This document shows, in pieces, positions 1 through 64,000 of a stretch of DNA of 64,000 bases. The translations under genes and the position numbers were made by a program. Under the pieces are notes generated by a model. The model had not been told where the DNA came from and made no database searches. It saw only the letters and a list, made by a program, of their open reading frames with translations. The DNA lies in assembly GCF_003111685.1 (NCBI RefSeq), contig NZ_CP022194.1:1-64000 (forward strand), in the 5' to 3' direction. Source of the DNA: Alloyangia pacifica (GTDB lineage Bacteria > Pseudomonadota > Alphaproteobacteria > Rhodobacterales > Rhodobacteraceae). Within the stretch, counting starts at the first letter, position 1. Each line of letters begins with the position of its first letter.

Positions 1-550
1 GATTCAAACGGCGAAACTCAGACGCCTCGATCAGAGCGGTCAAATCCCGATTCCGAAGCGACTGGATCTTCTCCTGCGGGGGTAGTTTGCAATAGCGGGA
101 CGGTACTCCGGCGTTCTTGAGAATTTTCTTCGCAACGTCGATTCCAAGCGTCATCTCGCCCGGTTTGTAAGGAGCCCAGGCCTGCCAGGGAAGGGACTTG
201 GCATGATCCTTGTTGGTGAGCAGCAAGGGGAACTGATGTCCCCAGGTCATTGTGTGCAGGGCCGAGATGCACATTTTCTCGAGTCGCCGCAGGAGACGCC
301 CCTGCTCTTTCCTGTTGAGATCGTGGTATGGGCTCATGGGGAGGTAATAGACCGTGCCCCAGTTGCCTTGCTCGTTTTGGCTCTCGGGCACACGGCGATG
401 CAGATCGAAACTGTACCCGACGTAGAGATAACCGACGCCTATGATGATATAGATCCCTGGCCCCTTCGGGAGCTTGGCGAGGTGGAAACTTGGCAAGATG
501 CGGTAGAGCCGGGAAAAGAGGCCGATGGGAAAAGCTGCGTGGAGCAACAC
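1..550 (-). CDS. GIY-YIG nuclease-like protein, C-terminus beyond window edge
   Basis: An open frame runs off the left edge on the minus strand. It has no ATG at its head: a stop lies just upstream, and the best start is GTG at 550, preceded by an AAAAGGA box about 9 bases away. The first 50 residues contain GIY (about 32-34) and YVG (about 43-45) with a following Arg-rich stretch (HRR), and a Glu at about 91. This is the order of the GIY-YIG endonuclease signature. At least 183 codons are visible. The part after about residue 110 matches no domain I know. It lies 44 bases downstream of the AAA+/M41 gene on the same strand, so the two are probably co-transcribed. GIY-YIG proteins cut DNA in repair, homing and restriction; which applies here cannot be read from sequence. 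Confidence 0.7.
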   Translation of the reverse strand, partial: MLLHAAFPIGLFSRLYRILPSFHLAKLPKGPGIYIIIGVGYLYVGYSFDLHRRVPESQNEQGNWGTVYYLPMSPYHDLNRKEQGRLLRRLEKMCISALHTMTWGHQFPLLLTNKDHAKSLPWQAWAPYKPGEMTLGIDVAKKILKNAGVPSRYCKLPPQEKIQSLRNRDLTALIEASEFRRLN

Positions 551-594
551 GAAAGGTGTTCCTTTTCTGGTCTTGGGAGGTGGGAGAGATGGAC

Positions 595-2655
595 TTAGCC
601 GCGGTCAGAGATCTGGCCGAGCCATGGCATCAGCTCCTCGGCCGTCATCTCGCGCTGGAGGAGCAGAGCCTCGGAGAGCCGCACGAGCAGCTCCCGGTAC
701 GGTGCAAGGAGGTCCTGGGCCTGCTGCTCGAACTGGAGGAGCTTGGCCCGCAGGCGGGCCTGCTCCGCCTCGGGAAGCCGCGCGGGGTCCGGCGCGCCAA
801 GCCAGGCCGGGCCGTGGATGCCGAGACCCGCTTGCCTGTCGAAAAACAGCTGCAGGCGGGTGGCGCGCTCGAGATCACTGCCCGGACCGCCGCCGCTGCC
901 GGCACCGACATCACCGAGCACCAGGCGCTCGGCGGCGCGACCGGCGAGGAGGATTGTCAGCTCGATCTCGAAGTCTTGGGCCGTGCCCTCCCGGATGGCG
1001 GATCTCGAAAAGGTCTGCCCCATCTCTGCCGACATCACCACGCGCTCGACAGCGGCGGCGCCGAGCAGCCGCGCTGCGACCAGGGTGTGCCCGGCCTCGT
1101 GCAGCGCGATGCGGCGCTCGAAGGCCGGGTGGTTTGGCCGCCCGCCGCCCAGCTGCGCCGCGAACAAGTCGGCATCGAAGGGGACCCCGTCGCGGCGGGC
1201 CGCGGCCCTCGCCGCGCGAAGCGTTGCGTCGATCTCAGCCGGCGTCCGGCCGGCGCAGAGCCGCGCCAGGGGCGTCACGTCTGCGGCACCGGGAAACACC
1301 TGCCGGAGCATGTGGGCAATCTGCGCGAGCGGCGGCCTCGTGAGCTCCACGATCTGGTCGAAGCGGCCAGGCCGGATGATCGCAGGATCGAGCGTGTCTA
1401 CGGCATTGCAGGCCCCAACCAAAATGGTGCCGTCGAGTGCAAGGAACTTGTCGATTTCTCGGAGCAGCGTATTGATCACCTGGCGGCGGTAGTTGCTGTT
1501 GCGCTCGCTGTCCTTGGCATCCCGGGCACCAAATGAATCGATCTCGTCAAGAAAAACAATGCAGGGACGGCGCGCGGCCGCGTCTGAGAATGTCTTGAGC
1601 ATGGCCCCGAGCATATCACCGAGATGGCCGCGTGATTGCCATTCGCCAGCGCTGGCAATGACAATTTCCACATCCGCCGACCGCGCGATGGCCTGCGCCA
1701 ACACGGTCTTGCCAGTTCCTGGCTCGCCGTAAAGGAGTAGGGATCTTGGGACCTCCGACCAACACGCCGCACCCGCTTTGCATGCCTGAATATCCACAGC
1801 GAGGTCTCCCGCCATGCGATGCGCGGGAGACGACCCGCCAATTTCTTCGAGGGTGAGGCCGTTCTGGCGCATGGAACGAGCAGGTAGCACCATCTTCTGC
1901 AGCGCATGGGCAGCCTCGCGTGCCGAAGACGCCCGCAGGGCCATGACTATAGATGGGTGATCGAGCTGCGCCAGAGCGGCGTCATCAGGCAGGAGGCGCA
2001 GGACAGCCTCGCGCTCCGGCGCGTCCGAAACGTTGTAGAGCTCGCAGATCAGGACGAGCATGATGATGCGATTAATGGGTGCGAGGCGTTCCGCATCTGG
2101 CAGGATGCGCTGGAGAGGTTCAGACAGCTCCAGTCCGTCGGGTAGTAAGATCAAAATGGGGGCCGACAAGGGCAGCGCTTCGCTGATGCGATTTTCAAAG
2201 GCGGCCTGCTGCGCCTTGGAAACTTCCCCGGTGTTCTGGCTGTCGGGCTTGCAGAGCTGGAGGACCGGCCCACTCGGACGGTGCGGGCTGCGCGTGTAAA
2301 CCTGCACGTCTGGAGGCAGCACGCCGTGTTTCAGAAGATACTCGATGAGGGACAGTTCGCGCGGCTTGATGCCGACCCACATGGTCACGCCTCCAGGGCG
2401 CAGCAGCCGATCCTGAAACCTTTCCTCGGGCCCGAAGCTGGCGGCCATGCGAATGAGCATGAGGAGGCGGCCGGCGTGCGTGGTTACGATGTTGCGTTCC
2501 GTCCGAGAAGACCGCGTGCCGCCGCTATCGCCATCCCAGACCTCGATCGGGGCGACGGCTTCGCTGTCGACGCTTTCACTCAGGCGTCGGATCAGTGTGA
2601 CGGTATATGGCATCCAGGCTGGCGGATAATCATCGGGGGGTGAGGTATTGGTCAT
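595..2655 (-). CDS. Soluble FtsH-like AAA+ ATPase with M41 zinc-protease domain
   Basis: The 686-residue protein has a poorly conserved N-terminal region (1-270), an AAA+ module and a C-terminal metalloprotease. Visible motifs are Walker A GEPGTGKT at about 310, Walker B IVFLDEID at about 366, the second-region-of-homology motif RPGRFD at about 428, zinc motif HEAGH at about 519, and a downstream Asp in GSDLERAT that fits the third zinc ligand of FtsH. No membrane segment is present, unlike true FtsH, so it should be cytosolic. It probably unfolds and degrades proteins using ATP. The ATG at 2655 has a GGAG ribosome site. It heads a likely two-gene unit with the GIY-YIG gene, which suggests a regulated nuclease-protease pair. 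The substrate is unknown. Confidence 0.85.
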   Translation of the reverse strand: MTNTSPPDDYPPAWMPYTVTLIRRLSESVDSEAVAPIEVWDGDSGGTRSSRTERNIVTTHAGRLLMLIRMAASFGPEERFQDRLLRPGGVTMWVGIKPRELSLIEYLLKHGVLPPDVQVYTRSPHRPSGPVLQLCKPDSQNTGEVSKAQQAAFENRISEALPLSAPILILLPDGLELSEPLQRILPDAERLAPINRIIMLVLICELYNVSDAPEREAVLRLLPDDAALAQLDHPSIVMALRASSAREAAHALQKMVLPARSMRQNGLTLEEIGGSSPAHRMAGDLAVDIQACKAGAACWSEVPRSLLLYGEPGTGKTVLAQAIARSADVEIVIASAGEWQSRGHLGDMLGAMLKTFSDAAARRPCIVFLDEIDSFGARDAKDSERNSNYRRQVINTLLREIDKFLALDGTILVGACNAVDTLDPAIIRPGRFDQIVELTRPPLAQIAHMLRQVFPGAADVTPLARLCAGRTPAEIDATLRAARAAARRDGVPFDADLFAAQLGGGRPNHPAFERRIALHEAGHTLVAARLLGAAAVERVVMSAEMGQTFSRSAIREGTAQDFEIELTILLAGRAAERLVLGDVGAGSGGGPGSDLERATRLQLFFDRQAGLGIHGPAWLGAPDPARLPEAEQARLRAKLLQFEQQAQDLLAPYRELLVRLSEALLLQREMTAEELMPWLGQISDRG

Positions 2656-2704
2656 TATGAACTCCGGTATGGATCACCGGGAATACTGCTGTGCGCGACC
2701 GCCT

Positions 2705-2760
2705 GCACGAATATTTTTTCGCAAAAACAATAGCTTATATTTTCATTTTTTCGCATAATT
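2705..2760. promoter_or_regulatory. AT-rich promoter region with direct repeats upstream of the AAA+/M41 gene
   Basis: A strongly AT-rich stretch in otherwise GC-rich DNA contains two exact copies of ATTTTTTCGC at 2713-2722 and 2745-2754. They are 32 bases apart, about three helical turns. It lies 50-100 bases upstream of the minus-strand start at 2655 and is a reasonable place for a promoter and a repressor operator. No clean -35/-10 pair can be assigned. Confidence 0.45.
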
Positions 2761-2921
2761 GAAAATCGGTCCCCGGCTGGAAACGCCTTGTGATGCTGAA
2801 CGGAGAGTCCTTCTCGTCCCGGCAATCTCGCGTCGTCGGGTCGGCCGGGTTTGCGAATTTAGAAGAAGCGAGAAAGATTTTCGTAGTCTTCGACATCCAG
2901 CAGGACAGAATCGGGCATCCC

Positions 2922-3527
2922 CTAGCGCCACATTCTGGCGGCGATGTCCTGCTCTTCGCGGCCGACGGCATCGGCGTAGATCGCGGTGGTGCTGAGCTGG
3001 GCATGGCCGAGCCAGCGCTGCAGCATGTGTGAGGGCACGCCCTGGACCACGGCATGCACACCGAAGCCGTGCCTGAGGCCCTTGGGCGAGCGGTGCGGCG
3101 CATCGGGGAGGCCCGCCTCGATCATGACTCCCTTCACGATCTGCCAGACCCGCACGCGGCCGAGGTTCCAGATCGGCAAAGCGGCCTTCTTTCTGGACCG
3201 CTGCGCCTCGCGAATGCCATGCGCGGTGTTGAGCGTGTCGAGATACTCCGCCGGCACCGGGACTGACCGGAAGATCACCTTTTGCCGCCCGGACGCATCC
3301 TTGCGCTTCTTCAGGGACCGGAGCGTGATGCTGCCGCCGGAGAGGTCGACGCGGGCCGGGGTGATCTCCAGGAGCTCGGACGGCCGGCAGCCGGTCCAGT
3401 GCAGCATCTCGCAGAGCGTGCGGTCGCGGGCCGGCTGCCGACGGGCTGCGCCGAGGAAGGCGGCGCGCTCCTCGGCGTTGAGATAGAGGCGGTTTCCGGA
3501 GGGGTCGTGCAGGCGCATTTCAGACAT
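2922..3527 (-). CDS. Minimal tyrosine recombinase/integrase
   Basis: This is a DNA strand-exchange enzyme of the phage-integrase family, only 201 residues from the ATG at 3527 (the frame is open upstream, but 3527 begins the homologous part). The catalytic residues are visible: R48 (GCRPSE), Lys in the LKKRK turn near 73-76, K149-x-x-R152 (KGLRH, with Lys in the usual His place), H175 (LGHAQLSTT) and Y184. It has almost no N-terminal core-binding domain and lacks the extra helix insertion typical of integron IntI. It is transcribed away from the repeat-punctuated region at 3.6-17.8 kb, and its start codon is 86 bases from the palindromic site at 3614-3642. It may act on that site and its relatives. 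Confidence 0.85.
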   Translation of the reverse strand: MSEMRLHDPSGNRLYLNAEERAAFLGAARRQPARDRTLCEMLHWTGCRPSELLEITPARVDLSGGSITLRSLKKRKDASGRQKVIFRSVPVPAEYLDTLNTAHGIREAQRSRKKAALPIWNLGRVRVWQIVKGVMIEAGLPDAPHRSPKGLRHGFGVHAVVQGVPSHMLQRWLGHAQLSTTAIYADAVGREEQDIAARMWR

Positions 3528-3613
3528 GGTGAGCAGATTGCCCGAATTCTGTTTACTCGGGAAGCACCAAGGCGGCCGCAGCGCCCGGGGACGGAGGTCC
3601 GGGGCGGCGCTGG

Positions 3614-3642
3614 AGTAAACACTATTACCAATAGTGTTCACT
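3614..3642. repeat. Palindromic recombinase core-site candidate (attI-like)
   Basis: AGTAAACACTATT (3614-3626), ACC, then AATAGTGTTCACT (3630-3642) form a 13-bp inverted repeat with one mismatch. Read as 11-bp arms around a 7-bp centre, it has the geometry of a tyrosine-recombinase core site. It sits between the recombinase gene and the accessory region. The right arm recurs at 9057-9069 (identical) and 17829-17841 (one change). An operator for the recombinase gene is an alternative reading. Confidence 0.55.
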
Positions 3643-3645
3643 TCT

Positions 3646-3777
3646 TAGGTGACACTTGGCAAAGACAGATGTGTTGGTGCTCGAGAGCGCCCGGTAGATC
3701 GGCCATTCGCCGGGTGACCTAGACCGTCACCGCCGAAGCTTTGTAGGGGCGCCCGCGACGCTCGCCCCTGTCACCTA
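3646..3777. repeat. Inverted and direct GGTGAC motifs beside the att-like site
   Basis: TAGGTGACA at 3646-3654 and its exact reverse complement TGTCACCTA at 3769-3777 bound a 132-bp stretch. It also contains GGTGAC at 3713-3718 and GTCACC at 3726-3731. This could be a miniature-element remnant or accessory binding sites for the recombinase. Confidence 0.4.
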
Positions 3778-3987
3778 GTCTTTGTCCTTCTCGTCGCGCG
3801 ACTGGCGCAGCCAGCTGAAGATTCCCCCGAAAACAGTCACCACCACGATGCACAACACAACAGTGACGACCATGCCCGGACCGTCGAGATTTGGAGCGCC
3901 GGGCGGTGATACGAACCGGAGGTACGCGATCAGGGCGATGCCGATCAGCAGCCCGAGACAGCTGGCGATTGTGAGATCCTTGGCCAT
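3775..3987 (-). CDS. Small membrane protein with two predicted transmembrane segments
   Basis: This 70-residue protein is read from the ATG at 3987, chosen because AAGAGG lies 5 bases upstream. Two hydrophobic stretches (about residues 7-25 and 40-60) are separated by a short Pro/Gly-rich loop and followed by a charged tail ending DEKDKD. It belongs to no family I recognise. It follows the secreted-protein gene at 4060-5370 on the same strand after about 70 bases, so the two could be one transcript, read towards the att-like site. The function is unknown. Confidence 0.55.
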   Translation of the reverse strand: MAKDLTIASCLGLLIGIALIAYLRFVSPPGAPNLDGPGMVVTVVLCIVVVTVFGGIFSWLRQSRDEKDKD

Positions 3988-4059
3988 GGTATCCTCTTGT
4001 AGCAGGTCGTCCCCTGCCTCACGGCGAGCCTGACGCACGCGAGGCCGGATCGGTAGGCC

Positions 4060-5370
4060 TCAGCCCTTAATCATCCACGTGTAGAAATCGGTGTTGTCGC
4101 CTAGCATGTTCAGGAAACGCACAAAGGCGGACGTCCAGTGTTCGTTGGCGACCTGTGGCACGAGCCAGAGGTCGGCATTGCGCTCTATGGTGATCCGCCA
4201 GCTTTGGAAGACGCGCTCCGCCTGCAGCGCAGTCTCGATCTCAGACAGGTCATAGGCCAGCACCAGAACGTCGTCCGCACTGCTGCCCTTGTTCTCCCCC
4301 GGTGCCCAGGCCAGCAACCAAGGTCCGTCCTGGTCCGGCGCCCCGATCCTCTCGGCAACGTCTGGCTTGTGCCGACTGAGGTAGTAATCGGCTGCCTGCT
4401 GCAGCGTGTCGCTGCCCTCGCGCCAGTCGTAGCGCGCGATGGCCTCCTCACAGGGAATGCCCGATCCTTCCTTGGAAACGCCGTCATATCCTTTACCCGC
4501 GCCCTCCGCCTTCGATTCCACGGGCCAGATCGTTGCGACCTGTCGGTTCGGCCCGAAGCCGCGCCCCGCTTCGACTTGGACAGTCTCCATGGCTTGCGAG
4601 AAAGCCTCGCAGAGCAGTGTCGCACGTTTGGAGAGGGAGCCATCGGGGGAACGGGGAAAGGCGACAACTCCGACGCCGGCGTAATCGCCCATCTTCAAGT
4701 CCTGCATAGGCGCGAACAACCGTGACGCGCGCAACCCGCGCAACGCGAAGTCGGGCCAAAAGTCCGGCCCCGAGTTCTGTCCGGGGTCTGATCCGGTCAC
4801 CAACGCCATTTCGGTGAGCGTCCCCCCCGACAGGATGGGGTAGAGCTCGCCATCGGTAGCTTGCATTATGACTATATCCGAGAACGGGATCATCGGGGTG
4901 GGCTGCGTATAGCCAAAACCGTCCGTGGGCGACTTCACGAAAGGATCATCGCTCCCGATGATCACCCCGTCGGGCGCCATGTCGATGACCCGATCCCAAC
5001 GGAACAGGTCACGCGCTGGTCCGATGGTTTCGAGAGGCAGAGACCGCAGGTCGATGGCCTGCGGATCGGTCAGGACAGACAGTTCGGATGCATTGGGCAA
5101 GCGGTCCAGCCCAGCGTCCTCGAAGATGGCGTTCAGCGCATCGGAACAGTCGGGCGCCCGGCTTCCTGCCAACAGCTCCGTGAGACTGTCGTCATCAAGA
5201 ACCTGCACCAGCGCCCCGGTTTCCCCCATCCGCCAGAGCACTCCGCAGGGATCGCCTCTCAAGGCAGTATCCGCCGCGGCCGGTGCAACGAAGGCCACGA
5301 TTCCGAACAGCAATCCGGAGAGCGGGCCGCAAAGGGACCCGGACAGGGCATTGACCGAGCGCATGGACAT
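4060..5370 (-). CDS. Secreted protein of unknown function
   Basis: This 436-residue protein has an N-terminal signal peptide: a hydrophobic segment GLLFGIVAFVA, then a probable cleavage after PAAA. The start at 5370 follows an AAGGA box; a second ATG two codons later is also possible. The mature part has several Cys residues (for example DPCGVLW and APDCSDA) and no motif I can name. It is probably periplasmic or secreted. It lies between the att-like site at 3614 and the repeat at 5551, reading towards the recombinase, which is opposite to what a classical integron cassette would show. Confidence 0.65.
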   Translation of the reverse strand: MSMRSVNALSGSLCGPLSGLLFGIVAFVAPAAADTALRGDPCGVLWRMGETGALVQVLDDDSLTELLAGSRAPDCSDALNAIFEDAGLDRLPNASELSVLTDPQAIDLRSLPLETIGPARDLFRWDRVIDMAPDGVIIGSDDPFVKSPTDGFGYTQPTPMIPFSDIVIMQATDGELYPILSGGTLTEMALVTGSDPGQNSGPDFWPDFALRGLRASRLFAPMQDLKMGDYAGVGVVAFPRSPDGSLSKRATLLCEAFSQAMETVQVEAGRGFGPNRQVATIWPVESKAEGAGKGYDGVSKEGSGIPCEEAIARYDWREGSDTLQQAADYYLSRHKPDVAERIGAPDQDGPWLLAWAPGENKGSSADDVLVLAYDLSEIETALQAERVFQSWRITIERNADLWLVPQVANEHWTSAFVRFLNMLGDNTDFYTWMIKG

Positions 5371-5550
5371 CACTTCCTTATCGACGAACACATCGATGAG
5401 TGTGTCGAAACGACTGCCTCACCTAGCGTCACCCCGAGTAAACCTAAGTTGTTATAGCCGATTCGGGAACATGAACGCCGCCCCGTCCATGACGGCTCGG
5501 CGCGATGCCTGCGTCAACGAGAAGCTCATGTTCAGCGCGCCTTCCCTCTA

Positions 5551-5605
5551 CTTAACACTTTGCCCTCCGCTCAATCGTGAGCCTGCGAGCATCAGTCTTG
5601 GCCAT
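5551..5605 (+). repeat. 55-bp repeat, copy A (attC-like)
   Basis: A 55-bp segment starting CTTAACACTT matches 9005-9059 without gaps at 44 of 55 positions. After this point the two copies diverge completely. It begins with RYYYAAC-like TACTTAAC, and its reverse strand ends in GTTAAGT, which fits the integron core GTTRRRY. It lacks the AATAGTGTTYACT end found in the other copies. It lies in the 313-base gap between the secreted-protein gene and the glycosylase gene; nothing else was seen in that gap. Confidence 0.6.
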
Positions 5606-5683
5606 TTGGCTAACCGTGCAGACTGCGGCACGCGCCTGACCGTGCGAGTGCCTAGGAAGCCGCCGCAACGACGTTGCGGTGCG

Positions 5684-6523
5684 TTATACCGCGTCATGTG
5701 GAGGGACCGACCACCATCGGACAGGCGCCCCGCCGAGTTCCCCGAGTGCAAGGTTTACGCGCTCCAAGGGGTTCCTGCGTTTGAAGACCTCAGCGCTCCT
5801 CGGATGGCCACTGTCGACGATGGCAGATCGATTGCAAACCGGATCGGCGGCGCAGAAGGCCTCTCTGGCGTCCCCCCCAAGGAGCAGAAAGATCATGGGC
5901 TGATCGCTTTTGGCCAGTTTCTTCAACAGGTAGTCCAGCACCGGCTTCCATAAGCTTCGATGTGCAGCGAGATGTTCATCTCCCGTCCGGGTCCAGGCCG
6001 AGTTCACAAACAGGACGCCCTCTCCTGCAAGGGCATTAAAGTAGGCGCTTGGTTCCGGAAATGCGAACTTTGGCCTTCCAACCAACTGCGACCAGCCTCC
6101 AGGCCGAAACATTCCGGCATGATCAGGCTGTGTAGCCCAAGCGGCGAGCATCAATGGCTTGAGGCTCTTTGCCAGCGCTTGCGGGGGTATTCCGGCGTTC
6201 CAACTCCCGTCCTCGAAAGCCCGTCCGGTGGCCTCAGCGATAGCCGGATAGGGGTCTTGGCCAAGAACCACGACCCGGACGTTTTCGGGCTCGATCCCGT
6301 CGAAGGCGCGCCCGACGTGCGCCTCCCGGGGCGCGCCCGGCAAGATTGCGTCTCTGCGCCCGGGCCAGATGAGCGCATTGTCGTCGATCTCGAGGTTCGC
6401 CGGGATCGCGTTGAAGTTCGGATCGGGACAGTCGCGGAAGAAGTCCTGCCAGCGAGACCCCGCAGGCAGGTCTTCACGCCAACGCGCGTAGTGCTCGCGC
6501 ATACGGTCCGACAACAATGCCAT
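5684..6523 (-). CDS. Uracil-DNA glycosylase superfamily protein
   Basis: This 279-residue protein, from the ATG at 6523 with AGAGG upstream, contains VVVLGQDPYP (about residue 90), which matches motif A of family 1 uracil-DNA glycosylase (GQDPYH), with Pro in place of the final His. A late SGHPR stands where family 1 has HPSPLS. Family members excise uracil from DNA. The overall sequence is diverged from housekeeping Ung, and the tail after SGHPR is unusual, so the substrate could differ. It is divergent from the next gene and lies in a segment bounded by the 55-bp repeats. A role in DNA repair, in plasmid maintenance or against phage with modified bases are all possible. Confidence 0.75.
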   Translation of the reverse strand: MALLSDRMREHYARWREDLPAGSRWQDFFRDCPDPNFNAIPANLEIDDNALIWPGRRDAILPGAPREAHVGRAFDGIEPENVRVVVLGQDPYPAIAEATGRAFEDGSWNAGIPPQALAKSLKPLMLAAWATQPDHAGMFRPGGWSQLVGRPKFAFPEPSAYFNALAGEGVLFVNSAWTRTGDEHLAAHRSLWKPVLDYLLKKLAKSDQPMIFLLLGGDAREAFCAADPVCNRSAIVDSGHPRSAEVFKRRNPLERVNLALGELGGAPVRWWSVPPHDAV

Positions 6524-6699
6524 GCCTCTTGTCTCCTTCGCTCCGAAGCTTCGAGCACCGTATACGCGAAGAAAAGACGCGACGACCCTAATCTCACCAG
6601 AGACGCCAGTGCGTGCTGCCTTCACTAATTGACTTTTCAAACCATATTAGTGATGATGAAACATTTTGGAGATTCCTTATCACGTTAAATGGGTGTGCC

Positions 6700-7383
6700 A
6701 TGCTTGGAATGGAAAGACTGAAGAAGCTCAAACTGACGGTTGCGCAGACGAGCTACCTGCTCGAACTCCCCCCCGAGCTCATCGCCGAAGCGGCACGGGC
6801 AGAGGAAACACCGCAGTGGCTCGAATACTGTTTGGCTAAAATGGAAGCTGAACACGTAGAGGACGCCGAGATCTTCGAGTATCTCCGCCTCGGCATCGAG
6901 TTTACCGGGGATTCCTGGTCCGCACAGACGGCGCGTGCGGCGGTGCCAATACTGGTCGACCAGGCACGCAAGGGGCAGATACTCAGCTATCGAGATCTGG
7001 ACGCAGAGTTGCACCGTCGAAATCCCCAGCGAACTCCGACAGGAACCCTGCCGAAACTCGCGAAGCCGCTCGGTCTGCTGGGGGAGGTCGTGGACCATGT
7101 GCGGCGGGAGGCGCGGGACTCCAGTTCGCAGGTCTCCGAGAAGTATGCCCACCTCCCACCGCTCGAGACCATTGTCGTTCGCGGAAACTCGGGCCTTCCC
7201 GGAACAGGCGCAGATGGCTTCCTGGTCAACTATCTGGACGACATGGGGGAGAGCGATGTCGAAGAGCGGATGCACGTCGAGCGGAAGGCCCTTTATCGCA
7301 AGGCCCAGGCGGACGTCTTTGCGCACGAAGACTGGGATATTCTTCTCGATCTCGTGAAAAAGACTGGCGGTGCAGGGGCGTAA
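6700..7383 (+). CDS. Protein of unknown function in a DNA-metabolism module
   Basis: About 227 residues. The start is uncertain: ATG at 6700 or 6709; the frame is open back to 6613, and an AT-rich promoter-like stretch fills 6625-6690. The C-terminal half has a recognisable pattern (ILSYRDL, LPKLAKPLGLLGEV, then PPLETIVV and SGLPGTG) that I associate with small, poorly described proteins near phage and restriction genes, but I cannot name the family. It ends at 7383, where a fragment resembling the C-terminus of the next gene begins in another frame. It is co-oriented with the GIY-YIG/exonuclease gene 45 bases downstream and probably co-transcribed with it. Confidence 0.65.
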   Translation: MLGMERLKKLKLTVAQTSYLLELPPELIAEAARAEETPQWLEYCLAKMEAEHVEDAEIFEYLRLGIEFTGDSWSAQTARAAVPILVDQARKGQILSYRDLDAELHRRNPQRTPTGTLPKLAKPLGLLGEVVDHVRREARDSSSQVSEKYAHLPPLETIVVRGNSGLPGTGADGFLVNYLDDMGESDVEERMHVERKALYRKAQADVFAHEDWDILLDLVKKTGGAGA

Positions 7384-7432
7384 CTGGGGCATCGTCTCCG
7401 GCCGCGACTGGAAGCGTATCGAGAAGAAGTGA
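7379..7432 (+). pseudogene. Remnant of the C-terminus of a paralogous exonuclease gene
   Basis: Seventeen codons ending in TGA read RNWGIVSGRDWKRIEKK. They closely match the end of the downstream protein (GNWGIVSGCSWRDIRKG, ending at 8940). The frame has a stop shortly upstream and is not the frame of the 6700-7383 gene, so the rest of the paralogue is gone. The TGA overlaps the GTG start of the next gene (GTGA), a relic of translational coupling. Confidence 0.6.
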
Positions 7433-8940
7433 AAGCAGAGATGACCATACCCACCGCCACCGAAATCCTGGACCTGCTGACGCAGGCCAGGCCCCGGCCC
7501 ACCTCCGAAGCGCCCCGTGATGCGCGTGGCATCTACGGGCTTTTCGATCATACCGGAACCTTCCGCTACATCGGGTCCACCGCGTCCAGCGCCGAGACCT
7601 TCTACAAGCGCATCCACCAGCGGCATCGCACGGGATCCGAGACGCACAGCCATTACTTCGCCCGGATGTACAACACCGGGCGGATGTGGGTCGATAGGAC
7701 CGATCCCGAAACCGCGATGGAGATGCAGACCGTCCGCCGCCTGCGGCAGGCCTTCATCGCCCGCCATTGCGGCTGCACCTGGGTGGCGCTGCCGGACCAC
7801 GCCGACATTGCCGGGCTGGAGGCGCAGGTCATCTCCATCGCCCCGCCCGAGATGGTGGCCTGGAACCGTCGCGGCATGGCGGTCTACGACGAGCCGGTGG
7901 ACCTGGTCGACGCGCTGATCGCGGAGCTGCGGCTCTCACCCGTCGAGCGCACGGCCCTGACCCGCCAGCATGATCGACTCCTCGATGGTGTCTCGGCCAC
8001 GAAGCCCGCCGTCGGCCGGAGTACCGGCGGTGTGCCTCCCCTGCCCGATGGGCCGTTCCGTTTCTTCGCACTGGACGTAGAGACCGCCAACCACGACCGG
8101 AGCAGCATCTGCCAGGTGGGTGTCGCCTGCGTGCGTCACGACGCTAGCATCGAGACCTGGGTGACGCTGGTCGATCCGCAGACGGATCGCTGGATGTTCA
8201 GCGGGCTGCACGGAATCACCAACGCCATGGTACAGGGCGCGCCTGGCATCGGCGCGGTGATCGACGTCCTTGACGGGATGCTGGAAGGGCGCACCGTCTA
8301 CCAGCACTCGGGGTTCGACCGGAGTGCGATCCGCGCCGCCTGTGCCGCGCGCGACCGTGCGGAGCCTGCGTGGGACTGGCAGGATAGCGTCAGTGTCGCC
8401 CGCCGGGCCTGGCCCGAGCTGCAGGGCAATGGCGGGCACGGCCTCGCCTCGCTCAAAGCGCATCTCGGCCTGCGGTTCGAGCACCACGATGCCGGCGAGG
8501 ATGCCCGCGCGGCGGCAGAGGTCGTGCTGATGGCCGAGCACGGCACGCGGGTCGCGGTGAAGCCCTGGTCCGCGCCGGTCGACGATGACGTGCTGGATGA
8601 TGGCGATACCGGCCCGGTTTCGGTGCCCACCACCACCATCCGGCGCACCGTAGAGCCTGTCGCCACTCCCATCCGAACCCTGCCTACGGTCGACATTCAT
8701 GCCGCCAAGGGGATGATCCGTGTTCCCGTCGCGGCGGACGGCACCGCTTTCGGTCCCGACCTGGCCCGTAACGGGTACTACACCGTGGGGGCGAAGGGGG
8801 CCGAGGAAAAGCATGCCAGCTTCGACGCGGCCCTCGATGCGCTGACCAAGATGGACAAGCCGCGCTGGCGTCGTCCGAACGCCGCAGGCAACTGGGGCAT
8901 CGTTTCCGGTTGCTCCTGGAGGGACATCAGGAAGGGGTAG
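7429..8940 (+). CDS. GIY-YIG nuclease fused to DEDDh 3'-5' exonuclease
   Basis: A 503-residue fusion. The N-terminal GIY-YIG domain shows GIY at 34-36, YIG at 47-49 and a conserved Arg/His patch after it. From about 210 there is a DnaQ-like exonuclease: D216 and E218 (ALDVET), D297 (HSGFDRS) and H353 plus D358 (HHDAGEDA), the DEDDh set. A C-terminal region from about 410 ends in PRWRRPN and GNWGIVSG, which is repeated in the remnant just upstream. It starts at GTG 7429, with ATG 7441 as an alternative. Both nuclease domains look intact. The reverse order (exonuclease then GIY-YIG) is known from UvrC/Cho-like fusions. It probably processes DNA ends or branched DNA. Confidence 0.85.
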   Translation: MKAEMTIPTATEILDLLTQARPRPTSEAPRDARGIYGLFDHTGTFRYIGSTASSAETFYKRIHQRHRTGSETHSHYFARMYNTGRMWVDRTDPETAMEMQTVRRLRQAFIARHCGCTWVALPDHADIAGLEAQVISIAPPEMVAWNRRGMAVYDEPVDLVDALIAELRLSPVERTALTRQHDRLLDGVSATKPAVGRSTGGVPPLPDGPFRFFALDVETANHDRSSICQVGVACVRHDASIETWVTLVDPQTDRWMFSGLHGITNAMVQGAPGIGAVIDVLDGMLEGRTVYQHSGFDRSAIRAACAARDRAEPAWDWQDSVSVARRAWPELQGNGGHGLASLKAHLGLRFEHHDAGEDARAAAEVVLMAEHGTRVAVKPWSAPVDDDVLDDGDTGPVSVPTTTIRRTVEPVATPIRTLPTVDIHAAKGMIRVPVAADGTAFGPDLARNGYYTVGAKGAEEKHASFDAALDALTKMDKPRWRRPNAAGNWGIVSGCSWRDIRKG

Positions 8941-9004
8941 ATCTCGCCTTCGCTATCAGGGGCCTGACCTTTGCCGGAGAAAAATCTCATCTCGTGCCCA
9001 GTCG

Positions 9005-9069
9005 CTTAACACTTTTCCCTTTGGTCAGTCGTGAGCGTCCGGGCACCAGTATTGGCAATAGTGTTCACT
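9005..9069 (+). repeat. attC-like repeat, copy B
   Basis: A 65-bp site. Its first 55 bp match copy A (44/55), and it ends in AATAGTGTTCACT, identical to the right arm of the palindrome at 3614-3642. The two ends pair imperfectly (AACACTTTTCCC against AACACTATTGCC read from the other strand), as in integron attC sites. It begins 64 bases after the stop of the GIY-YIG/exonuclease gene. Confidence 0.6.
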
Positions 9070-9155
9070 TGGTGCGGAACTCGAGGACGACGCACATGCT
9101 GACGTAAGACTAGGCAACGGCTGTCGCCAATCCATGGCGGTGCCTTGCAGATGCC

Positions 9156-9866
9156 TCAGTAAGTGGCCCGCCCCCCCGAGAGGTCGAAGCACGCCCCGGT
9201 TGAGAAGGAACACTCTTCCGACGACAACCACGCGATCATCGAGGCCACTTCTTCGGGCCTGCCCAACCGGTCCAGAGGGATCTTCGCGATCATGGCCTTC
9301 CGGATTTCCGGTGCCATCTGCTTGATCAGGTCCGTCTCAATGATCGCGGGCGCGACTGAATTGACGCGGATATCGGTATCGGTCAGCTCCTTCGCCAAGG
9401 CCTTCGTCAAGGCGATGACTCCGCCCTTGGCGGCCGAATAGGCGACCATAGCTGGGTTGCCCTCTTTCCCGGCGACCGACGCCAGGTTCACGATCCGACC
9501 GTAGTTTCGGGCCCGCATCGACGGAACGACCGCCCGGCAGCACAGAAAGGTGCCGGTCAGGTTGATGTCGAGTGTGCGGCGCCATTCCCTGAGCGAGTAA
9601 TCCTCGATTGGTAATGTATGACCGGTGATGCCGGCCGCGTTGACAAGAATGTCGATGCGCCTGAAACGGGACAGCGTCGCCTGAAGGGCCTTATCCACTG
9701 AGGTCTCGTCGGTGCAGTCGATCTGCGCATCTGCCGCCTTGTCGATGTCCCAAGACAGGGCCGTCGCCCCCGAGGCCTGAAAGCGCGCCCGTACGGCCGC
9801 CCCTATGCCACCGCAGCCGCCAGTGATCACGGCGACCCGATCCTGCAGGTCTATGGCGTTCATCAT
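9156..9866 (-). CDS. Short-chain dehydrogenase/reductase
   Basis: This 236-residue classical SDR is an NAD(P)-dependent alcohol/ketone oxidoreductase of the cytoplasm. It shows TGGCGGIG (cofactor loop), NAAG, Ser in LASVAG and the YSAAK catalytic pair. The start at 9866 (or the adjacent ATG 9863) has AAGGAGG. It is the last gene of a nine-gene minus-strand operon beginning with the TRAP binding protein at 16716. It probably oxidises an intermediate of the imported substrate; exact specificity cannot be read. Confidence 0.85.
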
Positions 9867-9906
9867 GCTGCCTCCTTGGATTGACCCTGCCGGTTGGCTG
9901 GGCCGG

Positions 9907-10710
9907 TCAGCTGGAAAGGATACCCGTTTCGACACCGACGCGGCGATAAGCCGCTCCGGCCGTAAAACCGCCGTCGATCACGAAATCCTCGCCCGTGACA
10001 AAACGCGAGGCGTCCGACGTAAGGTAGAGGACGAGCTTGGCCACCTCCTCAATCTCGCCGGGACGTCCCGCGGGTGTCATACCGACCATTGGTCCGAGGT
10101 GTGGCGACGTCCGGTTCAGGTCGGTGACGATCAGTCCAGGGCAGACCGCGTTCACCCGGATGCCCACCCCGGCGAACTCCATCGCAGCCGACTTCGTCAA
10201 TCCGCGCAAGCCCCACTTGCTTGCAGTGTAGGCCGGATCGGAATGGCCGGAAAAAGCAGAGTTCGACGAGATATTGATTATGCTGCCGCCATGGCCGGAC
10301 TGCATCAGGGGCGCCATTGCGCGGACACCTAGGAAGGCCCCGGTCAGGTTGATATCCAGCAGGCGGCGCCAAGCGTCGGGTTCCGTGTCGGCGATCAGGG
10401 TGCGGTTGATGATGCCGGCATTGTTGACCAGGATATCCGCCCGCCCCGTCCAGTCGTGCAGCGCCGCTGCCGCCGCCGCCCAACCGGCGGAATCGGTCAC
10501 GTCGAGCTTGTGAAAGCGCGCGTTCGACCCGATGTCGTTGACAAGGGCGTGGCCCTCATCCTCCAGCACGTCGCAGATCAGGACTCGGGCACCGCATTCC
10601 GCCAGCAGCCGCACCTCGGCGGCGCCCTGTCCCCGCGCCCCGCCGGTCACGATCGCGGCGCGCCCCGACAGGTCGGTCATCTCGCGCCGCCAGTCAGCCG
10701 GCCCGCTCAT
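9907..10710 (-). CDS. Short-chain dehydrogenase/reductase
   Basis: This classical SDR has TGGARGQG, NNAG, Ser in SSNSAF and YTASK. The ATG at 10710 overlaps the stop of the upstream hydrolase gene by four bases (ATGA), giving 267 residues. The ATG at 10680 begins directly before the Rossmann fold and gives 257. Proteins of this type beside a fumarylacetoacetate-hydrolase homologue and a TRAP transporter include 2-keto-3-deoxy-L-fuconate dehydrogenases of oxidative deoxysugar pathways. That assignment is inference from context. Confidence 0.8.
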   Translation of the reverse strand: MSGPADWRREMTDLSGRAAIVTGGARGQGAAEVRLLAECGARVLICDVLEDEGHALVNDIGSNARFHKLDVTDSAGWAAAAAALHDWTGRADILVNNAGIINRTLIADTEPDAWRRLLDINLTGAFLGVRAMAPLMQSGHGGSIINISSNSAFSGHSDPAYTASKWGLRGLTKSAAMEFAGVGIRVNAVCPGLIVTDLNRTSPHLGPMVGMTPAGRPGEIEEVAKLVLYLTSDASRFVTGEDFVIDGGFTAGAAYRRVGVETGILSS

Positions 10711-11549
10711 GCCTGAACCATCAGCTGGCGCTGCGTGCCTAAACCCTCGATGCCCAGAGTCACAACCTGCCCGGCCCGGAGGTAGACCGGCGGCTTCATC
10801 CCCAGCCCCACGCCAGGAGGGGTGCCCGTGGAAATGATGTCGCCGGGCATCAGCGTCATGAACTGCGACAGGTAGCTGACAAGCGTCGCCACGCCGAAGA
10901 TCATCGTCTTCGTGTTGCCGGTCTGGCGGCGCACGCCGTCGACCTCGAGCCACATCTCGAGCGACTGGACATCCTCGATTTCGTCCTTGGTCACCAGCCA
11001 CGGACCGATCGGGCCGAAGGTGTCGTGACTTTTGCCCTTGGTCCACTGCCCGCCGCGCTCCGACTGGAAGGCGCGTTCTGACAGGTCGTTGATGACGCAA
11101 TAGCCCGCGACATGATCCATGGCCTCGGCCTCGGAGACGTACTTGGCGCGGCTGCCGATGATGACACCCATCTCCACCTCCCAGTCCGTCTTTTCGGATC
11201 CGCGGGGGATCTCGATGTCGTCGTCGGGCCCGCAGATGGCCGAAACGGCCTTGGCGAAGATCACGGGTTCTTCGGGCGGCTCCTTGCCCGTCTCGCGCGC
11301 GTGGTCCGCGAAGTTCAGGCCGATGCAGATGAACTTGCCCGAGCCGCTGACGCAGGGACCGATCCGCTGCCCTCCTGCAATCTCCGGCAGCTGGGCCGGG
11401 TTGATCGCCGCCAGTCTGGCCAAGCCGTCCGAACCAAGCACGTCACCCGAGATATCTGCCACGTGACCCGACAGATCGCGGATGACGCCATTGGCGTCCA
11501 AAAGGGCGGGCCGCTCCTGTCCGGGGCGTCCGATGCGCATGAGTTTCAT
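10707..11549 (-). CDS. Fumarylacetoacetate hydrolase family protein
   Basis: This 280-residue protein has the FAH-type C-terminal fold: ICIGLNFADHA, the acidic metal-binding series (DWEVEMGVIIG), INDLSERAFQ, and STGTPPGVG near the end. The family cleaves C-C bonds in diketo acids or hydrates keto acids, using a divalent metal. The sequence pattern and the neighbouring SDRs fit 2,4-diketo-3-deoxy-L-fuconate hydrolase-like enzymes, but related hydratases and decarboxylases look alike. The start at 11549 follows AGGAGAGG. It overlaps the next gene by four bases. Confidence 0.8.
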   Translation of the reverse strand: MKLMRIGRPGQERPALLDANGVIRDLSGHVADISGDVLGSDGLARLAAINPAQLPEIAGGQRIGPCVSGSGKFICIGLNFADHARETGKEPPEEPVIFAKAVSAICGPDDDIEIPRGSEKTDWEVEMGVIIGSRAKYVSEAEAMDHVAGYCVINDLSERAFQSERGGQWTKGKSHDTFGPIGPWLVTKDEIEDVQSLEMWLEVDGVRRQTGNTKTMIFGVATLVSYLSQFMTLMPGDIISTGTPPGVGLGMKPPVYLRAGQVVTLGIEGLGTQRQLMVQA

Positions 11550-11688
11550 TTGTCATCCTCTCCTGTGTGAAAATCCGCCGCCTAGGCGGCAATGATGTGG
11601 TACCGGCGCTTGATGCCACCGGTGATGGAAGGCTGCGCCCAACGCCAGACGTCGGCGTGCAGCGGTCAGGTTGCGGGTCCGTTGGCTG

Positions 11689-12525
11689 TCAGCCGGAATA
11701 GACCGGCGATCTCCGGGGCTTGGCCGCAGCTCCGGCGGAAATCGCGTTGAAGCGATTTGCCCGTGCGATCCCCCGCTGAATTTCACGCGACAGTTCGCGG
11801 ATTTCTTCGCTCAGCTTTTCGGGATCGGAGGCCTCGAAATGCGCGATCTGAAGCACGAAGACCACGCTGCCGAGCACCTCGTTCTGAAGGTCGAACACGG
11901 GGGCCGCGACGCCGACGAGATTGTCGAAGACTTCGCCACGCGTGATCATCGCCTCGGCCGCGCGGATGGCCGCCATCGCGTCGAGGAAGTCGGCAAGCGT
12001 GTCGCCCAACCCGGCCTCGCGCAGGGAAGCTTCGTTGTGGGTCCAGATCGACCGCAGACGCGCTTGGGAGTGGTTCGCCAGAATGACTTTTGCCATGGCC
12101 CCCCGGAACAGCGGCATCGAGCGGCCCGGCCTGTAGATGTCGGGGATGCTGCGGTCGGCCCAGGCGAAATCGGTGCAGAGCACCTTGTCGCCGTAGTAGC
12201 TGCACACCATGATGTTCAACCCGGTCGTGTGGGCGTAATGGCGAATAAGGTGATGGGACGCGCGGTGCAGCGGATCGTTCTGGCGCCGCAGCATCTCGAG
12301 CTCGATGACACGGGACCCCAGCACATAGGTGCCGCCGCTCGCCGGGGAACACAGACCTGACCGGGTCAGCGCCTGAAGGTAGCGGTAGGCGCTAGGGCGC
12401 GACGATCCGGACAGTTCCGCCGCCCTGTCGACGTCGATGACCACGTGCTGTTCGTCGAAGCCGTCGAGGATGGCGAGCATCTTGTCCAAGCTGTTGGATT
12501 TCACCCCGGGCGTGTCAGGTTCCAT
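11689..12525 (-). CDS. IclR-family transcriptional regulator
   Basis: This 278-residue regulator has an N-terminal winged helix (residues 10-70; LDKMLAILDGF and SRPSAYRYLQAL are typical of IclR) and a C-terminal effector-binding GAF-like domain (DPLHRASHHLIRHYAHTTG onward). It starts at 12525 with GGAAAG upstream, 8 bases after the dctM stop, so it is made from the operon it probably controls. Likely operators are the paired TATCA(N3)TGCGAT elements upstream of the TRAP binding-protein gene. Confidence 0.85.
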   Translation of the reverse strand: MEPDTPGVKSNSLDKMLAILDGFDEQHVVIDVDRAAELSGSSRPSAYRYLQALTRSGLCSPASGGTYVLGSRVIELEMLRRQNDPLHRASHHLIRHYAHTTGLNIMVCSYYGDKVLCTDFAWADRSIPDIYRPGRSMPLFRGAMAKVILANHSQARLRSIWTHNEASLREAGLGDTLADFLDAMAAIRAAEAMITRGEVFDNLVGVAAPVFDLQNEVLGSVVFVLQIAHFEASDPEKLSEEIRELSREIQRGIARANRFNAISAGAAAKPRRSPVYSG

Positions 12526-12533
12526 AGGCTTTC

Positions 12534-13817
12534 CTATTGTCCGCTGATGAACTGGGCGGGGCCAGTCACGATTGATGGGAAGACGATCAAGAGTCCCAGA
12601 ACGATGAACTGTGCCGCAATGAAGGGGAATACCCCCGTGATGACCCGCGAGAGCGGAACCCGCGAGACGCCGGCCACCACGTTCAGCACCGTTCCCACCG
12701 GCGGGGTCAGCAGACTGACGGCCGTTGCCATCATGAACACAACACAGAAGTAGACTGGATCGATCCCGGCCGCCTTGGCCGTTGGCAGCAGCACGGGAAC
12801 CATGATGAGGATGATCGGGACCATGTCCATGGCGCATCCGACGATCAGCACCAGAACGACGACGGCAAGCATCAGCAGGCGGGGGTCATGGGCAAAGGGC
12901 TCGACGATCGATCCGATCTGATCCGTCAGGCCCGCAACGGTCACCATCCAGCTCGACACCATGGCCGCCGCCACAAGGAACATGACCATGGCGGTGGTCT
13001 TGGCGGCGCCGAGGAAGACCGCGAAGAGATCCGCGACCTTCAGTTCCCGGTAGATCACAATCGCGACGAACAGGGCATATACGGCCGCGATGACCCCGGC
13101 TTCGGTTGGCGTGAAGACCCCTAGGCGCAGCCCGAAGAGAATGATGAAGGGCAGCAGCAGCGCCCAGATTCCGTCGCGCGCCTCTCTTCCGACCTTCCCC
13201 CAGCTCTGGCGGGGCAGCGGTTCCACGGGATCGCGCCGGGCGACGAGGTACCACGTGACGGCCAGCACTAGGCACATCAGCAGCCCGGGGAAGATCCCTG
13301 CGATGAAGAGCTTGGTGATTGAGACGTTGCCGATGACGCCCAGAAGGATGAAGCCGATGGACGGCGGGATGATCAGCGCCGAGATGCCCGCCGAGGCGAT
13401 CAGACCGGCCGAGCGTCCTGGCGCATGTCCGGCCTTGATCATCATCGGTACGAGGATAGTCGACAGCGCGGCCGCATCGGCTGCGGCAGATCCCGAGAGG
13501 CTGGCCAGGATGGCCGCCGCAAGGATGGCCACGAACCCCAGCCCGCCACGCACATGGCCGACCATCGCCACCGACAGGTTGACGATGCGGCGCGACAGGC
13601 CGCCCGCGTTCATCACCTCTCCGGCGAGCATGAAGAACGGAATGGCCATCAGTGGGAAACTGTCGGCGCCGTTCAGCAGGTTCTGCGCCACGATTTGCGC
13701 ATCGAAGAAATCCAGATGCCACATCAGACCGATGCCGCTCATAATAAGGGCGTATCCAATCGGCATGCCGATGATCATGCTGCCCAGCAGGCAGCCAAGG
13801 AAAATTGCGAGTGTCAT
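12534..13817 (-). CDS. dctM: TRAP transporter large permease (DctM type)
   Basis: This 427-residue integral membrane protein is very hydrophobic with about twelve segments. It has DctM signatures such as GMPIGYALIMSG near the start, PLMAIPFFMLAGEVM and LLTPPVGTVLNVV near the end. It forms the ion-coupled channel of a tripartite ATP-independent transporter with the DctQ protein and the periplasmic DctP protein encoded in the same operon. One base separates it from dctQ. Confidence 0.92.
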   Translation of the reverse strand: MTLAIFLGCLLGSMIIGMPIGYALIMSGIGLMWHLDFFDAQIVAQNLLNGADSFPLMAIPFFMLAGEVMNAGGLSRRIVNLSVAMVGHVRGGLGFVAILAAAILASLSGSAAADAAALSTILVPMMIKAGHAPGRSAGLIASAGISALIIPPSIGFILLGVIGNVSITKLFIAGIFPGLLMCLVLAVTWYLVARRDPVEPLPRQSWGKVGREARDGIWALLLPFIILFGLRLGVFTPTEAGVIAAVYALFVAIVIYRELKVADLFAVFLGAAKTTAMVMFLVAAAMVSSWMVTVAGLTDQIGSIVEPFAHDPRLLMLAVVVLVLIVGCAMDMVPIILIMVPVLLPTAKAAGIDPVYFCVVFMMATAVSLLTPPVGTVLNVVAGVSRVPLSRVITGVFPFIAAQFIVLGLLIVFPSIVTGPAQFISGQ

Positions 13818-13818
13818 G

Positions 13819-14343
13819 TCATTTCACCCCAGCTTGGCGCAGCGCCGCGGTTTCTTCATCCTGAAGCTCGATCCGGTCGATCTTGCCCGTGACGACGAGC
13901 CAGAGCCGCCAGAGCAGGATAACGGCGGTGGACAGACCGAAGATCACCCCGACACCGAAGAACATCGACAACGGCAGACCCGTCGCAGGCGCATAGGTCC
14001 GCGTATTGACGGCGACCTGTGCCCAGCTGCCCAGGATGATGAGCCAGGTGGCAAAGAGCATCAGAACATGCGCCACCGCGAGAAGCAGCCGGCGCAGTGG
14101 GCGCGGCAGATTGTTCAGGATGAAGTCGAGGCCTAGGTGCCCGTTCTCGTGCAGGACCACGATGCTTCCGATGAAGACCATCCAGACGAAGAGCCAGCGC
14201 GAGAATTCCTCTGACTCGGTCAGGCCGGAGTTGAAGGCATAGCGCAGGACCACGTTGCCGAAGACGAGAACGACCATGCCGAACAGGCAGAGGACGATGA
14301 ACCATTTCAGGATCAGAAGGTATATTTGGAAGAAGCGGTTCAT
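13819..14343 (-). CDS. dctQ: TRAP transporter small permease (DctQ type)
   Basis: This 174-residue protein has four hydrophobic segments and the DctQ pattern (FGNVVLRYAFNSG, then EEFSRWLFVWMVFIGS and ENGHLGLDF). It is the small membrane subunit that pairs with DctM. GAGGTGACCG precedes its ATG. Confidence 0.92.
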   Translation of the reverse strand: MNRFFQIYLLILKWFIVLCLFGMVVLVFGNVVLRYAFNSGLTESEEFSRWLFVWMVFIGSIVVLHENGHLGLDFILNNLPRPLRRLLLAVAHVLMLFATWLIILGSWAQVAVNTRTYAPATGLPLSMFFGVGVIFGLSTAVILLWRLWLVVTGKIDRIELQDEETAALRQAGVK

Positions 14344-14375
14344 CGGTCACCTCGGCTTGGTGGTGCGTCAGGGGA

Positions 14376-14804
14376 TCATTCGGGGCGACGGTAGTCGGCC
14401 AGCGTCTCGTCGGGAACATCGGGCAGGTTCACAACGATATTGTCGGGCGTGCGGCATGTCAGCCAGGTCAGCCCCTCGGTTGTCGACATGTTCGCTTCGA
14501 CATGCGGCATGTGCGGCGGGACGAAGACAAAATCTCCGGCCGTCATGTCGACGAATTCCTTGTAGTCCTCGCCGAAGTAGATCCGGCCGTGGCCCCTCAG
14601 GACATATCCGCCGGTCTCGGCCTCGCCATGGTGGTGCGGCGGGGACCGGAAGCCCGGCTCGTTGGTGACCTGACCGAACCACAGTTTCGTGGCGGGCGTA
14701 TGCTGCGGGCTGACGCCCGACCGGCGGACACAATCGCCGGACTGGCCCGTGTTGTCATCCAGCGCGGCTGCCCGTGTAACGACGGGAACGACTTGCAGTG
14801 TCAT
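14376..14804 (-). CDS. Cupin-domain protein
   Basis: This 142-residue single-cupin protein has metal-ligand motif 1 as PPHHHGEAETGGYVLRG and motif 2 as GDFVFVPPHMPHVEAN. Such small cupins act as isomerases, epimerases or dioxygenases, or bind sugars. Here it sits between TRAP subunit and dehydrogenase genes, so a role in converting the imported compound is likely. Its ATG has AGAGG upstream. Confidence 0.85.
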   Translation of the reverse strand: MTLQVVPVVTRAAALDDNTGQSGDCVRRSGVSPQHTPATKLWFGQVTNEPGFRSPPHHHGEAETGGYVLRGHGRIYFGEDYKEFVDMTAGDFVFVPPHMPHVEANMSTTEGLTWLTCRTPDNIVVNLPDVPDETLADYRRPE

Positions 14805-14861
14805 GAGAACCTCTTCGGAGTTGCTGGTTTGGGAAGGTCGTGCGGCACCTGCGCGGTGCCA

Positions 14862-15605
14862 TCAGTTCATGTGCATGCCGCCATTCACGTCGATGCAGGA
14901 ACCGGTGATGTAGGACGACAGCCCGGACGCGAGGAACAGCGCGCTGTTCGCAACGTCGTCCGTTTCTCCGAACCGCCCCAGAAGGATCTGCGGCATGACC
15001 TTGGCGGTCAGTTCGTCGTCGTAGAAGTCGCGGGTCATCGAGGACATGATGACGCCGGGATTGATCGCGTTCACCCGGATGCCCTGGGGTGACACGTCCC
15101 GCGCCATCGCCCTGATCAGCCCCAGAACGCCGGCTTTCGAGGCGGCGTAGTGCGGCCCGCCCATCAGGCCGCCCCCCCGTTGTGCCGAGATCGACGCGAT
15201 GCAGATGATCGAGGCGCCGGATGTCATCAGGCCAAGGGCGGTCTGGCACATCAGGAGTGTGCCGCGAAGGTTGACGTTCATCACGGCGTCGTAATCCGCA
15301 GAGGTGATGTCGCGGGTGCGACGTGATTGCGTGATGCCCGCCGAATTTACGAGAATATCGAGGCCGCCGAACCGGTCATGGGCCAGCGCCCCGAGCGCGG
15401 CGCAGTCGTCCTCGCTGGTGACGTCACAGGGCTTTGCGATGGCTGAGGCGCCGAGGCTTTCCGCCGCGCCGCTCAGTCGATTGTGGTCGCGGTCGGCGAG
15501 TATCACCTGCGCCCCTTCCGAAACCAGCTTGCGTGCGACCGCAAACCCGATGCCGTCGGGATTGCCCGCTCCGGTGACGATGGCGGTACGTCCTTGCAAT
15601 AGCAC
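14862..15605 (-). CDS. Short-chain dehydrogenase/reductase
   Basis: This 247-residue classical SDR starts at GTG 15605, with an AGGAGAGG box upstream. It shows TGAGNPDGIG (cofactor loop), NSAG, Ser in ASISAQ and YAASK. It is the first of three SDR genes in the operon, directly after the binding-protein gene, and so may catalyse the first oxidation of the imported sugar or hydroxy acid. Confidence 0.85.
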   Translation of the reverse strand: MLLQGRTAIVTGAGNPDGIGFAVARKLVSEGAQVILADRDHNRLSGAAESLGASAIAKPCDVTSEDDCAALGALAHDRFGGLDILVNSAGITQSRRTRDITSADYDAVMNVNLRGTLLMCQTALGLMTSGASIICIASISAQRGGGLMGGPHYAASKAGVLGLIRAMARDVSPQGIRVNAINPGVIMSSMTRDFYDDELTAKVMPQILLGRFGETDDVANSALFLASGLSSYITGSCIDVNGGMHMN

Positions 15606-15720
15606 CTAGCCTCTCCTTTCGTTTGTGAAGGGCGCGGAAGACGCCAAGCGCATGGTGCCACCGCGCGGGCGCCCGACTGGACGGCTGCGCGATGGTGCCG
15701 GATCTTGGCGATTGCTCCGA

Positions 15721-16716
15721 TTACTCGGCCTTGGCAGCCTCGGTTTCGACGTTGAAGGCTTCGACCAGAGCGGGATCGAGCTTGCCGGTCACTGTGCCGA
15801 CCACGCCGGACACCGCATCATGGAATTCCCCGAGGGTGTCCGCCGAGATCTCGTTGACTTCCATGCCCTGCTCCTGAAGGAACTCCAGGGTGCCCTGCTC
15901 ACCGTCGACAATGATCTGCCGGTTGAAGTCGGATGCCTCGGTGCAGGCCTCCTGCACGGACGCTTTCTGCGCGTCGTCGAGCTTGTCCCAAAACTTCGTC
16001 GACACGTAGACGACCGACAGGGTCGTGAAGTGTTTCGTCTGCGTCAGGTAATCCTGCACCTCGTAGAACGAGGCCGCCCGGGTCACGTCGTCGGCGATCT
16101 CGTTGCCGTCGATAGCGCCGGTTTCAAGCGCGGTGAAGGTTTCGGGGAAGGGCAGCGGCGTCGGGTTGATGCCCATGGCCTTGAGCGAGTCGATGTAGAC
16201 CGCGTTCTGGATCGTGCGAATGCGCAGGCCCGATGCGTCGGCTAGCTTTTCGACGGGACGCTTGTTGTTGGTCAGGTTGCGGAAGCCGTAGTCCCAGAAG
16301 CACAGGCCGGTGATGCCATTGGGCTCAAGCTTGGCTAGAATCTCCTTGGACACGTCCGATCGGGTGACCTTGTCCATCTGCGCGTAGCTTTCGAACATGA
16401 ACGGCAGGTTGAACATGTCGAACTCGGGAACCATCGCCGCCAGGCCAGCCGTGGTGGTCACCGCGGCCTCGACGATCCCCCCCTGCGCCGACGAAATCGA
16501 CTGGATCTCGTTGCCGAGCTGCGCCTGTGCAAAAGGCCGCACGGTGACGGTGCCGTCGGTTTTTTCATCCACTAGCTCGGCAAAGCGGTTCACCGTCTGG
16601 CCCATCGTGCTCTCTTCGGCGACGGGGTAGCTGAACTTCATCGTCTCAGCTGCGGTTGCGCCAACACCGGTGGCCGCAAGAAAGGATGCCGCTGCGGCGA
16701 CCTTGAAAACTGTCAT
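15721..16716 (-). CDS. dctP: TRAP transporter periplasmic solute-binding protein (DctP type)
   Basis: This 331-residue protein starts at ATG 16716 (GGAGG six bases upstream; an in-frame ATG five codons earlier would remove the ribosome site). A signal peptide ends in GATAAE. The mature part has the DctP pattern, including AQLGNEIQSISSAQGG and the conserved Arg region GLRIRTIQNAVY that binds the substrate carboxylate. It is the first gene of the operon, as is usual for the most highly expressed TRAP component. Confidence 0.92.
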   Translation of the reverse strand: MTVFKVAAAASFLAATGVGATAAETMKFSYPVAEESTMGQTVNRFAELVDEKTDGTVTVRPFAQAQLGNEIQSISSAQGGIVEAAVTTTAGLAAMVPEFDMFNLPFMFESYAQMDKVTRSDVSKEILAKLEPNGITGLCFWDYGFRNLTNNKRPVEKLADASGLRIRTIQNAVYIDSLKAMGINPTPLPFPETFTALETGAIDGNEIADDVTRAASFYEVQDYLTQTKHFTTLSVVYVSTKFWDKLDDAQKASVQEACTEASDFNRQIIVDGEQGTLEFLQEQGMEVNEISADTLGEFHDAVSGVVGTVTGKLDPALVEAFNVETEAAKAE

Positions 16717-17414
16717 TGGTTTTTCCTCCATAGAGGCCGCCTCCCGCGACCTTCCGTAACGTCATGACCAGAACCCGCGGAAAGGTCAAGAAATATCATT
16801 TTGCGATACTTGTTAACTTGCCAATTGGCCGAACATCGCGGGCCCGGATCTGGAGTGGCCGCCATTCTGCACATTTCCGCATCGCAGCATCTCGTTAGTC
16901 TAAGAGTATGCTAGAGAGCGACGGTGGGCCAGAGGGTAAGTTCTCCAAGTCCCCTGAGCCGACCAAGGGCGCTCAGCCTCGCTGATCGACAGAAAATACT
17001 ATTTTTATCAAATTGCGATCTACGGGGCGCGGATGTGAGTGGCCTTTCCCCGCCCAGAGGCCTGATCGAATCCTGACATTCCGCTCACGTGACGGACGGC
17101 CCAGTCCGGCGCTCAGCGTCTGACGGAGTTTGATCGGGACCGATCGGCTCCTGCGAGACGGTCAGAGAGCCAGGTCCGGGCATACGCTCCAAGCAACGGG
17201 TGGCCATATGGACGACCAAGGCGCGACCGCGGGAGACGACGCACCCCCGATCATGGGCAAGGGCTATCCCGGCGGCGCGCCGACCTTCCGCGCCCGGGAT
17301 AGACCAAGCAGCCCGACGATGTGACCATCTGCTTTGACATGACGCAACATCCAACGGCAGGGAGAGGCAAACGCGGCACGCCGCGTCAGCAAAGGACTAA
17401 GCCGAGGAGTTCCA
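16717..17414. promoter_or_regulatory. Regulatory gap upstream of the TRAP operon
   Basis: About 700 bases hold no convincing gene. Two related 15-mers, TATCATTTTGCGATA (from about 16794) and TATCAAATTGCGATC (from about 17006), agree at 12 of 15 positions. Each is followed by a GGAT(N)TGAGTGGCC-like stretch, so a short segment seems to have been duplicated. The pair are candidates for IclR-regulator operators of the minus-strand operon. A 40-codon open frame at 17208-17324 looks fortuitous. Confidence 0.4.
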
Positions 17415-17782
17415 ATGGAAGATGCTGACCGCGTACGCGACACAGCTGAAAAACTGGCTTGGAACGACCGCAACGAGCTACGTCTCGCCTTGGACTTCGA
17501 AACCTGGAAATTGGAGGAGGCCGAAGACTCCGTTCCGGAACTTTACCTTCCCCTGCGCGGCGTCAGAAGTTCCAGAAGCTGGGCGTGATCGAGCGCGTCG
17601 ATACCGCGGGAGAATACTACCAGCCGCGTCGGTGCCCCCTCAGCCCATTCGGAAGGCGTGTCGCCGAGTTTCTGAGGACGGAGCACGACGTCTGGGCATC
17701 TGAGCGCGACCGTGTGAAAGCCGATACCCGTGCGGCTAAGAAACCCGGGCCTGCGAGCAGAGTACGCTTGCCGTCGGTTTAA
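17415..17782 (+). pseudogene. Small gene broken by a frameshift (winged-helix-like C-terminus)
   Basis: ATG 17415 has a strong GAGGAG box and opens an acidic 57-codon frame ending at 17588. From about 17545 a different frame carries a convincing continuation (KLGVIERVDTAGEYYQP, then SPFGRRVAEFL), in the style of a small winged-helix protein, to TAA 17780-17782. A single shift near 17540-17560 would join them into about 120 residues. It is either a pseudogene or a sequencing error. The TAA lies inside the attC-like site C. Confidence 0.55.
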
Positions 17783-17841
17783 CAGTTTTCGCGGCAGCGC
17801 TCTCTGGGGATCGCGCAACCGACTTTGCAATAGTGTTTACT
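17778..17841 (+). repeat. attC-like repeat, copy C
   Basis: A 64-bp site whose ends match copy B (TTAACAGTTTTC at the left; GCAATAGTGTTTACT at the right, one change) while the middle differs. Conserved ends around a variable centre is the attC pattern. The stop codon of the preceding small gene is embedded in its left end, as in many integron cassettes. Confidence 0.55.
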
Positions 17842-18262
17842 GGTCGGTACTCCGCCGATCCCTCCATCCTTCAGCGCGACGGGCACCTCTGGCCGACTCT
17901 GATGATGTGACCGCCCCCCGACGGCATCTGTGCGCCCTACCTGGAATGCACCATGGTGAAATCCCCCTTTGAGAAGTAGCGGAAGGATTTTCGCATTTCG
18001 CGCATCGGCGGCCCGGGCGGGCTACGTGTCGCGGGGTCTGATGCCGAACCACACCGGTCACAACGCTATCCCTGAGCGCACCCTTGGGGTAAAAAGGTAT
18101 CAAATTCATCCGCCTCATGCCGCTTCAGGTATCATCGGATACCGCCCCGAGCATTGCGGGAGAGGGGCTCTTCAGGCGACTACGCCCCCCTGAGGACCGT
18201 CGGCGCTTGGGCATCCTGCTCTTTTCCCTGCGCGCCGCGATGCCAGGGAGGAAGGACGACCC
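17842..18262 (+). promoter_or_regulatory. Upstream region of the DASS/cycloisomerase operon with operator-like palindrome
   Basis: No gene is seen in these 421 bases. GGTATC-ATCG-GATACC at 18128-18143 is a perfect 6-bp inverted repeat. A further GGTATCA lies at 18096-18102, exactly 32 bases before the first arm. This fits a LysR-type binding region about 120-165 bases upstream of the transporter gene, probably for the LysR protein encoded at the end of the operon. Confidence 0.4.
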
Positions 18263-19777
18263 ATGACTGTATCAAATACCGACGCACCCGCCGGGGCGCG
18301 CGAGACGATCAACTTCAAGATGATGGCCCTCGGGCCGATCGCCGGGCTGCTGCTCGCGCTGGTCCTGCCCGAGAGCCTGTCGATGCCGGGACGGCTGGCG
18401 GCGGGCTCGGCGCTGTGGATGGCGATCTGGTGGATGACCGAGGCGGTGCCGATCCCGGTGACCTCGTTGCTGCCGCTGGTGCTCTTCCCGCTGTTCGGCA
18501 TCGGCAGCTTCGCGGCCATGGCCGCCCCCTATGCGAACTCGGTGGTCTTCCTCGTGCTCGGCGGCGTGGTGCTGGGGCTCGCGACCGAGCGCAGCAACCT
18601 GCACCGCCGCATCGCCCTGCGCACCATCCAGGCGGTCGGCACCCGACCCGACCAGATCGTGCTCGGCATGATGATCGCCTCGGCCTTCATCTCGGCGTGG
18701 ATTTCCAACACCGCGACCGCGGTGATCATGGTGCCGATCGGGGTCTCGATCCTGCATCTCGTGCGCGATCTCGCCAAGGAGCAGGGGCTCGAGACCCGCG
18801 ACAGGAATTTCTCGGCCGCGGTGATGCTGGGCATCGCCTATGGCGTCACCATGGGCTCGATCGCCACGCTGATCGGCCAGCCGCCGACCGCGCTGATGAA
18901 GGCCTACCTGCTTGAGCAGCAGGGCTATGACATGGGCTTCGCGCAATGGATGCTGATCGGCGTGCCCTTCGCCGCGCTCATGCTGGGTATCGGCTGGGTG
19001 CTGCTGACCAAGGTGATCTACCGCTCGGAGCTGCGCGAGCTGCCCGGCGGGGCGGCGCTGATCCGCAGCGAGGTCGAGGCGCTCGGCCCGATGAGCAAGG
19101 CGGAATCGCGCGTCGCGCTGATCTTCCTCGGGGCCATCTTCTTCTGGGTCGCGGTGCCGCTGCTGACCAAGATCGCCGCCGTGGGTGCCGCGCTGCCCTT
19201 CCTGTCGGGGATCTCCTCGAGCCAGGTGGCAATCGCGGCGGCGCTGGCCTGCTTCCTCGTCTCCTCGGGCGAGCGCGAGGTCTCGGGCCGGCCCGTCGCG
19301 CTGCTGACCTGGGACGCCTCGCGCGACATTCCCTGGGGGCTGCTGCTGCTCTTCGGCGGCGGGCTGAGCCTCTCGGCGGCCTTCACCGCCACAGGGCTGT
19401 CGGTCTGGGTCGGCAACCAGGTCGCCGCCTTCGGGGACATGCCGCCGCTGGTGGTGCTGATGGTGGCCGCCGTGGTCGGGCTCGGCCTGACCGAGCTGAC
19501 CAGCAACACCGCGACGGCGGCCGCCTTCTTCCCGATCATGGGTTCGGTGGCGACCGGCGTCGGGATCGATCCGCTGATCATGACCGCGGTCATGACGCTG
19601 GCGGTCTGCTCGGCCTACATGCTGCCGGTCGCGACACCGTCGAACGCCGTGGCCTTCGGCTCGGGCGAGGTCTCGATCAAGCAGATGGTGCGGGCCGGGG
19701 TCTGGCTCAACGTGATCTCGCTGCTGGTCATCTTCGGGGTCATCGAAACCCTCGTGCCGCTCGTGCTGGCCCGCTGA
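18263..19777 (+). CDS. DASS/SLC13-family sodium:dicarboxylate symporter
   Basis: This 504-residue membrane transporter has about twelve hydrophobic segments and the DASS duplicated hairpin motifs: SNTATAVIM in the first half (about residue 148) and SNTATAAAFFPI in the second (about 415), each preceding a gating loop. WWMTEAVPIPVTSLLP near the N-terminus is a family hallmark. It imports di- or tricarboxylates with sodium. It is first in a run with a muconate-cycloisomerase homologue, so an unsaturated or aromatic-derived dicarboxylate is a plausible cargo. GGAGGAAGG precedes the ATG. Confidence 0.9.
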   Translation: MTVSNTDAPAGARETINFKMMALGPIAGLLLALVLPESLSMPGRLAAGSALWMAIWWMTEAVPIPVTSLLPLVLFPLFGIGSFAAMAAPYANSVVFLVLGGVVLGLATERSNLHRRIALRTIQAVGTRPDQIVLGMMIASAFISAWISNTATAVIMVPIGVSILHLVRDLAKEQGLETRDRNFSAAVMLGIAYGVTMGSIATLIGQPPTALMKAYLLEQQGYDMGFAQWMLIGVPFAALMLGIGWVLLTKVIYRSELRELPGGAALIRSEVEALGPMSKAESRVALIFLGAIFFWVAVPLLTKIAAVGAALPFLSGISSSQVAIAAALACFLVSSGEREVSGRPVALLTWDASRDIPWGLLLLFGGGLSLSAAFTATGLSVWVGNQVAAFGDMPPLVVLMVAAVVGLGLTELTSNTATAAAFFPIMGSVATGVGIDPLIMTAVMTLAVCSAYMLPVATPSNAVAFGSGEVSIKQMVRAGVWLNVISLLVIFGVIETLVPLVLAR

Positions 19778-19906
19778 GCCGCCCCGGTCCTGGCCCCGGT
19801 CCCGGCTTTGGCCCCATCGCCGCTGCGGCGGGCGGGGCCAGGGCCTTCCTCTCCGCCCTCCTCCCAGCGGCCGGCGGCCGCAGACGCTCCCAACACTGAG
19901 GTTCCC

Positions 19907-21082
19907 ATGACAGACTCGTCCGCTTCGCCCCAGCAGACCGCGGCAGGCCGCGATCTCTGCCGGGCCACGGCGATCCGGCGGATCACCGCCCGCATCATCG
20001 AGGCGCCGACCACCCGGCAGCACAAGCTTTCCAACACCTCGGTGCGCCACCAGGGCTACATCTTCGTCTCGGTCGAGCTGGACAACGGCGTCACCGGCTT
20101 CGGCGAGGGTTCGACCCTCGGCGGGCCGCGGTGGGCGGAGGAGAGCGTCGAGGCGATGAAGGCCAATATCGACGCCTATCTCGCCCCCGCGCTGATCGGC
20201 CAGCCTGCCTGTCTTGCCGAGGCGGCGAGCCTGCGGATGGAGCTTGCCGCCAAGCGCAACTACACCGCGAAATCGGCCATCGACATGGCGCTGCTCGACG
20301 CTTTGGGCAAGACGCTGGAGGTGCCGGCGCATGTGCTGCTCGGCGGCGCGGTGCGCACCTCCTTCGAGGCGATCTGGGCGCTGGCCTCCGGCGATGCGGC
20401 GCAGGAGGTCGAGGAGGCGCTGGAGATGATCCGGCGCGGCTGGTTCCGGCGCTTCAAGATCAAGCTCGGTTTTGCCGATCCGCAGACCGACCTGGCCCGC
20501 CTTGCCGCGCTGCAAAAGGCTCTGCCCGCGGGCACGCCGCTGGTCGCTGACGTCAACCAGGCCTGGAGCGAGGCCGAGTGCATCCGCCACCTCCCGGCGC
20601 TGCGCGATCTCGGGGTCAGCCTGATCGAGCAGCCGATCGCAGCGGGACAGACCGCCGCCTCGGCGCGCATCGCCGCCCGCTCCGAGGTGCCGGTGATGAT
20701 GGACGAGAGCGTCTCGACCCTGGCCGAGGCGGCGCGCGAGAGCGCCGCGGCGACCGGCTCGGTGCTCTCGCTCAAGCTCTGCAAGCACGGCAGCGCGCAC
20801 AACCTCAAGCGGGTGGCCGGTATTGCGGCCGCGCACGGCGTGCAGCTCTACGGCGGCTGCCTGCTGGAAAGCTCGATCGGCGCCGCCGGGCACCTGCAGG
20901 CCTTCGCCACCCTGCCGCGCCTGGACTGGGGCACCGAGCAGTTCGGCCCGAAGATCCTGGTCGAGGACCTGGTGACCGAGGGGCTGCGCTACGCGGACTT
21001 CCAGGTGCATCTGCCGCAGGGGCCGGGGCTCGGCGTCACGCCGAACCCCGACGTCATCGACAAATACGCAAGGAAGGAGTGA
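19907..21082 (+). CDS. Muconate cycloisomerase-like enzyme (enolase superfamily)
   Basis: This 391-residue enolase-superfamily enzyme starts at ATG 19907. The KxK acid/base motif is at K184/K186 (FKIKLGF). Metal ligands are at D215 (DVNQAW), E241 (LIEQP) and D266 (MMDES), and a second general base Lys is at about 290 (LKLCKHG). This matches the muconate-lactonizing subgroup, which converts cis,cis-muconate to muconolactone. Related dipeptide epimerases and chloromuconate enzymes share these residues. Genes on both sides (dicarboxylate symporter, enol-lactonase-like hydrolase, LysR) support an aromatic-derived diacid route. Confidence 0.82.
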   Translation: MTDSSASPQQTAAGRDLCRATAIRRITARIIEAPTTRQHKLSNTSVRHQGYIFVSVELDNGVTGFGEGSTLGGPRWAEESVEAMKANIDAYLAPALIGQPACLAEAASLRMELAAKRNYTAKSAIDMALLDALGKTLEVPAHVLLGGAVRTSFEAIWALASGDAAQEVEEALEMIRRGWFRRFKIKLGFADPQTDLARLAALQKALPAGTPLVADVNQAWSEAECIRHLPALRDLGVSLIEQPIAAGQTAASARIAARSEVPVMMDESVSTLAEAARESAAATGSVLSLKLCKHGSAHNLKRVAGIAAAHGVQLYGGCLLESSIGAAGHLQAFATLPRLDWGTEQFGPKILVEDLVTEGLRYADFQVHLPQGPGLGVTPNPDVIDKYARKE

Positions 21083-21086
21083 GCCG

Positions 21087-21473
21087 ATGGGCGAGACCGA
21101 TCTTCATCCCCGCCTGGCCGCCATGGCCGAGGCGCTTGCCGGGCGGGCGCATCTGCAGCGCCTCGGGGCGCTGTTCTCGGAGACCGTGCTGCTCGAGGTG
21201 GGCGACGCGGAATACTACCTGATGTTCCACCGCGGCCGGATCGAGGAGATCCGCCCCGGCCCCTCGCGCAAGATCCCCTGGCGCTTTGCCCTGCGCGTCG
21301 ACCGCGCGGCGCTGCTGAAGTTCTGGGAGCCTGTGCCCGAGGCGGGCTTTCACGACATCTTCGGCTTCGTGAAGACCGGCCGTGGCAGCATCGAGGGCGA
21401 TATCCTCGCGCTGGTCAAGAACCTGCGCTTCTTCAAGGAATTCATGGCCCTCGGCCGGGAGGTCTGCGCATGA
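21087..21473 (+). CDS. Small protein of unknown function in the cycloisomerase operon
   Basis: A 128-residue protein with no signal or membrane segment. A central stretch (EYYLMFHRGRIEEI, then WRFALRVDR) and a C-terminal helix (ALVKNLRFFKEFMALG) recall sterol-carrier (SCP2-like) folds; this is only an impression. It occupies the position where muconolactone isomerase (CatC) would be expected but does not resemble CatC. Its stop overlaps the next start by four bases (ATGA). Confidence 0.7.
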   Translation: MGETDLHPRLAAMAEALAGRAHLQRLGALFSETVLLEVGDAEYYLMFHRGRIEEIRPGPSRKIPWRFALRVDRAALLKFWEPVPEAGFHDIFGFVKTGRGSIEGDILALVKNLRFFKEFMALGREVCA

Positions 21474-22309
21474 GCCGCATCGAGCCCATCATCGGACGCT
21501 ATGTGACGATTCACGTCGGGGGGCGCCCCCACCGGGTCTATTTCGAGGAAGCCGGGCAGGGCCGTCCGGTGATCTGCTTCCACACCGCCGGCGCCGACAC
21601 GCGGCAGTGGCGGCACATCCTGAACGATGCCGAGATCACGGCGCAGCACCGGATCATCGCCGTCGACATGCCCTGGCACGGCAAGTCGCTGCCGCCCGAG
21701 GGCTGGCAGACCGAGGAATACCTGCTGACCACCGAAACCTACATCGAGGTGGTGCTGGCCATGGTCGCCGCGCTCGGGCTGGAAAACCCGGTCTATGCCG
21801 GCTGCTCCATGGGCGGGCGGATCGCGCTGCAGCTGGCGCTGCGCCATCCCGAACCGTTCCGCGGCTTCATCGCCATCGAGGCCTCGGACTTTCAGCCCGC
21901 CTGGTACGACATCGACTGGTTCCACCGCCCCGACGCCCATGGCGGCGAGATGGGCGCGGCGCTGGTCTCGGCCAATATCGCGCCGCAGGGGCCGGAGGCG
22001 GAGCGCTGGAACACCCAGTGGATGTTCATGCAATCGGGCCCCGGCGTGTTCCGCGGCGATCTGAGCTTCTACACCCGCGACGACAGCCTTGTCGGGCGGC
22101 TCGGCGAGATCGACACCTCGGCGCGGCCGCTGCACATCATGGTCGGCGAGTACGACATGACCTGCACCCCCGAGGATGCCGAGCGCACCGCCCGGGCCAT
22201 TCCCGGGGCCACGCTTGCCCTCATGCCCGGCATCGGCCATTTTCCGATGAGCGAGAACCCTGCGGCGTTCCGGCCGCATTTCATCGCGGCGCTGGCGCGC
22301 ATGGGCTAG
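21470..22309 (+). CDS. Alpha/beta hydrolase, enol-lactonase-like
   Basis: This 279-residue alpha/beta-fold hydrolase has the nucleophile elbow GCSMGG (Ser about 106), an acid in GEYDMTC and the catalytic His in GIGHFPMSENP. The length and the PWHGKS motif fit lactonase/C-C hydrolase groups such as 3-oxoadipate enol-lactonase (PcaD). It is translationally coupled to the upstream small gene. In context it would open the lactone made by the cycloisomerase. Confidence 0.8.
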   Translation: MSRIEPIIGRYVTIHVGGRPHRVYFEEAGQGRPVICFHTAGADTRQWRHILNDAEITAQHRIIAVDMPWHGKSLPPEGWQTEEYLLTTETYIEVVLAMVAALGLENPVYAGCSMGGRIALQLALRHPEPFRGFIAIEASDFQPAWYDIDWFHRPDAHGGEMGAALVSANIAPQGPEAERWNTQWMFMQSGPGVFRGDLSFYTRDDSLVGRLGEIDTSARPLHIMVGEYDMTCTPEDAERTARAIPGATLALMPGIGHFPMSENPAAFRPHFIAALARMG

Positions 22310-22351
22310 CGGGGGCAGGGCGAGCGCGGGCAGGGCGCGGCAGGAGAGCCG

Positions 22352-23245
22352 ATGGAGCTGAAACGGCTGAGATATTTCCTCGCGGTGGCCGAGGAATTGC
22401 ACTTCGGCCGCGCCGCCGCCCGGCTCGACATGGCGCAGCCGCCGCTCAGCCGCCAGATCGCCGCGCTCGAGGCGGATCTCGGCGCCAAGCTCTTCGACCG
22501 CTCGCGCAGCCAGATCCGCCTCACCCCGGCGGGCGAGCTGTTCCTCGAGCGGGCGCGCGACCTGGTCGAGCGGCTCGACAGCGCCTTTCGCGAGACCCGG
22601 CTCATCGGCGAGGGCGGCGCGGGGCGGCTGCGGGTGGGCTTTGTCGGCTCGGCCACCCACGGGCCGCTGCCCGAGGTGATCAAGACCTACCGCGCGCAAT
22701 ATCCCGGGGTCGATCTGATGCTCTCGGCGATGAACAACGCCGAACTCGAGCGCGCGCTGGCCCAGCAGGATCTCGATATCGCCGTGGCGCGCCCGGCGCT
22801 GAAGGGCGAGGAGTTGCGCACGCTCCGGCTGGTCGAGGAGGCGCTGGTCCTGGCGGTGCCGGAAAGCGCGCCGCTGGCCACGCGCGGCGCGGCGATCCCG
22901 CTGCCCGAGGTCGAGGCCGAGACCTTCGTGCTCTACCCGCACCGGCCGCGGCCGAGCTTTGCCGACGACGTGCTGCGCTGCTGCGAGATGAACGGCTTCA
23001 TCCCCCGCGACCAGGTCTTTGCGCAGGACTACCAGACCGCCATCTCGCTGGTCTCGGTCGGGGTCGGCCTGTGCATGGTGCCCGAGAGCGTCAGCCGCGT
23101 CAGCCGCCCCGGCGTCGTCTTTCGCCGCTTCGAGGGGCACAACCCCGGCACCCGGCTGACGATCTGCGCGCGGCGCGACAACCGGCTGGCGCATGTGACC
23201 AATTTCTTCACCGTCACGCAAAGGCTGCTCCGGCAGGGCGGCTGA
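22352..23245 (+). CDS. LysR-family regulator (CatR/BenM-like)
   Basis: This 297-residue regulator has a clear LysR winged helix at the N-terminus (MELKRLRYFLAVAEELHFGRAAARL) and a periplasmic-binding-like effector domain after about 90. The length and style are those of CatR/BenM/CbnR, which sense muconate. It is encoded at the end of the operon, on the same strand, 42 bases after the hydrolase. The palindrome upstream of the transporter is a candidate target. Confidence 0.88.
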   Translation: MELKRLRYFLAVAEELHFGRAAARLDMAQPPLSRQIAALEADLGAKLFDRSRSQIRLTPAGELFLERARDLVERLDSAFRETRLIGEGGAGRLRVGFVGSATHGPLPEVIKTYRAQYPGVDLMLSAMNNAELERALAQQDLDIAVARPALKGEELRTLRLVEEALVLAVPESAPLATRGAAIPLPEVEAETFVLYPHRPRPSFADDVLRCCEMNGFIPRDQVFAQDYQTAISLVSVGVGLCMVPESVSRVSRPGVVFRRFEGHNPGTRLTICARRDNRLAHVTNFFTVTQRLLRQGG

Positions 23246-23380
23246 GCTGCGAGACAGGGCCGGGCAGGGCGCGCCGGCCCCCGGCGCGGCGGTTGGCCGC
23301 GAAGACGAGAGCCTGGCGGGACACGAATGGGCTCTTGAGACGTTGGGGGTACTGCACTGCCCCCACTCAGGACTTCCTTG

Positions 23381-24637
23381 ATGCCTTCCGAGCCCTTTTT
23401 CGAGCTTGCCCCCTATCACCTCACCCTGGCCATCGGCGGCCTTGTCGTCATCCTCGCGCAATGGCTGCCCCGCCTCGTCTCGCGGCGCGAGCCCGCGGCG
23501 GCGGCGCTGATGATCCTGTTCGGGGCCGGGGCAGCGCTGCTGTTTCCCGGAGCGGCGCCGATGCCCGATCCGCGGCAGACCCCGCTGCCCTGGGAGCTGA
23601 TGAGCGAGATGGCGGTGATCGTCGCGCTCTTTGGCGCGGGCATGCGCATCGACGAGCTCGGACCCTTGCGGCGCTGGCGCCCGACCTGGCGGCTGCTGGG
23701 GATCGCGATGCCGCTGACCATCATCGCGGTGGCCTGGCTCGGCACCGGGCTGGTCGGGCTGACGCTTGCGGGGGCGATCCTGCTGGGCGCGGTGCTGGCG
23801 CCGACCGACCCGGTGCTGGCCTCGGACGTGCAGGTCGGCCCGCCGCATCAGGGCCGCGAGCATCCCGTGCGCTTTGCCCTGACCACCGAGGCGGGGCTGA
23901 ACGACGGGCTGGCCTTTCCCTTCGTCTATCTTGGCCTGCTCATCGCGGCGGAGGGGCTGTCGCCGGCGACATGGGGGACAGAGTGGCTGCTGCAGGACGT
24001 GCTCTACCGAACCGTGGTGGGGGCCGTGTCCGGCTGGCTCGGCGCGCGGCTCTTGGGGGTCATCCTCTTCAGCGTGCCGCGCGGCGCGGTGCTGGCCGAC
24101 ACCGCCGCCGGCGTGCTGGCGCTGGCGGGCATCGTGCTCTGCTACGGCTCGACCGAACTCGTCGAGGGCTACGGCTTCATCGCGGTCGCGGTCATGGGGC
24201 TGACGCTGCGCCGGGTGGAGAAGGACCATGCCTTCCACCGCCGGCTGCACGATTTTTCCGAGAGCATCGAACATGCGCTGACCGCCTTGCTGCTGGTGGC
24301 CCTGGGCAGCGCCCTGCCGCGGCTCTTCGTCGACCTGACCTGGACGCATCTCGTCGTGGCGCTGCTGCTGCTGCTGATCATCCGGCCGCTGGCCGGCTGG
24401 CTGGCGCTGCTGGGCACCGACCTTGGCCGACGCGACCGGGCGGTGATGGCGGTCTACGGCGTGCGCGGGATCGGCTCGATCTATTACCTCGCCTACGCGG
24501 CGAGCCACGTGGAGTTCGCCGACGAGGCCGAGATCTGGTCGCTGGTGGCGCTGGTGATCGTGCTGTCGACGGTGCTGCACGGCTTCAGCGTGGGCTGGGC
24601 GGTGGACCGGCTCGACGAGGGCGAGGGCAAGGGCTGA
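23381..24637 (+). CDS. Cation:proton antiporter, CPA1 family
   Basis: This 418-residue membrane protein starts at ATG 23381 (AGGA 8 bases upstream). About twelve hydrophobic segments are present. It contains the CPA1 ion-binding motif APTDPVLASD and, 20-30 residues later, TTEAGLNDGLAFPFVY, plus VYGVRGIGSIYYLAYA near the end. It exchanges Na+ or K+ for H+ across the inner membrane. It is separated from the LysR gene by 135 bases and followed by a hairpin, so it is its own unit. Confidence 0.9.
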   Translation: MPSEPFFELAPYHLTLAIGGLVVILAQWLPRLVSRREPAAAALMILFGAGAALLFPGAAPMPDPRQTPLPWELMSEMAVIVALFGAGMRIDELGPLRRWRPTWRLLGIAMPLTIIAVAWLGTGLVGLTLAGAILLGAVLAPTDPVLASDVQVGPPHQGREHPVRFALTTEAGLNDGLAFPFVYLGLLIAAEGLSPATWGTEWLLQDVLYRTVVGAVSGWLGARLLGVILFSVPRGAVLADTAAGVLALAGIVLCYGSTELVEGYGFIAVAVMGLTLRRVEKDHAFHRRLHDFSESIEHALTALLLVALGSALPRLFVDLTWTHLVVALLLLLIIRPLAGWLALLGTDLGRRDRAVMAVYGVRGIGSIYYLAYAASHVEFADEAEIWSLVALVIVLSTVLHGFSVGWAVDRLDEGEGKG

Positions 24638-24702
24638 CGCCTTGCCCTTCGGGCCTCTCGGGGGCAAGACGGTTCCCGAGGCGGGCAGCTTCCCGAACGC
24701 AA

Positions 24703-24726
24703 GGGCCCGGCCTTCCGGCCGGGCCC
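24703..24726. terminator. Perfect 10-bp GC hairpin between convergent genes
   Basis: GGGCCCGGCC, a TTCC loop and GGCCGGGCCC form a perfect stem between the antiporter gene (plus) and the PRC-barrel gene (minus). There is no T-run, but the position suits a bidirectional terminator. Confidence 0.6.
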
Positions 24727-24768
24727 TCCAGGTCCTGCTTGCGGGAGTGGGCCCGTTCAGGCGCAGGA

Positions 24769-25116
24769 TCAGACCCAGTAGTTGGGCACGCCGTAATAGT
24801 CGTGCGTGCGGGCCTCCCAGTCGCGGTCCCGGTGCCAGTCGTCCCCGCGCTCCGGCGCCCCCTCCAGCTGCTCGGACGTGATGTCGGTCACATATCCGCC
24901 ACGGCTGGTGTCGTAGCTCAGCTTGGCCCAGGGGATCGGGTGGTGGTCTTCCCCCATCCCCAGAAAGCCTCCGAAGCCCATCACCGCATAGGCCACCTTG
25001 CCGGTCGCCTTGTCGATGGTGAGGTGGTCGATCGTGCCGATGTGCTCGCCGGTGCGGGAATAGACCGCGGTGCCGTTGACCTTGTCGGACGAAATCATTG
25101 TCGAGCTCTCATGCAT
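24769..25116 (-). CDS. PRC-barrel domain protein
   Basis: This 115-residue protein starts at ATG 25116 with AGGAGGAG upstream. The first 80 residues form a PRC-barrel: KVNGTAVYSRTGEHIGTIDHLTID, KVAYAVMGFGGFLG and HPIPWAKLSYD are typical. The tail is rich in Asp, Arg and Tyr (DDWHRDRDW, DYYGVPNYW). Such stand-alone proteins are common in alphaproteobacteria and often stress-induced; their biochemical role is not settled. Confidence 0.85.
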   Translation of the reverse strand: MHESSTMISSDKVNGTAVYSRTGEHIGTIDHLTIDKATGKVAYAVMGFGGFLGMGEDHHPIPWAKLSYDTSRGGYVTDITSEQLEGAPERGDDWHRDRDWEARTHDYYGVPNYWV

Positions 25117-25313
25117 CGTGACATCTCCTCCTGATGTGGCAGTAAAACGGGCAGGTAGGGGGCAATGTTCCGGCATACGCCGGGGCGGACGGCGGGAAAG
25201 AGCGCCTTTCCGCCGAGGCCGCGCGCCGGGCAGAGGCGGGGGCTCTTGCCTGCGCTCATGGGGCCCGGGGTGCGCGTGGATTGCGTGCAGATCAGGCCCT
25301 GATCAGACCACGA

Positions 25314-26009
25314 TCACGCCCAGGCGTGGTTCCTCAGGGCACCCGGGTTGCGAAGCGTGATGCTGCCGTAGCTGGTCTCGATCCAGCCGTGCGCCTCGAA
25401 ATTCCGGAGGACCGAATTCGCGGTGTGCCGCGAGGTGTTCGTCATCTCGCTGAGCTCCGCCTGGGTGACCCTGCAGGACGCGCCCACGCGGGCATCCCCC
25501 GGGCCGACCTCGAAGAGGCGCAGCAGGACGGCGGCGACGCGGGCATCGGTCTTGCGGATCAGCAGATCGGACACGACGCGCGCCATGATCACCTGGTTGT
25601 ACTCGGACAGCGACATGAGCTCCCGCTCCGCGCCGGCGACACTCTGGACGATCTGGTTGAGCGCGGAAGCGGGCAGGGAAAGCACCGTCGAGGGCTCCAT
25701 GGCCTTGAAGCTCAGGTAGCGCGGCCGTCCGCTGACGATCGGCCCCTGCCCGAACCAGGCGCCCTCGCGGAAGATGTGGCCGAGGACGATGCCGGCAGAC
25801 TCGCTCATGGCATAGGTGCCGAAGCTGCCCGCCACGACCCCGTAGATGCCGCCCGTGTCGTCGCCGCCGTGATGCGGGTAATCGCCCGGAGTGTAGTGCC
25901 GCAGCCGCGCCCGCGCCCGGACGGCGGCGCGGAAAGCGTCGCTGCGCTCTCCGAGCCACCCGAGGGTGGCGATGATCCAGGTTTTGTCCTCGAGCGTATC
26001 ACCCAGCAT
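25314..26009 (-). CDS. Crp/Fnr-family transcriptional regulator
   Basis: This 231-residue protein starts at ATG 26009 (GGGGGA upstream). The N-terminal half is a cyclic-nucleotide-binding-like beta-roll (IYGVVAGSFGTYAM, FREGAWFGQGP), and the C-terminal winged helix contains CRVTQAELSEMTNTSRHTANSVLRNFEAHGWIE, with the recognition helix in SRHTANSVL. No Cys cluster for an Fe-S centre is present, so it is not an Fnr oxygen sensor. It is divergent from the tiny membrane protein at 26187. Confidence 0.85.
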   Translation of the reverse strand: MLGDTLEDKTWIIATLGWLGERSDAFRAAVRARARLRHYTPGDYPHHGGDDTGGIYGVVAGSFGTYAMSESAGIVLGHIFREGAWFGQGPIVSGRPRYLSFKAMEPSTVLSLPASALNQIVQSVAGAERELMSLSEYNQVIMARVVSDLLIRKTDARVAAVLLRLFEVGPGDARVGASCRVTQAELSEMTNTSRHTANSVLRNFEAHGWIETSYGSITLRNPGALRNHAWA

Positions 26010-26186
26010 GAAATCCCCCAATCGTGACCCCCAAATGTTGGATTTTGAACAATTGCCGCGGGGGAATGCAATATGGAGCCCGACGCGCAGGGACGTTTGC
26101 TGCCGGCAGCATGGCATCAGCCGTGCTGTCCAGGCGCCGTTCGCGCCGCCCGGACCCGTGTCGTTAAAGAGTTTAGGACTGTCCTG

Positions 26187-26306
26187 ATGAAGAATTTGGA
26201 AAGAAAAGCAAAAGACCTCAGGGCCATCATCCTGGTCATCTTCGCGGTCTGGGGCCTGGTTCTCGTCGCCATCGCTGCGGCGCTGGTCTCGATCTTCATG
26301 ACGTAA
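26187..26306 (+). CDS. Tiny single-span membrane protein
   Basis: This 39-residue protein has a charged N-terminus (MKNLERKAKDLR) followed by one long hydrophobic helix to the end. TTAGGAC stands 9 bases before the ATG. It is divergent from the Crp/Fnr-like gene. No family was recognised. It is too short for homology to help, but the start, ribosome site and helix together look real. Confidence 0.5.
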   Translation: MKNLERKAKDLRAIILVIFAVWGLVLVAIAAALVSIFMT

Positions 26307-26384
26307 CGCGGGTTGGGAGCTGGGTGTGTCGGGTGCTTGAGCGGGCAGGTGCGAGCGGGCCGGTTGGTGGGTTGCAGATGCGAA

Positions 26385-26489
26385 GCGGCTCAGGCGATCC
26401 GCGATCTCGGGGATCGACATTTTGGCCTCGCGCCACTTGGCAATCTTGATCCTGCGCCGCTCACGCAGATCCAGCTCTTTGTGCGCCAT
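26385..26489 (-). pseudogene. IS30-family transposase N-terminal fragment
   Basis: A start with AAGGAGAACGG upstream opens a frame reading MAHKELDLRERRRIKIAKW and then SIPEIADRLSR, the helix-turn-helix head of IS30 transposases. The similarity stops after about 35 codons. This is a truncated insertion sequence at the boundary of the polysaccharide island. Confidence 0.7.
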
Positions 26490-27063
26490 TGTCCGTTCTC
26501 CTTGCTTTCAGCAAGATAGGGGATTTGTCGCAACCCAGTTTAGAATGTGCCCGCTACACACGAGAAACACGTATAATGCGATTTATGTTCCAATTATAGT
26601 TTGTCTATGCCGAACAGTCCTTCGCGCAGAGCCCCTCGCTTCTCTGGGTAAGTTGCTGCTGCTGACACGGCTCTAAATTCGCGGCAGAACTACTTTGGGT
26701 AGATTCTCCATGTAAGAATTAGCTTCAATAGATGACCTATGGATATGCCCAAAAGATGAGCGGTTTGCTCTAGGCTATCTCATGTAGCCGCCGCGTCAGA
26801 AGCAGCGTTACCTCTGGTGCGAGATCAAGCAAATCACCGTCGTATGATACCCCACAACCAATGGAAAAATGTGCGGTTACAGATACAAGCGCTCAGAGGA
26901 GCAGGTGTCTCACCAGCAATCTATATGACGAGGGCATACACAGAAAACTCCTCGGCTGGCGTGAGACGGCCGGCTGGCACATCGGGTTAGACCTTGCTGT
27001 CAATCATGTTAAAGGAGACTCAATTTTCTCGGGAGCCTCAGGCCCAAGACTTGGAGTGACACG
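26490..27063. other. AT-richer gap upstream of the polysaccharide cluster
   Basis: About 570 bases with lower G+C than the flanks and no convincing gene. A TATAAT stands at 26572-26577 without a good -35. A 68-codon frame from 26861 ends over the start of the kinase gene (TTGA overlap) but has no ribosome site. The cluster promoter should lie here. Confidence 0.4.
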
Positions 27064-29187
27064 TTGAGCGACATGAAACGTATTGAGCTGGGCCAGCGCG
27101 CGGCATCTGCTTCTCAAGACGAGGATGTCATCGATCTTGGCGCTCTGCTTGGGTCGCTATGGCGGGGTAAAGTGATCATCATCCTGGCGTTTGTCGTCGC
27201 GGTACTGATTGGTGGAATCTATTCATACGTGCTGGCCACGCCGAAGTACCGCTCCACAGCCGTAGTGATGCTCAACAACCGCGAAGAGCAGGTTCTCGAG
27301 CTGGGCAGCGTCATGAGCGGCCTGGGGTCCGACAGCACGGTGATCAACACCGAGGTCGAGGTGCTGAAGAGCCGGGTTCTGCTTGGCAAGGTTGTCGACA
27401 AGCTTGAGTTGACCACCGATCCGGAATTCAACGGGTCGCTCGAGACGCCGGGCACGATCGACCAGGTGAAAGACTTCGTGAAATCCTTGGTCGCCCCGAC
27501 CGGGGAAAGTGTTGGCAACGGTGACGCGCGGCAGCGTGAAGCCACAATCGACGCGCTTCTTGCAAGCATGACGATCAAGAACGTGCCGCAGAGCCTCGTC
27601 TTCCAAGTGACGGTGGAAACAACAGACGCGGCAAAATCCGCAAACATCGCCGATGCCCTAGTGGATCTCTACATCCTCAACCAGCTCGAGGTGAAATTCG
27701 AGGCGACCGAGCAGGCGACCACTTGGCTGACTGACCGGGTTACCGATCTGCAGGTGGCGCTGGAAGAGGCCGAAGGCAAGGTCAAGGACTTCCGAGCCAG
27801 CACACCGCTGGTCAGCCCCGAGGCGCTGGAAGGCCTCGAAATCCAAGTCAAGGACACGCGCGAGCGGATCACCAGCATGGAGACCGCGCAGGACGCTGCC
27901 CAGACCCGGGTCGCCGCGCTTGAGGCGGCGGAAACGCCGCAGCAGCAGGCGGATGCCACCAAGGACCTGCAGCTGCAGCGCATGCTGCCGCGGGTTGACG
28001 AGCCGGCGATCGCCGAAAGCTTCAGGGCGCGCTTCGAGCAGCTCGCTGCCCGCGCCCAGGCCGAGCTGACACGCAACACCAGTCAGCTCGCCGCGCTGCA
28101 GAACTCCCTTGCGGAACTCGAGCGGCAGACCGAGCAGCAGAGCCAGGATCTCATCACCCTGCAGCAGCTCTCCCGCGAGGCCGAGGCCAGCCGACTGCTC
28201 TATGAATATTTCCTGTCGCGTCTCAAGGAGACCTCGGCCCAGCAGGGCGTCCAGCAGGCTGACAGCCGGATCATCTCGCCGGCGGTGGAGCCGGTGCAGG
28301 CCTCGGCGCCGCGCAAGTCGCTCATCCTGGCGATGTCGGGCATTCTCGGCCTGATGCTGGGCGCCGCCTTCGTGCTGATCCGTGAAGCCCGCAACCGCGC
28401 CTTCCGCACCGCCGAGCAACTTGAGGGCGCTACGGGTTGCGCCACCATCGGCCAACTGCCGATGATCAAGGCCAGCCGCCGCAAGGATGCCATCGCCTAT
28501 CTCAAGGAGCGCCCCTCCTCGGCCGCCGCTGAAGCGGTGCGAAACCTGCGCACCTCGGTCATGCTCTCGAACGTCGACACCCCCCCCAAGGTCATCATGA
28601 CCTGTTCGGCGCTGCCCGGCGAAGGCAAGACCACCGTCGCCATGTCGCTGACGCTGAACTTCGCCTCCATGGGCAAGAAGGTGCTGCTGATCGAGGGCGA
28701 CATCCGCCGCCGGGTCTTCGGTCAGTATCTGACGACCGAGCAGACCGACGGCGTCGTCTCGGTGCTGACCGGCGCCAAGAGCTTCGACGAGGTGGTCACC
28801 CATGACGAGCTCGTCGGCGCCGACGTGCTGCTCGGAGATAAGGGTCAGTCCAACGCCGCAGACATCTTCTCGTCGGTGCGCTTCGCCGAGCTGCTGAAGG
28901 ATCTACGCAGCCGCTACGACATCATCATCGTCGACACGCCGCCGGTGCTGGTGGTTCCGGATGCACGGGTGATCGCCCAACACGTGGACGCCACCGTCTT
29001 CGTGGTGAAATGGGACCAGACCCAGCGCGAGCAGGTGATCGGCGCGCTGCGGGAGTTCGAAAGCGTCGGCAAGCCGGTGAGCGGCCTCGTTCTGAACCAG
29101 ATCAGCCCGCGCGGCATGAAGCGCTACGGCTATGGCAACAACTATGGGCCCTATTCGGCCTATGGGGCCAAGTACTATCTGAACTGA
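27064..29187 (+). CDS. Polysaccharide co-polymerase/tyrosine autokinase (Wzc/ExoP type)
   Basis: A 707-residue inner-membrane protein from TTG 27064 (GGAG 7 bases upstream; ATG 27073 is the alternative). It has a Wzz-type domain with a first membrane span at about 38-58, a long periplasmic coiled-coil (about 190-400), a second span at about 420-440, then a cytoplasmic BY-kinase with Walker A PGEGKTT (about 518), Walker A' LLIEGDIR and Walker B IIIVDTPP. The last 21 residues contain seven tyrosines, the phosphorylated tail. It governs chain length and export of Wzy-dependent polymers, with the outer-membrane Wza encoded at 48158-49525. Confidence 0.92.
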   Translation: MSDMKRIELGQRAASASQDEDVIDLGALLGSLWRGKVIIILAFVVAVLIGGIYSYVLATPKYRSTAVVMLNNREEQVLELGSVMSGLGSDSTVINTEVEVLKSRVLLGKVVDKLELTTDPEFNGSLETPGTIDQVKDFVKSLVAPTGESVGNGDARQREATIDALLASMTIKNVPQSLVFQVTVETTDAAKSANIADALVDLYILNQLEVKFEATEQATTWLTDRVTDLQVALEEAEGKVKDFRASTPLVSPEALEGLEIQVKDTRERITSMETAQDAAQTRVAALEAAETPQQQADATKDLQLQRMLPRVDEPAIAESFRARFEQLAARAQAELTRNTSQLAALQNSLAELERQTEQQSQDLITLQQLSREAEASRLLYEYFLSRLKETSAQQGVQQADSRIISPAVEPVQASAPRKSLILAMSGILGLMLGAAFVLIREARNRAFRTAEQLEGATGCATIGQLPMIKASRRKDAIAYLKERPSSAAAEAVRNLRTSVMLSNVDTPPKVIMTCSALPGEGKTTVAMSLTLNFASMGKKVLLIEGDIRRRVFGQYLTTEQTDGVVSVLTGAKSFDEVVTHDELVGADVLLGDKGQSNAADIFSSVRFAELLKDLRSRYDIIIVDTPPVLVVPDARVIAQHVDATVFVVKWDQTQREQVIGALREFESVGKPVSGLVLNQISPRGMKRYGYGNNYGPYSAYGAKYYLN

Positions 29188-29445
29188 GCCGCACTGGAAC
29201 CATCCGCGGTGGCAACGGAATAAACGGAATAGGTGTGTCCGGGGAAAGGGAAACTGCGGTCGCGAACTGATTTGCGCAACAACGCCTCGATGCCCTGCGC
29301 AATAATGCGGCACAGTAACATCCCTGAGCCGCAAACGGCCGCGCCGAGGGTTGCCAACCAGAAGGAAGGATATAATAAGCGAGCTAACTTTGCGACACAG
29401 TCTTGATCGAAGCCTCTCTTTAATCACATCGGCGGATATAAAATT

Positions 29446-30570
29446 TTGTTTTTGCTTGCGTTAATTGTATTCCTCGCTTCGTCGATCCTGGTAATCTACC
29501 CTTACATAATCTATCCGTTTATCCTAAAAGCGCTTCCCTCGCGCCCGCTCCGGCGCGACCCTCGGCATGCCTGCTCGGCCACCCTCGTGTTCTGCGCCTA
29601 CAACGAAGGCGCAGTGATGCCCGAGAAGCTTCGGAACATCGAGGCGCTCAAGGCCCGTTACCCGGACCTTGAGGTGCTGGCCTTTGATGATGGATCGAGC
29701 GATGACACCTTTGCCCAGATGCAGGCCCGACCTGACCTCCTGACCGCGACCCAGGGAGGGGGGCGCAATGGCAAGGCGCATGGGATGAAGCGTCTGGCAG
29801 GAATGGCAACAGGCGACATCATAATCTTTACCGACGCCAACGTGTTGCTCGACGAGGCCTCGATTGACAACCTCAGGGCCTGGTACGTGGATCCAGAGGT
29901 GGGCGGGATTTGCGGAACCCTGCGCTACATCGGTGCCGAAGGCTCGGCCACCGCGTCCGTTGGCGGCGCCTACTGGCGACTCGAAGAATATCTCAAGAAA
30001 GAGGAATCCCGAACCGGCAACGTCATGGGGGCTGACGGCTCCATCTTCTCGTTGCGTCGCGCGCTTTACCCCGAGTTTCCCGACTCGGTTCTGGACGACC
30101 TAACTGTTTCCATGGCGGCAGTCTTCGCTGGCAAGCGACTGCTCAAAGTCGACGACGTGATCGCCTATGAACGGTTGGTGGCTGCGCGCAGCGAGGAGTT
30201 TGCCCGAAAAGTGCGCATCTCCGCCCGAGCCTTCCATACACACCTCTATCTACGACCGCAGTTGGTCGGCATGTCCCGGATGGACAAGTTCAAATATGGC
30301 TCGCGCAAGCTTGTCCGTTGGTTCGGCGGCCTGTTTCTTTGCCTATCAGTGCTTTCGGCGATGTTCCTAGGGGCGCTGATCTCACCTCTCCTCGGCCTTG
30401 CGGTGTTGGTCGCCCTAGTCCTGGCTATTGTGATCGGGCCGCGGTTCGAGACCGGCCCGGTCAGCACTGTGACTGAAATCGTCTTGGCACTTATGGCCAC
30501 ATCAATGGGAGTTTGGCGCGCGATGAAGGGGCAGACCGTCGTAACCTGGTCGCCTGCCAAGTCGCGCTGA
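29446..30570 (+). CDS. Membrane-anchored family 2 glycosyltransferase
   Basis: This 374-residue protein begins at TTG 29446; no ATG is available before the first membrane helix. After an N-terminal span, a GT-A domain shows FCAYNEG, DDGSSDDT (nucleotide-binding Asp), FTDANV (DxD-like) and later DDLTVSM. Two or three C-terminal spans follow. It probably adds a sugar to the lipid-linked repeat unit at the inner face of the membrane. The 258-base gap before it holds no gene I can see. Confidence 0.82.
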   Translation: MFLLALIVFLASSILVIYPYIIYPFILKALPSRPLRRDPRHACSATLVFCAYNEGAVMPEKLRNIEALKARYPDLEVLAFDDGSSDDTFAQMQARPDLLTATQGGGRNGKAHGMKRLAGMATGDIIIFTDANVLLDEASIDNLRAWYVDPEVGGICGTLRYIGAEGSATASVGGAYWRLEEYLKKEESRTGNVMGADGSIFSLRRALYPEFPDSVLDDLTVSMAAVFAGKRLLKVDDVIAYERLVAARSEEFARKVRISARAFHTHLYLRPQLVGMSRMDKFKYGSRKLVRWFGGLFLCLSVLSAMFLGALISPLLGLAVLVALVLAIVIGPRFETGPVSTVTEIVLALMATSMGVWRAMKGQTVVTWSPAKSR

Positions 30571-30586
30571 GACCCGGAGTCTGAAG

Positions 30587-30682
30587 ATGGTGATCCAGAA
30601 CGACGCAGGGGGCCCGCACCGACCCCAGGCCCTGGCACCGGAGCGCCCGCGACCGATGGCAGCATGTGAGCAGCAGATATGA
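30587..30682 (+). CDS. Small open frame coupled to the heparinase-like gene
   Basis: This 31-codon frame has ATG 30587 preceded by GGAG at 7 bases, and its TGA overlaps the next start (ATGA). The product is Pro/Arg-rich with no known relative. The good ribosome site and the four-base overlap suggest a translated leader that couples to the downstream gene. Confidence 0.35.
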   Translation: MVIQNDAGGPHRPQALAPERPRPMAACEQQI

Positions 30683-32493
30683 GCCGGCTTGACAAGATTC
30701 GCGTCATGGCGCTGGCGGTCAGCCGCCTGAGCCCCCGGATGTGCTTGTTCATGGGACGCCGGGTGCTGCGCAACAAGCTGGCCCCCCGCTTCCCTGACGC
30801 CTATGCGCGCCGGCTGGCCCGGATCGAGCAGGACCTGCCCGCCATCGGCATGCCGCAGGCGCTGTCGCCCGGGCTGCTGGGCATGGCCGAGTTCTACTGC
30901 GCCGAGTACCGGCACATGCTGGAAGGGGCACTCGAGGGCCGGATCACTCTGCACGGGCGCTGCGTGGATTTCGGCGCGCCCGGCAAGGTCGACTGGACCC
31001 ATGTCGTGCCCGAGGAAGGCGACCACCAGATGTGGCGCGTCAAGCTGGGGCACATGGGCTTCCTCTGTCCGATGATGCTGGAGGGCGGGCCCGCCCACCA
31101 CAACGCCGTCGGAACCTACGTGCGCACCTCTGCCGGTATCCGGCCCGGCGCTCCCGGCACCTTCCGCGGCTTCTGGTTTCCCTACGGCGCATCGCACCGG
31201 GTGCTCTCGGTCGGATCGGGGCTGCTGGTGTGCCGTCACCGCGCAGCGCAAGACACGGCCCCCGCCCTGCCCGAGGCGGTGGACCAGGACCTTGCCGCGC
31301 TGTTGCGGCGCAACGTGGCCTTCATCCTCGACAACATCGAGCACGAGCTGTGCAACAACCACGTGGAGCGCAACCTGGCCGCGCTGTGCCTGTACTTCAG
31401 CCACGTGGACAGGGTGCCGGCGGAGATCGCCACGCGGCTTGAGCGCGACATTGCCGCGCTGCTGGACGCGACCCTGCTGGACGACGGCTGCCAGATCGAG
31501 CGCTCGCCGATGTACCAAGGGCTGAGCCTGGCCTCGCTGGGGGTCATGGCCGAGGCGCCCTTCCTCTCCGCTGCCCTGCGCGCGCGCCTAGCCGCCAGCC
31601 GGGACCGGGTCGCGCAGGTCTTCGCCGCGCTCTGCCTGCCCGACGGCGAGGTCGCCCTGTTCAACGATGCCTGGCACGGGGAAGTGCCGCACTGGACCGG
31701 TCCCCCGGCGCCGGACGGACGGATCCTGCTGCCGGACGGCGGCTACGGGCGGCTGGGCTGGGACGGCGACGTCTGCCTGATGGATGCCGGCGCCCTCGGT
31801 CCGCGCTGGAACCCCGGTCACGGCCATGCCGATTTCCTCTCGGTCGAGATCGCGCTGGCGGGGCGCCGCCTGGTCGTTGATCCCGGCACCTCGCGCTACA
31901 ACACCGGCCCCGAGCGCGAGCGCGAGCGCAGCGCCGCCGCCCACAACGGCCCGATCTGGCAGGGCCATGAACCCGTGGATTTCTACGGCTGCTTCAAGGT
32001 CGGCCGCATGGCGGCCGCAATTCTGACACCCGCCGCAGCGCTGCCCGACGACCAGACAATGCAGGGCCGCTTCCGAGACGGGCCGGGCACGCTGTCCCGG
32101 ACGGTCCGGCAGTTCCCCGGACAGGGCTTTCTGGTGATCGACCAGTGGTCGGCCCCGCAGCCTGCAGGGCAGGTCACCTGGCTGATCCCCGGCACATGGC
32201 ACCGCCAGGACGCCGCGCCTTCCGAAGCGCCCGCCGCCGCCGCAGTCCTGGCCCTGCGTCACGAGGACGGCACCGCCGCTTGGATCGAGGTGCTCAGCCC
32301 GGTCGTCTCAAGCGCGGTCACCGCGGACATCTGTGCCAGCCACTACGGCCACGTCACCCCGGCTCATGCCCTGACCCTGCACCCCGAGGCGGACCGTGGC
32401 CACCTGATCACCTGGATCGGACATGCCGCCCCGGAACCGCTGGTCCATGCCGAGGCGGCACGCCTGCTGGATGGGCTCGGGGCGCTGTCATGA
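30679..32493 (+). CDS. Heparinase II/III-like protein
   Basis: This 604-residue protein has an alpha-helical toroid N-terminal half (about 60-330; for example NNHVERNLAALCLY and DGCQIERSPMYQ) and a beta-sandwich C-terminal half containing GHGHADFLSVEI and VDPGTSRYN, the signature of the heparinase II/III family. Family members are polysaccharide lyases for uronic-acid glycans. In EPS clusters, similar proteins are also found without proven lyase activity. No clear signal peptide is present, so whether it works in the cytoplasm or periplasm is open. Confidence 0.85.
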   Translation: MSRLDKIRVMALAVSRLSPRMCLFMGRRVLRNKLAPRFPDAYARRLARIEQDLPAIGMPQALSPGLLGMAEFYCAEYRHMLEGALEGRITLHGRCVDFGAPGKVDWTHVVPEEGDHQMWRVKLGHMGFLCPMMLEGGPAHHNAVGTYVRTSAGIRPGAPGTFRGFWFPYGASHRVLSVGSGLLVCRHRAAQDTAPALPEAVDQDLAALLRRNVAFILDNIEHELCNNHVERNLAALCLYFSHVDRVPAEIATRLERDIAALLDATLLDDGCQIERSPMYQGLSLASLGVMAEAPFLSAALRARLAASRDRVAQVFAALCLPDGEVALFNDAWHGEVPHWTGPPAPDGRILLPDGGYGRLGWDGDVCLMDAGALGPRWNPGHGHADFLSVEIALAGRRLVVDPGTSRYNTGPERERERSAAAHNGPIWQGHEPVDFYGCFKVGRMAAAILTPAAALPDDQTMQGRFRDGPGTLSRTVRQFPGQGFLVIDQWSAPQPAGQVTWLIPGTWHRQDAAPSEAPAAAAVLALRHEDGTAAWIEVLSPVVSSAVTADICASHYGHVTPAHALTLHPEADRGHLITWIGHAAPEPLVHAEAARLLDGLGALS

Positions 32494-32584
32494 TCCTGTG
32501 CCGCTTTGCTCCTAGCAATCTGACGGGCGGTTCCGACCGCAATCCAAGACCATGTGGCCGGCCGTGCCATACCCGGAGACCACA

Positions 32585-33835
32585 ATGACTGCTTCCTTCG
32601 CGGCGGCACCCGCCGATACCCCGACCCCCGCCCCGCGCGCCCGGGTGCTCTACCTGACCAAGGTGGTGCCCTACCCGCCGGCGAATGCCGGGGACGCCGT
32701 CTATTCCAGGGGCATCATCGAGGCCATCGCCGTCACCACAGACCTGACGGTGCTCTGCGCCGACAGCGGCGGCACGATTCCCGAGGACCAGGCCCGCGCT
32801 CTGAGCTGGAACGTGGCAGGGCCGCAGCGCGGCGGACGCGCCGGATCGGTGCTGTCGCGCTGGCCGCTGATCGCCTGGAAGAGCGCCACCCCCGAATACC
32901 TGGCCCGGCTGGACCAACTGCTGACGGAAGACTGGGACGCCATCGTGCTGGACAATCTGGGCCTGGCCCATGCCCTGCCCCGGGCCGAGCGCTACCGCGC
33001 GGCCCATCCCGGCACTAGGCTGGTCTATATCTCGCACGAATACGAATACCCCACCCGCGCGGGCAAGTACGACAGCTACCACATGAGCTTGCCCAAGCGC
33101 TTGGTGGCGAACCGGGACCTTGCCAAGGTCAAGGCCTCGGAAGAGGCAATGCTGCGCGCGGCCGATATCGTCACGGTCATCAACACCAATGACCTCGTCC
33201 CCTTCCGCAAGATCGACCCGGACGTGAAGTACCTGCCCCTGACCCCCGGCTACAACGGCCCAGTCAGCGCCGCGCGCGTGATCGGCCCGGACACTCCCCG
33301 GCGCATCCTGCTGCTGGGCGGCCGCCGGTCGGAACAGAAGCAGCAGATCCTGCTGGACTGGATGGAGTTCGCCTACGACCGGATCAACGCCGCCGGCATA
33401 GAGATGATCATCGCTGGCGACATGCATGAATCCCTGCACGACACGCTGACCCGGCGCTATCCGCAGACCCAGGTCCTGGGCTTCGTCGCCAATCTCGAGG
33501 CGCTGATCGCCTCGGCCCGCATGGGCGTGATCGCCGATACCATCGGCGGCGGCTTCAAGCTGCGCCTGCTGAGCCATGTCTTCGAACGCCTGCCCATGGT
33601 GGGGCTGTCCGGGGCGATCTCGGGGCTGCCGACCCCCGAGGGCGCGGGGTATCTCGGGGCCGCCGACCTGCAGGAACTCATCACATTGGTCTGCGCGGTC
33701 TGCGACGATACAGACCGCCTCAACGCGTTGCAGGAACGCGCCTTCAACGATTGCGCCGAGGCCTACGCCTGGAGCGCCCGCGCTGAGGCCTTCACGGCCG
33801 CGGTCACGGGACAGACGGACGGGCACTTGGTGTGA
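32585..33835 (+). CDS. Glycosyltransferase, GT-B fold (group 1-like)
   Basis: This 416-residue protein starts at ATG 32585 (GGAG 6 bases upstream). The N-terminal PPANAGDAVYSRGIIEA resembles the acceptor-side loop of GT4-like enzymes; a second Rossmann-like half begins at about 240 (RRILLLGGRRSEQKQ, VLGFVANLEALIASARMGV). The usual GT4 Glu motif is not obvious, so the donor is uncertain. It is soluble and probably acts at the membrane on the lipid-linked oligosaccharide. Confidence 0.75.
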   Translation: MTASFAAAPADTPTPAPRARVLYLTKVVPYPPANAGDAVYSRGIIEAIAVTTDLTVLCADSGGTIPEDQARALSWNVAGPQRGGRAGSVLSRWPLIAWKSATPEYLARLDQLLTEDWDAIVLDNLGLAHALPRAERYRAAHPGTRLVYISHEYEYPTRAGKYDSYHMSLPKRLVANRDLAKVKASEEAMLRAADIVTVINTNDLVPFRKIDPDVKYLPLTPGYNGPVSAARVIGPDTPRRILLLGGRRSEQKQQILLDWMEFAYDRINAAGIEMIIAGDMHESLHDTLTRRYPQTQVLGFVANLEALIASARMGVIADTIGGGFKLRLLSHVFERLPMVGLSGAISGLPTPEGAGYLGAADLQELITLVCAVCDDTDRLNALQERAFNDCAEAYAWSARAEAFTAAVTGQTDGHLV

Positions 33836-33863
33836 CTAAAACAAAAATCTGGAGAGACATTTC

Positions 33864-34640
33864 ATGAAAGCTGTTCTTCTCGCAGGGGGGCTGGGCACGC
33901 GCCTGGCCGAGGAAACCTCGGTGCGGCCGAAACCGATGGTCGAGGTCGGCGGAATGCCGATCCTGTGGCACATCATGAACATCTACTCGGCGCATGGCAT
34001 CAACGAGTTCGTGATCTGCCTGGGCTACAAGGGCTATTTCATCAAAGAGTATTTCGCGAACTTCGCGCTGCACAATTCCTCGATCGAGGTGGACGTGCGC
34101 AATCGTTCGGTCGAATTCCTAGGCAAGAACGCTCTGCCGCCCTGGAAAATCCAGATGATCGACACCGGCGCCGAAACGCTGACCGGCGGTCGCCTCAAGC
34201 GCGTCCGGGACTACCTGCCCGAGGACGAGCCCTTCTGCATGACCTACGGCGACGGCGTTGCCGACATCGACATCACCAGCCTGGTTACCTTCCACAAGGA
34301 CCACGGCCTTGATGCGACGCTGACCGCCGTGCGCCCCTCGGGTCGCTTCGGCGCCACGCTGATCGAGGACAACCGCGTCAAGAGCTTCGAAGAGAAGCCC
34401 GCAGGCGACGGCGCGCAGGTCAACGGCGGCTTCTTTGTGCTGCATCCGCGCGTGATCGACCGGATCGCCGGCGATGAGACCATCTGGGAACGCGAACCCC
34501 TGGAAGGCCTGGCCCGGGACGGCCAACTGGCCTCGTTCGAGCACAACGGCTTCTGGCAGCCGATGGACACCCTGCGCGACAAGCAGAAGCTTGACGGCAT
34601 GTGGAACGAGGGCAAGGCGCCCTGGAAGATCTGGGAGTAA
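33864..34640 (+). CDS. rfbF: Glucose-1-phosphate cytidylyltransferase
   Basis: This 258-residue nucleotidyltransferase has the signature loop GGLGTRLAEET...RPKPM at residues 8-25, followed by EVGGMPILWHIM and the metal Asp in YGDGVADID. The length and the FWQPMDTLRDK motif match RfbF/DdhA. It makes CDP-glucose from CTP and glucose 1-phosphate. It is the first of four genes that together make a CDP-linked deoxysugar. GGAGAGA precedes the ATG. Confidence 0.95.
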   Translation: MKAVLLAGGLGTRLAEETSVRPKPMVEVGGMPILWHIMNIYSAHGINEFVICLGYKGYFIKEYFANFALHNSSIEVDVRNRSVEFLGKNALPPWKIQMIDTGAETLTGGRLKRVRDYLPEDEPFCMTYGDGVADIDITSLVTFHKDHGLDATLTAVRPSGRFGATLIEDNRVKSFEEKPAGDGAQVNGGFFVLHPRVIDRIAGDETIWEREPLEGLARDGQLASFEHNGFWQPMDTLRDKQKLDGMWNEGKAPWKIWE

Positions 34641-34646
34641 GCCTCG

Positions 34647-35714
34647 ATGCCTACGCGTGATTTCTGGTCCGGGCAGCGGGTTTTCCTCACCGGTCACACC
34701 GGGTTCAAAGGCAGTTGGACGGCGCGCTGGCTGTCGCGCATGGGCGCGGTGCAGACCGGATACGCCCGTGCGCCGGAGACCGATCCGGCGCTCTTCCCCC
34801 AACTCGAGATACCCGGGCTGACCTCGGTGATCGGCGACATCTGCGACCCCGCCCCCCTGAACGCAGCGGTCAAGGGTTGCGACCCGACCATCGCCATCCA
34901 CATGGCGGCCCAGCCGCTGGTGCGCCTGTCCTACCGCGAGCCGGCCGAGACCTATGCCACCAACGTCATGGGTACGCTCAACGTCCTTGAGGCGCTGCGC
35001 CACAACGCGCCGAACCTCAAGGCGGTGATGGTGATTACCACCGACAAGGTCTATCGCAACGACAACAGCGGGCACGCCTTCAAGGAAGACGATCCCTTGG
35101 GCGGGCATGACCCCTACTCCAGCTCCAAGGCGGCCTGCGAAGAGGTCGTGTCCTGCTACCGGCAGAGCTATTTCGACGAGGCCGGCATCCCGCTGGCCGC
35201 GGCGCGCGCTGGCAACGTGGTGGGCGGCGGCGACTGGTCCGAGGACCGCCTGGTGCCTGACATCTGGCGCGCCATGATGCGCGGCGAGGCGGTGGTGCTC
35301 CGCAACCCGGCCAGCGTGCGCCCCTGGCAGCACGTGCTGGACCCGGTCTCTGGCTATCTCGACTATGTCGAGGCGATCGCCACCGGCGCCTGGGCCGACC
35401 AGCCCCGCGCGCTCAATTTCGCGCCGGCCGCCGCCAGCCCGATGACGGTGCAGGAAGTAACCGAGACGCTCGGCGCGGCCATGGACCTGGACAAGCCTTG
35501 GGAGCTGGCCGAAGGCGCCCAACCCGTTGAGATGAAGCTGCTGACGCTGGATGCCTCGCTCGCCGGGCGCACCATCGGCTGGCGGCCGCAGCTGACCGGG
35601 CGCCAGGCCGTGGAATGGACCGCGGACTGGATCAAGCAGACCCGCAGCGGCACATCCGCCCAGGACGCCGTCGATGCCCAGATCGACCAGTACGAAGCAT
35701 TGCTGAAAGCCTGA
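34647..35714 (+). CDS. rfbG: CDP-glucose 4,6-dehydratase
   Basis: This 355-residue extended SDR has the NAD loop GHTGFKG at about 16, TTDKVY (with the catalytic Asp-Lys typical of 4,6-dehydratases) and the YSSSK pair, then RAGNVVGGGDW. It converts CDP-glucose to CDP-4-keto-6-deoxyglucose. Six bases follow the rfbF stop, so the two are surely co-transcribed. Confidence 0.95.
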   Translation: MPTRDFWSGQRVFLTGHTGFKGSWTARWLSRMGAVQTGYARAPETDPALFPQLEIPGLTSVIGDICDPAPLNAAVKGCDPTIAIHMAAQPLVRLSYREPAETYATNVMGTLNVLEALRHNAPNLKAVMVITTDKVYRNDNSGHAFKEDDPLGGHDPYSSSKAACEEVVSCYRQSYFDEAGIPLAAARAGNVVGGGDWSEDRLVPDIWRAMMRGEAVVLRNPASVRPWQHVLDPVSGYLDYVEAIATGAWADQPRALNFAPAAASPMTVQEVTETLGAAMDLDKPWELAEGAQPVEMKLLTLDASLAGRTIGWRPQLTGRQAVEWTADWIKQTRSGTSAQDAVDAQIDQYEALLKA

Positions 35715-35736
35715 GCCAAGGCAGGGAGCACCCGAG

Positions 35737-36291
35737 ATGAAGTTCAACGAAACAAGCCTTCAGGGCGTCTACACCATCGACTTGGAACCGCGCGGCGACG
35801 ACCGTGGCTTCTTTTCCCGGGTGTTCTGCCGGGACGAGTTCGCCGAGCTGGGACTGGAAACCAATTTCGTCCAGTTCAACACCTCCTTCAGCCGGATCAA
35901 GCACACCTTCCGGGGTATGCATTACCAGCTGGGCAAGAACGCCGAGGTCAAGGTCATCAAGGTGGTCCGCGGCGCGCTGCTGGACGTGGTGCTGGACCTG
36001 CGCGAAGACAGCCCGACCTTCGGCAAGTGGACCGCGGCGGAACTGTCGGCAGACAACCGCACCATGATGTACGTGCCGCGCGGCTGCGCCCACGGGTTCC
36101 TGTCGCTAACCGAGGATGTCGAGATGGTGTATTTCGTCTCGGCCTTCTACGACCCCGAGAACGAGCGCTCGGTGCGCTGGAACGACCCGAAGTTCGGCAT
36201 TGAGCTGCCCTTCGAGCCGGCGCTGATCTCGGACAAGGATGCCGGCACCCGTGACTTCGACCCGGCCTGGCATCTCGGCAAGACAGCCTGA
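35737..36291 (+). CDS. dTDP-4-dehydrorhamnose 3,5-epimerase-like protein (RmlC family)
   Basis: This 184-residue cupin-type epimerase has the RmlC landmarks FFSRVFCRDEFAELG, NTSFSRIKHTFRGMHYQ (catalytic His) and VPRGCAHGFLSL. Because it follows RfbF and RfbG, it presumably acts on CDP-4-keto-6-deoxyglucose rather than the dTDP sugar and epimerises C3, C5 or both. Confidence 0.9.
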   Translation: MKFNETSLQGVYTIDLEPRGDDRGFFSRVFCRDEFAELGLETNFVQFNTSFSRIKHTFRGMHYQLGKNAEVKVIKVVRGALLDVVLDLREDSPTFGKWTAAELSADNRTMMYVPRGCAHGFLSLTEDVEMVYFVSAFYDPENERSVRWNDPKFGIELPFEPALISDKDAGTRDFDPAWHLGKTA

Positions 36292-36312
36292 TCACGAAAA
36301 GGGAGAGACGAG

Positions 36313-37203
36313 ATGCGCATCTTGGTAACCGGGGCCAGCGGTCTGATCGGATCCGCCATGGTCGAGCGGCTGGCACAGAGCCATGAGATCCTGACGCTGG
36401 GGCGCCGCGCCTCGGCGGATTTCCGCGCCGACCTGTCCGATCCCGCGGCCATCGCCGCGCTGGAGCTGCCGGCCATCGATGCACTGGTCCATTGTGCAGG
36501 CGTGGTAGACGAGGATTTCCGCGACCATCCCGAGCGGGCCATGCAGATGGCGATGTTCGGCGCCGATGCGCTGGTGCAGAAGGCGGTTTCGGCCGGGGCG
36601 GCCCGGCTGGTCTACATCTCGTCGGCCCATGTCTACGGGCCGATGGTAGGCCATGTGGACGAAACCACGCCCTACAACCCGGTCTCGAACTACGCGATCG
36701 CCCATTTCGCCACCGAGCAGGTCTTCCGCCGCCAAGCCAAGGGCGCCGTGGCCGGGGCTGCCCTGCGGCCCTGCGCGGTCTTCGGGGACCTGGCCGATCC
36801 CTCGGGCTTCCGCCGCTGGTCGCTGATCCCCTTCTCCTTCCCGCGCGACGCGGCGATCGAGCACAGGATCGTCATCCGCTCCACCGGCGAACAGCGCCGC
36901 AACTTCGTCGGCACCGCCGACGTGGCGGCCTGCTGCGCCAACTGGCTGGACAGCGCGCCCGAAGGCTGGAGCGGCCTGAACCCGCTGGGCACACTGACCG
37001 GAACCGTCTTCGATTTCGCGCAGATCTGCGCCGAGGTCTCCGAGACGCTCACCGGCACCCCCTGCGAGATCACGCGGGTCACGCCCGAGGGCCCGACTCC
37101 GGGCGAGGATTTCGACTACGCTACCGTCTCGCCGCTGGCGCAGGGCAACCAGGACCTGCGCCCGGTGCTGGAACGGCTGATGCGCCACGCGCTTGACCAG
37201 TAA
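36313..37203 (+). CDS. NAD-dependent epimerase/dehydratase-like reductase with altered active site
   Basis: This 296-residue extended SDR has GASGLIG at the N-terminus and SSAHVYG at about 100. The expected YxxxK reads YAIAH (about 132-136): the catalytic Lys is His. By position it would reduce the 4-keto group of the CDP-sugar and finish the pathway. The His may reflect a shifted chemistry, or the enzyme may serve another role. It follows the epimerase gene by 21 bases. Confidence 0.8.
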   Translation: MRILVTGASGLIGSAMVERLAQSHEILTLGRRASADFRADLSDPAAIAALELPAIDALVHCAGVVDEDFRDHPERAMQMAMFGADALVQKAVSAGAARLVYISSAHVYGPMVGHVDETTPYNPVSNYAIAHFATEQVFRRQAKGAVAGAALRPCAVFGDLADPSGFRRWSLIPFSFPRDAAIEHRIVIRSTGEQRRNFVGTADVAACCANWLDSAPEGWSGLNPLGTLTGTVFDFAQICAEVSETLTGTPCEITRVTPEGPTPGEDFDYATVSPLAQGNQDLRPVLERLMRHALDQ

Positions 37204-37221
37204 AAGCAGGAGGCCTGACCC

Positions 37222-38112
37222 ATGCCCCGCCTGACCATCGGCCTGATCACCTACAACGGGGCGGACAAAATCCGCCGCAGCATCGACAGTCTGCTGGACC
37301 AGAGCTACACGGACCTGGAGTTGCTGATCTTTGACAATGCCTCGACCGACGGCACCACCGAGATTTGCCAGGACTATGCCGCCCGCGACCCACGCGTGCG
37401 TCACGTGCGCCATCCCGAAACCATCCCGCAAAGCGCGAACTTCCGCGGCGTGCTGATGGCCGCCGAGACCGAACTATTCATGTGGGCCACCGACGATGAC
37501 AACTGGAGGCCCGACTTTGCCACCAACTGCATCCGCGAACTGGACAGCCACCCGAACGCCGTGGCCGCCTGCACCAAGGTTCGCTTCCGCAAGCCCGATG
37601 GCCAGGAAGACCCCGCGCGCGGCACCTTCACCATCACCGGCACCCCCGAAGAGCGGGTCAGGACCTATTTCTCGAACCCGCGCGACAGCGCCCGGCTGTT
37701 CGGTGTCTACCGCACCGAGGGGCTGAAGCGGGCCTACCCGGCCGATGTCAACGTCTTCGGCTACGACTGGCTGGTAGTGGGCCTGTCGATGCTGGAGGGC
37801 GACCACATCGAGGCCGAGGGCACCGAGCTGATCCGCACCGCCAATCCCCCGGGCAAGTACTTCGAGAAGTTCACCCGCCACTTCGTTCGGGAAGAGGGGC
37901 TGTTCGGCCAGCTGTCCTACATCCTGCCCCTGCTGCCGCTCTCGCGTGAGATCAAGCGCAACTTGCCCGCCCCGGCTTGGCGCGCCGCGCGCGGCAAGGT
38001 CCTCCGCCTTAACCTCCACCAGTCACTGATGCTGCTGAAATGGAAGTACCCCGCCTTCGAAGGACTGTTCAGGGCGCTCCGCTCCGTCGACCGCACCGTC
38101 GGCAACAGCTAA
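37222..38112 (+). CDS. Family 2 glycosyltransferase
   Basis: This 296-residue GT-A protein reads GLITYNGADKIRRSIDSLLDQSY, then IFDNASTDGT and ATDDDNW (DxD metal site). The C-terminal part ends in a basic, partly hydrophobic region that may attach to the membrane. It probably transfers the CDP-deoxyhexose made by the preceding genes, or another sugar of the repeat unit. Confidence 0.85.
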   Translation: MPRLTIGLITYNGADKIRRSIDSLLDQSYTDLELLIFDNASTDGTTEICQDYAARDPRVRHVRHPETIPQSANFRGVLMAAETELFMWATDDDNWRPDFATNCIRELDSHPNAVAACTKVRFRKPDGQEDPARGTFTITGTPEERVRTYFSNPRDSARLFGVYRTEGLKRAYPADVNVFGYDWLVVGLSMLEGDHIEAEGTELIRTANPPGKYFEKFTRHFVREEGLFGQLSYILPLLPLSREIKRNLPAPAWRAARGKVLRLNLHQSLMLLKWKYPAFEGLFRALRSVDRTVGNS

Positions 38113-38125
38113 GGAAGAGGCAGAA

Positions 38126-39190
38126 ATGCAGAAACTGAGTGACCCACGGGAAAATAATTTCAACATCCTGCGACTGGTGGCAGCCTCCGCAGTAATTTTC
38201 TCTCACGCGGTTGATCTCACGACGGGTCACCACGATTTTCTGGCTGAGAAAATCGGGTATTCCGGTGGCTGGATCGCGGTCAGTGCCTTTTTCAGCATCA
38301 GTGGGATGCTGATCTACAAATCTATCGTCCGCAGCCGCAGCGTTCGGGAATATATGACTGCCCGTTCACTCAGGATTTTTCCTGGTTTGTGGGTGATGCT
38401 GATCTTGACGACCCTCTTTCTGGGGCCAGCCATAAGCACCCTAAGCATTCCCGAATACTTTACATCATCGCAGCTACCGGAATATTTCTTCGGCAACGCC
38501 ATTCTCTATCTCCCGCGATATTTCTTGCCCGGCGTCTTCGAAAGCAACTCGCTGACAGCCGTCAATGGCTCACTCTGGACATTGCGGTTCGAATTCACCT
38601 GTTACCTGATTACACTTTTGTTGTTCCTGATCGGTGCCTACCGCACAGAGACCACGTTCCGCATCATGTGCGCCATTATTGTCGCAGGCTATCTTGTATA
38701 CTTGGGCCTAGGCATTATGCAGGGCACTCTGGATCAGGTGCTTTACGACGGCAGCGACATTGCCAAGCTGCACCGCATGTTTTTCGCCTTTTTCGTTGGG
38801 ATCATCGTCGGTCATTACATTGACCAGATCCGTCCCAAAGCTTGGTGGGTTGTCCTCAGCGGCGCGGCCACCTGGATCAGCTTTGGCACGCCCCTCTTTG
38901 CAACAGCCCTCATCATCTTCATCGCGCTGGCGGTCTTCTGGTTCGCCTTCCTGCAACAGGGCTGGCTTGTGCCGTTCCGCCAGATGCATGACTACAGCTA
39001 CGGGATCTACATCTACGGCTTCCCGGTTCAGCAAACCGTCGAGCATTTTCTGCCCGGTCTGTCCTCACTCGGTAATGCCCTTCTGAGCCTCGCGATCACC
39101 CTACCCTTCGCAGCGGCGTCCTGGCACTTCGTCGAAAAGCCGGCGCTCGGTCTCAAGGCACGTCTGCTGACCAAAAGAGGCACCGCGTGA
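38126..39190 (+). CDS. Acyltransferase family 3 membrane protein
   Basis: This 354-residue protein has about ten hydrophobic segments and the acyltransferase-3 start (NNFNILRLVAASAVIFSHA), plus RSLRIFPGLW. Such enzymes O-acetylate or otherwise acylate extracellular polysaccharides. It is visibly less GC-rich than the genes before it (48% in a counted 60-base sample at 38461). It ends four bases into the flippase gene. Confidence 0.88.
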   Translation: MQKLSDPRENNFNILRLVAASAVIFSHAVDLTTGHHDFLAEKIGYSGGWIAVSAFFSISGMLIYKSIVRSRSVREYMTARSLRIFPGLWVMLILTTLFLGPAISTLSIPEYFTSSQLPEYFFGNAILYLPRYFLPGVFESNSLTAVNGSLWTLRFEFTCYLITLLLFLIGAYRTETTFRIMCAIIVAGYLVYLGLGIMQGTLDQVLYDGSDIAKLHRMFFAFFVGIIVGHYIDQIRPKAWWVVLSGAATWISFGTPLFATALIIFIALAVFWFAFLQQGWLVPFRQMHDYSYGIYIYGFPVQQTVEHFLPGLSSLGNALLSLAITLPFAAASWHFVEKPALGLKARLLTKRGTA

Positions 39191-40554
39191 ATCTCAGACG
39201 CAACAGTATCTTCGCCGCCACCGAGGTGGTGGTCTACGGACTTGGCCTGTTCTTCATCTACCGCAACGTCGTGCAGGTACTCGGGGTCGAGATGTTGGGG
39301 GTCTGGTCCTTGGTGTTGGCCACGACGGCCTTTGGCCGGGTGGCAGATGTGGGCATTGCCGGTGGGCTGGGCCGATACATCGCCCGTTCTCTTGGCGCAG
39401 GCCGCCCTGACAAGGCGATCATGTACATGCGCACCGGGATCCTCTCAATCTCGGCACTCATGGGGGCCATTGCGCTGCTGCTGTGGTACCCGCTGTGGAG
39501 AGCATTGGCGATCGCACTCGAGGGTGAGGAACTGGCCATCGCGCGGGATATATTGCCTTGGGCGATTTTCAGTTTTTGGCTTCTGAACCTCAAGGCGGTT
39601 ATGGATGCCTGCCTCTTGGGGGTGCATCGCGCCGACCTGCGCGCCGTGGCCAATATCGCCGGGATGCTGCTGCAGGTCTGGGCCTCGCTGGCGCTGGTAA
39701 ACGATTACGAACTGCATGGCCTAGCTTGGGCTCAGGCAGCGCAATTCTTCTTGGCGATCGGCTTGTCAGTTGTCTTCCTTCTAACTGTAGCTCGAGTGAA
39801 TACCGAAGGTTCCCCCATACGGAGCTGGTTCTCATACGAGCAGTTCCGCGAAATGCTGGGCTTTGGGGTAAAACTGCAGATCGGCACTATCGCCAACCTG
39901 CTGTTCGAACCCGGGGTCAAGATCGTGCTGGGGGCTATTGCGGGCACCGCGATGCTAGGCATTTTCGAGATGGCCTATCGCTTTGTATACCAAGTTCGCA
40001 ACGTCGCCATTCGTGCGATCCAGACCACGGTACCATCCTTTGCAGATTACGACGCGCGCGACAATGACGACATCGTTGACCTGTTCTCCAAGGTCAGCCG
40101 CACCGCCGCCATTGCCACTGCCACCTTGATGCCCGCCGTTATCATCGGATCACCGCTGGTCTCTTGGTTGTGGCTGAGCGAGGTCAACTATCTGTTCATT
40201 TTTATTACCGCGCTGATTGCAGTCATGTGGGGTATCGGAATCTTGGCATCACCGGCCTTTTTCTTGGGGATCGGCATCGGCCGTGTTGCCCCGAATGTCG
40301 TGGGACAGATCATGGCTGGGATCCTGGCTCCAGCCTTTGTATATCTGATCTGCACCGTGGCGACACCGGATTGGGCTGTTCTGGGTGTGGTCCTCGGTCG
40401 GCTACCCGGCGACCTCTTGCCTGCAGTGCTGACCCGGCCACGCGGACACTGGCATCACGCAGCGATTCTGAACCCATACAACTTGGCCGCATTGGTCATA
40501 GTGGTCGTTTTCTCCGTCGTGGCCGCTTGGATCGCCTTCGCGAGGATCACCTGA
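39187..40554 (+). CDS. Wzx-type polysaccharide flippase
   Basis: This 455-residue protein has about twelve to fourteen hydrophobic helices in the style of the MATE/MOP oligosaccharide flippases, with the N-terminal SIFAATEVVVYGLGLFFIYR. It would move lipid-linked repeat units across the inner membrane. It starts with GTG 39187, overlapping the acyltransferase stop. A 41-codon frame at 40556-40681 after it has no ribosome site. Confidence 0.85.
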   Translation: MNLRRNSIFAATEVVVYGLGLFFIYRNVVQVLGVEMLGVWSLVLATTAFGRVADVGIAGGLGRYIARSLGAGRPDKAIMYMRTGILSISALMGAIALLLWYPLWRALAIALEGEELAIARDILPWAIFSFWLLNLKAVMDACLLGVHRADLRAVANIAGMLLQVWASLALVNDYELHGLAWAQAAQFFLAIGLSVVFLLTVARVNTEGSPIRSWFSYEQFREMLGFGVKLQIGTIANLLFEPGVKIVLGAIAGTAMLGIFEMAYRFVYQVRNVAIRAIQTTVPSFADYDARDNDDIVDLFSKVSRTAAIATATLMPAVIIGSPLVSWLWLSEVNYLFIFITALIAVMWGIGILASPAFFLGIGIGRVAPNVVGQIMAGILAPAFVYLICTVATPDWAVLGVVLGRLPGDLLPAVLTRPRGHWHHAAILNPYNLAALVIVVVFSVVAAWIAFARIT

Positions 40555-40690
40555 TATGCGGCGGCTGCACAGCCCTTCTGGATGCACAGCAGGCCAATCT
40601 GTCACGATAGCGGTCTACGGTCCGGCGTTTCGAGCCACACTATCGGTGGGCACAACACACAAGATGATTCAATCATAGAAAGCCCTTACC

Positions 40691-41575
40691 TTGACCAGAT
40701 TTGCCGGTGTCCAAAAAAAGATTCGTTATATCAGTGGAATGCACCGCTCAGGCACCACTTGGGCTGGGCAAATCGCGGCGCATGCCATGCCGGATGCGGT
40801 GTTGCATGAACCGCTCAACGCCAATACCGGTTTGCGAGGGGTCGACAAGTGGTATTACGGTCCGGACGAAGGAGATTACGTCGCATCGCTTTTGCGCGAC
40901 ATGCTGGCGGGCCGCCTAAATTTCCGGCGCCGACGGGGTACTGATACGTGGGCCAAGAACCTTGTACGCAGCATCAGCGGTAGCAGGTATGAGCGCCAGT
41001 TGCGTGCTGCGCTGAGTGGTGACAACAGCGCCATCATTCTGAAGGATCCGTTCCTGATCCGCTTGGGTACAATGATGGCCGAAACCTTCGACGCCAAGGG
41101 AGTTATCTTGAAGCGTCACCCGGCGGCCCTGATCAACTCGCTCAATCGGATGGGCTGGATCCTGCCCGATACCAACGGCAAGCTGATCGAGACCTACAGC
41201 CCCGATCCTGAAACACAATTCGCCTTCCAGATCGGACGCTTCTGGGCCGCACTTTACGCGGAGGTCGATGAACAGGCCAAGGCCCGCCCGGACATGATCC
41301 TAATCATCCGCCACGAAGACTTGTGCGAGGAACCAATAGCGCTCGGGGAAAGGATGTTGGCTCACCTGGACCTGCCACTGAACCAGGCTGCGACCGATTT
41401 CTTGACGACCTCGACCTCAGGCAAGATAGGCGAGGAAAGCGGCAGTCAGTTGTTCAGCATGCATCGCGATGCCCGTGCCCTAGCCCATTCCTGGCGCAAC
41501 AAACTGTCGCCCGAGATAATTGAGGCAGTCCAGACCGGCGGTGGCGATGTACTTAGGCGTGCCTACCCTGAGTAA
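40691..41575 (+). CDS. Sulfotransferase family protein
   Basis: This 294-residue protein (TTG 40691 as start; the ribosome site is weak) carries the 5'-phosphosulfate loop GMHRSGTTW at about 16 and the 3'-phosphate motif VILKRHPAALINS at about 135. It should transfer sulfate from PAPS to a hydroxyl, probably on the repeat unit or on the polymer. PAPS can be made by the cysD-cysNC pair at 54.5-57.4 kb. Lower G+C than flanking genes. Confidence 0.82.
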   Translation: MTRFAGVQKKIRYISGMHRSGTTWAGQIAAHAMPDAVLHEPLNANTGLRGVDKWYYGPDEGDYVASLLRDMLAGRLNFRRRRGTDTWAKNLVRSISGSRYERQLRAALSGDNSAIILKDPFLIRLGTMMAETFDAKGVILKRHPAALINSLNRMGWILPDTNGKLIETYSPDPETQFAFQIGRFWAALYAEVDEQAKARPDMILIIRHEDLCEEPIALGERMLAHLDLPLNQAATDFLTTSTSGKIGEESGSQLFSMHRDARALAHSWRNKLSPEIIEAVQTGGGDVLRRAYPE

Positions 41576-41617
41576 CGTGCAGTTGTTTTCCGTCCCTGTG
41601 CGAAAGGATGCCCAGCC

Positions 41618-42493
41618 ATGTCACCCGACTGCCGCCTGACCGAGATCATGTCCACGGACGCGCTGCCCATTGGGCTAGGGTGTAGCCGACTTGGATCCGT
41701 GAATGGTGCCTCGGGTCCCGAGGCGCTGGCCATCCTTCAGGCCGCGCTGGACGACGGGATCCGCTTCTTCGACACCTCGAACATCTACGCCCAGGGCGAC
41801 AGCGAACGCCTGCTGTCCCAGGTTCTTGGCGGGCGCGATGACGTGATCGTCTGCTCCAAGGCCGGCAAGTTCCTGTCCTGGAAGAAACGCACCCTGGTGC
41901 CGCTGAAGGGGCTGTTGCGCGGGGTGGCGCGGCGGTCGGGCCAAGCCCGCAAGGGCGTGGCCTCGGCTCGGGCCAAGCCGATGCCCACCCGCTGGGACCC
42001 TGCCTTCCTGACCGCCAGCATCGACGCCAGCCTCGGGCGCCTGAAACGCGAGCGCATGGAAATGTTCATGCTGCACAGCCCCGATGCCGAGGTGGTGCGG
42101 CGAGGCGAGGCGGTGGGGGCGCTTGCGGCGGCGGCACAGGCAGGCAAGATCGGCATCGTCGGGGTTTCGGTCGACGACGTCGCCTGCGCTGAGGCCTGTT
42201 TGCAGGATCCACGCGTCCGCGCCATCCAGGTGCCGCTGCACCCGGGCGACACCGCCTTTGACGCCATACTTGCCGAGGCACGGGGAAAGGGCGTCGCGGT
42301 GATCGCGCGCGAGATCCTCGGTGGCCCCGCGGCGATCTCCGGGGCAAGCGACCCCCGCACCTATGCTGCCGAGCGGATCGCCGAGGTGATCCTCCGACCC
42401 GACGTTACGCTGACCCTGGTCGGCACCACCCGGCTTGCCAACCTCACGGCTTCGGTCGCAGCGGCGCGCGCGGCAACAGAATCTTCGGCCTAA
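41618..42493 (+). CDS. Aldo/keto reductase
   Basis: This 291-residue TIM-barrel oxidoreductase shows catalytic Asp and Tyr in FFDTSNIYAQGDSERLL, Lys in VCSKAGKFLS and His in MFMLHSPD, the AKR tetrad. It reduces sugars or aldehydes with NADPH. Lying between a sulfotransferase and the polymerase, it probably modifies a sugar nucleotide or a sugar acid for the polymer. A sample of its neighbours is lower in G+C; this gene returns to the high value. Confidence 0.85.
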   Translation: MSPDCRLTEIMSTDALPIGLGCSRLGSVNGASGPEALAILQAALDDGIRFFDTSNIYAQGDSERLLSQVLGGRDDVIVCSKAGKFLSWKKRTLVPLKGLLRGVARRSGQARKGVASARAKPMPTRWDPAFLTASIDASLGRLKRERMEMFMLHSPDAEVVRRGEAVGALAAAAQAGKIGIVGVSVDDVACAEACLQDPRVRAIQVPLHPGDTAFDAILAEARGKGVAVIAREILGGPAAISGASDPRTYAAERIAEVILRPDVTLTLVGTTRLANLTASVAAARAATESSA

Positions 42494-42580
42494 CGTCGCG
42501 CATAACCGTCTTGACTGGTGTTTCCGGCCGAAAAGTCGTGTAAGGCCGAGATCAGCCCAGCAGGAGTGACCCTCAGGACA

Positions 42581-43888
42581 ATGACCCAGATCAGCCAGCT
42601 GTTTTTGTCCGGAATCCTGCTCTTGTGCTATCTCAAGATCCACGGTCTTGGCATCGCCTACGTCGGCGCACTGATGGTGAGTCTGATGGCCTTCACCCGC
42701 TACCGCGAGACCTGGGACAAGCTGTTGGTGCTGATCGGCATCTTTGTTGCCTTCGTTCTTCTGCACGCCATCCTGTCCGGCCTCACGCTGCCGTCGAACT
42801 ACCGGCTTGGGCAGGACCAGACCAAGCAAATGATCTACTCGACGACGAACTTCACCATCGTCGCGACGACCCTGATGCTGGGCCGGCGCGGCGATCCCGA
42901 GGCCCGGACCAGGGCCATCCGTTACATCCTGATCGGCATGCTGGCCATCGCCGTGCTCGAGGTCTACGGCCCGCTCAAGTCGGCCATGGACGCCTTCAGG
43001 TCGCTCTATACCAGCGAGTCTAGCATTTACACCTTCGCCGAACGCGACGTGCAGCAGTACGGCATGGTGCGGCCCACCGTCTTCACCTCCGAGCCCTCGT
43101 CTCTCGGCAACTTCTTCGGTGCGCTCTGGGTCTATTTCGTGATCAGGGGGCGACGCACGCTGATCGACTTGGCGGGGTACATGCTGCTTCTTCTGGCGGC
43201 CATCTACATCATCCGGTCCCCGACGCTATTGGGCTATGCCGCAGTCGTTCCAGGCCTGCTGCTGGTACAGGCCCGGCGCGGCCTGCTGGGATATGGCTAT
43301 CTGGCAGCGATCTTGGCGATCTTCCTGCTGGTGCCAAGTTACCTCTACACCCAGAAGGGCTACTTCTCGGGCACACTAAACTATTTCATGTCGACGGGCA
43401 GCTTCTTCATCCGACAAATTGCGCCGGTGCTGTCCGCCGAGGCCTCCATCTCGCTGTCACCCTTCTTCGGAGCCGGGTTCAGCTACTACGAGGTAGCCCG
43501 CGATACCACCTATCACCTGCTGTCGCTCCTCCATGGCGGCTACTACGACGACGCCTACCTGAGCGTCATGCCCGTTGGCCAATACGTGACCAACGCGGCG
43601 TGGGAATTTGTCGGGGTCTACGGACTGTTCGGCGGGATCGGCTTTGCCGCGATCCTGATGCGCCTGTTCCGTCTGGTCGGCATCGTGCATGGACCGGCGG
43701 TGATTCTGGCCACGGCCGTTCTGTGGACCAGCCATGCCGGGATAACTCTGGCTTTCACCTGGACCCCGATGATAATCATCGGGCTAGCCTTCTACCGTCC
43801 ACGGATCGCAGCCGTGCAGGGGACTCGCGCGGGCGCAAGCCTTCTGCCATCACGGCCAACCGGGCCGCGGGCGCTACCGGGAGAGTAG
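42581..43888 (+). CDS. Wzy-like polysaccharide polymerase
   Basis: This 435-residue membrane protein starts at ATG 42581. About ten to twelve hydrophobic segments surround a large periplasmic loop (about 300-360; GSFFIRQIAPVLSAEASISL, GFSYYEVARD). No soluble domain is present. The layout is that of O-antigen/EPS polymerases, which are poorly conserved in sequence, and it is the only such candidate in the cluster. It overlaps the convergent oxidoreductase gene by 15 bases. Confidence 0.75.
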   Translation: MTQISQLFLSGILLLCYLKIHGLGIAYVGALMVSLMAFTRYRETWDKLLVLIGIFVAFVLLHAILSGLTLPSNYRLGQDQTKQMIYSTTNFTIVATTLMLGRRGDPEARTRAIRYILIGMLAIAVLEVYGPLKSAMDAFRSLYTSESSIYTFAERDVQQYGMVRPTVFTSEPSSLGNFFGALWVYFVIRGRRTLIDLAGYMLLLLAAIYIIRSPTLLGYAAVVPGLLLVQARRGLLGYGYLAAILAIFLLVPSYLYTQKGYFSGTLNYFMSTGSFFIRQIAPVLSAEASISLSPFFGAGFSYYEVARDTTYHLLSLLHGGYYDDAYLSVMPVGQYVTNAAWEFVGVYGLFGGIGFAAILMRLFRLVGIVHGPAVILATAVLWTSHAGITLAFTWTPMIIIGLAFYRPRIAAVQGTRAGASLLPSRPTGPRALPGE

Positions 43889-45160
43889 CCTTTCGAAAAG
43901 GCCCGGCCTCGCCGCCCGGGAATAGTCCGGCGCGTCCTGCGTGCCCGGGATCGGCCCCAGCGGCGCAAAGCTGGTCGAGGGCCGGACCGCAATGCCATCG
44001 GTGCCCGCGCCCTGCACTAGTAGCGTCAACTCGTTCACGTGCTTGACGAAATCCGGCGACAGGTACTGCGGCTGTCCGTCGCGCAAATCGCGCGCCATCT
44101 CGGCGATACCCGCGAACTTATCTTGGGCGTAGACTTCGCGTCTGCGGACCCATTCGACCAGCCGCTGCTTGAAGGAGGATCGCATCTGCTGGTCGCCCTC
44201 AACGGCATGCGATTTCCAGTTCCGCGCCAAACGCACCCGCCGACCACCTATGCCGAACATCCGGCCTAGACCAGGTCGCGCGCGCAGGCTCTGGAACTTG
44301 CGGGCGCTCAGGCTGCCCTTCGAATAGCGTTCGAGGAACACTGGCGAGCGGTAGTGACGGTAGCTGTCACCGGTGAGCTCGCCCTCGTACCCGATCACTC
44401 GCATCCGGTGATCGCGCGGTGCCACAACCGAGCAGGTGATCCGTGCCGAGGCACCGCCTGCAAAGTGCAGGTTGGCGACCGAGTAGTCCGGCGTACCGGA
44501 CATACCGGGCACCTCGCGCGTCTTGTCGGCGATCAGCTCGCTTGAAAAGGCGGTAACCGACACTGCCGGGCCGAGCAGCCCGCAAATCCAAACCAGGTGA
44601 TAGCCCAAGTGTTCGTAGGTACAGCCCTCGTGGATCTCCTCGACCAGCGGCCAGGAGGCGCCGGTTGGGCTCTTGACGGTCTCGAACTCCATCAGATGAA
44701 TCGGATTGTCGTCCAGTTCGGCGTAGACCAGAAGCGGCTTGCCAATCGCGCCGTCCTCGACCGCCTTGAACATCGTCCGCACGGTGTCGCTAAAGATGTT
44801 GCAGGGCGCCGCGTAGAGCCGCACACCATTGGCCTCGGCGATGTCGTACAGCCTCTGCGACTCCTCGACGCTCGTGGTCAACGGTTTCTCGGAGTAAACA
44901 TGTTTGCCCGCCTCCAGCGCCTGCCGCGAGACCTCGAAGTGGGCGCCGATGTTGGTCAGATTTATGATCGTTTCGACCTCGGGGTCGGCCAGTAGCCCCG
45001 CGAAGCTGTCGTAGGTTGCAAAGCCGTAATGTTCTTGGACGGCCTTCATGCGGTCTGGTCGGATGTCGAAGACACCTTTGACCTCCAACTCCGGGTGGGC
45101 GCGGATTGTTCGCATGTAGATGTCAAAGACGAAGCCGCAACCGACAATGGCTATCTTCAT
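43874..45160 (-). CDS. Gfo/Idh/MocA-family oxidoreductase
   Basis: This 428-residue protein starts at ATG 45160 (AAGGA upstream). The N-terminal Rossmann fold has IVGCGFVFDIYM, and the EKPL motif occurs in HVYSEKPLTTSV. The C-terminal part is an alpha/beta substrate domain with an extra C-terminal extension of about 80 residues. Such enzymes oxidise or reduce sugars or sugar nucleotides with NAD(P). It is the only cluster gene on the minus strand in this part, suggesting separate expression. Confidence 0.85.
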   Translation of the reverse strand: MKIAIVGCGFVFDIYMRTIRAHPELEVKGVFDIRPDRMKAVQEHYGFATYDSFAGLLADPEVETIINLTNIGAHFEVSRQALEAGKHVYSEKPLTTSVEESQRLYDIAEANGVRLYAAPCNIFSDTVRTMFKAVEDGAIGKPLLVYAELDDNPIHLMEFETVKSPTGASWPLVEEIHEGCTYEHLGYHLVWICGLLGPAVSVTAFSSELIADKTREVPGMSGTPDYSVANLHFAGGASARITCSVVAPRDHRMRVIGYEGELTGDSYRHYRSPVFLERYSKGSLSARKFQSLRARPGLGRMFGIGGRRVRLARNWKSHAVEGDQQMRSSFKQRLVEWVRRREVYAQDKFAGIAEMARDLRDGQPQYLSPDFVKHVNELTLLVQGAGTDGIAVRPSTSFAPLGPIPGTQDAPDYSRAARPGLFERLLSR

Positions 45161-45676
45161 GAATGGTGGTCCTTTCCAGGGCGTCGTGGCCAAGATCGAC
45201 CCGGCCCATATCGGGCTGTAGTACAGGGGGTGTCAACCTGCGGGGTGCCGTGGGTTTGGAAGCTCTCGATGGTCTTCAGTCCCTAGGTCTGGCCCTTTTT
45301 GCGGTCGGCCTCCGTCCACATGGTGGGCTGCCAGCCCGTCATCGTGAAACAGCCGGAAAATTCCAGCTTCCGGCGGTCCAGCGTTGGGGAGCAGTGCAAA
45401 TACCGCAGATATCTGATTGACAGCGGCAGAGAGGACGGGTGCCATCCTTTTGTTTTGAGCATTAGGAGACCTCCGATAGCACGCTCTTTTGCCTGCAGCG
45501 GCTCCGGCGATCGGCCTGATGCATCCGCGCTGGAGATGACGGGTTGGTTCTCAGGAGGCTTCTCAGGAGCGGGCTTGATGTCGAAAAGACAGCTCCCGAA
45601 AAAAGTAAAGACCGCCGGGGCATCTCACCCCACCCAGCGACCCTCAATGACGTCTAGACAAAAAGGGAATTTCCCT
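45161..45676. other. Gap between divergent oxidoreductase and beta-helix genes
   Basis: About 500 bases with no gene I recognise. A 70-codon open frame on the minus strand (45233-45445) has a transposon-debris look but cannot be assigned. Just before the beta-helix start, AGGGAATTTCCCT (45664-45676) is a perfect palindrome over the ribosome site. Confidence 0.35.
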
Positions 45677-47779
45677 ATGAAAGTAGCAACTCGCCGCGGT
45701 TTTATCAAAACCGCACCCGTCGCTGCACTGGCCGTAGCATCACCGGCAGCCGCATTCCAGGGGCCCCTCACTGAGACGTCTGGCGCGACGGATCATCACC
45801 CGACCACGGCGGGCGGCGTGAAGCTGTATTGTCAGCCGACTCAAGAGGTCAACGTCCTCGCGCTGAAATCTGAAGCAGACGCTGACGACATATCCCTCAC
45901 GCTGCGCCGAGCAGCGGCGGCTTTCCCTAGCCAAATCCTGCGGCTTCCTCCGGGAAATTACACGGCCAAAACGGTGTTTGAGGTTGGAGATCTGGAAGCC
46001 TCGCTGGTCCGGGCCGATGGCGCGAACATCACTGTCGCAGCCGACATTACGTTTTTCCGCGCCGGGCACCCGAAATTTGAGGCTATCCAGAAAATATCGG
46101 CGGTGGATGGTGAGGACTATTGGGGCGGGCGGCAGACCATTACGTGCTCCGATGGCACGGCCTACACCGTGGGGGACCTTGTCCGGTGCGTGAGTGATGA
46201 TAAGCAGCGATGCACGCGCCCTACGGTCGGAGCGACGGATTACCGCCGTGGATTTTACGCCTTCGTCGTATCAATATCTGGAAACATATTGACGTTGGAC
46301 CGTCCTATTCCGTGGGACCTAACTACAAACCCACGTATTGGGCGACTACCGCGCAGGCGCTACCAATGGAAGGGTGGCGTAATCGGATATGAATCCGGTC
46401 ATGAGGCTGACTGGCAAGGTTCTGTATGTACCATGTACGGCGTGAGTGATCTGGATATCGAGGTTGAAATTGATCACACATACACTTCGGCGATCAATGT
46501 TGTGGGGTGCATGGATGCCCGCATTCGCGCAATTGGTCGCGACCTCCGCAACGACGAGGGAAACAGCCAATATGGCTACATAGTCAATGACGGTAACTCT
46601 CAGGGAACGCGGGCGGATGTCATAGGTGGAAGGAACCGCCACGGGTACACGACCAACCAGTCTCTCATTGAGGCGGATATTGATGACCTGCACCTGTACG
46701 GCGCGACCTTCGGCGCTCTGGTGACCGGGCAGGTGAATGGTGATACGCAGGCTGGATTTGATACTCATCACGGCTCGGAACACTGCACATTCATGGGCTG
46801 CGTTGTCAGCGGTGGAACAACTGGCGGCGGCCAATTTGTGATCCGTGGCATTGCCCATCGGCTGGTAAGCCCACAAGCCTACAATGGCAAAGAGGGGATA
46901 TTGATTTTTACCGAGGATGGCGTCACCGAGCCATCCTCAGTAAGTATTGAGGGTGCTCATGTCGATGTAGACCGTTACGCAATTTATTCTTGGGGCAAGG
47001 TCGATGTGGAGATCCGCGGTGGATCGTTCCGGTCGCGGAAATACGGCCGCGTCGTCTCAGGTATCGCCGGGGCGCTGAAGCTCAGAGGGGCCATAGATAT
47101 AAGGCCTGGCCCCCCATCAGAAGCTGACTACTCACGGGCGTTCAATCTCAACGACTGTGCAGTTGATGCACGCAGTTCCAAGGTGGTTTTCGATCTGCAG
47201 GACGTAGATGTTGCTACCATCAACTATGGAGCTATTCAGGGGGATGGAGATACCGCGTGCAGCTGGATCGGGGGTGAAGTCCGGACAATTAATGATGACG
47301 CGCTGAGCACCGTGTTTTACAAGGTGCCAGCGTCGACTGCGACCTTCTCTTTCGCACCAGATGAAATCGTGACCGAGAAGTTGGGAGTGGACCCGACCAC
47401 CAACATGATAACCGGGGCCGGCGGCGTTGGTTTTTCCGGCCCGGTAAAATGGCGCACAGAGGATGGTGCAGGGCGGTCTGCATACATGACACGGCAGCTG
47501 GCAGCGGATGACGAGCAGATCAATCTGCTTTGGCGCGGTGACCCGATGATTGTCTGCGTATTGAGCGCGACAGGAGCCGCACGCGTAATGGGAGCGATGC
47601 CGGATGGCATTATCGTCGGACAGGAGATCCTCCTGCGGGTGCCTGCTGCGTCATGGGACGTTACGGTCAAGCACGGCACAGCGACCTACAATGCTGACCT
47701 TGGCGGCGCTGACATAGTTCTGAGTGCTGGTGACAGTCTACGCCTCATCTGGGATGGGTCAGACTGGCTCAGGGTATAG
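45677..47779 (+). CDS. Tat-exported parallel beta-helix protein (polysaccharide lyase-like)
   Basis: This 700-residue protein starts at ATG 45677. A twin-arginine signal (TRRGFIKTAPVAALAVASPAAA) is followed by a Pro/Thr linker and a right-handed beta-helix (about 60-560) rich in short Asp/Gly/Val turns. The last 100 residues, ending SLRLIWDGSDWLRV, resemble the tip domain of phage tailspikes and surface depolymerases. It probably binds or cuts the polymer in the periplasm or outside. G+C is low for this window (43% in a counted sample at 46441), which suggests acquisition from another source. Confidence 0.75.
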   Translation: MKVATRRGFIKTAPVAALAVASPAAAFQGPLTETSGATDHHPTTAGGVKLYCQPTQEVNVLALKSEADADDISLTLRRAAAAFPSQILRLPPGNYTAKTVFEVGDLEASLVRADGANITVAADITFFRAGHPKFEAIQKISAVDGEDYWGGRQTITCSDGTAYTVGDLVRCVSDDKQRCTRPTVGATDYRRGFYAFVVSISGNILTLDRPIPWDLTTNPRIGRLPRRRYQWKGGVIGYESGHEADWQGSVCTMYGVSDLDIEVEIDHTYTSAINVVGCMDARIRAIGRDLRNDEGNSQYGYIVNDGNSQGTRADVIGGRNRHGYTTNQSLIEADIDDLHLYGATFGALVTGQVNGDTQAGFDTHHGSEHCTFMGCVVSGGTTGGGQFVIRGIAHRLVSPQAYNGKEGILIFTEDGVTEPSSVSIEGAHVDVDRYAIYSWGKVDVEIRGGSFRSRKYGRVVSGIAGALKLRGAIDIRPGPPSEADYSRAFNLNDCAVDARSSKVVFDLQDVDVATINYGAIQGDGDTACSWIGGEVRTINDDALSTVFYKVPASTATFSFAPDEIVTEKLGVDPTTNMITGAGGVGFSGPVKWRTEDGAGRSAYMTRQLAADDEQINLLWRGDPMIVCVLSATGAARVMGAMPDGIIVGQEILLRVPAASWDVTVKHGTATYNADLGGADIVLSAGDSLRLIWDGSDWLRV

Positions 47780-47949
47780 ACATGGACACCCCCGGAAACC
47801 TCTGGATGACCAGCTTGCAGAGATCTCAGCGGGTGGAAATCCGCTTGAGACGCTTCTGTAACGGGGCGTCCTATGTCAACTGAGAACTGAGCCAAGGCAT
47901 CGCGGTATGAGATTGTCATACGGCGGCCTAGGCAGGTAGCCCTCGCCGC

Positions 47950-48105
47950 CGCAAATCACAACCCCATCTGAAAGCCGTCGCGCAGCGACTGCGCGACGGC
48001 GGAAAACCGCACAAGATCATCATCACTGCGGTCGCACGAAAGCTCCTGAATATCACTAACGCTCTATGCAAAGCGCGCAAACCATGGGGCCTTCAAGGCG
48101 CCTGA
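47950..48105 (+). pseudogene. IS110-family transposase C-terminal fragment
   Basis: An in-frame stretch to TGA 48103-48105 reads LKAVAQRLRDGGKPHK, then VARKLLNITNALCKARKPW. This is the conserved end of IS110 transposases (the GKPHK...ARKL...NA pattern). No start or N-terminal part is left. It lies in the 378-base gap between the beta-helix gene and the Wza gene, together with unassigned sequence. Confidence 0.75.
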
Positions 48106-48157
48106 CGGATACAGTTGCTAGGCGGAGTGCTTTGCGGGGCCGTGCGGGCTCAGTCAA

Positions 48158-49525
48158 TTAGTTCAGTTGCGCCGCCGTCGAGGTGATCAGCGACGGGGTG
48201 ATCTGCGTCACCACGCGGCTCCAGCGGGTCACCGGCTGCTCTGCCACGAAGACCACGTCGTTGGGGCGCAGCTCGAAGCGCGTCGCCAGCAGGAAGTTGG
48301 CGGCGTTGCGCCCGTCAAGATGCCAGGCGGTCAGCGCGCCGAACTCGCGAGGGTCGGGCGAGCCGCGCAGCACGTAGATCTCCGCCACGTTACCGGTGCG
48401 AGTCGGCACGCCGTCGTTGGAATAGAGCGCGTCGGCCAGCGTCGCGGTGCGGCCGAAGGGCAGCGGGTAGCGCGCCTGCTTGTTCACTTCGCCGGTCAGG
48501 TAGACGTAGTCGCGATCGACGGAGTCGAGCTCGAGCCGGGTCATGTAGTTCTCGCGCTCTTCGGCCAGCGCGCCGCGGCGGATGTTCACCTCGGCGTTCA
48601 GCTCGTTGAGCGCGGCGATGCGCGCGTCCTGGCGGAACTCGGCGAGGCGGATGCGCTCCTCGAAATAGGCCTGCGCCCGGTCGAGCGTGTATTCGGTGTC
48701 GACGAAGACCGCGTCGCCGTCGGTCAGCTGCACCCGCGACAGGCGGCTGCTCGAGTAGAGCTCGCGCAGCGGGATCTGGTAGATCGTGCCGTCACGGTAG
48801 ATGCGCACCGAGGCGTAATCCAGATCCTCGGCGGTGATCCCGCCCGCCGCCGCCAGCGCCTCGTCGAGGTAGAGCGGGGTGAGGGTGATCGGCGCTACAG
48901 CCGGCTGCGCCACAGCGCCACCGATCGAGACCTTCTTGGAGTTGAACTCGGCGACCTCGAGGCTGAAGGTCGGGTCGATCTGGTTCTCCACGAGGCGCTG
49001 GAACAGGCGGTTCTCGGCTTCCTCGAGGGTGGTGCCAGCGACTTGCACGCGGCCAACGTTGGGGATGGCGATCGCGCCGTCATCCTGCACCGTGTAGCCT
49101 TGGCGCGAATTCGAGGCGGCCAGCAGCCCGGTCAGCTGCTCGACGGTCGAGCCGGTCTGCGGCGTGGCCAGCAGCAGCACGTCGCCGACGCCGATCGTGT
49201 AGGGTGCCTCAGGCACTGCAGGCGGCACCCGGGTCTCGAGCATGTCAGGGCGCGGCTGGTAATCCACCACCGGGTCGGGCACCGCCCCGGCGCCGCGCTG
49301 GGTGCTGCCGCCACCGGCATTGGCAAAGAAGACCGCCGGCAGCTGCTTAGGACTGTATCCCGAGCGGTTCGCCGCCAGCACGGTTTCCGGGGTGATCGCC
49401 AGCACCCGTACTTTCGAGGCGCTGGCGCTCATCGGGTTCACCGACGGCGATTGGTAGGCGACGCCGCAGCCACCCAGCATCAGAAGGCCGGTCACGGCCA
49501 GGCTGCTCAAGGCCTTTTTGCCCAT
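48158..49525 (-). CDS. Polysaccharide export lipoprotein (Wza type)
   Basis: This 455-residue protein has a lipoprotein signal with lipobox LGGC at residues 17-20. It then has a polysaccharide-export (Poly_export) domain (APYTIGVGDVLLL...AIPNVGRVQVAGTTLEEAE) and two SLBB-type repeats (VSIGGAVAQPAV, VYLTGEVNKQARYPL). It forms the outer-membrane channel that works with the Wzc-type kinase. The opposite strand to the synthesis genes suggests separate control. Confidence 0.92.
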   Translation of the reverse strand: MGKKALSSLAVTGLLMLGGCGVAYQSPSVNPMSASASKVRVLAITPETVLAANRSGYSPKQLPAVFFANAGGGSTQRGAGAVPDPVVDYQPRPDMLETRVPPAVPEAPYTIGVGDVLLLATPQTGSTVEQLTGLLAASNSRQGYTVQDDGAIAIPNVGRVQVAGTTLEEAENRLFQRLVENQIDPTFSLEVAEFNSKKVSIGGAVAQPAVAPITLTPLYLDEALAAAGGITAEDLDYASVRIYRDGTIYQIPLRELYSSSRLSRVQLTDGDAVFVDTEYTLDRAQAYFEERIRLAEFRQDARIAALNELNAEVNIRRGALAEERENYMTRLELDSVDRDYVYLTGEVNKQARYPLPFGRTATLADALYSNDGVPTRTGNVAEIYVLRGSPDPREFGALTAWHLDGRNAANFLLATRFELRPNDVVFVAEQPVTRWSRVVTQITPSLITSTAAQLN

Positions 49526-49618
49526 GTTCTTCCTCGTGAAGATTGTGTTCTGGCGGGGTCAGGCCCCTTGCGCGCAGATTAGATGGATTTGTTCCGACAG
49601 GCCATGCAGGAGCCCATG

Positions 49619-49646
49619 AAAAAGGCGGACCCTGCAAAGGTCCGCC
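49619..49646 (-). terminator. Rho-independent terminator after the YjbE-like gene
   Basis: GGCGGACC (49624-49631), a 7-base loop and GGTCCGCC (49639-49646) form a perfect stem. Read on the minus strand it is followed by TTTTT (49623-49619). It ends the yjbH-yjbF-yjbE-like transcript. Confidence 0.75.
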
Positions 49647-49696
49647 CGATTTCTTCTCAACCTGTGGCGGAATTGACGAGCCACCGGTCAGGCGAC

Positions 49697-50095
49697 TCAG
49701 TTCGTGCCCGAGGTTCCGGTCGTGGTCGTGGTGCCGGGCTTGCCCTTGCCCTTGTCACCGCCGGAGGCCACGGCTGCGATCCCGCCCACGGCCAGCGTGC
49801 CGAGGCCCGCGGCCAGAAGAGTGCCCGAGATGCCGGCAAAGCCCGCGGCACCCAGGCCGGCAAGCCCGACGCCACCGCCAACGCCCGCACCGACGCCAGC
49901 CCCGGCGCCCACGCCGGCCCCTACGCCACCGCCGGCACCCGCGCCGCCGCCGCCAAGACCCGCGGTCTGCGCGTTACCGGCAGCACCGCCGCCTTGCGCA
50001 GCCGCACCGCCAGCGCCGAGGCCCTGGGCACTCGCAAACGAGGTAAACGCGAGAAAGCAGGCCGCTGAAAGCCCCGTCATGGTCTTCATGGTCAT
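49697..50095 (-). CDS. Secreted glycine/alanine-rich protein (YjbE-like)
   Basis: This 132-residue protein starts at ATG 50095 (AGGAG 7 bases upstream). A signal peptide ends in SFASAQ. The rest is a low-complexity run of Gly, Ala and Val (GAGVGAG repeats), ending in a Lys/Gly/Thr tail. It resembles the small secreted YjbE protein by position beside YjbF and YjbH homologues and by composition, but not by close sequence. It may associate with the extracellular polymer. Confidence 0.65.
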   Translation of the reverse strand: MTMKTMTGLSAACFLAFTSFASAQGLGAGGAAAQGGGAAGNAQTAGLGGGGAGAGGGVGAGVGAGAGVGAGVGGGVGLAGLGAAGFAGISGTLLAAGLGTLAVGGIAAVASGGDKGKGKPGTTTTTGTSGTN

Positions 50096-50230
50096 CGCTC
50101 TTCTCCTAAAGAAACGTACGGTCCCAAAGAAACTTATTGGCAGCGTTAGCAAATTCGTTCTGCCGAGGCAATTTCAATGACGCGGGAGCAGGTGAATTGT
50201 CATCCTGCCGCCACCTTCCCTGCCTCGAGA

Positions 50231-50893
50231 TCAGTAATCTGCCCAATTACTCAGCCGCTCGTAGGTCAGATGGCCAACTGCCGGGCCGACCCATTGTTCC
50301 GAGCGCACGACATCCCCGGAGCCGGCGATCCAGTAACGATTCTCGAAACTCTCCTGCGGGCCGGTGCAGTTCTCGTCGACCCGGGTGACCTCGAGCTGGC
50401 CGAAATAGGCCGCGGCGACATCCGGGGCGCGGCTGTAGTCGCAGATATAGGCATGCACCACGAGGTGGTTCTCGCCATCGAGATAGCGGTGGATGCGCTC
50501 AGCCGGGCCGGGCGCCCCGGCCAGCGCCGCGCGCACGTCGCGCACATCCGCCGAAATGAGGTCCCCCCCAGCGGCCCGCGTCGCGATCAGCACGCCGCCC
50601 TGCAGCACGATCGCCTCGTTCGAGGGTGAGAGCCAGGAGGTGCTGTCGCCGTTCCGCGTGTCCTCGACGAAGACCACCTGAGTGCCGCGCTGAGGAAGGG
50701 TCGCGAAAAGCACCGGCCGGCCCGCGGCCGCCACCATCTGCGGGGTGATCTGCCCGCGGACGTCCTGCTGCGGCTTGCCGAGCTCCGCGACCTCCGCGCC
50801 GAGATCGGCAAAATAGCGAACCATGTTCAGATCGCTGCCGCAGCCGGCGAGCAGCGCGAGGGCAAGCCCGGTGAAAAGCGCGCGCATCTTCAT
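50231..50893 (-). CDS. YjbF/GfcB-family lipoprotein
   Basis: This 220-residue protein starts at ATG 50893, overlapping the stop of the YjbH-like gene by four bases. Lipobox LLAGC lies at residues 13-17. The mature domain (RYFADLGAEVAELG, VLQGGVLIATRAAGGDLISADV, YWIAGSGDVVRSEQWVGP) is that of the YjbF/GfcB group, an outer-membrane lipoprotein needed for EPS or group 4 capsule production. Its exact task is not known. Confidence 0.85.
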   Translation of the reverse strand: MKMRALFTGLALALLAGCGSDLNMVRYFADLGAEVAELGKPQQDVRGQITPQMVAAAGRPVLFATLPQRGTQVVFVEDTRNGDSTSWLSPSNEAIVLQGGVLIATRAAGGDLISADVRDVRAALAGAPGPAERIHRYLDGENHLVVHAYICDYSRAPDVAAAYFGQLEVTRVDENCTGPQESFENRYWIAGSGDVVRSEQWVGPAVGHLTYERLSNWADY

Positions 50894-53064
50894 CGCCAGA
50901 ACCGTCCCCATTGTGACTGCAGCTCGGGCTGCTGATACTGCCGCACCTGCTGGTAGAGCCGGGTGCCGACGTCGACCCGTGCGCCGCCGTCGCGCAGCAC
51001 CGGGCGCAGCGCCCGTGAAACCGCGACCTCCGAGCGCTCGCCGGTGATCGCCGAGAGCGGCACGTAGAAGCGGATGCCCTTGTCGAAGGAGCCCTCGCCG
51101 AAATCGTCGAAGGAGACATCGGTGAAGGTGGCAAAGGCGCCGATGGTGATGCCGTTGTCAAATTCCCGATCGACGCCGAATGTGGCGCCCCAGTCCTTGG
51201 CGAGATAGCGCCCCGCATCGACCTGGTAGTGGAAGTTGTTCGGCGCCTTGTAATAGGCCGAGGCATGGCCGGTCACCACGCCGTAGTCCAGGAAGCCGAA
51301 GCCCTGCTCGTATTCGCGCTGCTGCGCGTAGTTCACCTCGAGCCCGAGGCCGAGGCGGCTGTCCACCGGCTTCCAGAGGATCTCGCCCGAGATACCGCCG
51401 TACATCGGCTCGAAGTAGCCCGCGGTGACCCGCGCGAAGACATCCTGCCCGGGGCGGAAATACTGCGTCGCCGTCAGGTAGTTGAGCGTCGGATCGTCGG
51501 TTTCCTGGTAGAGCGTGTTGTCGGTGCGCACATGCGGCAGGATCGAGTTGGAGGGCCGGACGCCGGCGCTGTTGGAGGTCAGCTTCTGGCGCACCGCCCC
51601 TTCCAGCACGAGGCCCGGCAGCGGCTCGAGGCTGCCGCGCAGCTGCGCGCCCAAAGTCAGGGTGATCGGCTGGCGCGGGTCGAAATAGGAGGAGCTGAGA
51701 TAGGGCGCCAGCGACCACTCGTATTTCGGGAAGGCGCCCTGCGGCACGATCTGCCCGGCGCGCGCGGGCAGGGCATCCTCGACCTCGGCGCGGGCGTAGC
51801 TCTGCCAGGCGCCGTCGGGGGCGTATTCGAGCTCCTCGAGATCGCTGCGGTTTAGCACGACCCGGCTCACCGGCAGGCCGGTGCCGGTGACGAGGGTGAT
51901 CTCGAAGCGCTCCACCGAGGCGGGCATGAGCTGGCTCATGATCCGCGCGACCCGGCCCACCGCCTGCGCCTCCGACGGCTGCGCGCCGGCACGCACCTCC
52001 GCCCGCGCCACACGCGCCTCGACGCCGAAGCGCTCGAGTTCCATGTCGTCCGCCTCGAGCAGGCCCTTGAGGGTGGTCCGGAGGATCTCCGGGGCATCCG
52101 GCTGCTGCGTCCAGCCGAGATCCGAGGCGCTCTGCGCCGGGCGCAGGAAGACGGGCTTGGGCGCCGGGCCGACACCGCCAGGATAGCGGGTGGGAGTCTT
52201 GGGGTTGAACGTGTAGCTGAGCTGGGCGGCGAGGGTAGAGCCGTAGAGATAGGCGCCGCTCAGGTCGAGGCTGTCTGTCAGGCGGTAGCTGAAGCCGAGG
52301 TTGATGGGGGAGTTATGCTCGAAGCCGATGCGCTCAGCCTCAGCTTGGTAAGCATCCGACGAATATTCGGCGGACAAAACCAGTTTTCCACTGACCGCGT
52401 ATTGCAAGCCGCCGAAGAACGCCGCGTCACCTCTAAACCACTGACCTGTATCAAGCTTTCCGGTTTGCTCGATACCTGTTTCTCCTTCAGGGCGGCTCTC
52501 AAGACTTTTCTTGAAAAGCCCTAAAGGGTTTGTGAAGCCATTATAGCTGCCGAAACGTCCCCAACCGATCCCGCCTGTAGCTCGCAAACGGCCAAAAGTT
52601 TTTGTCGCTACTATATATTCACCTGCGTAGATGCCTGTCCCACCAAAGTCCTGAAGCCCTACAGTTACTGCAGGAGTGTGCCGGCTTTCTTCAGCGAGCA
52701 AATAGCTTAGATCGAAACTACGGTCGTAGTACTGATCCTGAGAGCCGAAAGCCTCGATATTCACATACCGAAACACCCCCGACAGCCGCGGCGTGATCTG
52801 GAAGTGCAGCGTGCCGCGAATGGTGTCCTCGAAGGCTCCGACCGACAGGCTCAGGTCCGCGTCCCGCATCGGGTGCGCCGTCGGCATGTCCAGAATCCCG
52901 GGCACACCCATGTAGTTGAGCGTCGGGCGCGACCAGGGAGCCTCCTGCGGGATGGCCGGGCCAGCGACGAGGGCCAATCCCAGCCCCGCGCACAGTCCCA
53001 TGCTCAGCGGCGCCGCGCCCCTGGGTGTCCGGCTGCGTCGCAACCCATGTGTCGGACCTGGCAT
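50890..53064 (-). CDS. YjbH/GfcD-family outer-membrane protein
   Basis: This 724-residue protein has a signal peptide (GLGLALVAGPAIPQE; the true start may be M22). The family start NYMGVPGILDMPTAHPMRDADLSLSVG follows, then two beta-barrel halves with many alternating aromatic strands. It forms an outer-membrane structure for EPS export. The stretch coding about residues 110-245 is visibly lower in G+C than the rest: 43% at 52501-52560 against 73% at 51781-51840. This suggests allele exchange within the gene. Confidence 0.88.
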   Translation of the reverse strand: MPGPTHGLRRSRTPRGAAPLSMGLCAGLGLALVAGPAIPQEAPWSRPTLNYMGVPGILDMPTAHPMRDADLSLSVGAFEDTIRGTLHFQITPRLSGVFRYVNIEAFGSQDQYYDRSFDLSYLLAEESRHTPAVTVGLQDFGGTGIYAGEYIVATKTFGRLRATGGIGWGRFGSYNGFTNPLGLFKKSLESRPEGETGIEQTGKLDTGQWFRGDAAFFGGLQYAVSGKLVLSAEYSSDAYQAEAERIGFEHNSPINLGFSYRLTDSLDLSGAYLYGSTLAAQLSYTFNPKTPTRYPGGVGPAPKPVFLRPAQSASDLGWTQQPDAPEILRTTLKGLLEADDMELERFGVEARVARAEVRAGAQPSEAQAVGRVARIMSQLMPASVERFEITLVTGTGLPVSRVVLNRSDLEELEYAPDGAWQSYARAEVEDALPARAGQIVPQGAFPKYEWSLAPYLSSSYFDPRQPITLTLGAQLRGSLEPLPGLVLEGAVRQKLTSNSAGVRPSNSILPHVRTDNTLYQETDDPTLNYLTATQYFRPGQDVFARVTAGYFEPMYGGISGEILWKPVDSRLGLGLEVNYAQQREYEQGFGFLDYGVVTGHASAYYKAPNNFHYQVDAGRYLAKDWGATFGVDREFDNGITIGAFATFTDVSFDDFGEGSFDKGIRFYVPLSAITGERSEVAVSRALRPVLRDGGARVDVGTRLYQQVRQYQQPELQSQWGRFWR

Positions 53065-53367
53065 TCGGGAACTCCGCCTCTGTCAGAGCGTCCCCGGCCC
53101 TGTGCCCGGGAGGGGGCACGCGGCCGCTGCCCGAGATCCGGGGCGCTCCATTCTTGTGTTGCGCGCACCATCGCCGCGTTGCGCGGAAAGTTCAAACACT
53201 CAGCCCGGCAAGGCGCTGCGGCGCAGCAGGCGACCGTGTCCGGAATCCCACAAGACGCGGTCCAGACCCGCCGGCCTGCATGGAAATTCCGCAACGCCGC
53301 GCGGCTCCGGCGATTTTTCGCCCGAGCGGTCGCCCCTGACACAGGGCTGACAAGCGCAGCGCACCGG
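53065..53367. other. Gap upstream of the yjbH-like gene
   Basis: About 300 GC-rich bases between the 3' end of the LuxR-type gene and the start of yjbH, both on the minus strand. No gene or clear hairpin was seen. The yjbH promoter should lie here. Confidence 0.4.
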
Positions 53368-54447
53368 TCAGCCCCCCTGCCCCGCGCACCCCAGCCAGAC
53401 CGCGCTTGCCAGCATCCGCCGTACCACGCCGGGCTGGCCGCTCACCCCCATCCGTGCGAAGATCTGCTTGGAGCAGCTGCGCGCGGTCTCCAGGGTCCAG
53501 CCCAGCTCCTGCGCCGCCTCCGAAAGGCTCAGCCCGTCGCAGAGGCAGGCCGCGAGCCTGGCCTCGCTTCGGCTGAGGCCGAAAGCGGCACAGAGCTGCG
53601 CCAGGGGCAGCGCCCGGGCCGAGAGGGCATGGCGCACCCGGCCGACCAGCAGTGGCTCGCCCGCCGGGGCCTCGCGCCCGAGCATCAGCTCGACCCGCGG
53701 CGTGCGTGACAGCAGCACCGGCAGGGCCGCCCCCTCCGCCGCCTTCGCCAGCGCCAAGCGCAGCGCCGCCGCCTCGGGCTCGGGCAGGGGCAGCCGTCCG
53801 TCGGCGCGCAGCGGCAGGCCCATCGCCTCGAGCCGCTCCGTCAGACCCTCGGCGAGGGCGGTCACCTGCCCGGCGGGGGAGAAGAGCAGCCAGCCCGCGC
53901 CGAGATCGCCGGCCAACCCGCGGTCGAGCGCCGCCCGGGCGCGCGCCTGCTGCAGCTGCCGCCAGCCCCCCATGGCGAGGCCGAGATAGGGGGTGAGATT
54001 GGCCAGCTGCAGGCCGTCGACGGCGCGGAAATCCTCGCCGCGGCGGCGCAGGGCCAGCAGGACGCGGGCGCCCGGGGTGCCGCCAGACCCACCCGCCCCG
54101 CCGCGACCGAGGCGCCAGCGCAGGGCGCGCAGGGGCAGCGCCTCGCCTTGCCCCGCCGGCTCCCCCGCCCCCGGCTCCGGCAGGTCGACCTGCGAATAGA
54201 CCCGGCCGCTGCGCATGCGCTCGACCACGCTCTCGGGCGGGCCTTCCCAGGCCGGGCCGATGTGCCAGCCCGACACCGGGCTGCCGGGCCAGAAAAGCCG
54301 CAAGAGCGCGCTCTCGGCCTGCGTGGCAGCGGCGAGCCGGGCGAGGAAATGCTGCCAGAGGCCCTCTTCACTCTCCCCGGCCTCTGCCCCCGATGTGCCC
54401 ATGGATGCGGCAAAGAGCGCCGCGAGGATCTCGGTTTCGCCCGACAT
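53368..54447 (-). CDS. LuxR-type helix-turn-helix transcriptional regulator
   Basis: This 359-residue protein starts at ATG 54447. The C-terminal 65 residues hold a LuxR-type HTH ([47 protein letters not shown]). The N-terminal 280 residues match no sensor domain I know; no phospho-acceptor receiver motif is seen. It sits between EPS export and sulfate-activation genes and is divergent from cysD, so it may control either. Confidence 0.8.
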
Positions 54448-54471
54448 GTCCTGCCTTCTCGCCAGATACCC

Positions 54472-54481
54472 CCCATATGGG
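54472..54481. promoter_or_regulatory. CCCATATGGG palindrome between divergent genes
   Basis: A perfect 10-bp palindrome lies in the roughly 100-base space between the LuxR-type gene and cysD. It could be a binding site for the regulator, but a palindrome this short could also be chance. Confidence 0.35.
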
Positions 54482-54547
54482 AGATTTTTCGCATCCGCAG
54501 CAAGGGTAGATGAGGCCTTCAGTACAGTTCCGACCAGAGGCCCCCCG

Positions 54548-55453
54548 ATGGACACCAAGACCCTCACCCACCTGCAGCGCCTGGAAGCCGAAAGCATTCA
54601 CATCCTGCGCGAGGTCGTCGCCGAGGCCGAGAACCCGGTCATGCTCTACAGCGTCGGCAAGGACAGCGCCGTCATGCTGCACCTGGCGAAAAAGGCCTTC
54701 TACCCCTCCCCGCCGCCCTTCCCGCTGCTGCATGTGGACACCACCTGGAAGTTCCAGGACATGTACAAGCTGCGCGACAAGGCCGCCGCCGACGCGGGCA
54801 TGGAGCTGCTGGTCTACCAGAACCCCGAGGCGAAAGAGCGCGGCATCAACCCCTTCGACCACGGCGGTCTGCACACCGACATGTGGAAGACCGAAGGGCT
54901 GAAGCAGGCGCTCGACAAGTATGGCTTCGACGTGGCCTTCGGCGGCGCCCGCCGCGACGAGGAGAAATCCCGCGCCAAGGAGCGCGTCTTCTCCTTCCGC
55001 TCGGCCAACCACCGCTGGGATCCGAAGAACCAGCGCCCGGAACTCTGGCGGCTCTACAACGCCCGCAAGACCAAGGGCGAGAGCGTGCGGGTCTTCCCGA
55101 TCTCCAACTGGACCGAACTCGACATCTGGCAGTACATCCACCTCGAGAACATCGAGATCGTGCCGCTCTATTTCTCGCAGCCGCGCCCGACGGTGGAACG
55201 CGACGGGCTGCTGCTGATGGTCGACGACGACCGCTTCCCGCTGAAGGACGGCGAAGAGCCGGTCATGCGCTCGATCCGCTTCCGCACGCTCGGCTGCTAC
55301 CCGCTGACCGGCGCCGTGGAGAGCGAGGCGCAGACCCTGCCTGAGGTCATCCAGGAGATGCTGCTGACCACCACCTCGGAACGCCAGGGCCGGGCGATCG
55401 ACCACGATCAGGCCGCCTCGATGGAGAAGAAGAAGCAGGAAGGCTATTTCTGA
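54548..55453 (+). CDS. cysD: Sulfate adenylyltransferase subunit 2
   Basis: This 301-residue protein of the PAPS-reductase/ATP-sulfurylase fold has the PP-loop [13 protein letters not shown] at about 34, [15 protein letters not shown] and [11 protein letters not shown]. With CysN it makes adenylyl sulfate from ATP and sulfate. Its product feeds the APS kinase domain of the next gene. Its presence in an EPS island with sulfotransferases suggests dedicated supply of activated sulfate. Confidence 0.95.
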
Positions 55454-55511
55454 GCGCCGCGACAGCGCCGCGCCACCCTCCCCTTCCAGCCCCAGTTTTC
55501 AGGGACACGCC

Positions 55512-57419
55512 ATGACCACCCAGGACCCCATCTACAAGACCGACGCGCTGATCGCCGAGGACATCGATGCCTATCTCGAGGCGCACCAGCACAAGACCAT
55601 GCTGCGCTTCATCACCTGCGGCTCCGTCGATGACGGCAAGTCGACGCTGATCGGCCGCCTGCTCTACGACAGCAAGATGATCTTCGAGGACCAGCTCGCC
55701 GCGCTGGAATCCGACTCCAAGCGCTCGGGCACGCAAGGCGAAGAGATCGACTTCGCACTGCTCGTCGACGGGCTCGCCGCCGAGCGCGAGCAGGGCATCA
55801 CCATCGACGTCGCCTACCGCTTCTTCGCCACCGAAAAGCGCAAGTTCATCGTCGCCGACACCCCCGGCCACGAGCAGTACACCCGCAACATGGTGACCGG
55901 CGCCTCGACCGCCGATCTCGCGGTGATCCTGATCGACGCGCGCAAGGGCGTGCTGACCCAGACCCGCCGCCACAGCTACATCGTCAACATGCTCGGCATC
56001 CGCCACGTGGTGCTGGCGGTCAACAAGATGGATCTGGTCGGCTACGAGCAGGAGACCTTCGAGCGCATCGTCGCCGACTACCGCGCCTTCGCCGAGAGCA
56101 TCGGCATCGAGAGCTTCACCGCCATGCCGATCTCGGGCTTCAAGGGCGACAACATCACCGGCCCGAGCGAGAACACCCCCTGGTACGACGGCCCGGCGCT
56201 GCTGCCGCTGCTGGAAGAGGTCGAGGTCGAGGACACCCGCGACCAGGCCGGCCCGTTCCGCATGCAGGTGCAATGGGTGAACCGCCCCAACCTCGACTTC
56301 CGCGGCTTTGCCGGGATGATCGCCTCGGGCCAGCTGCGCCCGGGCGATCCGGTGCGGGTGCTGGCCTCGGGCAAGACCTCGACGGTGGCGCGCATCGTCA
56401 GCATGGACGGCGACAAGGATCTGGCGGTGGCCGGCGAGTCGGTCACCATCACCCTCGCCGACGAGATCGACTGCTCGCGCGGCCAGGTGATCGTCGCGGC
56501 GCAGGCGCCGCTCGAGGTCGCCGACCAGTTCGAGAGCACGATCGTCTGGATGGACGAAAGCGAGCTGGTGCCGGGCCGCGCCTACTGGCTGAAGATCGGC
56601 ACCCAGACCGTTTCGGCCACCGTCGCCGAGCCCAAGTACGAGGTGAACGTCAACACCCAGGAGCACCTCGCGAGCAAGACGCTCGATCTCAACGCCATCG
56701 GCGTGGCCAATATCACCACCGACCGCGAGATCCCCTTTGCCCCCTACGCCGAGAACCGCGACCTCGGCGGCTTCATCCTGATCGACAAGCTGACCAACCA
56801 CACGGTCGCCGCGGGGCTGCTGCATTTCGCGCTGCGCCGGGCGCAGAACGTGCATTGGCAGGCCACCGACATCGGCCGTGAGCACCACGCCTCGATGAAG
56901 CACCAGAAGCCCGCCGTGCTCTGGCTCACCGGCCTCTCGGGCTCGGGCAAGTCGACCATCGCCAATATCGTCGAGAAGAAGCTGGCGCGGATGAACCGCC
57001 ACACCTTCCTTCTGGACGGCGACAACGTGCGCCATGGGCTCAACAAGGACCTCGGCTTCACCGAGGCCGACCGGGTGGAAAACATCCGCCGCGTCGGCGA
57101 GGTGGCCAAGCTGATGACCGACGCGGGTCTCATCGTGATCACCGCCTTTATCTCGCCGTTCCGCTCGGAGCGCGACATGGTGCGCGGCATGATGCAGCCG
57201 GGCGAATTCGTCGAGGTCTTCGTCGACACGCCGCTCGAGGTGGCCGAGGGCCGCGACGTGAAGGGTCTCTACGCCAAGGCCCGCGCGGGCCAGCTGAAGA
57301 ACTTCACCGGCATCGACAGCCCCTACGAGCACCCGGAATCGCCGGAGCTGCGCATCGACACCACCGAGATGACGCCCGAGGAAGCCGCGGACCTGATCAT
57401 CGCGCGGCTGATCCCGTAA
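55512..57419 (+). CDS. cysNC: Bifunctional sulfate adenylyltransferase subunit 1/adenylylsulfate kinase
   Basis: A 635-residue fusion (NodQ-type). The N-terminal GTPase part has [10 protein letters not shown] (about 36), [12 protein letters not shown] and NKMDLV, then elongation-factor-like beta barrels. From about 465 an APS kinase domain begins with P-loop GLSGSGKST and ends before RLIP. The product is PAPS, the donor used by the sulfotransferases at 40691 and 61122. Confidence 0.95.
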
Positions 57420-57444
57420 GGGAGAGGCTCGCTGAAATACGAAA

Positions 57445-57472
57445 GGCCCCGGCGCAGCGCCGGGGCCTTTTT
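57445..57472 (+). terminator. Rho-independent terminator after cysNC
   Basis: GGCCCCGGC, a 5-base loop and GCCGGGGCC form a perfect 9-bp stem at 57445-57467, followed by TTTTT. It lies 25 bases after the cysNC stop. Confidence 0.9.
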
Positions 57473-57594
57473 GCATGGCACGCCGGGCCCCTGCCCGGCG
57501 TGATCACGGATCCGTGCGAGGCCTGGTGGAAACTTTTCTCGGCAACCTTCCGTGTCTCCTCCGGTGCGACCACTGATGAGAGAGGAGATCACCA

Positions 57595-59553
57595 ATGGCC
57601 CACCTGGCGCCTTCCTACCGGTCCTTCGAGACCTTCCTGTCCGGGGCTGATGCCTTCTGGACCGTCGACTTCACCGCCCTGAACAGCTCCGGCGTCAAGG
57701 CCTCCGCGGTCCTTACCATGGCCACCGAGGAGGATGGCAGCGCCTATCTCAACGTGGCCATCGCGGCCAGCGGGATGACCCCGTCGCAGACCCATGCGCA
57801 GCATATCCACGGGCTCTTCGACGAGGGCGGCAACCCGATCGACTCGACCGCCCCCACGCTGGCCGATGACGCCGATGCCGACGGCATGGTCGAGGTGATC
57901 GAGGGGCTCGGCCAATACGGCGACGTGCTGCTGCCGCTGGTCTCGGCCGCGGATGGCGCCATGCCCATGGCCGACAGCAGCGGCATGCTGGCCTTCGTCC
58001 AGAGCTACGACTTGGGCAATGACGAGAATTTCTTCAGCCCGGTGTCGATGACCGATTACACCGCCGAGGATCTCATGCCGCTGACCCTGCGCGAGATCGT
58101 GCTGCACGGGGTGCAGGTGCCTGACGGCATCGGCGAAGGCACCGGCGGCGAGGTCGACGGCGGCACCAACGGCTATACCGGCATCCTGCCCGCCGCCGCC
58201 GGCGACATCGAGAGCGCCAGCTTCGAGGAGGCCATGGCGCTCTTCGCCGCGCAGCGCGCCATGACCTCGGGGCGCATCACCCTGACCGAGGGCGACGACA
58301 GCTTCAACGCCGGCCCCGGCGATGACTTCATCGACGCCCGCGGCGGCAACGACAGCATCGCCGCCGGTGCCGACAATGACACGGTCTCGGGCGGCACCGG
58401 CCGCGACGTGCTGCATGGCGGCGCGGGAGAGGACCTCGTCGATGCCTCGGTCGAGGACGACAACTTGGCCGATGCCGCCGATGGCGGTGCCGCGGGCGGG
58501 CTGATGCTCTCGGACTACGACAACGGCCTCGCCGGGGGCGCGGGCAATGACGTGATCCGCGGCCGCGCCGGGGACGACATCCTCACCGGGGACGACGACA
58601 GCCGCGTCGCTGACGCGCTTGGCCTGACCTTCGACGCCAGCGCCGACGGCTCCGACACGATCTACGGCGGCGCCGGCAACGACGAGATCCACACCGGCAG
58701 CTGGGCCGACGGCGACCAGGGCCTGGTCAATGCCTCGACCGGCATGATGGCCGACTGGGCCTCGGGCGGCATGGGCAACGACATCCTGCGCGGCGCGGGC
58801 GGCAATGACACGCTCTACGGCGACCAGGGCGCGGACAACATCGGCGGCGGCGGCGGCGATGACATGATCTACGGCGATTTCGCCACCACGGGCAGCGCCG
58901 AGGTGGAAAGCGGTCAGATCATCCGCCTCTACCAGGCCGCCTTCGACCGCGCCCCCGACGCGGGGGGCTTCTACAACTGGACCGAACGGCTGGAGACCGG
59001 CGAGCTCTCGCTCGGGCAGGTGGCCTCGGGCTTCACCGGCAGCGCCGAGTTCACCCGCGACTACGGCGGGCTGGACAATGCCGCCTATGTCGACGCGCTC
59101 TACATGAACGTTCTGGACCGCGGCGCCGACGCGCAGGGTCTGGCGAACTGGACCGCCCGTCTCGACGGCGGCATGAGCCGGGCCGAGGTGCTGCTCGGCT
59201 TCTCCGAAAGCCCCGAGTTCCGCATGTCGATGGCCGATGACATCACCGACTGGGTGATGGAGCAGGGCACCGACGACGTGCTGATGGGCGATGGCGGGGC
59301 AAACACGCTCTCGGGCGGGCTGCTCTCGGACCGCTTCGTCTTTGGCGCCGAGGCCGGCAGCAGCCATGATGTGACCGATCTCGAGAGCTGGGACATGCTC
59401 GACTTCAGCGCCTTCGGCTACGGCAGCGCGGAGGCGGCCATGGAGCAGATGACCGAGGTCGGCGACGATCTGGTCTTCATGGATCAGGACGTCACGGTCA
59501 CGCTGCACGACACGGCGATGGCCGATCTGAACGCCGGTATGGTGCTGGTCTGA
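57595..59553 (+). CDS. RTX-repeat secreted protein with CHRD-like and DUF4214 regions
   Basis: This 652-residue acidic protein has no Sec signal. Residues 1-190 include a TPSQTHAQHIHG-type motif, as in CHRD domains. From about 235 to 430 there are about ten calcium-binding nonapeptide repeats of the type GGxGxDxUx (for example GGAGNDVIR and GAGGNDTLYG). Two DUF4214-like units then follow (IIRLYQAAFDRAPDAGGF, YMNVLDRGADAQGLANW), and the last 70 residues resemble a type I secretion signal. It is probably an extracellular calcium-binding adhesin or matrix protein tied to the EPS. Confidence 0.82.
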   Translation: MAHLAPSYRSFETFLSGADAFWTVDFTALNSSGVKASAVLTMATEEDGSAYLNVAIAASGMTPSQTHAQHIHGLFDEGGNPIDSTAPTLADDADADGMVEVIEGLGQYGDVLLPLVSAADGAMPMADSSGMLAFVQSYDLGNDENFFSPVSMTDYTAEDLMPLTLREIVLHGVQVPDGIGEGTGGEVDGGTNGYTGILPAAAGDIESASFEEAMALFAAQRAMTSGRITLTEGDDSFNAGPGDDFIDARGGNDSIAAGADNDTVSGGTGRDVLHGGAGEDLVDASVEDDNLADAADGGAAGGLMLSDYDNGLAGGAGNDVIRGRAGDDILTGDDDSRVADALGLTFDASADGSDTIYGGAGNDEIHTGSWADGDQGLVNASTGMMADWASGGMGNDILRGAGGNDTLYGDQGADNIGGGGGDDMIYGDFATTGSAEVESGQIIRLYQAAFDRAPDAGGFYNWTERLETGELSLGQVASGFTGSAEFTRDYGGLDNAAYVDALYMNVLDRGADAQGLANWTARLDGGMSRAEVLLGFSESPEFRMSMADDITDWVMEQGTDDVLMGDGGANTLSGGLLSDRFVFGAEAGSSHDVTDLESWDMLDFSAFGYGSAEAAMEQMTEVGDDLVFMDQDVTVTLHDTAMADLNAGMVLV

Positions 59554-59597
59554 GGCGGCGGGCCCTCCGGCCCAGCTCACCCCCCTCAATCCTCCAA

Positions 59598-59627
59598 GGG
59601 ATCGCGGCCCCGCCGCGGTCCCTTTTT
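59598..59627 (+). terminator. Rho-independent terminator after the RTX gene
   Basis: GGGATCGCGG pairs with CCGCGGTCCC (one G-T pair), followed by TTTTT. It lies 45 bases after the stop. Confidence 0.85.
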
Positions 59628-59852
59628 CATGCCCGGCGTGGTGAAAAGCACCAGAGAGTTCTGCCCTTTTCGTCAGAGGCACTGCCTCTGGCCGGACTCC
59701 CCATGGAGACGCGGCCCCTCGCTGCCCCTGGCGCGAGTGTCCACAGTGCGGACCACAGCGGCACTGCGCTGCGGCTCCGCCAACGACAGCTTCTGGAGTC
59801 CGCCAAAAGACGACGCACGACCCACATAGAAAAATCAGGTTAAAAACTCGAC

Positions 59853-60218
59853 TTAGAGGGCAGCTCCACAACGCCCATCTTCAATCGCGTAGGCTTCCAA
59901 TACGTATCGGCCCACCACGCCTCCTGAAACTATGCGGACTGCGATGAATTCCGGTTCTTCGATGTCTGTCTGCTGCTGCACAAATGGAATGACAAACGGC
60001 GCATAGTGATTGCAAAGCCCCAGCAAAAGATCATCCAAGTTGCCACCGCCGAACAAACCTTCTGGGACTGGATCAGGTTGTATGCGCATCTCAATGCCCT
60101 TGCCGTGAGACGCGTGGTCCAAGACACCAGTATCAACCAACTTCCACTCAATATCCTGCGCTGAGGCGTTCGAGGCAGCCAGAACCAATATGCTTGCTAG
60201 AACTCTACCGATCTTCAT
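59853..60218 (-). CDS. Small secreted protein of unknown function
   Basis: This 121-residue protein has a signal peptide (VLASILVLAASNASAQ), Cys residues near the middle and end, and no known family. G+C is lower than in its neighbours, and the sequence on both sides (59628-59852 and 60219-60536) holds no gene I can see. This suggests a recently inserted single gene. AGAAGGG stands 6 bases before the ATG. Confidence 0.65.
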   Translation of the reverse strand: MKIGRVLASILVLAASNASAQDIEWKLVDTGVLDHASHGKGIEMRIQPDPVPEGLFGGGNLDDLLLGLCNHYAPFVIPFVQQQTDIEEPEFIAVRIVSGGVVGRYVLEAYAIEDGRCGAAL

Positions 60219-60536
60219 TGGAAACCCTTCTGGTGTAAGCTACTTAGACTTCCCTGTTTAGCCACCTTGCGGTCATTGAAGCAACGCGCAGTATCCGTAG
60301 CTGTGGGCTTCCCGTGTTGCCGTTCGCCGCGCGCTGCGCGAACGGCAGTGACCTGCCCCGAATCCCTGAAACAGATCGCCATGTGGTCAAAATGGCCGCA
60401 GCCCCCCGGAAATGCCGAAGCCTCCCAGCCCTTGCTTGACCGGTGCGGGAGCGGCTTCGCATAGTTGGGGTCAGGGAGCGGCCCCGAATGTTCTGGCAGC
60501 GCCGGGGCCGGGCAGAGCAGGCAGGGAAGACAAAAG
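60219..60536. other. Gap with no recognised gene
   Basis: About 320 bases between two divergent genes. Both strands have long open frames, but their codon use and lack of ribosome sites argue against coding. It probably contains the promoter of the methyltransferase-like gene. Confidence 0.4.
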
Positions 60537-61103
60537 ATGAAAATCGTGATGACCGCAGAAGAGATCGCTCTGCTCGAGAATTTCATGCGCCAGAGCCAGA
60601 GCTACTTCGAGTTCGGCATGGGCGGCAGCACCTGCCTCGCGGCCCGCACCGTGCAGCGGCGGATCTCGGCGATCGACAGCGACCTGCAATGGGTGGAGAA
60701 CGTGCGCAGCGCGATCGGCGCCGCGGCCCCGGCGGACAAGGAGATCGTCCTGAACCAGGTCGACATCGGCCGCACCGGTGAATGGGGCACCCCCATCGGG
60801 CGCGAGTCCGAGGACAAGTTCCCCGCCTATTCCAAGGCCATCCTCGCGCAGCCCGACGATGTCGATCTCTGCCTGGTCGACGGGCGCTTCCGGGTGTCAT
60901 GCTTTCTCACCAGCCTGCTGCACCTGCGTCCGGATGCGGTGCTGGCCATCCATGACTACATCCGGCCCGAGTACTTCGAGATCGAGAGCTTTGCCCGGCC
61001 GATTGCCGGCGTCGACACGCTGAAGCTCTTCGTCCGCCGGGCAGACGCGGACCTCGCGGCGCTGCAGAGCCGCGCCGAGGCAACCCGGCTCGATCCGCGC
61101 TAG
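60537..61103 (+). CDS. Rossmann-fold protein, methyltransferase-like
   Basis: This 188-residue protein starts at ATG 60537 (AGGGAAG upstream). YFEFGMGGSTCLAAR looks like motif I of class I SAM-dependent methyltransferases, followed by an acidic residue (SAIDSD), then an LCLVDGRFR motif and a conserved IHDYIRPEYF. No adenine-binding motif is certain. Such small proteins often modify sugars or lipids in polysaccharide clusters. It is convergent with the sulfotransferase gene. Confidence 0.65.
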   Translation: MKIVMTAEEIALLENFMRQSQSYFEFGMGGSTCLAARTVQRRISAIDSDLQWVENVRSAIGAAAPADKEIVLNQVDIGRTGEWGTPIGRESEDKFPAYSKAILAQPDDVDLCLVDGRFRVSCFLTSLLHLRPDAVLAIHDYIRPEYFEIESFARPIAGVDTLKLFVRRADADLAALQSRAEATRLDPR

Positions 61104-61121
61104 GCGCGGCCGGCCCCGGCG

Positions 61122-61949
61122 TCATCCGCGGGACAGGCGCTTTGCCTCTTCGTAGATCACCCGGTCGAGCCGCGTCAGCCGATCGAGCTCGGCGTCGATC
61201 TCGGGGGTGATCGCCTCGCGCACCACCTCTTCCATGTCCGGCAGGGCGCCATAGCTGCGCGACGAGCGGGCCCAGGGCAGCTCCTCGGGCATGGCGAGCC
61301 CGAGCCGGGCGCTCACCCGGCGGAAGAGCCCCGGCATGTCCTCGGTGATGCCCACCGTGTCGAACTCCGCCAGGTGGCTCAGCGCCGCGCTGAGCGCCTC
61401 CTCGTCGCTCAACCGCATCTCGCCGCGGGGGCCGACCCAATGCCGGCCAAGCAAGCTGCGGGCATAATAGTTGTCGGTGTCCGAGGGCAGCCCGCCGGTG
61501 CGGTGGCGCAGGAACTCCAGCAGCCCCAACTCCTTGGCCCTCCGCGGGCCGTGCAGGCCGCGCTCTTCGATCACCCGCCAGGAATGCGCCCGCCAAAAAT
61601 AGTAGAGCGACAGGATCCGCGCCTTGGGCTCGCGCAGCAAGGTGATCGCGTAGCGCGGCGCCGGGATTAGCCGGAAGCGCTCGTAATCCATGTGCGCCGA
61701 GACATAGCGGTAGGCCGCCAGCTGCGCTGGATCGAGCCGGTCGAGGTTGCGCAGCCGCTCGGGGCAGATCGTCTCGCGCAGGAAGTGCGGTACCAGGAAA
61801 TCGTGCAGCGAGGTGCCGCCGGTCTTCGGGAAGTGGAACAGCACCACCCGCTCGCGGATCGGCTCGGGCGGGCGCGGCGCCCCCCTGCCCCGGCCGAGCA
61901 GCCGTCCGGCCTTGTTTCGCAGCGAAACAATTCTGTCGAAGGTCAGCAT
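61122..61949 (-). CDS. Sulfotransferase family protein
   Basis: This 275-residue protein has the 5'-phosphosulfate loop FHFPKTGGTSLH at about 38 and the 3'-phosphate motif LLREPKARILSLYYFW at about 103, as in the family that modifies glycosaminoglycans. It starts 10 bases after the repA stop on the same strand, so it may be co-transcribed with the replication gene, an unusual arrangement. With the enzyme at 40691 it makes two PAPS-dependent sulfotransferases in the island. Confidence 0.82.
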   Translation of the reverse strand: MLTFDRIVSLRNKAGRLLGRGRGAPRPPEPIRERVVLFHFPKTGGTSLHDFLVPHFLRETICPERLRNLDRLDPAQLAAYRYVSAHMDYERFRLIPAPRYAITLLREPKARILSLYYFWRAHSWRVIEERGLHGPRRAKELGLLEFLRHRTGGLPSDTDNYYARSLLGRHWVGPRGEMRLSDEEALSAALSHLAEFDTVGITEDMPGLFRRVSARLGLAMPEELPWARSSRSYGALPDMEEVVREAITPEIDAELDRLTRLDRVIYEEAKRLSRG

Positions 61950-61959
61950 CTCTTCACCT

Positions 61960-62994
61960 TCACCGTTGCGCCTTCACCCAGCCAAGGAAGGCGGCGTCGG
62001 CATTGCCGAGGCGCGGGCGGCCGGTCTCTTCCCACCAGCCGCGCCAGCGGGCGGCGAGCGCGTGGACGTCGGCGCCGGGACGCAGGGCGCGGGCGGCCTC
62101 GAAGGCATCCTCCGACAGATGCGGTCCGGTGGTGGTGGCCGCGCGAGTGGCGCGCAGGCGCTCGATGACGATGAGGTCGCCCGGCAGCTCGCGCAGCACG
62201 TAGTCCGGCAGCGTCGCCTCGGCGATCATCTTGCGCAGCGCGGCGCGGAACACCCGCAGCGGCGCGGCGGAGCCGGACTTCTTGTGCAATGTGCCGACCG
62301 AGACCTGCCAGCTCGCCTGCTTGCCGCAATGCTTGCGCGCCAGCTCGTAGAGGCGCCGCTCGAGCGGCTTGCGCAGGCGGAAGTAGTCGCGGCTGAGGGT
62401 CAGTACCGATTTTGCCAGCACCGCGCGGAACAGCCATTCCGAGAGCGTCACCGTCACCGAGATCATCCGCCCGCCGCGCGAGCGGCGCACGATCTCCCAG
62501 CTCTCGATGAGGCCGAAGCCGCGGGTGGTCTCGAGGCCGCCGGTGGTCATGTTGGTGGTGATGCGGGTGCCGGCGAGCCGCTCGAAGGCGTCCTTGAGCC
62601 GGGTGTAGCCGTCGCCCGAGGTGTCGCGATTGGTGGCGACCAGCAGGTCATGCGCCTTGAGCTGCAGCGTGCGCGAGACCTCGCGGCCGGCGTTCAACGC
62701 CGCCATCAGCTGGCTGACGCAGTAGATGAGGATGTCCTTGTCGTGGATCGTGGCGCGGCCCTTGACCGAGGGGATGACGTCGATCTGCGTGCCGTTGTGC
62801 GCGTAGCTCAGCAGCCGCCGGTCGGGCCGAGTCGAGAGCGAGAAGATCGGGTGCTCCATCGAGCCGAGATCGTCCTTGGGCGCGGCATCGAAGATGTCAC
62901 AGACGAAGAAGTCGGCGGTCGGATGACGGTCGGGCAGCAGCCCGCCGCCGGAGTGGTCCGCCCCCTGCGCGGGAGGCTGTGTCGCTGCGCTCAT
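61960..62994 (-). CDS. repA: Plasmid replication initiator, RepA (RPA) family
   Basis: This 344-residue protein starts at ATG 62994 (AGGACGAG upstream; a GTG at 63090 in frame is less likely and lies in the DnaA box). It matches the RPA-type initiators of alphaproteobacterial plasmids: DFFVCDIFDAAPKDD, MEHPIFSLSTRPD, an SLST...Y core, SRDYFRLRKPLERRLYELARKHC (winged helix) and a C-terminal conserved block. It binds iterons at the origin between itself and parA. Confidence 0.9.
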   Translation of the reverse strand: MSAATQPPAQGADHSGGGLLPDRHPTADFFVCDIFDAAPKDDLGSMEHPIFSLSTRPDRRLLSYAHNGTQIDVIPSVKGRATIHDKDILIYCVSQLMAALNAGREVSRTLQLKAHDLLVATNRDTSGDGYTRLKDAFERLAGTRITTNMTTGGLETTRGFGLIESWEIVRRSRGGRMISVTVTLSEWLFRAVLAKSVLTLSRDYFRLRKPLERRLYELARKHCGKQASWQVSVGTLHKKSGSAAPLRVFRAALRKMIAEATLPDYVLRELPGDLIVIERLRATRAATTTGPHLSEDAFEAARALRPGADVHALAARWRGWWEETGRPRLGNADAAFLGWVKAQR

Positions 62995-63422
62995 CGTCTC
63001 GTCCTGCCTGCCCGGCCCCCGGTTTTTCGCGGCGGATCTGCGCCCGCCCGCTTTCGGGGTTTCAGTGACGCTCAGCCTAGTTTTATCCACAGTCCCCGTC
63101 CAGCCCGAGTTCGGGGGATCGGAGTCGCTTTGCCGTGGGTTCAGAGTCGGCTCAACGTGGGTTCAGAGTCGGAGCTGCGCGCAGCGATGCATTTTTGCCT
63201 TTCAGTATCAGGTGCTTAGAAAAGCACTTCCAAGACCGTAACGTATAAACTAACAAAAAATAACAACACCGCAGAAAAGGGCTGCCCTGGCTCGCAGCAA
63301 TCTGCCCTCTCCCAAAGCCGCGAATTTGCTGAGAAAATCTGTAGATGTGCAGCTTTTGCTTTCATGTGCGCAGTTTTTCGTTATCCTGCAAAAAACGCCA
63401 CACATAAAGGCCGAGCAGGGAC
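62995..63422. other. Plasmid origin region between repA and parA
   Basis: From left to right: a perfect DnaA box TTATCCACA at 63083-63091; a degenerate repeat then two exact 17-mers CGTGGGTTCAGAGTCGG at 63134-63150 and 63156-63172, 22 bp apart (iterons); an AT-rich stretch at about 63236-63270; and ATGTGC(N)CAGTTTTT-type repeats at 63345, 63364 and (inverted) 63389. This is the expected order for a RepA-type origin with divergent rep and par genes. Confidence 0.75.
63345..63405. promoter_or_regulatory. Candidate parA operator/parS-like repeats
   Basis: ATGTGCAGCTTTT (63345-63357), ATGTGCGCAGTTTTTCG (63364-63380) and an inverted partner at 63389-63405 stand directly upstream of parA. They suit autoregulation by the partition proteins or centromere binding. 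Confidence 0.5.
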
Positions 63423-64000
63423 ATGAAAGCCGAGATCAAGACCGAGCTCCCCCCCTATTTCAACATCGATCCCGATGCCGCGCTGAGCGCCCTCGGCGGG
63501 CCCTTCGAGACCTCCGGGTTCTCCGCCATCGCCCAGGCCTGCGAGGCGGGCCGGGGCGATCTTGCCGGGCGCGGTCTCGAGGAGAACGGCGGCCGCAGCT
63601 TGCGGCTCTTCTCGACCTGGGAGATCACCCGCTATCTCATCCCCGTCGCCATGGGGCATTTCCGCCGGGTGCTGAAGCAGAATCCCGAGCTGCCGCAGGG
63701 CCGCTCCGAGACCGAGGGCGGCGCCAAGTGGTTCACCTTCGAGGAGGTGCTGCGGCTGCGCGCGCATTTTGCCGCCGGCGGATCGAAGACCAAGAACTAC
63801 CTGCCCTGGCGCCCCGAGGGGCTGCCCGCCAAGATGGTCGCCGTGGCGAACTTCAAGGGCGGCGTCGGCAAGACCTCGACCTGCGCGCACTTGGCGATGT
63901 CGGCCGCGCTCGACGGCTACAAGGTGCTGGTGATCGACCTCGACAGCCAAGGCTCGATGACCTCGATCTTCGGCGGCAAGGTCGAGGACGAATGGCAGAC
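63423..64000 (+). CDS. parA: Plasmid partition ATPase ParA (partial)
   Basis: The first 192 codons are in the window. The N-terminal 110 residues resemble the DNA-binding head of plasmid ParA proteins (a helix-turn-helix-like region). The deviant Walker A FKGGVGKTSTCAH follows at about 145, then LVIDLDSQGSMTS (Walker A'). It moves plasmid copies apart with ParB. It is divergent from repA. Confidence 0.92.
   Translation, partial: MKAEIKTELPPYFNIDPDAALSALGGPFETSGFSAIAQACEAGRGDLAGRGLEENGGRSLRLFSTWEITRYLIPVAMGHFRRVLKQNPELPQGRSETEGGAKWFTFEEVLRLRAHFAAGGSKTKNYLPWRPEGLPAKMVAVANFKGGVGKTSTCAHLAMSAALDGYKVLVIDLDSQGSMTSIFGGKVEDEWQ

Follow-up and report, generated by a model that had tools for sequence, protein, structure and literature searches.

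A minimal tyrosine recombinase with compact and split sites in an integron-like locus of a rhodobacterial plasmid

Genes of the recombinase locus

The DNA analysed (the window) comprises the first 64,000 nucleotides of contig NZ_CP022194.1 of Alloyangia pacifica. This contig is a RepA plasmid, with the replication initiator RepA (PF10134) encoded at 61960..63090 on the minus strand. A minimal tyrosine recombinase of 201 aa is encoded at 2922..3527 (minus strand; PF00589, E=8.2e-19, residues 16-186) and adjoins a gene for an AAA ATPase/M41-like protein (595..2655, minus strand), recognised by profile and by comparison (83% aa in Thioclava p5). Profile alignment revealed that the recombinase, in which Tyr184 is invariant, is a catalytic domain without the N-terminal core-binding domain, the alignment being limited to positions 96-256 of the XerA model and 120-272 of the XerD model, with scores far under the curated cut-offs. 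The lack of IntI-specific features in the original prediction was borne out, as the enzyme scored 29.1 bits with the integron integrase model TIGR02249 (cut-off 265), in a match confined to residues 145-196. NCBIfam 'tyrosine-type DNA invertase' models (198-200 positions) match weakly, a likeness to short recombinases that we take to be one to FimB/FimE. Recombinases of the FimB/FimE type invert a promoter segment; they share with the window enzyme a size of about 200 aa and the absence of an N-terminal core-binding domain. First of all, the protein looks like a resolvase-type enzyme of a plasmid backbone, a character that had not been part of the earlier reading. Phages were rejected as a source, with 18 matching phage records, every one below 60% identity.

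Two segments follow the recombinase. Segment 1 (3630..9056, 5,427 bp) was delimited by flank comparison with the empty site of Thioclava p5, relative to which it lies inside site I. On the minus strand it contains a small ORF with a weak FtsX-like Pfam match below cut-off (3775..4038), a 443-aa ORF without match in Pfam, NCBIfam or PADLOC (4060..5391) and a gene for a uracil-DNA glycosylase superfamily protein (5684..6640), and on the plus strand a 256-aa ORF that profile searches assigned to no family (6613..7383) and a gene for a 503-aa protein with a DEDDh exonuclease domain (RNase_T; 7429..8940). The N-terminus of this last protein appears GIY-YIG-like, judged by eye only. Segment 2 (9057..17828, 8,772 bp) is, by its family matches, a catabolic and transport cluster with three SDRs, an FAA hydrolase, an IclR regulator, TRAP DctM/DctQ/DctP and a cupin, all nine family-matched ORFs lying on the minus strand. 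The large payloads and wrong-way genes that the original prediction had listed against itself were found, as multi-gene segments of 5.4 and 8.8 kb with many minus-strand genes. A plus-strand ORF at 17459-17782, the stop codon of which is within site C, has no Pfam match and is doubtful. A Pfam scan recognised no replication gene among the scanned ORFs of segments 1 and 2. An IS-end-like repeat is present beside C at 17897-17936.

Compact and split sites

The motif AATAGTGTTYACT occurs exactly at 3614-3626 (minus), 3630-3642 (plus), 9057-9069 (plus) and 17829-17841 (plus). Allowing up to two mismatches, six matches were obtained, where 100 shuffles averaged 0.27, and with at most one mismatch the whole genome (5,165,968 bp) contains four matches, all of them at this locus, and none of a reversed control pattern. 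The recombinase predicted earlier is real, and so are sites A, B and C.

Site A, here called site I, had been described as a palindrome at 3614-3642; the palindrome was confirmed, with a core corrected to 25 bp (3616..3640, TAAACACTATT-ACC-AATAGTGTTCA) by motif search and comparison with relatives. Both arms of site I are alike. The arms of the window (GTTYACT) resemble those of site I in the close relatives L051 and L052 (GTTCACTCC). An accessory palindrome absent from the earlier list, site II, lies at 3530..3555 (minus strand) with its end just ahead of the recombinase start codon; it is of the TTAACAGTATT-n4-TAAACTGTTAA type, degenerate in the window, and occupies the same place in relatives. 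An unbiased count of site I was carried out on 82 homologues placed by their N-terminus, from which L094 was removed because its upstream stretch is too short, leaving 63 with at least 60% identity and 18 below; the count omits five loci without N-terminal match (L105, L119, L124, L125 and L128) and may take in a few matches to site II. A site-I-like palindrome within 200 bp upstream was found in 59 of the 63 homologues, against 6 of 405 control windows; those without it were L068 and L075, where an element is inserted between, L070 and L114. Below 60% identity, site I of such sequence was present in just 3 of 18. A separate comparison of sites covered 43 loci, keeping L068, L070 and L075 and leaving out truncated and distant loci. 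In 53 chosen loci the centre of site I is located 98-101 bp (39 loci), 108-113 bp (10) or 123-124 bp (4) from the start codon, classes that step by about one helical turn, so site I is usually phased with the start-codon palindrome; site II matching was loose (up to 9 mismatches in 22), and the 53 phased loci out of 53 are not an unbiased frequency because these loci were picked after the site sequences had been seen.

B and C constitute a second site type, a split site of 60-62 bp with fixed polarity. Site B (9006..9067, plus strand) reads TTAACACTTTT ... CACCAGTATT-GGC-AATAGTGTTCA and site C (17779..17839, plus strand) reads TTAACAGTTTT ... AACCGACTT-TGC-AATAGTGTTTA, both located by motif search and arm-pair scan; their common plan is TTAACA[C/G]TTTT, then 39-40 bp, then AATAGTGTT[C/T]A. 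The 120 kb contig contains three such arm pairs with up to 2 and 1 mismatches allowed, which should be B, C and the reverse reading of B, and none was obtained in any of 30 first-order Markov random sequences of equal size. The proposed location of B and C after or across gene stops was retained for B, about 65 bp past the stop of 7429-8940, and weakened for C by its doubtful ORF. The spacers differ (ACC in A, GGC in B, TGC in C), a difference that canonical double-strand exchange would disfavour.

Nine split sites were found in seven genomes or records, with the outer arm at a constant 38-40 bp plus an asymmetric core, and those in cis with a recombinase had the same side and polarity in all five cases. 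They were present in 3 of 48 recombinase-bearing genomes, in Donghicola and Sulfitobacter litoralis with the exact pattern and in Primorskyibacter with a looser one; the exact-pattern scan of recombinase-bearing genomes gave one extra match with a spacing of 30, probably by chance, the reversed control also giving one. Split sites were detected in none of 17 plasmid records, in 1 of 394 family genomes and in 3 of 62 Sulfitobacter-group genomes. Fourteen IMG/VR matches to the split pattern were taken as chance, lying in stretches of 28-49% GC with no recombinase homologue at E 1e-3. A motif widespread and unlinked to the recombinase had been named beforehand as evidence against the prediction; the four genome matches all lie at the locus, but two Sulfitobacter-group genomes of the 62 (G485 and G505) carry orphan split sites with no recombinase detected.

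Filled and empty sites

In Thioclava p5, the sequence found after site B of the window comes immediately after site I: positions 38412-38459 and window positions 9070-9117 are 89.6% identical over 48 bp with the register kept. On its opposite side, this site I is flanked by a recombinase 91.5% identical to that of the window. Compared with this site-I flank, the flank of B was never equalled in 2000 shuffles (0/2000), whereas those of A and C, with shuffle fractions of 0.20 and 0.65, did not match. Because post-B sequence directly follows site I in Thioclava p5, the 5.4 kb lies inside site I; the junction is within the core, in exact register. The Salipiger marinus plasmid has site I and then gene X, and window positions 9085-9128, 17 bp after B, match 44 bp across the start of this gene (0/300 shuffles), so that 9070..9128 (plus strand) is read from both plasmids as the earlier right flank of site I. 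This empty site also bears on the possibility, raised beforehand as evidence against capture, of a gene content fixed across lineages, which was not what was found.

Sulfitobacter litoralis contains a parallel array of two segments, with recombinase, site I, 3.0 kb, split 1, 8.4 kb and split 2 in this order. The sequence past split 2 matches, at 92.5% identity over 106 bp, that past site I of the same genome. S. dubius and S. litoralis have in common a block of 8,357 bp (96.8%) extending from 19 bp before split 1 to 40 bp before split 2, and the sequence to the left of this block differs between them. UPF0149 genes in three other plasmids were discarded as copies of the S. litoralis segment, as those stretches contain no split site.

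By sequence comparison there is one clean filled/empty pair, window segment 1 against Thioclava p5, and none for C. Comparison with 53 site-I flanks left five of the nine split sites unmatched: those of Donghicola, S. dubius and G485, split 1 of S. litoralis, and C. Backbone similarity is resumed 92-251 bp past C. Plasmid plas4 of Alloyangia pacifica shares the backbone from 18092 on and was rejected as an empty site, since the whole left block is missing and a relaxase is in its place. Of the integron-like capture first proposed, the compact attI-like site and the site-bounded presence or absence of a segment were upheld, and the right junction of C is a putative one.

Likeness to known systems and alternative explanations

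The locus is integron-like in layout and apparent working, and it is not an integron. As in integrons, a platform-borne recombinase is accompanied by a compact adjacent site, which appears to have received an insertion in the one filled/empty pair, and the far end of each inserted segment is marked by a longer split site, conserved at its ends and variable in the centre. In integrons, attC sites have R''/R' and L''/L' stretches and a junction at the L'-R' side core (PMC2727003), and here too the junction is on that side. A true integron, with an IntI-type enzyme and single-stranded attC hairpins, would account for this layout, for the site length and for the complementarity of the outer arms (R''/R'). 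It is already contradicted by the family and L''/L' tests and practically untenable: the enzyme has about 200 aa, is not IntI and belongs to a plasmid backbone; over the nine split sites L''/L' complementarity did not exceed chance (shuffle fraction 0.19, partner-permutation fraction 0.75), and the centres of five, folded on both strands, formed hairpins no better than shuffles (fractions 0.07-0.91). Instead of small one-gene cassettes reading away, the segments are multi-gene, of 2.4-8.8 kb, with many genes toward the recombinase. The attC style noted earlier survives in the split sites at far segment ends and their constant polarity, and not in the hairpins.

Ordinary plasmid multimer resolution, in which the extra sites would be cointegration relics at site I that lost their second recombinase, with no dedicated cassette capture, is unlikely but has several observations in its favour. 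Resolution systems such as Tn4430 TnpI-IRS and XerCD-cer have a core plus accessory sites. The phased accessory site by the recombinase gene in the 53 chosen loci is similar, and recombinase, parA and rep are neighbours in four Acetobacteraceae plasmids. In Rhodobacterales the recombinase is often not directly adjacent to rep/par, and rep/par/mob queries match 28 of 78 GTDB loci. A compact match was found in 35 of 40 recombinase-bearing genomes searched, exactly one in 25 of the 35; one circular contig of 34.5 kb has a single recombinase and a single site; and certain extra sites are of the compact type (L063 and L080). Here, however, one core is combined with one site overlapping the start codon and a remote, asymmetric second class. 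A relic of site I would retain the compact proximal arm, whereas the nine split sites share the outer arm and asymmetric core, and replication genes were not recognised in the scanned segment ORFs. Movement of dif modules (pdif) by host XerC/XerD is far less probable. Such modules, bounded by tyrosine-recombinase sites, occur in Acinetobacter plasmids, and cointegrate-based movement has been proposed for them (PMC13141974); unlike those, the present system has a plasmid-coded enzyme adjoining its presumed site and two site classes. A like palindrome lies by the recombinase in the 59 homologues, both site I arms are alike and the window arms resemble those of its own close relatives. A shade less probable again is the arrival of the segments by IS transposition or homologous recombination with incidental sites; several of the plasmids compared carry IS elements and the IS-end-like repeat is near C, but the Thioclava junction falls in the core in exact register and a flank match recurs at S. 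litoralis split 2.

The conservation of sites I and II, a split-site class of fixed polarity and one core-bounded filled/empty pair, all seen by comparison, point to a backbone recombinase with sites I and II whose core probably doubles as an insertion point for split-site circles. The plasmid-encoded minimal recombinase would act on the 25-bp core of site I with a helically phased site II and probably resolve plasmid multimers. The same core would be the insertion point for circular, replicon-less, multi-gene segments, each with a split site made of a lone outer arm TTAACACTTTT and an asymmetric core AACCGTATT-RGC-AATAGTGTTAA. With the exchange point inside the core, the recombinase-side site would stay compact and the far segment end would carry the split site, and repeated insertion would produce the order recombinase, site I, segment 1, split site, segment 2, split site. 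We infer that the recombinase catalyses these steps, that circles are intermediates and that segments were gained rather than lost. Points that weigh against this reading are the single clean filled/empty pair, the five split sites with unmatched flanks, the backbone similarity that returns only past C, the rarity of split sites, the two genomes with orphan copies, the scarcity of site I below 60% identity and the differing spacers. In the literature searched, which has most subscription papers outside it and includes the accessible parts of PMC13386836, PMC8138268, PMC3414803, PMC2727003 and PMC13141974, the recombinase and its sites are undescribed.

More tentatively, and at somewhat less than an even chance, cassette capture may have arisen twice, once in IntI integrons and again, outside them, from a plasmid resolvase of about 200 aa whose compact resolution core docks replicon-less, multi-gene, double-stranded circles with a distinct, asymmetric split site. 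Rhodobacterial plasmids would in this way build up ordered arrays of cassettes with metabolic and possibly defence functions. With sites this short and an enzyme this small, binding and exchange are directly testable. If this reading is true, a plasmid-maintenance recombinase would be a cassette platform able to take whole operons, such as the 8.8 kb catabolic cluster with its TRAP transporter, with no need for the single-strand reactions of attC that are regarded as peculiar to integrons. It would point to a resolvase as a possible starting point for an integron-like system, and to a route by which rhodobacterial plasmids may gain ecological functions.

A split site class and its distribution

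Sites B (9006-9067) and C (17779-17839) belong to a class distinct from the compact 25-bp core next to the recombinase gene (site I; A in the window, 3616-3640). Read with the recombinase at left, nine split sites combine TTAACA[C/G]TT.. with AATA[G/A]TGTTNA, the two arms being separated by 38-40 bp in total: B and C, one in Donghicola eburneus, two in Sulfitobacter litoralis, and one each in S. dubius pDSM109990_c, two Sulfitobacter-group genomes (G485 and G505) and Primorskyibacter flagellatus. Their inner right part resembles AACCGTATTRGC; the right half thus forms an asymmetric core whose left arm is weak and whose right arm is strong. Five of the nine (B, C, Donghicola and both S. litoralis sites) lie in cis with the recombinase, with identical side and polarity in all five. 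In Primorskyibacter the recombinase and the split site are on different contigs, and a search for the recombinase in G485 and G505 detected none.

Of 48 recombinase-bearing genomes, 3 have split sites (two found with the exact pattern, Primorskyibacter with a looser scan); a further exact-pattern match in this set, with spacing 30, is probably due to chance. Split sites also occur in 3 of 62 Sulfitobacter-group genomes. The only positive among 394 family genomes was the window's own genome, as it was for another split pattern among 389 relatives, a set overlapping the former; the 17 plasmid records, covered whole or in part, contained none. An IS-end-like repeat of 33-42 bp is located just right of site C (17897-17936), with near copies in Salipiger marinus contigs (L187, L188, L189) and at loci L208 and L088.

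Flanks of occupied and empty sites

Plasmid p5 of Thioclava sp. GXIMD4216 carries an AAA ATPase (83% amino acid identity), a recombinase 91.5% identical to that of the window and then site I (38385-38409). The flank of this site matches that of window site B in exact register (89.6% identity over 48 bp); those of A and C showed no match to it. A Salipiger marinus plasmid has the same order, with gene X after site I, and 44 bp across the start of this gene are kept after site B in the window. From both comparisons, 5,427 bp in the window (segment 1, 3630-9056) lie between the two halves of Thioclava's single site. Gain cannot be polarised against loss from the window/Thioclava sequence pair.

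On one S. litoralis contig the recombinase and site I are followed by about 3.0 kb, split site 1, about 8.4 kb and split site 2. The flanks following split site 2 and its own site I share 92.5% identity over 106 bp. A block common to S. dubius and S. litoralis (96.8% over 8,357 bp) reaches from 19 bp before S. litoralis split site 1 to 40 bp before split site 2; the sequence to its left differs between the two. When split and extra sites were compared with 53 site-I flanks at a score threshold of 36, reached by 2 of 1378 pairs among those flanks, the scores were 117 for S. litoralis split site 2 and its own site I, 78 for B and Thioclava and 41 for B and S. marinus. The matches of Primorskyibacter (40) and G505 (37) to the site-I flank of locus L136 are weak sequence similarities. 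No match to the 53 flanks was obtained at this threshold for C, Donghicola, S. litoralis split site 1, S. dubius or G485.

Besides unknowns, segment 1 encodes a protein of the uracil-DNA glycosylase family and one with an exonuclease domain; segment 2 (9057-17828) encodes three SDRs, an FAA hydrolase, an IclR regulator, a TRAP transporter and a cupin. Two genes at other loci match candidate defence families (PADLOC): a UPF0149 gene within one of the S. litoralis segments and an Abi-type gene adjoining the split site of Donghicola.

The recombinase, its plasmid and its paired palindromes

The window is part (G000:C6:1-64000) of a contig of 120,216 bp, which is a plasmid as judged by a RepA gene (61960-63090) with an adjoining ParA-like gene and by matches of Alloyangia pacifica plasmid plas4 to stretches of 18092-112244, mostly at 78-97%. 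The sites are absent from plas4 and no recombinase of this kind is annotated there. Only one of the eight PF00589 places in the genome is on this contig, which thus lacks a second recombinase of that family. The AAA ATPase with an M41-like tail (595-2655), shared with Thioclava p5, adjoins the recombinase gene. It gave a weak match to the defence protein IetA, and a genome without the recombinase (G447) has a homologue (74%, nucleotide) near the same backbone. A protein with a phage depolymerase C-terminal domain is encoded at 45299-47779 of this exopolysaccharide plasmid.

The recombinase (2922-3527, minus strand) is a catalytic-domain protein of 201 residues. The best eight plasmid records, all from Rhodobacterales, share 75-91.5% identity with it; identity is about 55% in Komagataeibacter and relatives and about 42% in Shewanella. 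Scanning a single genome for each species yielded 78 loci. ParA and RepA adjoin the recombinase gene in the four Acetobacteraceae plasmids examined, and often do not directly adjoin it in the Rhodobacterales plasmids examined. One contig closing as a 34.5 kb circle has one recombinase and one site. A small WGR-domain protein is annotated next to the recombinase gene in five plasmids (L135, L136, L159, L160, L163).

The sequence AATAGTGTTYACT has four exact copies in the window and no others genome-wide with up to one mismatch. A palindrome like TTAACACTATT-NNN-AATAGTGTTAA, with up to 6 of 22 mismatches and within 200 bp upstream, was found in 59 of 63 homologues of at least 60% identity, in 3 of 18 below 60%, and in 6 of 405 control windows. 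Among 53 loci chosen for having site I, the distance of its centre from the start codon is 98-101 bp in 39, 108-113 bp in 10 and 123-124 bp in 4. A related palindrome at the start codon (site II; 3530-3555 in the window), matched with a loose limit, is 84-85 (40 loci), 94-97 (9) or 107-108 bp (4) from site I, start to start. These spacing steps are about one helical turn. By analogy with resolution systems, we infer a core plus an accessory site, an arrangement that perhaps also serves autoregulation.

Inserted elements separate site I from the recombinase gene at L068/L187, where transposase- and resolvase-like ORFs were recognized by eye in L187, and at L075, as deduced from similar upstream sequence. 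Locus L185 (G452:C33 7530-7592) retains a site I remnant together with its proximal flank, matching window 3576-3626 at 94% over 51 bp, and a search for the recombinase in its genome detected none. At L063 (8697-8721) and L080 (6442-6466), the cassette side has a second compact near-palindromic core, 1.2-3.5 kb away from site I and lacking the outer arm.

Proposed exchange and relation to integrons

In the simplest reading, the L'-R' core of a split site on a circular segment would recombine with site I, the exchange falling inside the core. A compact site would thereby be restored next to the recombinase, with the split site marking the far end of the segment. Catalysis by the recombinase, the circles and the direction are what we infer. 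The logic is that of attI x attC, and integron exchange likewise falls at L'-R' (PMC2727003). However, integron L'' and L' are inverted repeats, whereas split-site L''/L' complementarity is at chance level. Since, in addition, folding of the inner region is no better than that of shuffled sequences, we favour a site that acts as double strand and has an accessory arm on its outer side. Canonical exchange does not explain why the spacers of A, B and C differ. The layout and apparent working are integron-like. The system does not belong to the integron family and is built on a plasmid-backbone recombinase.
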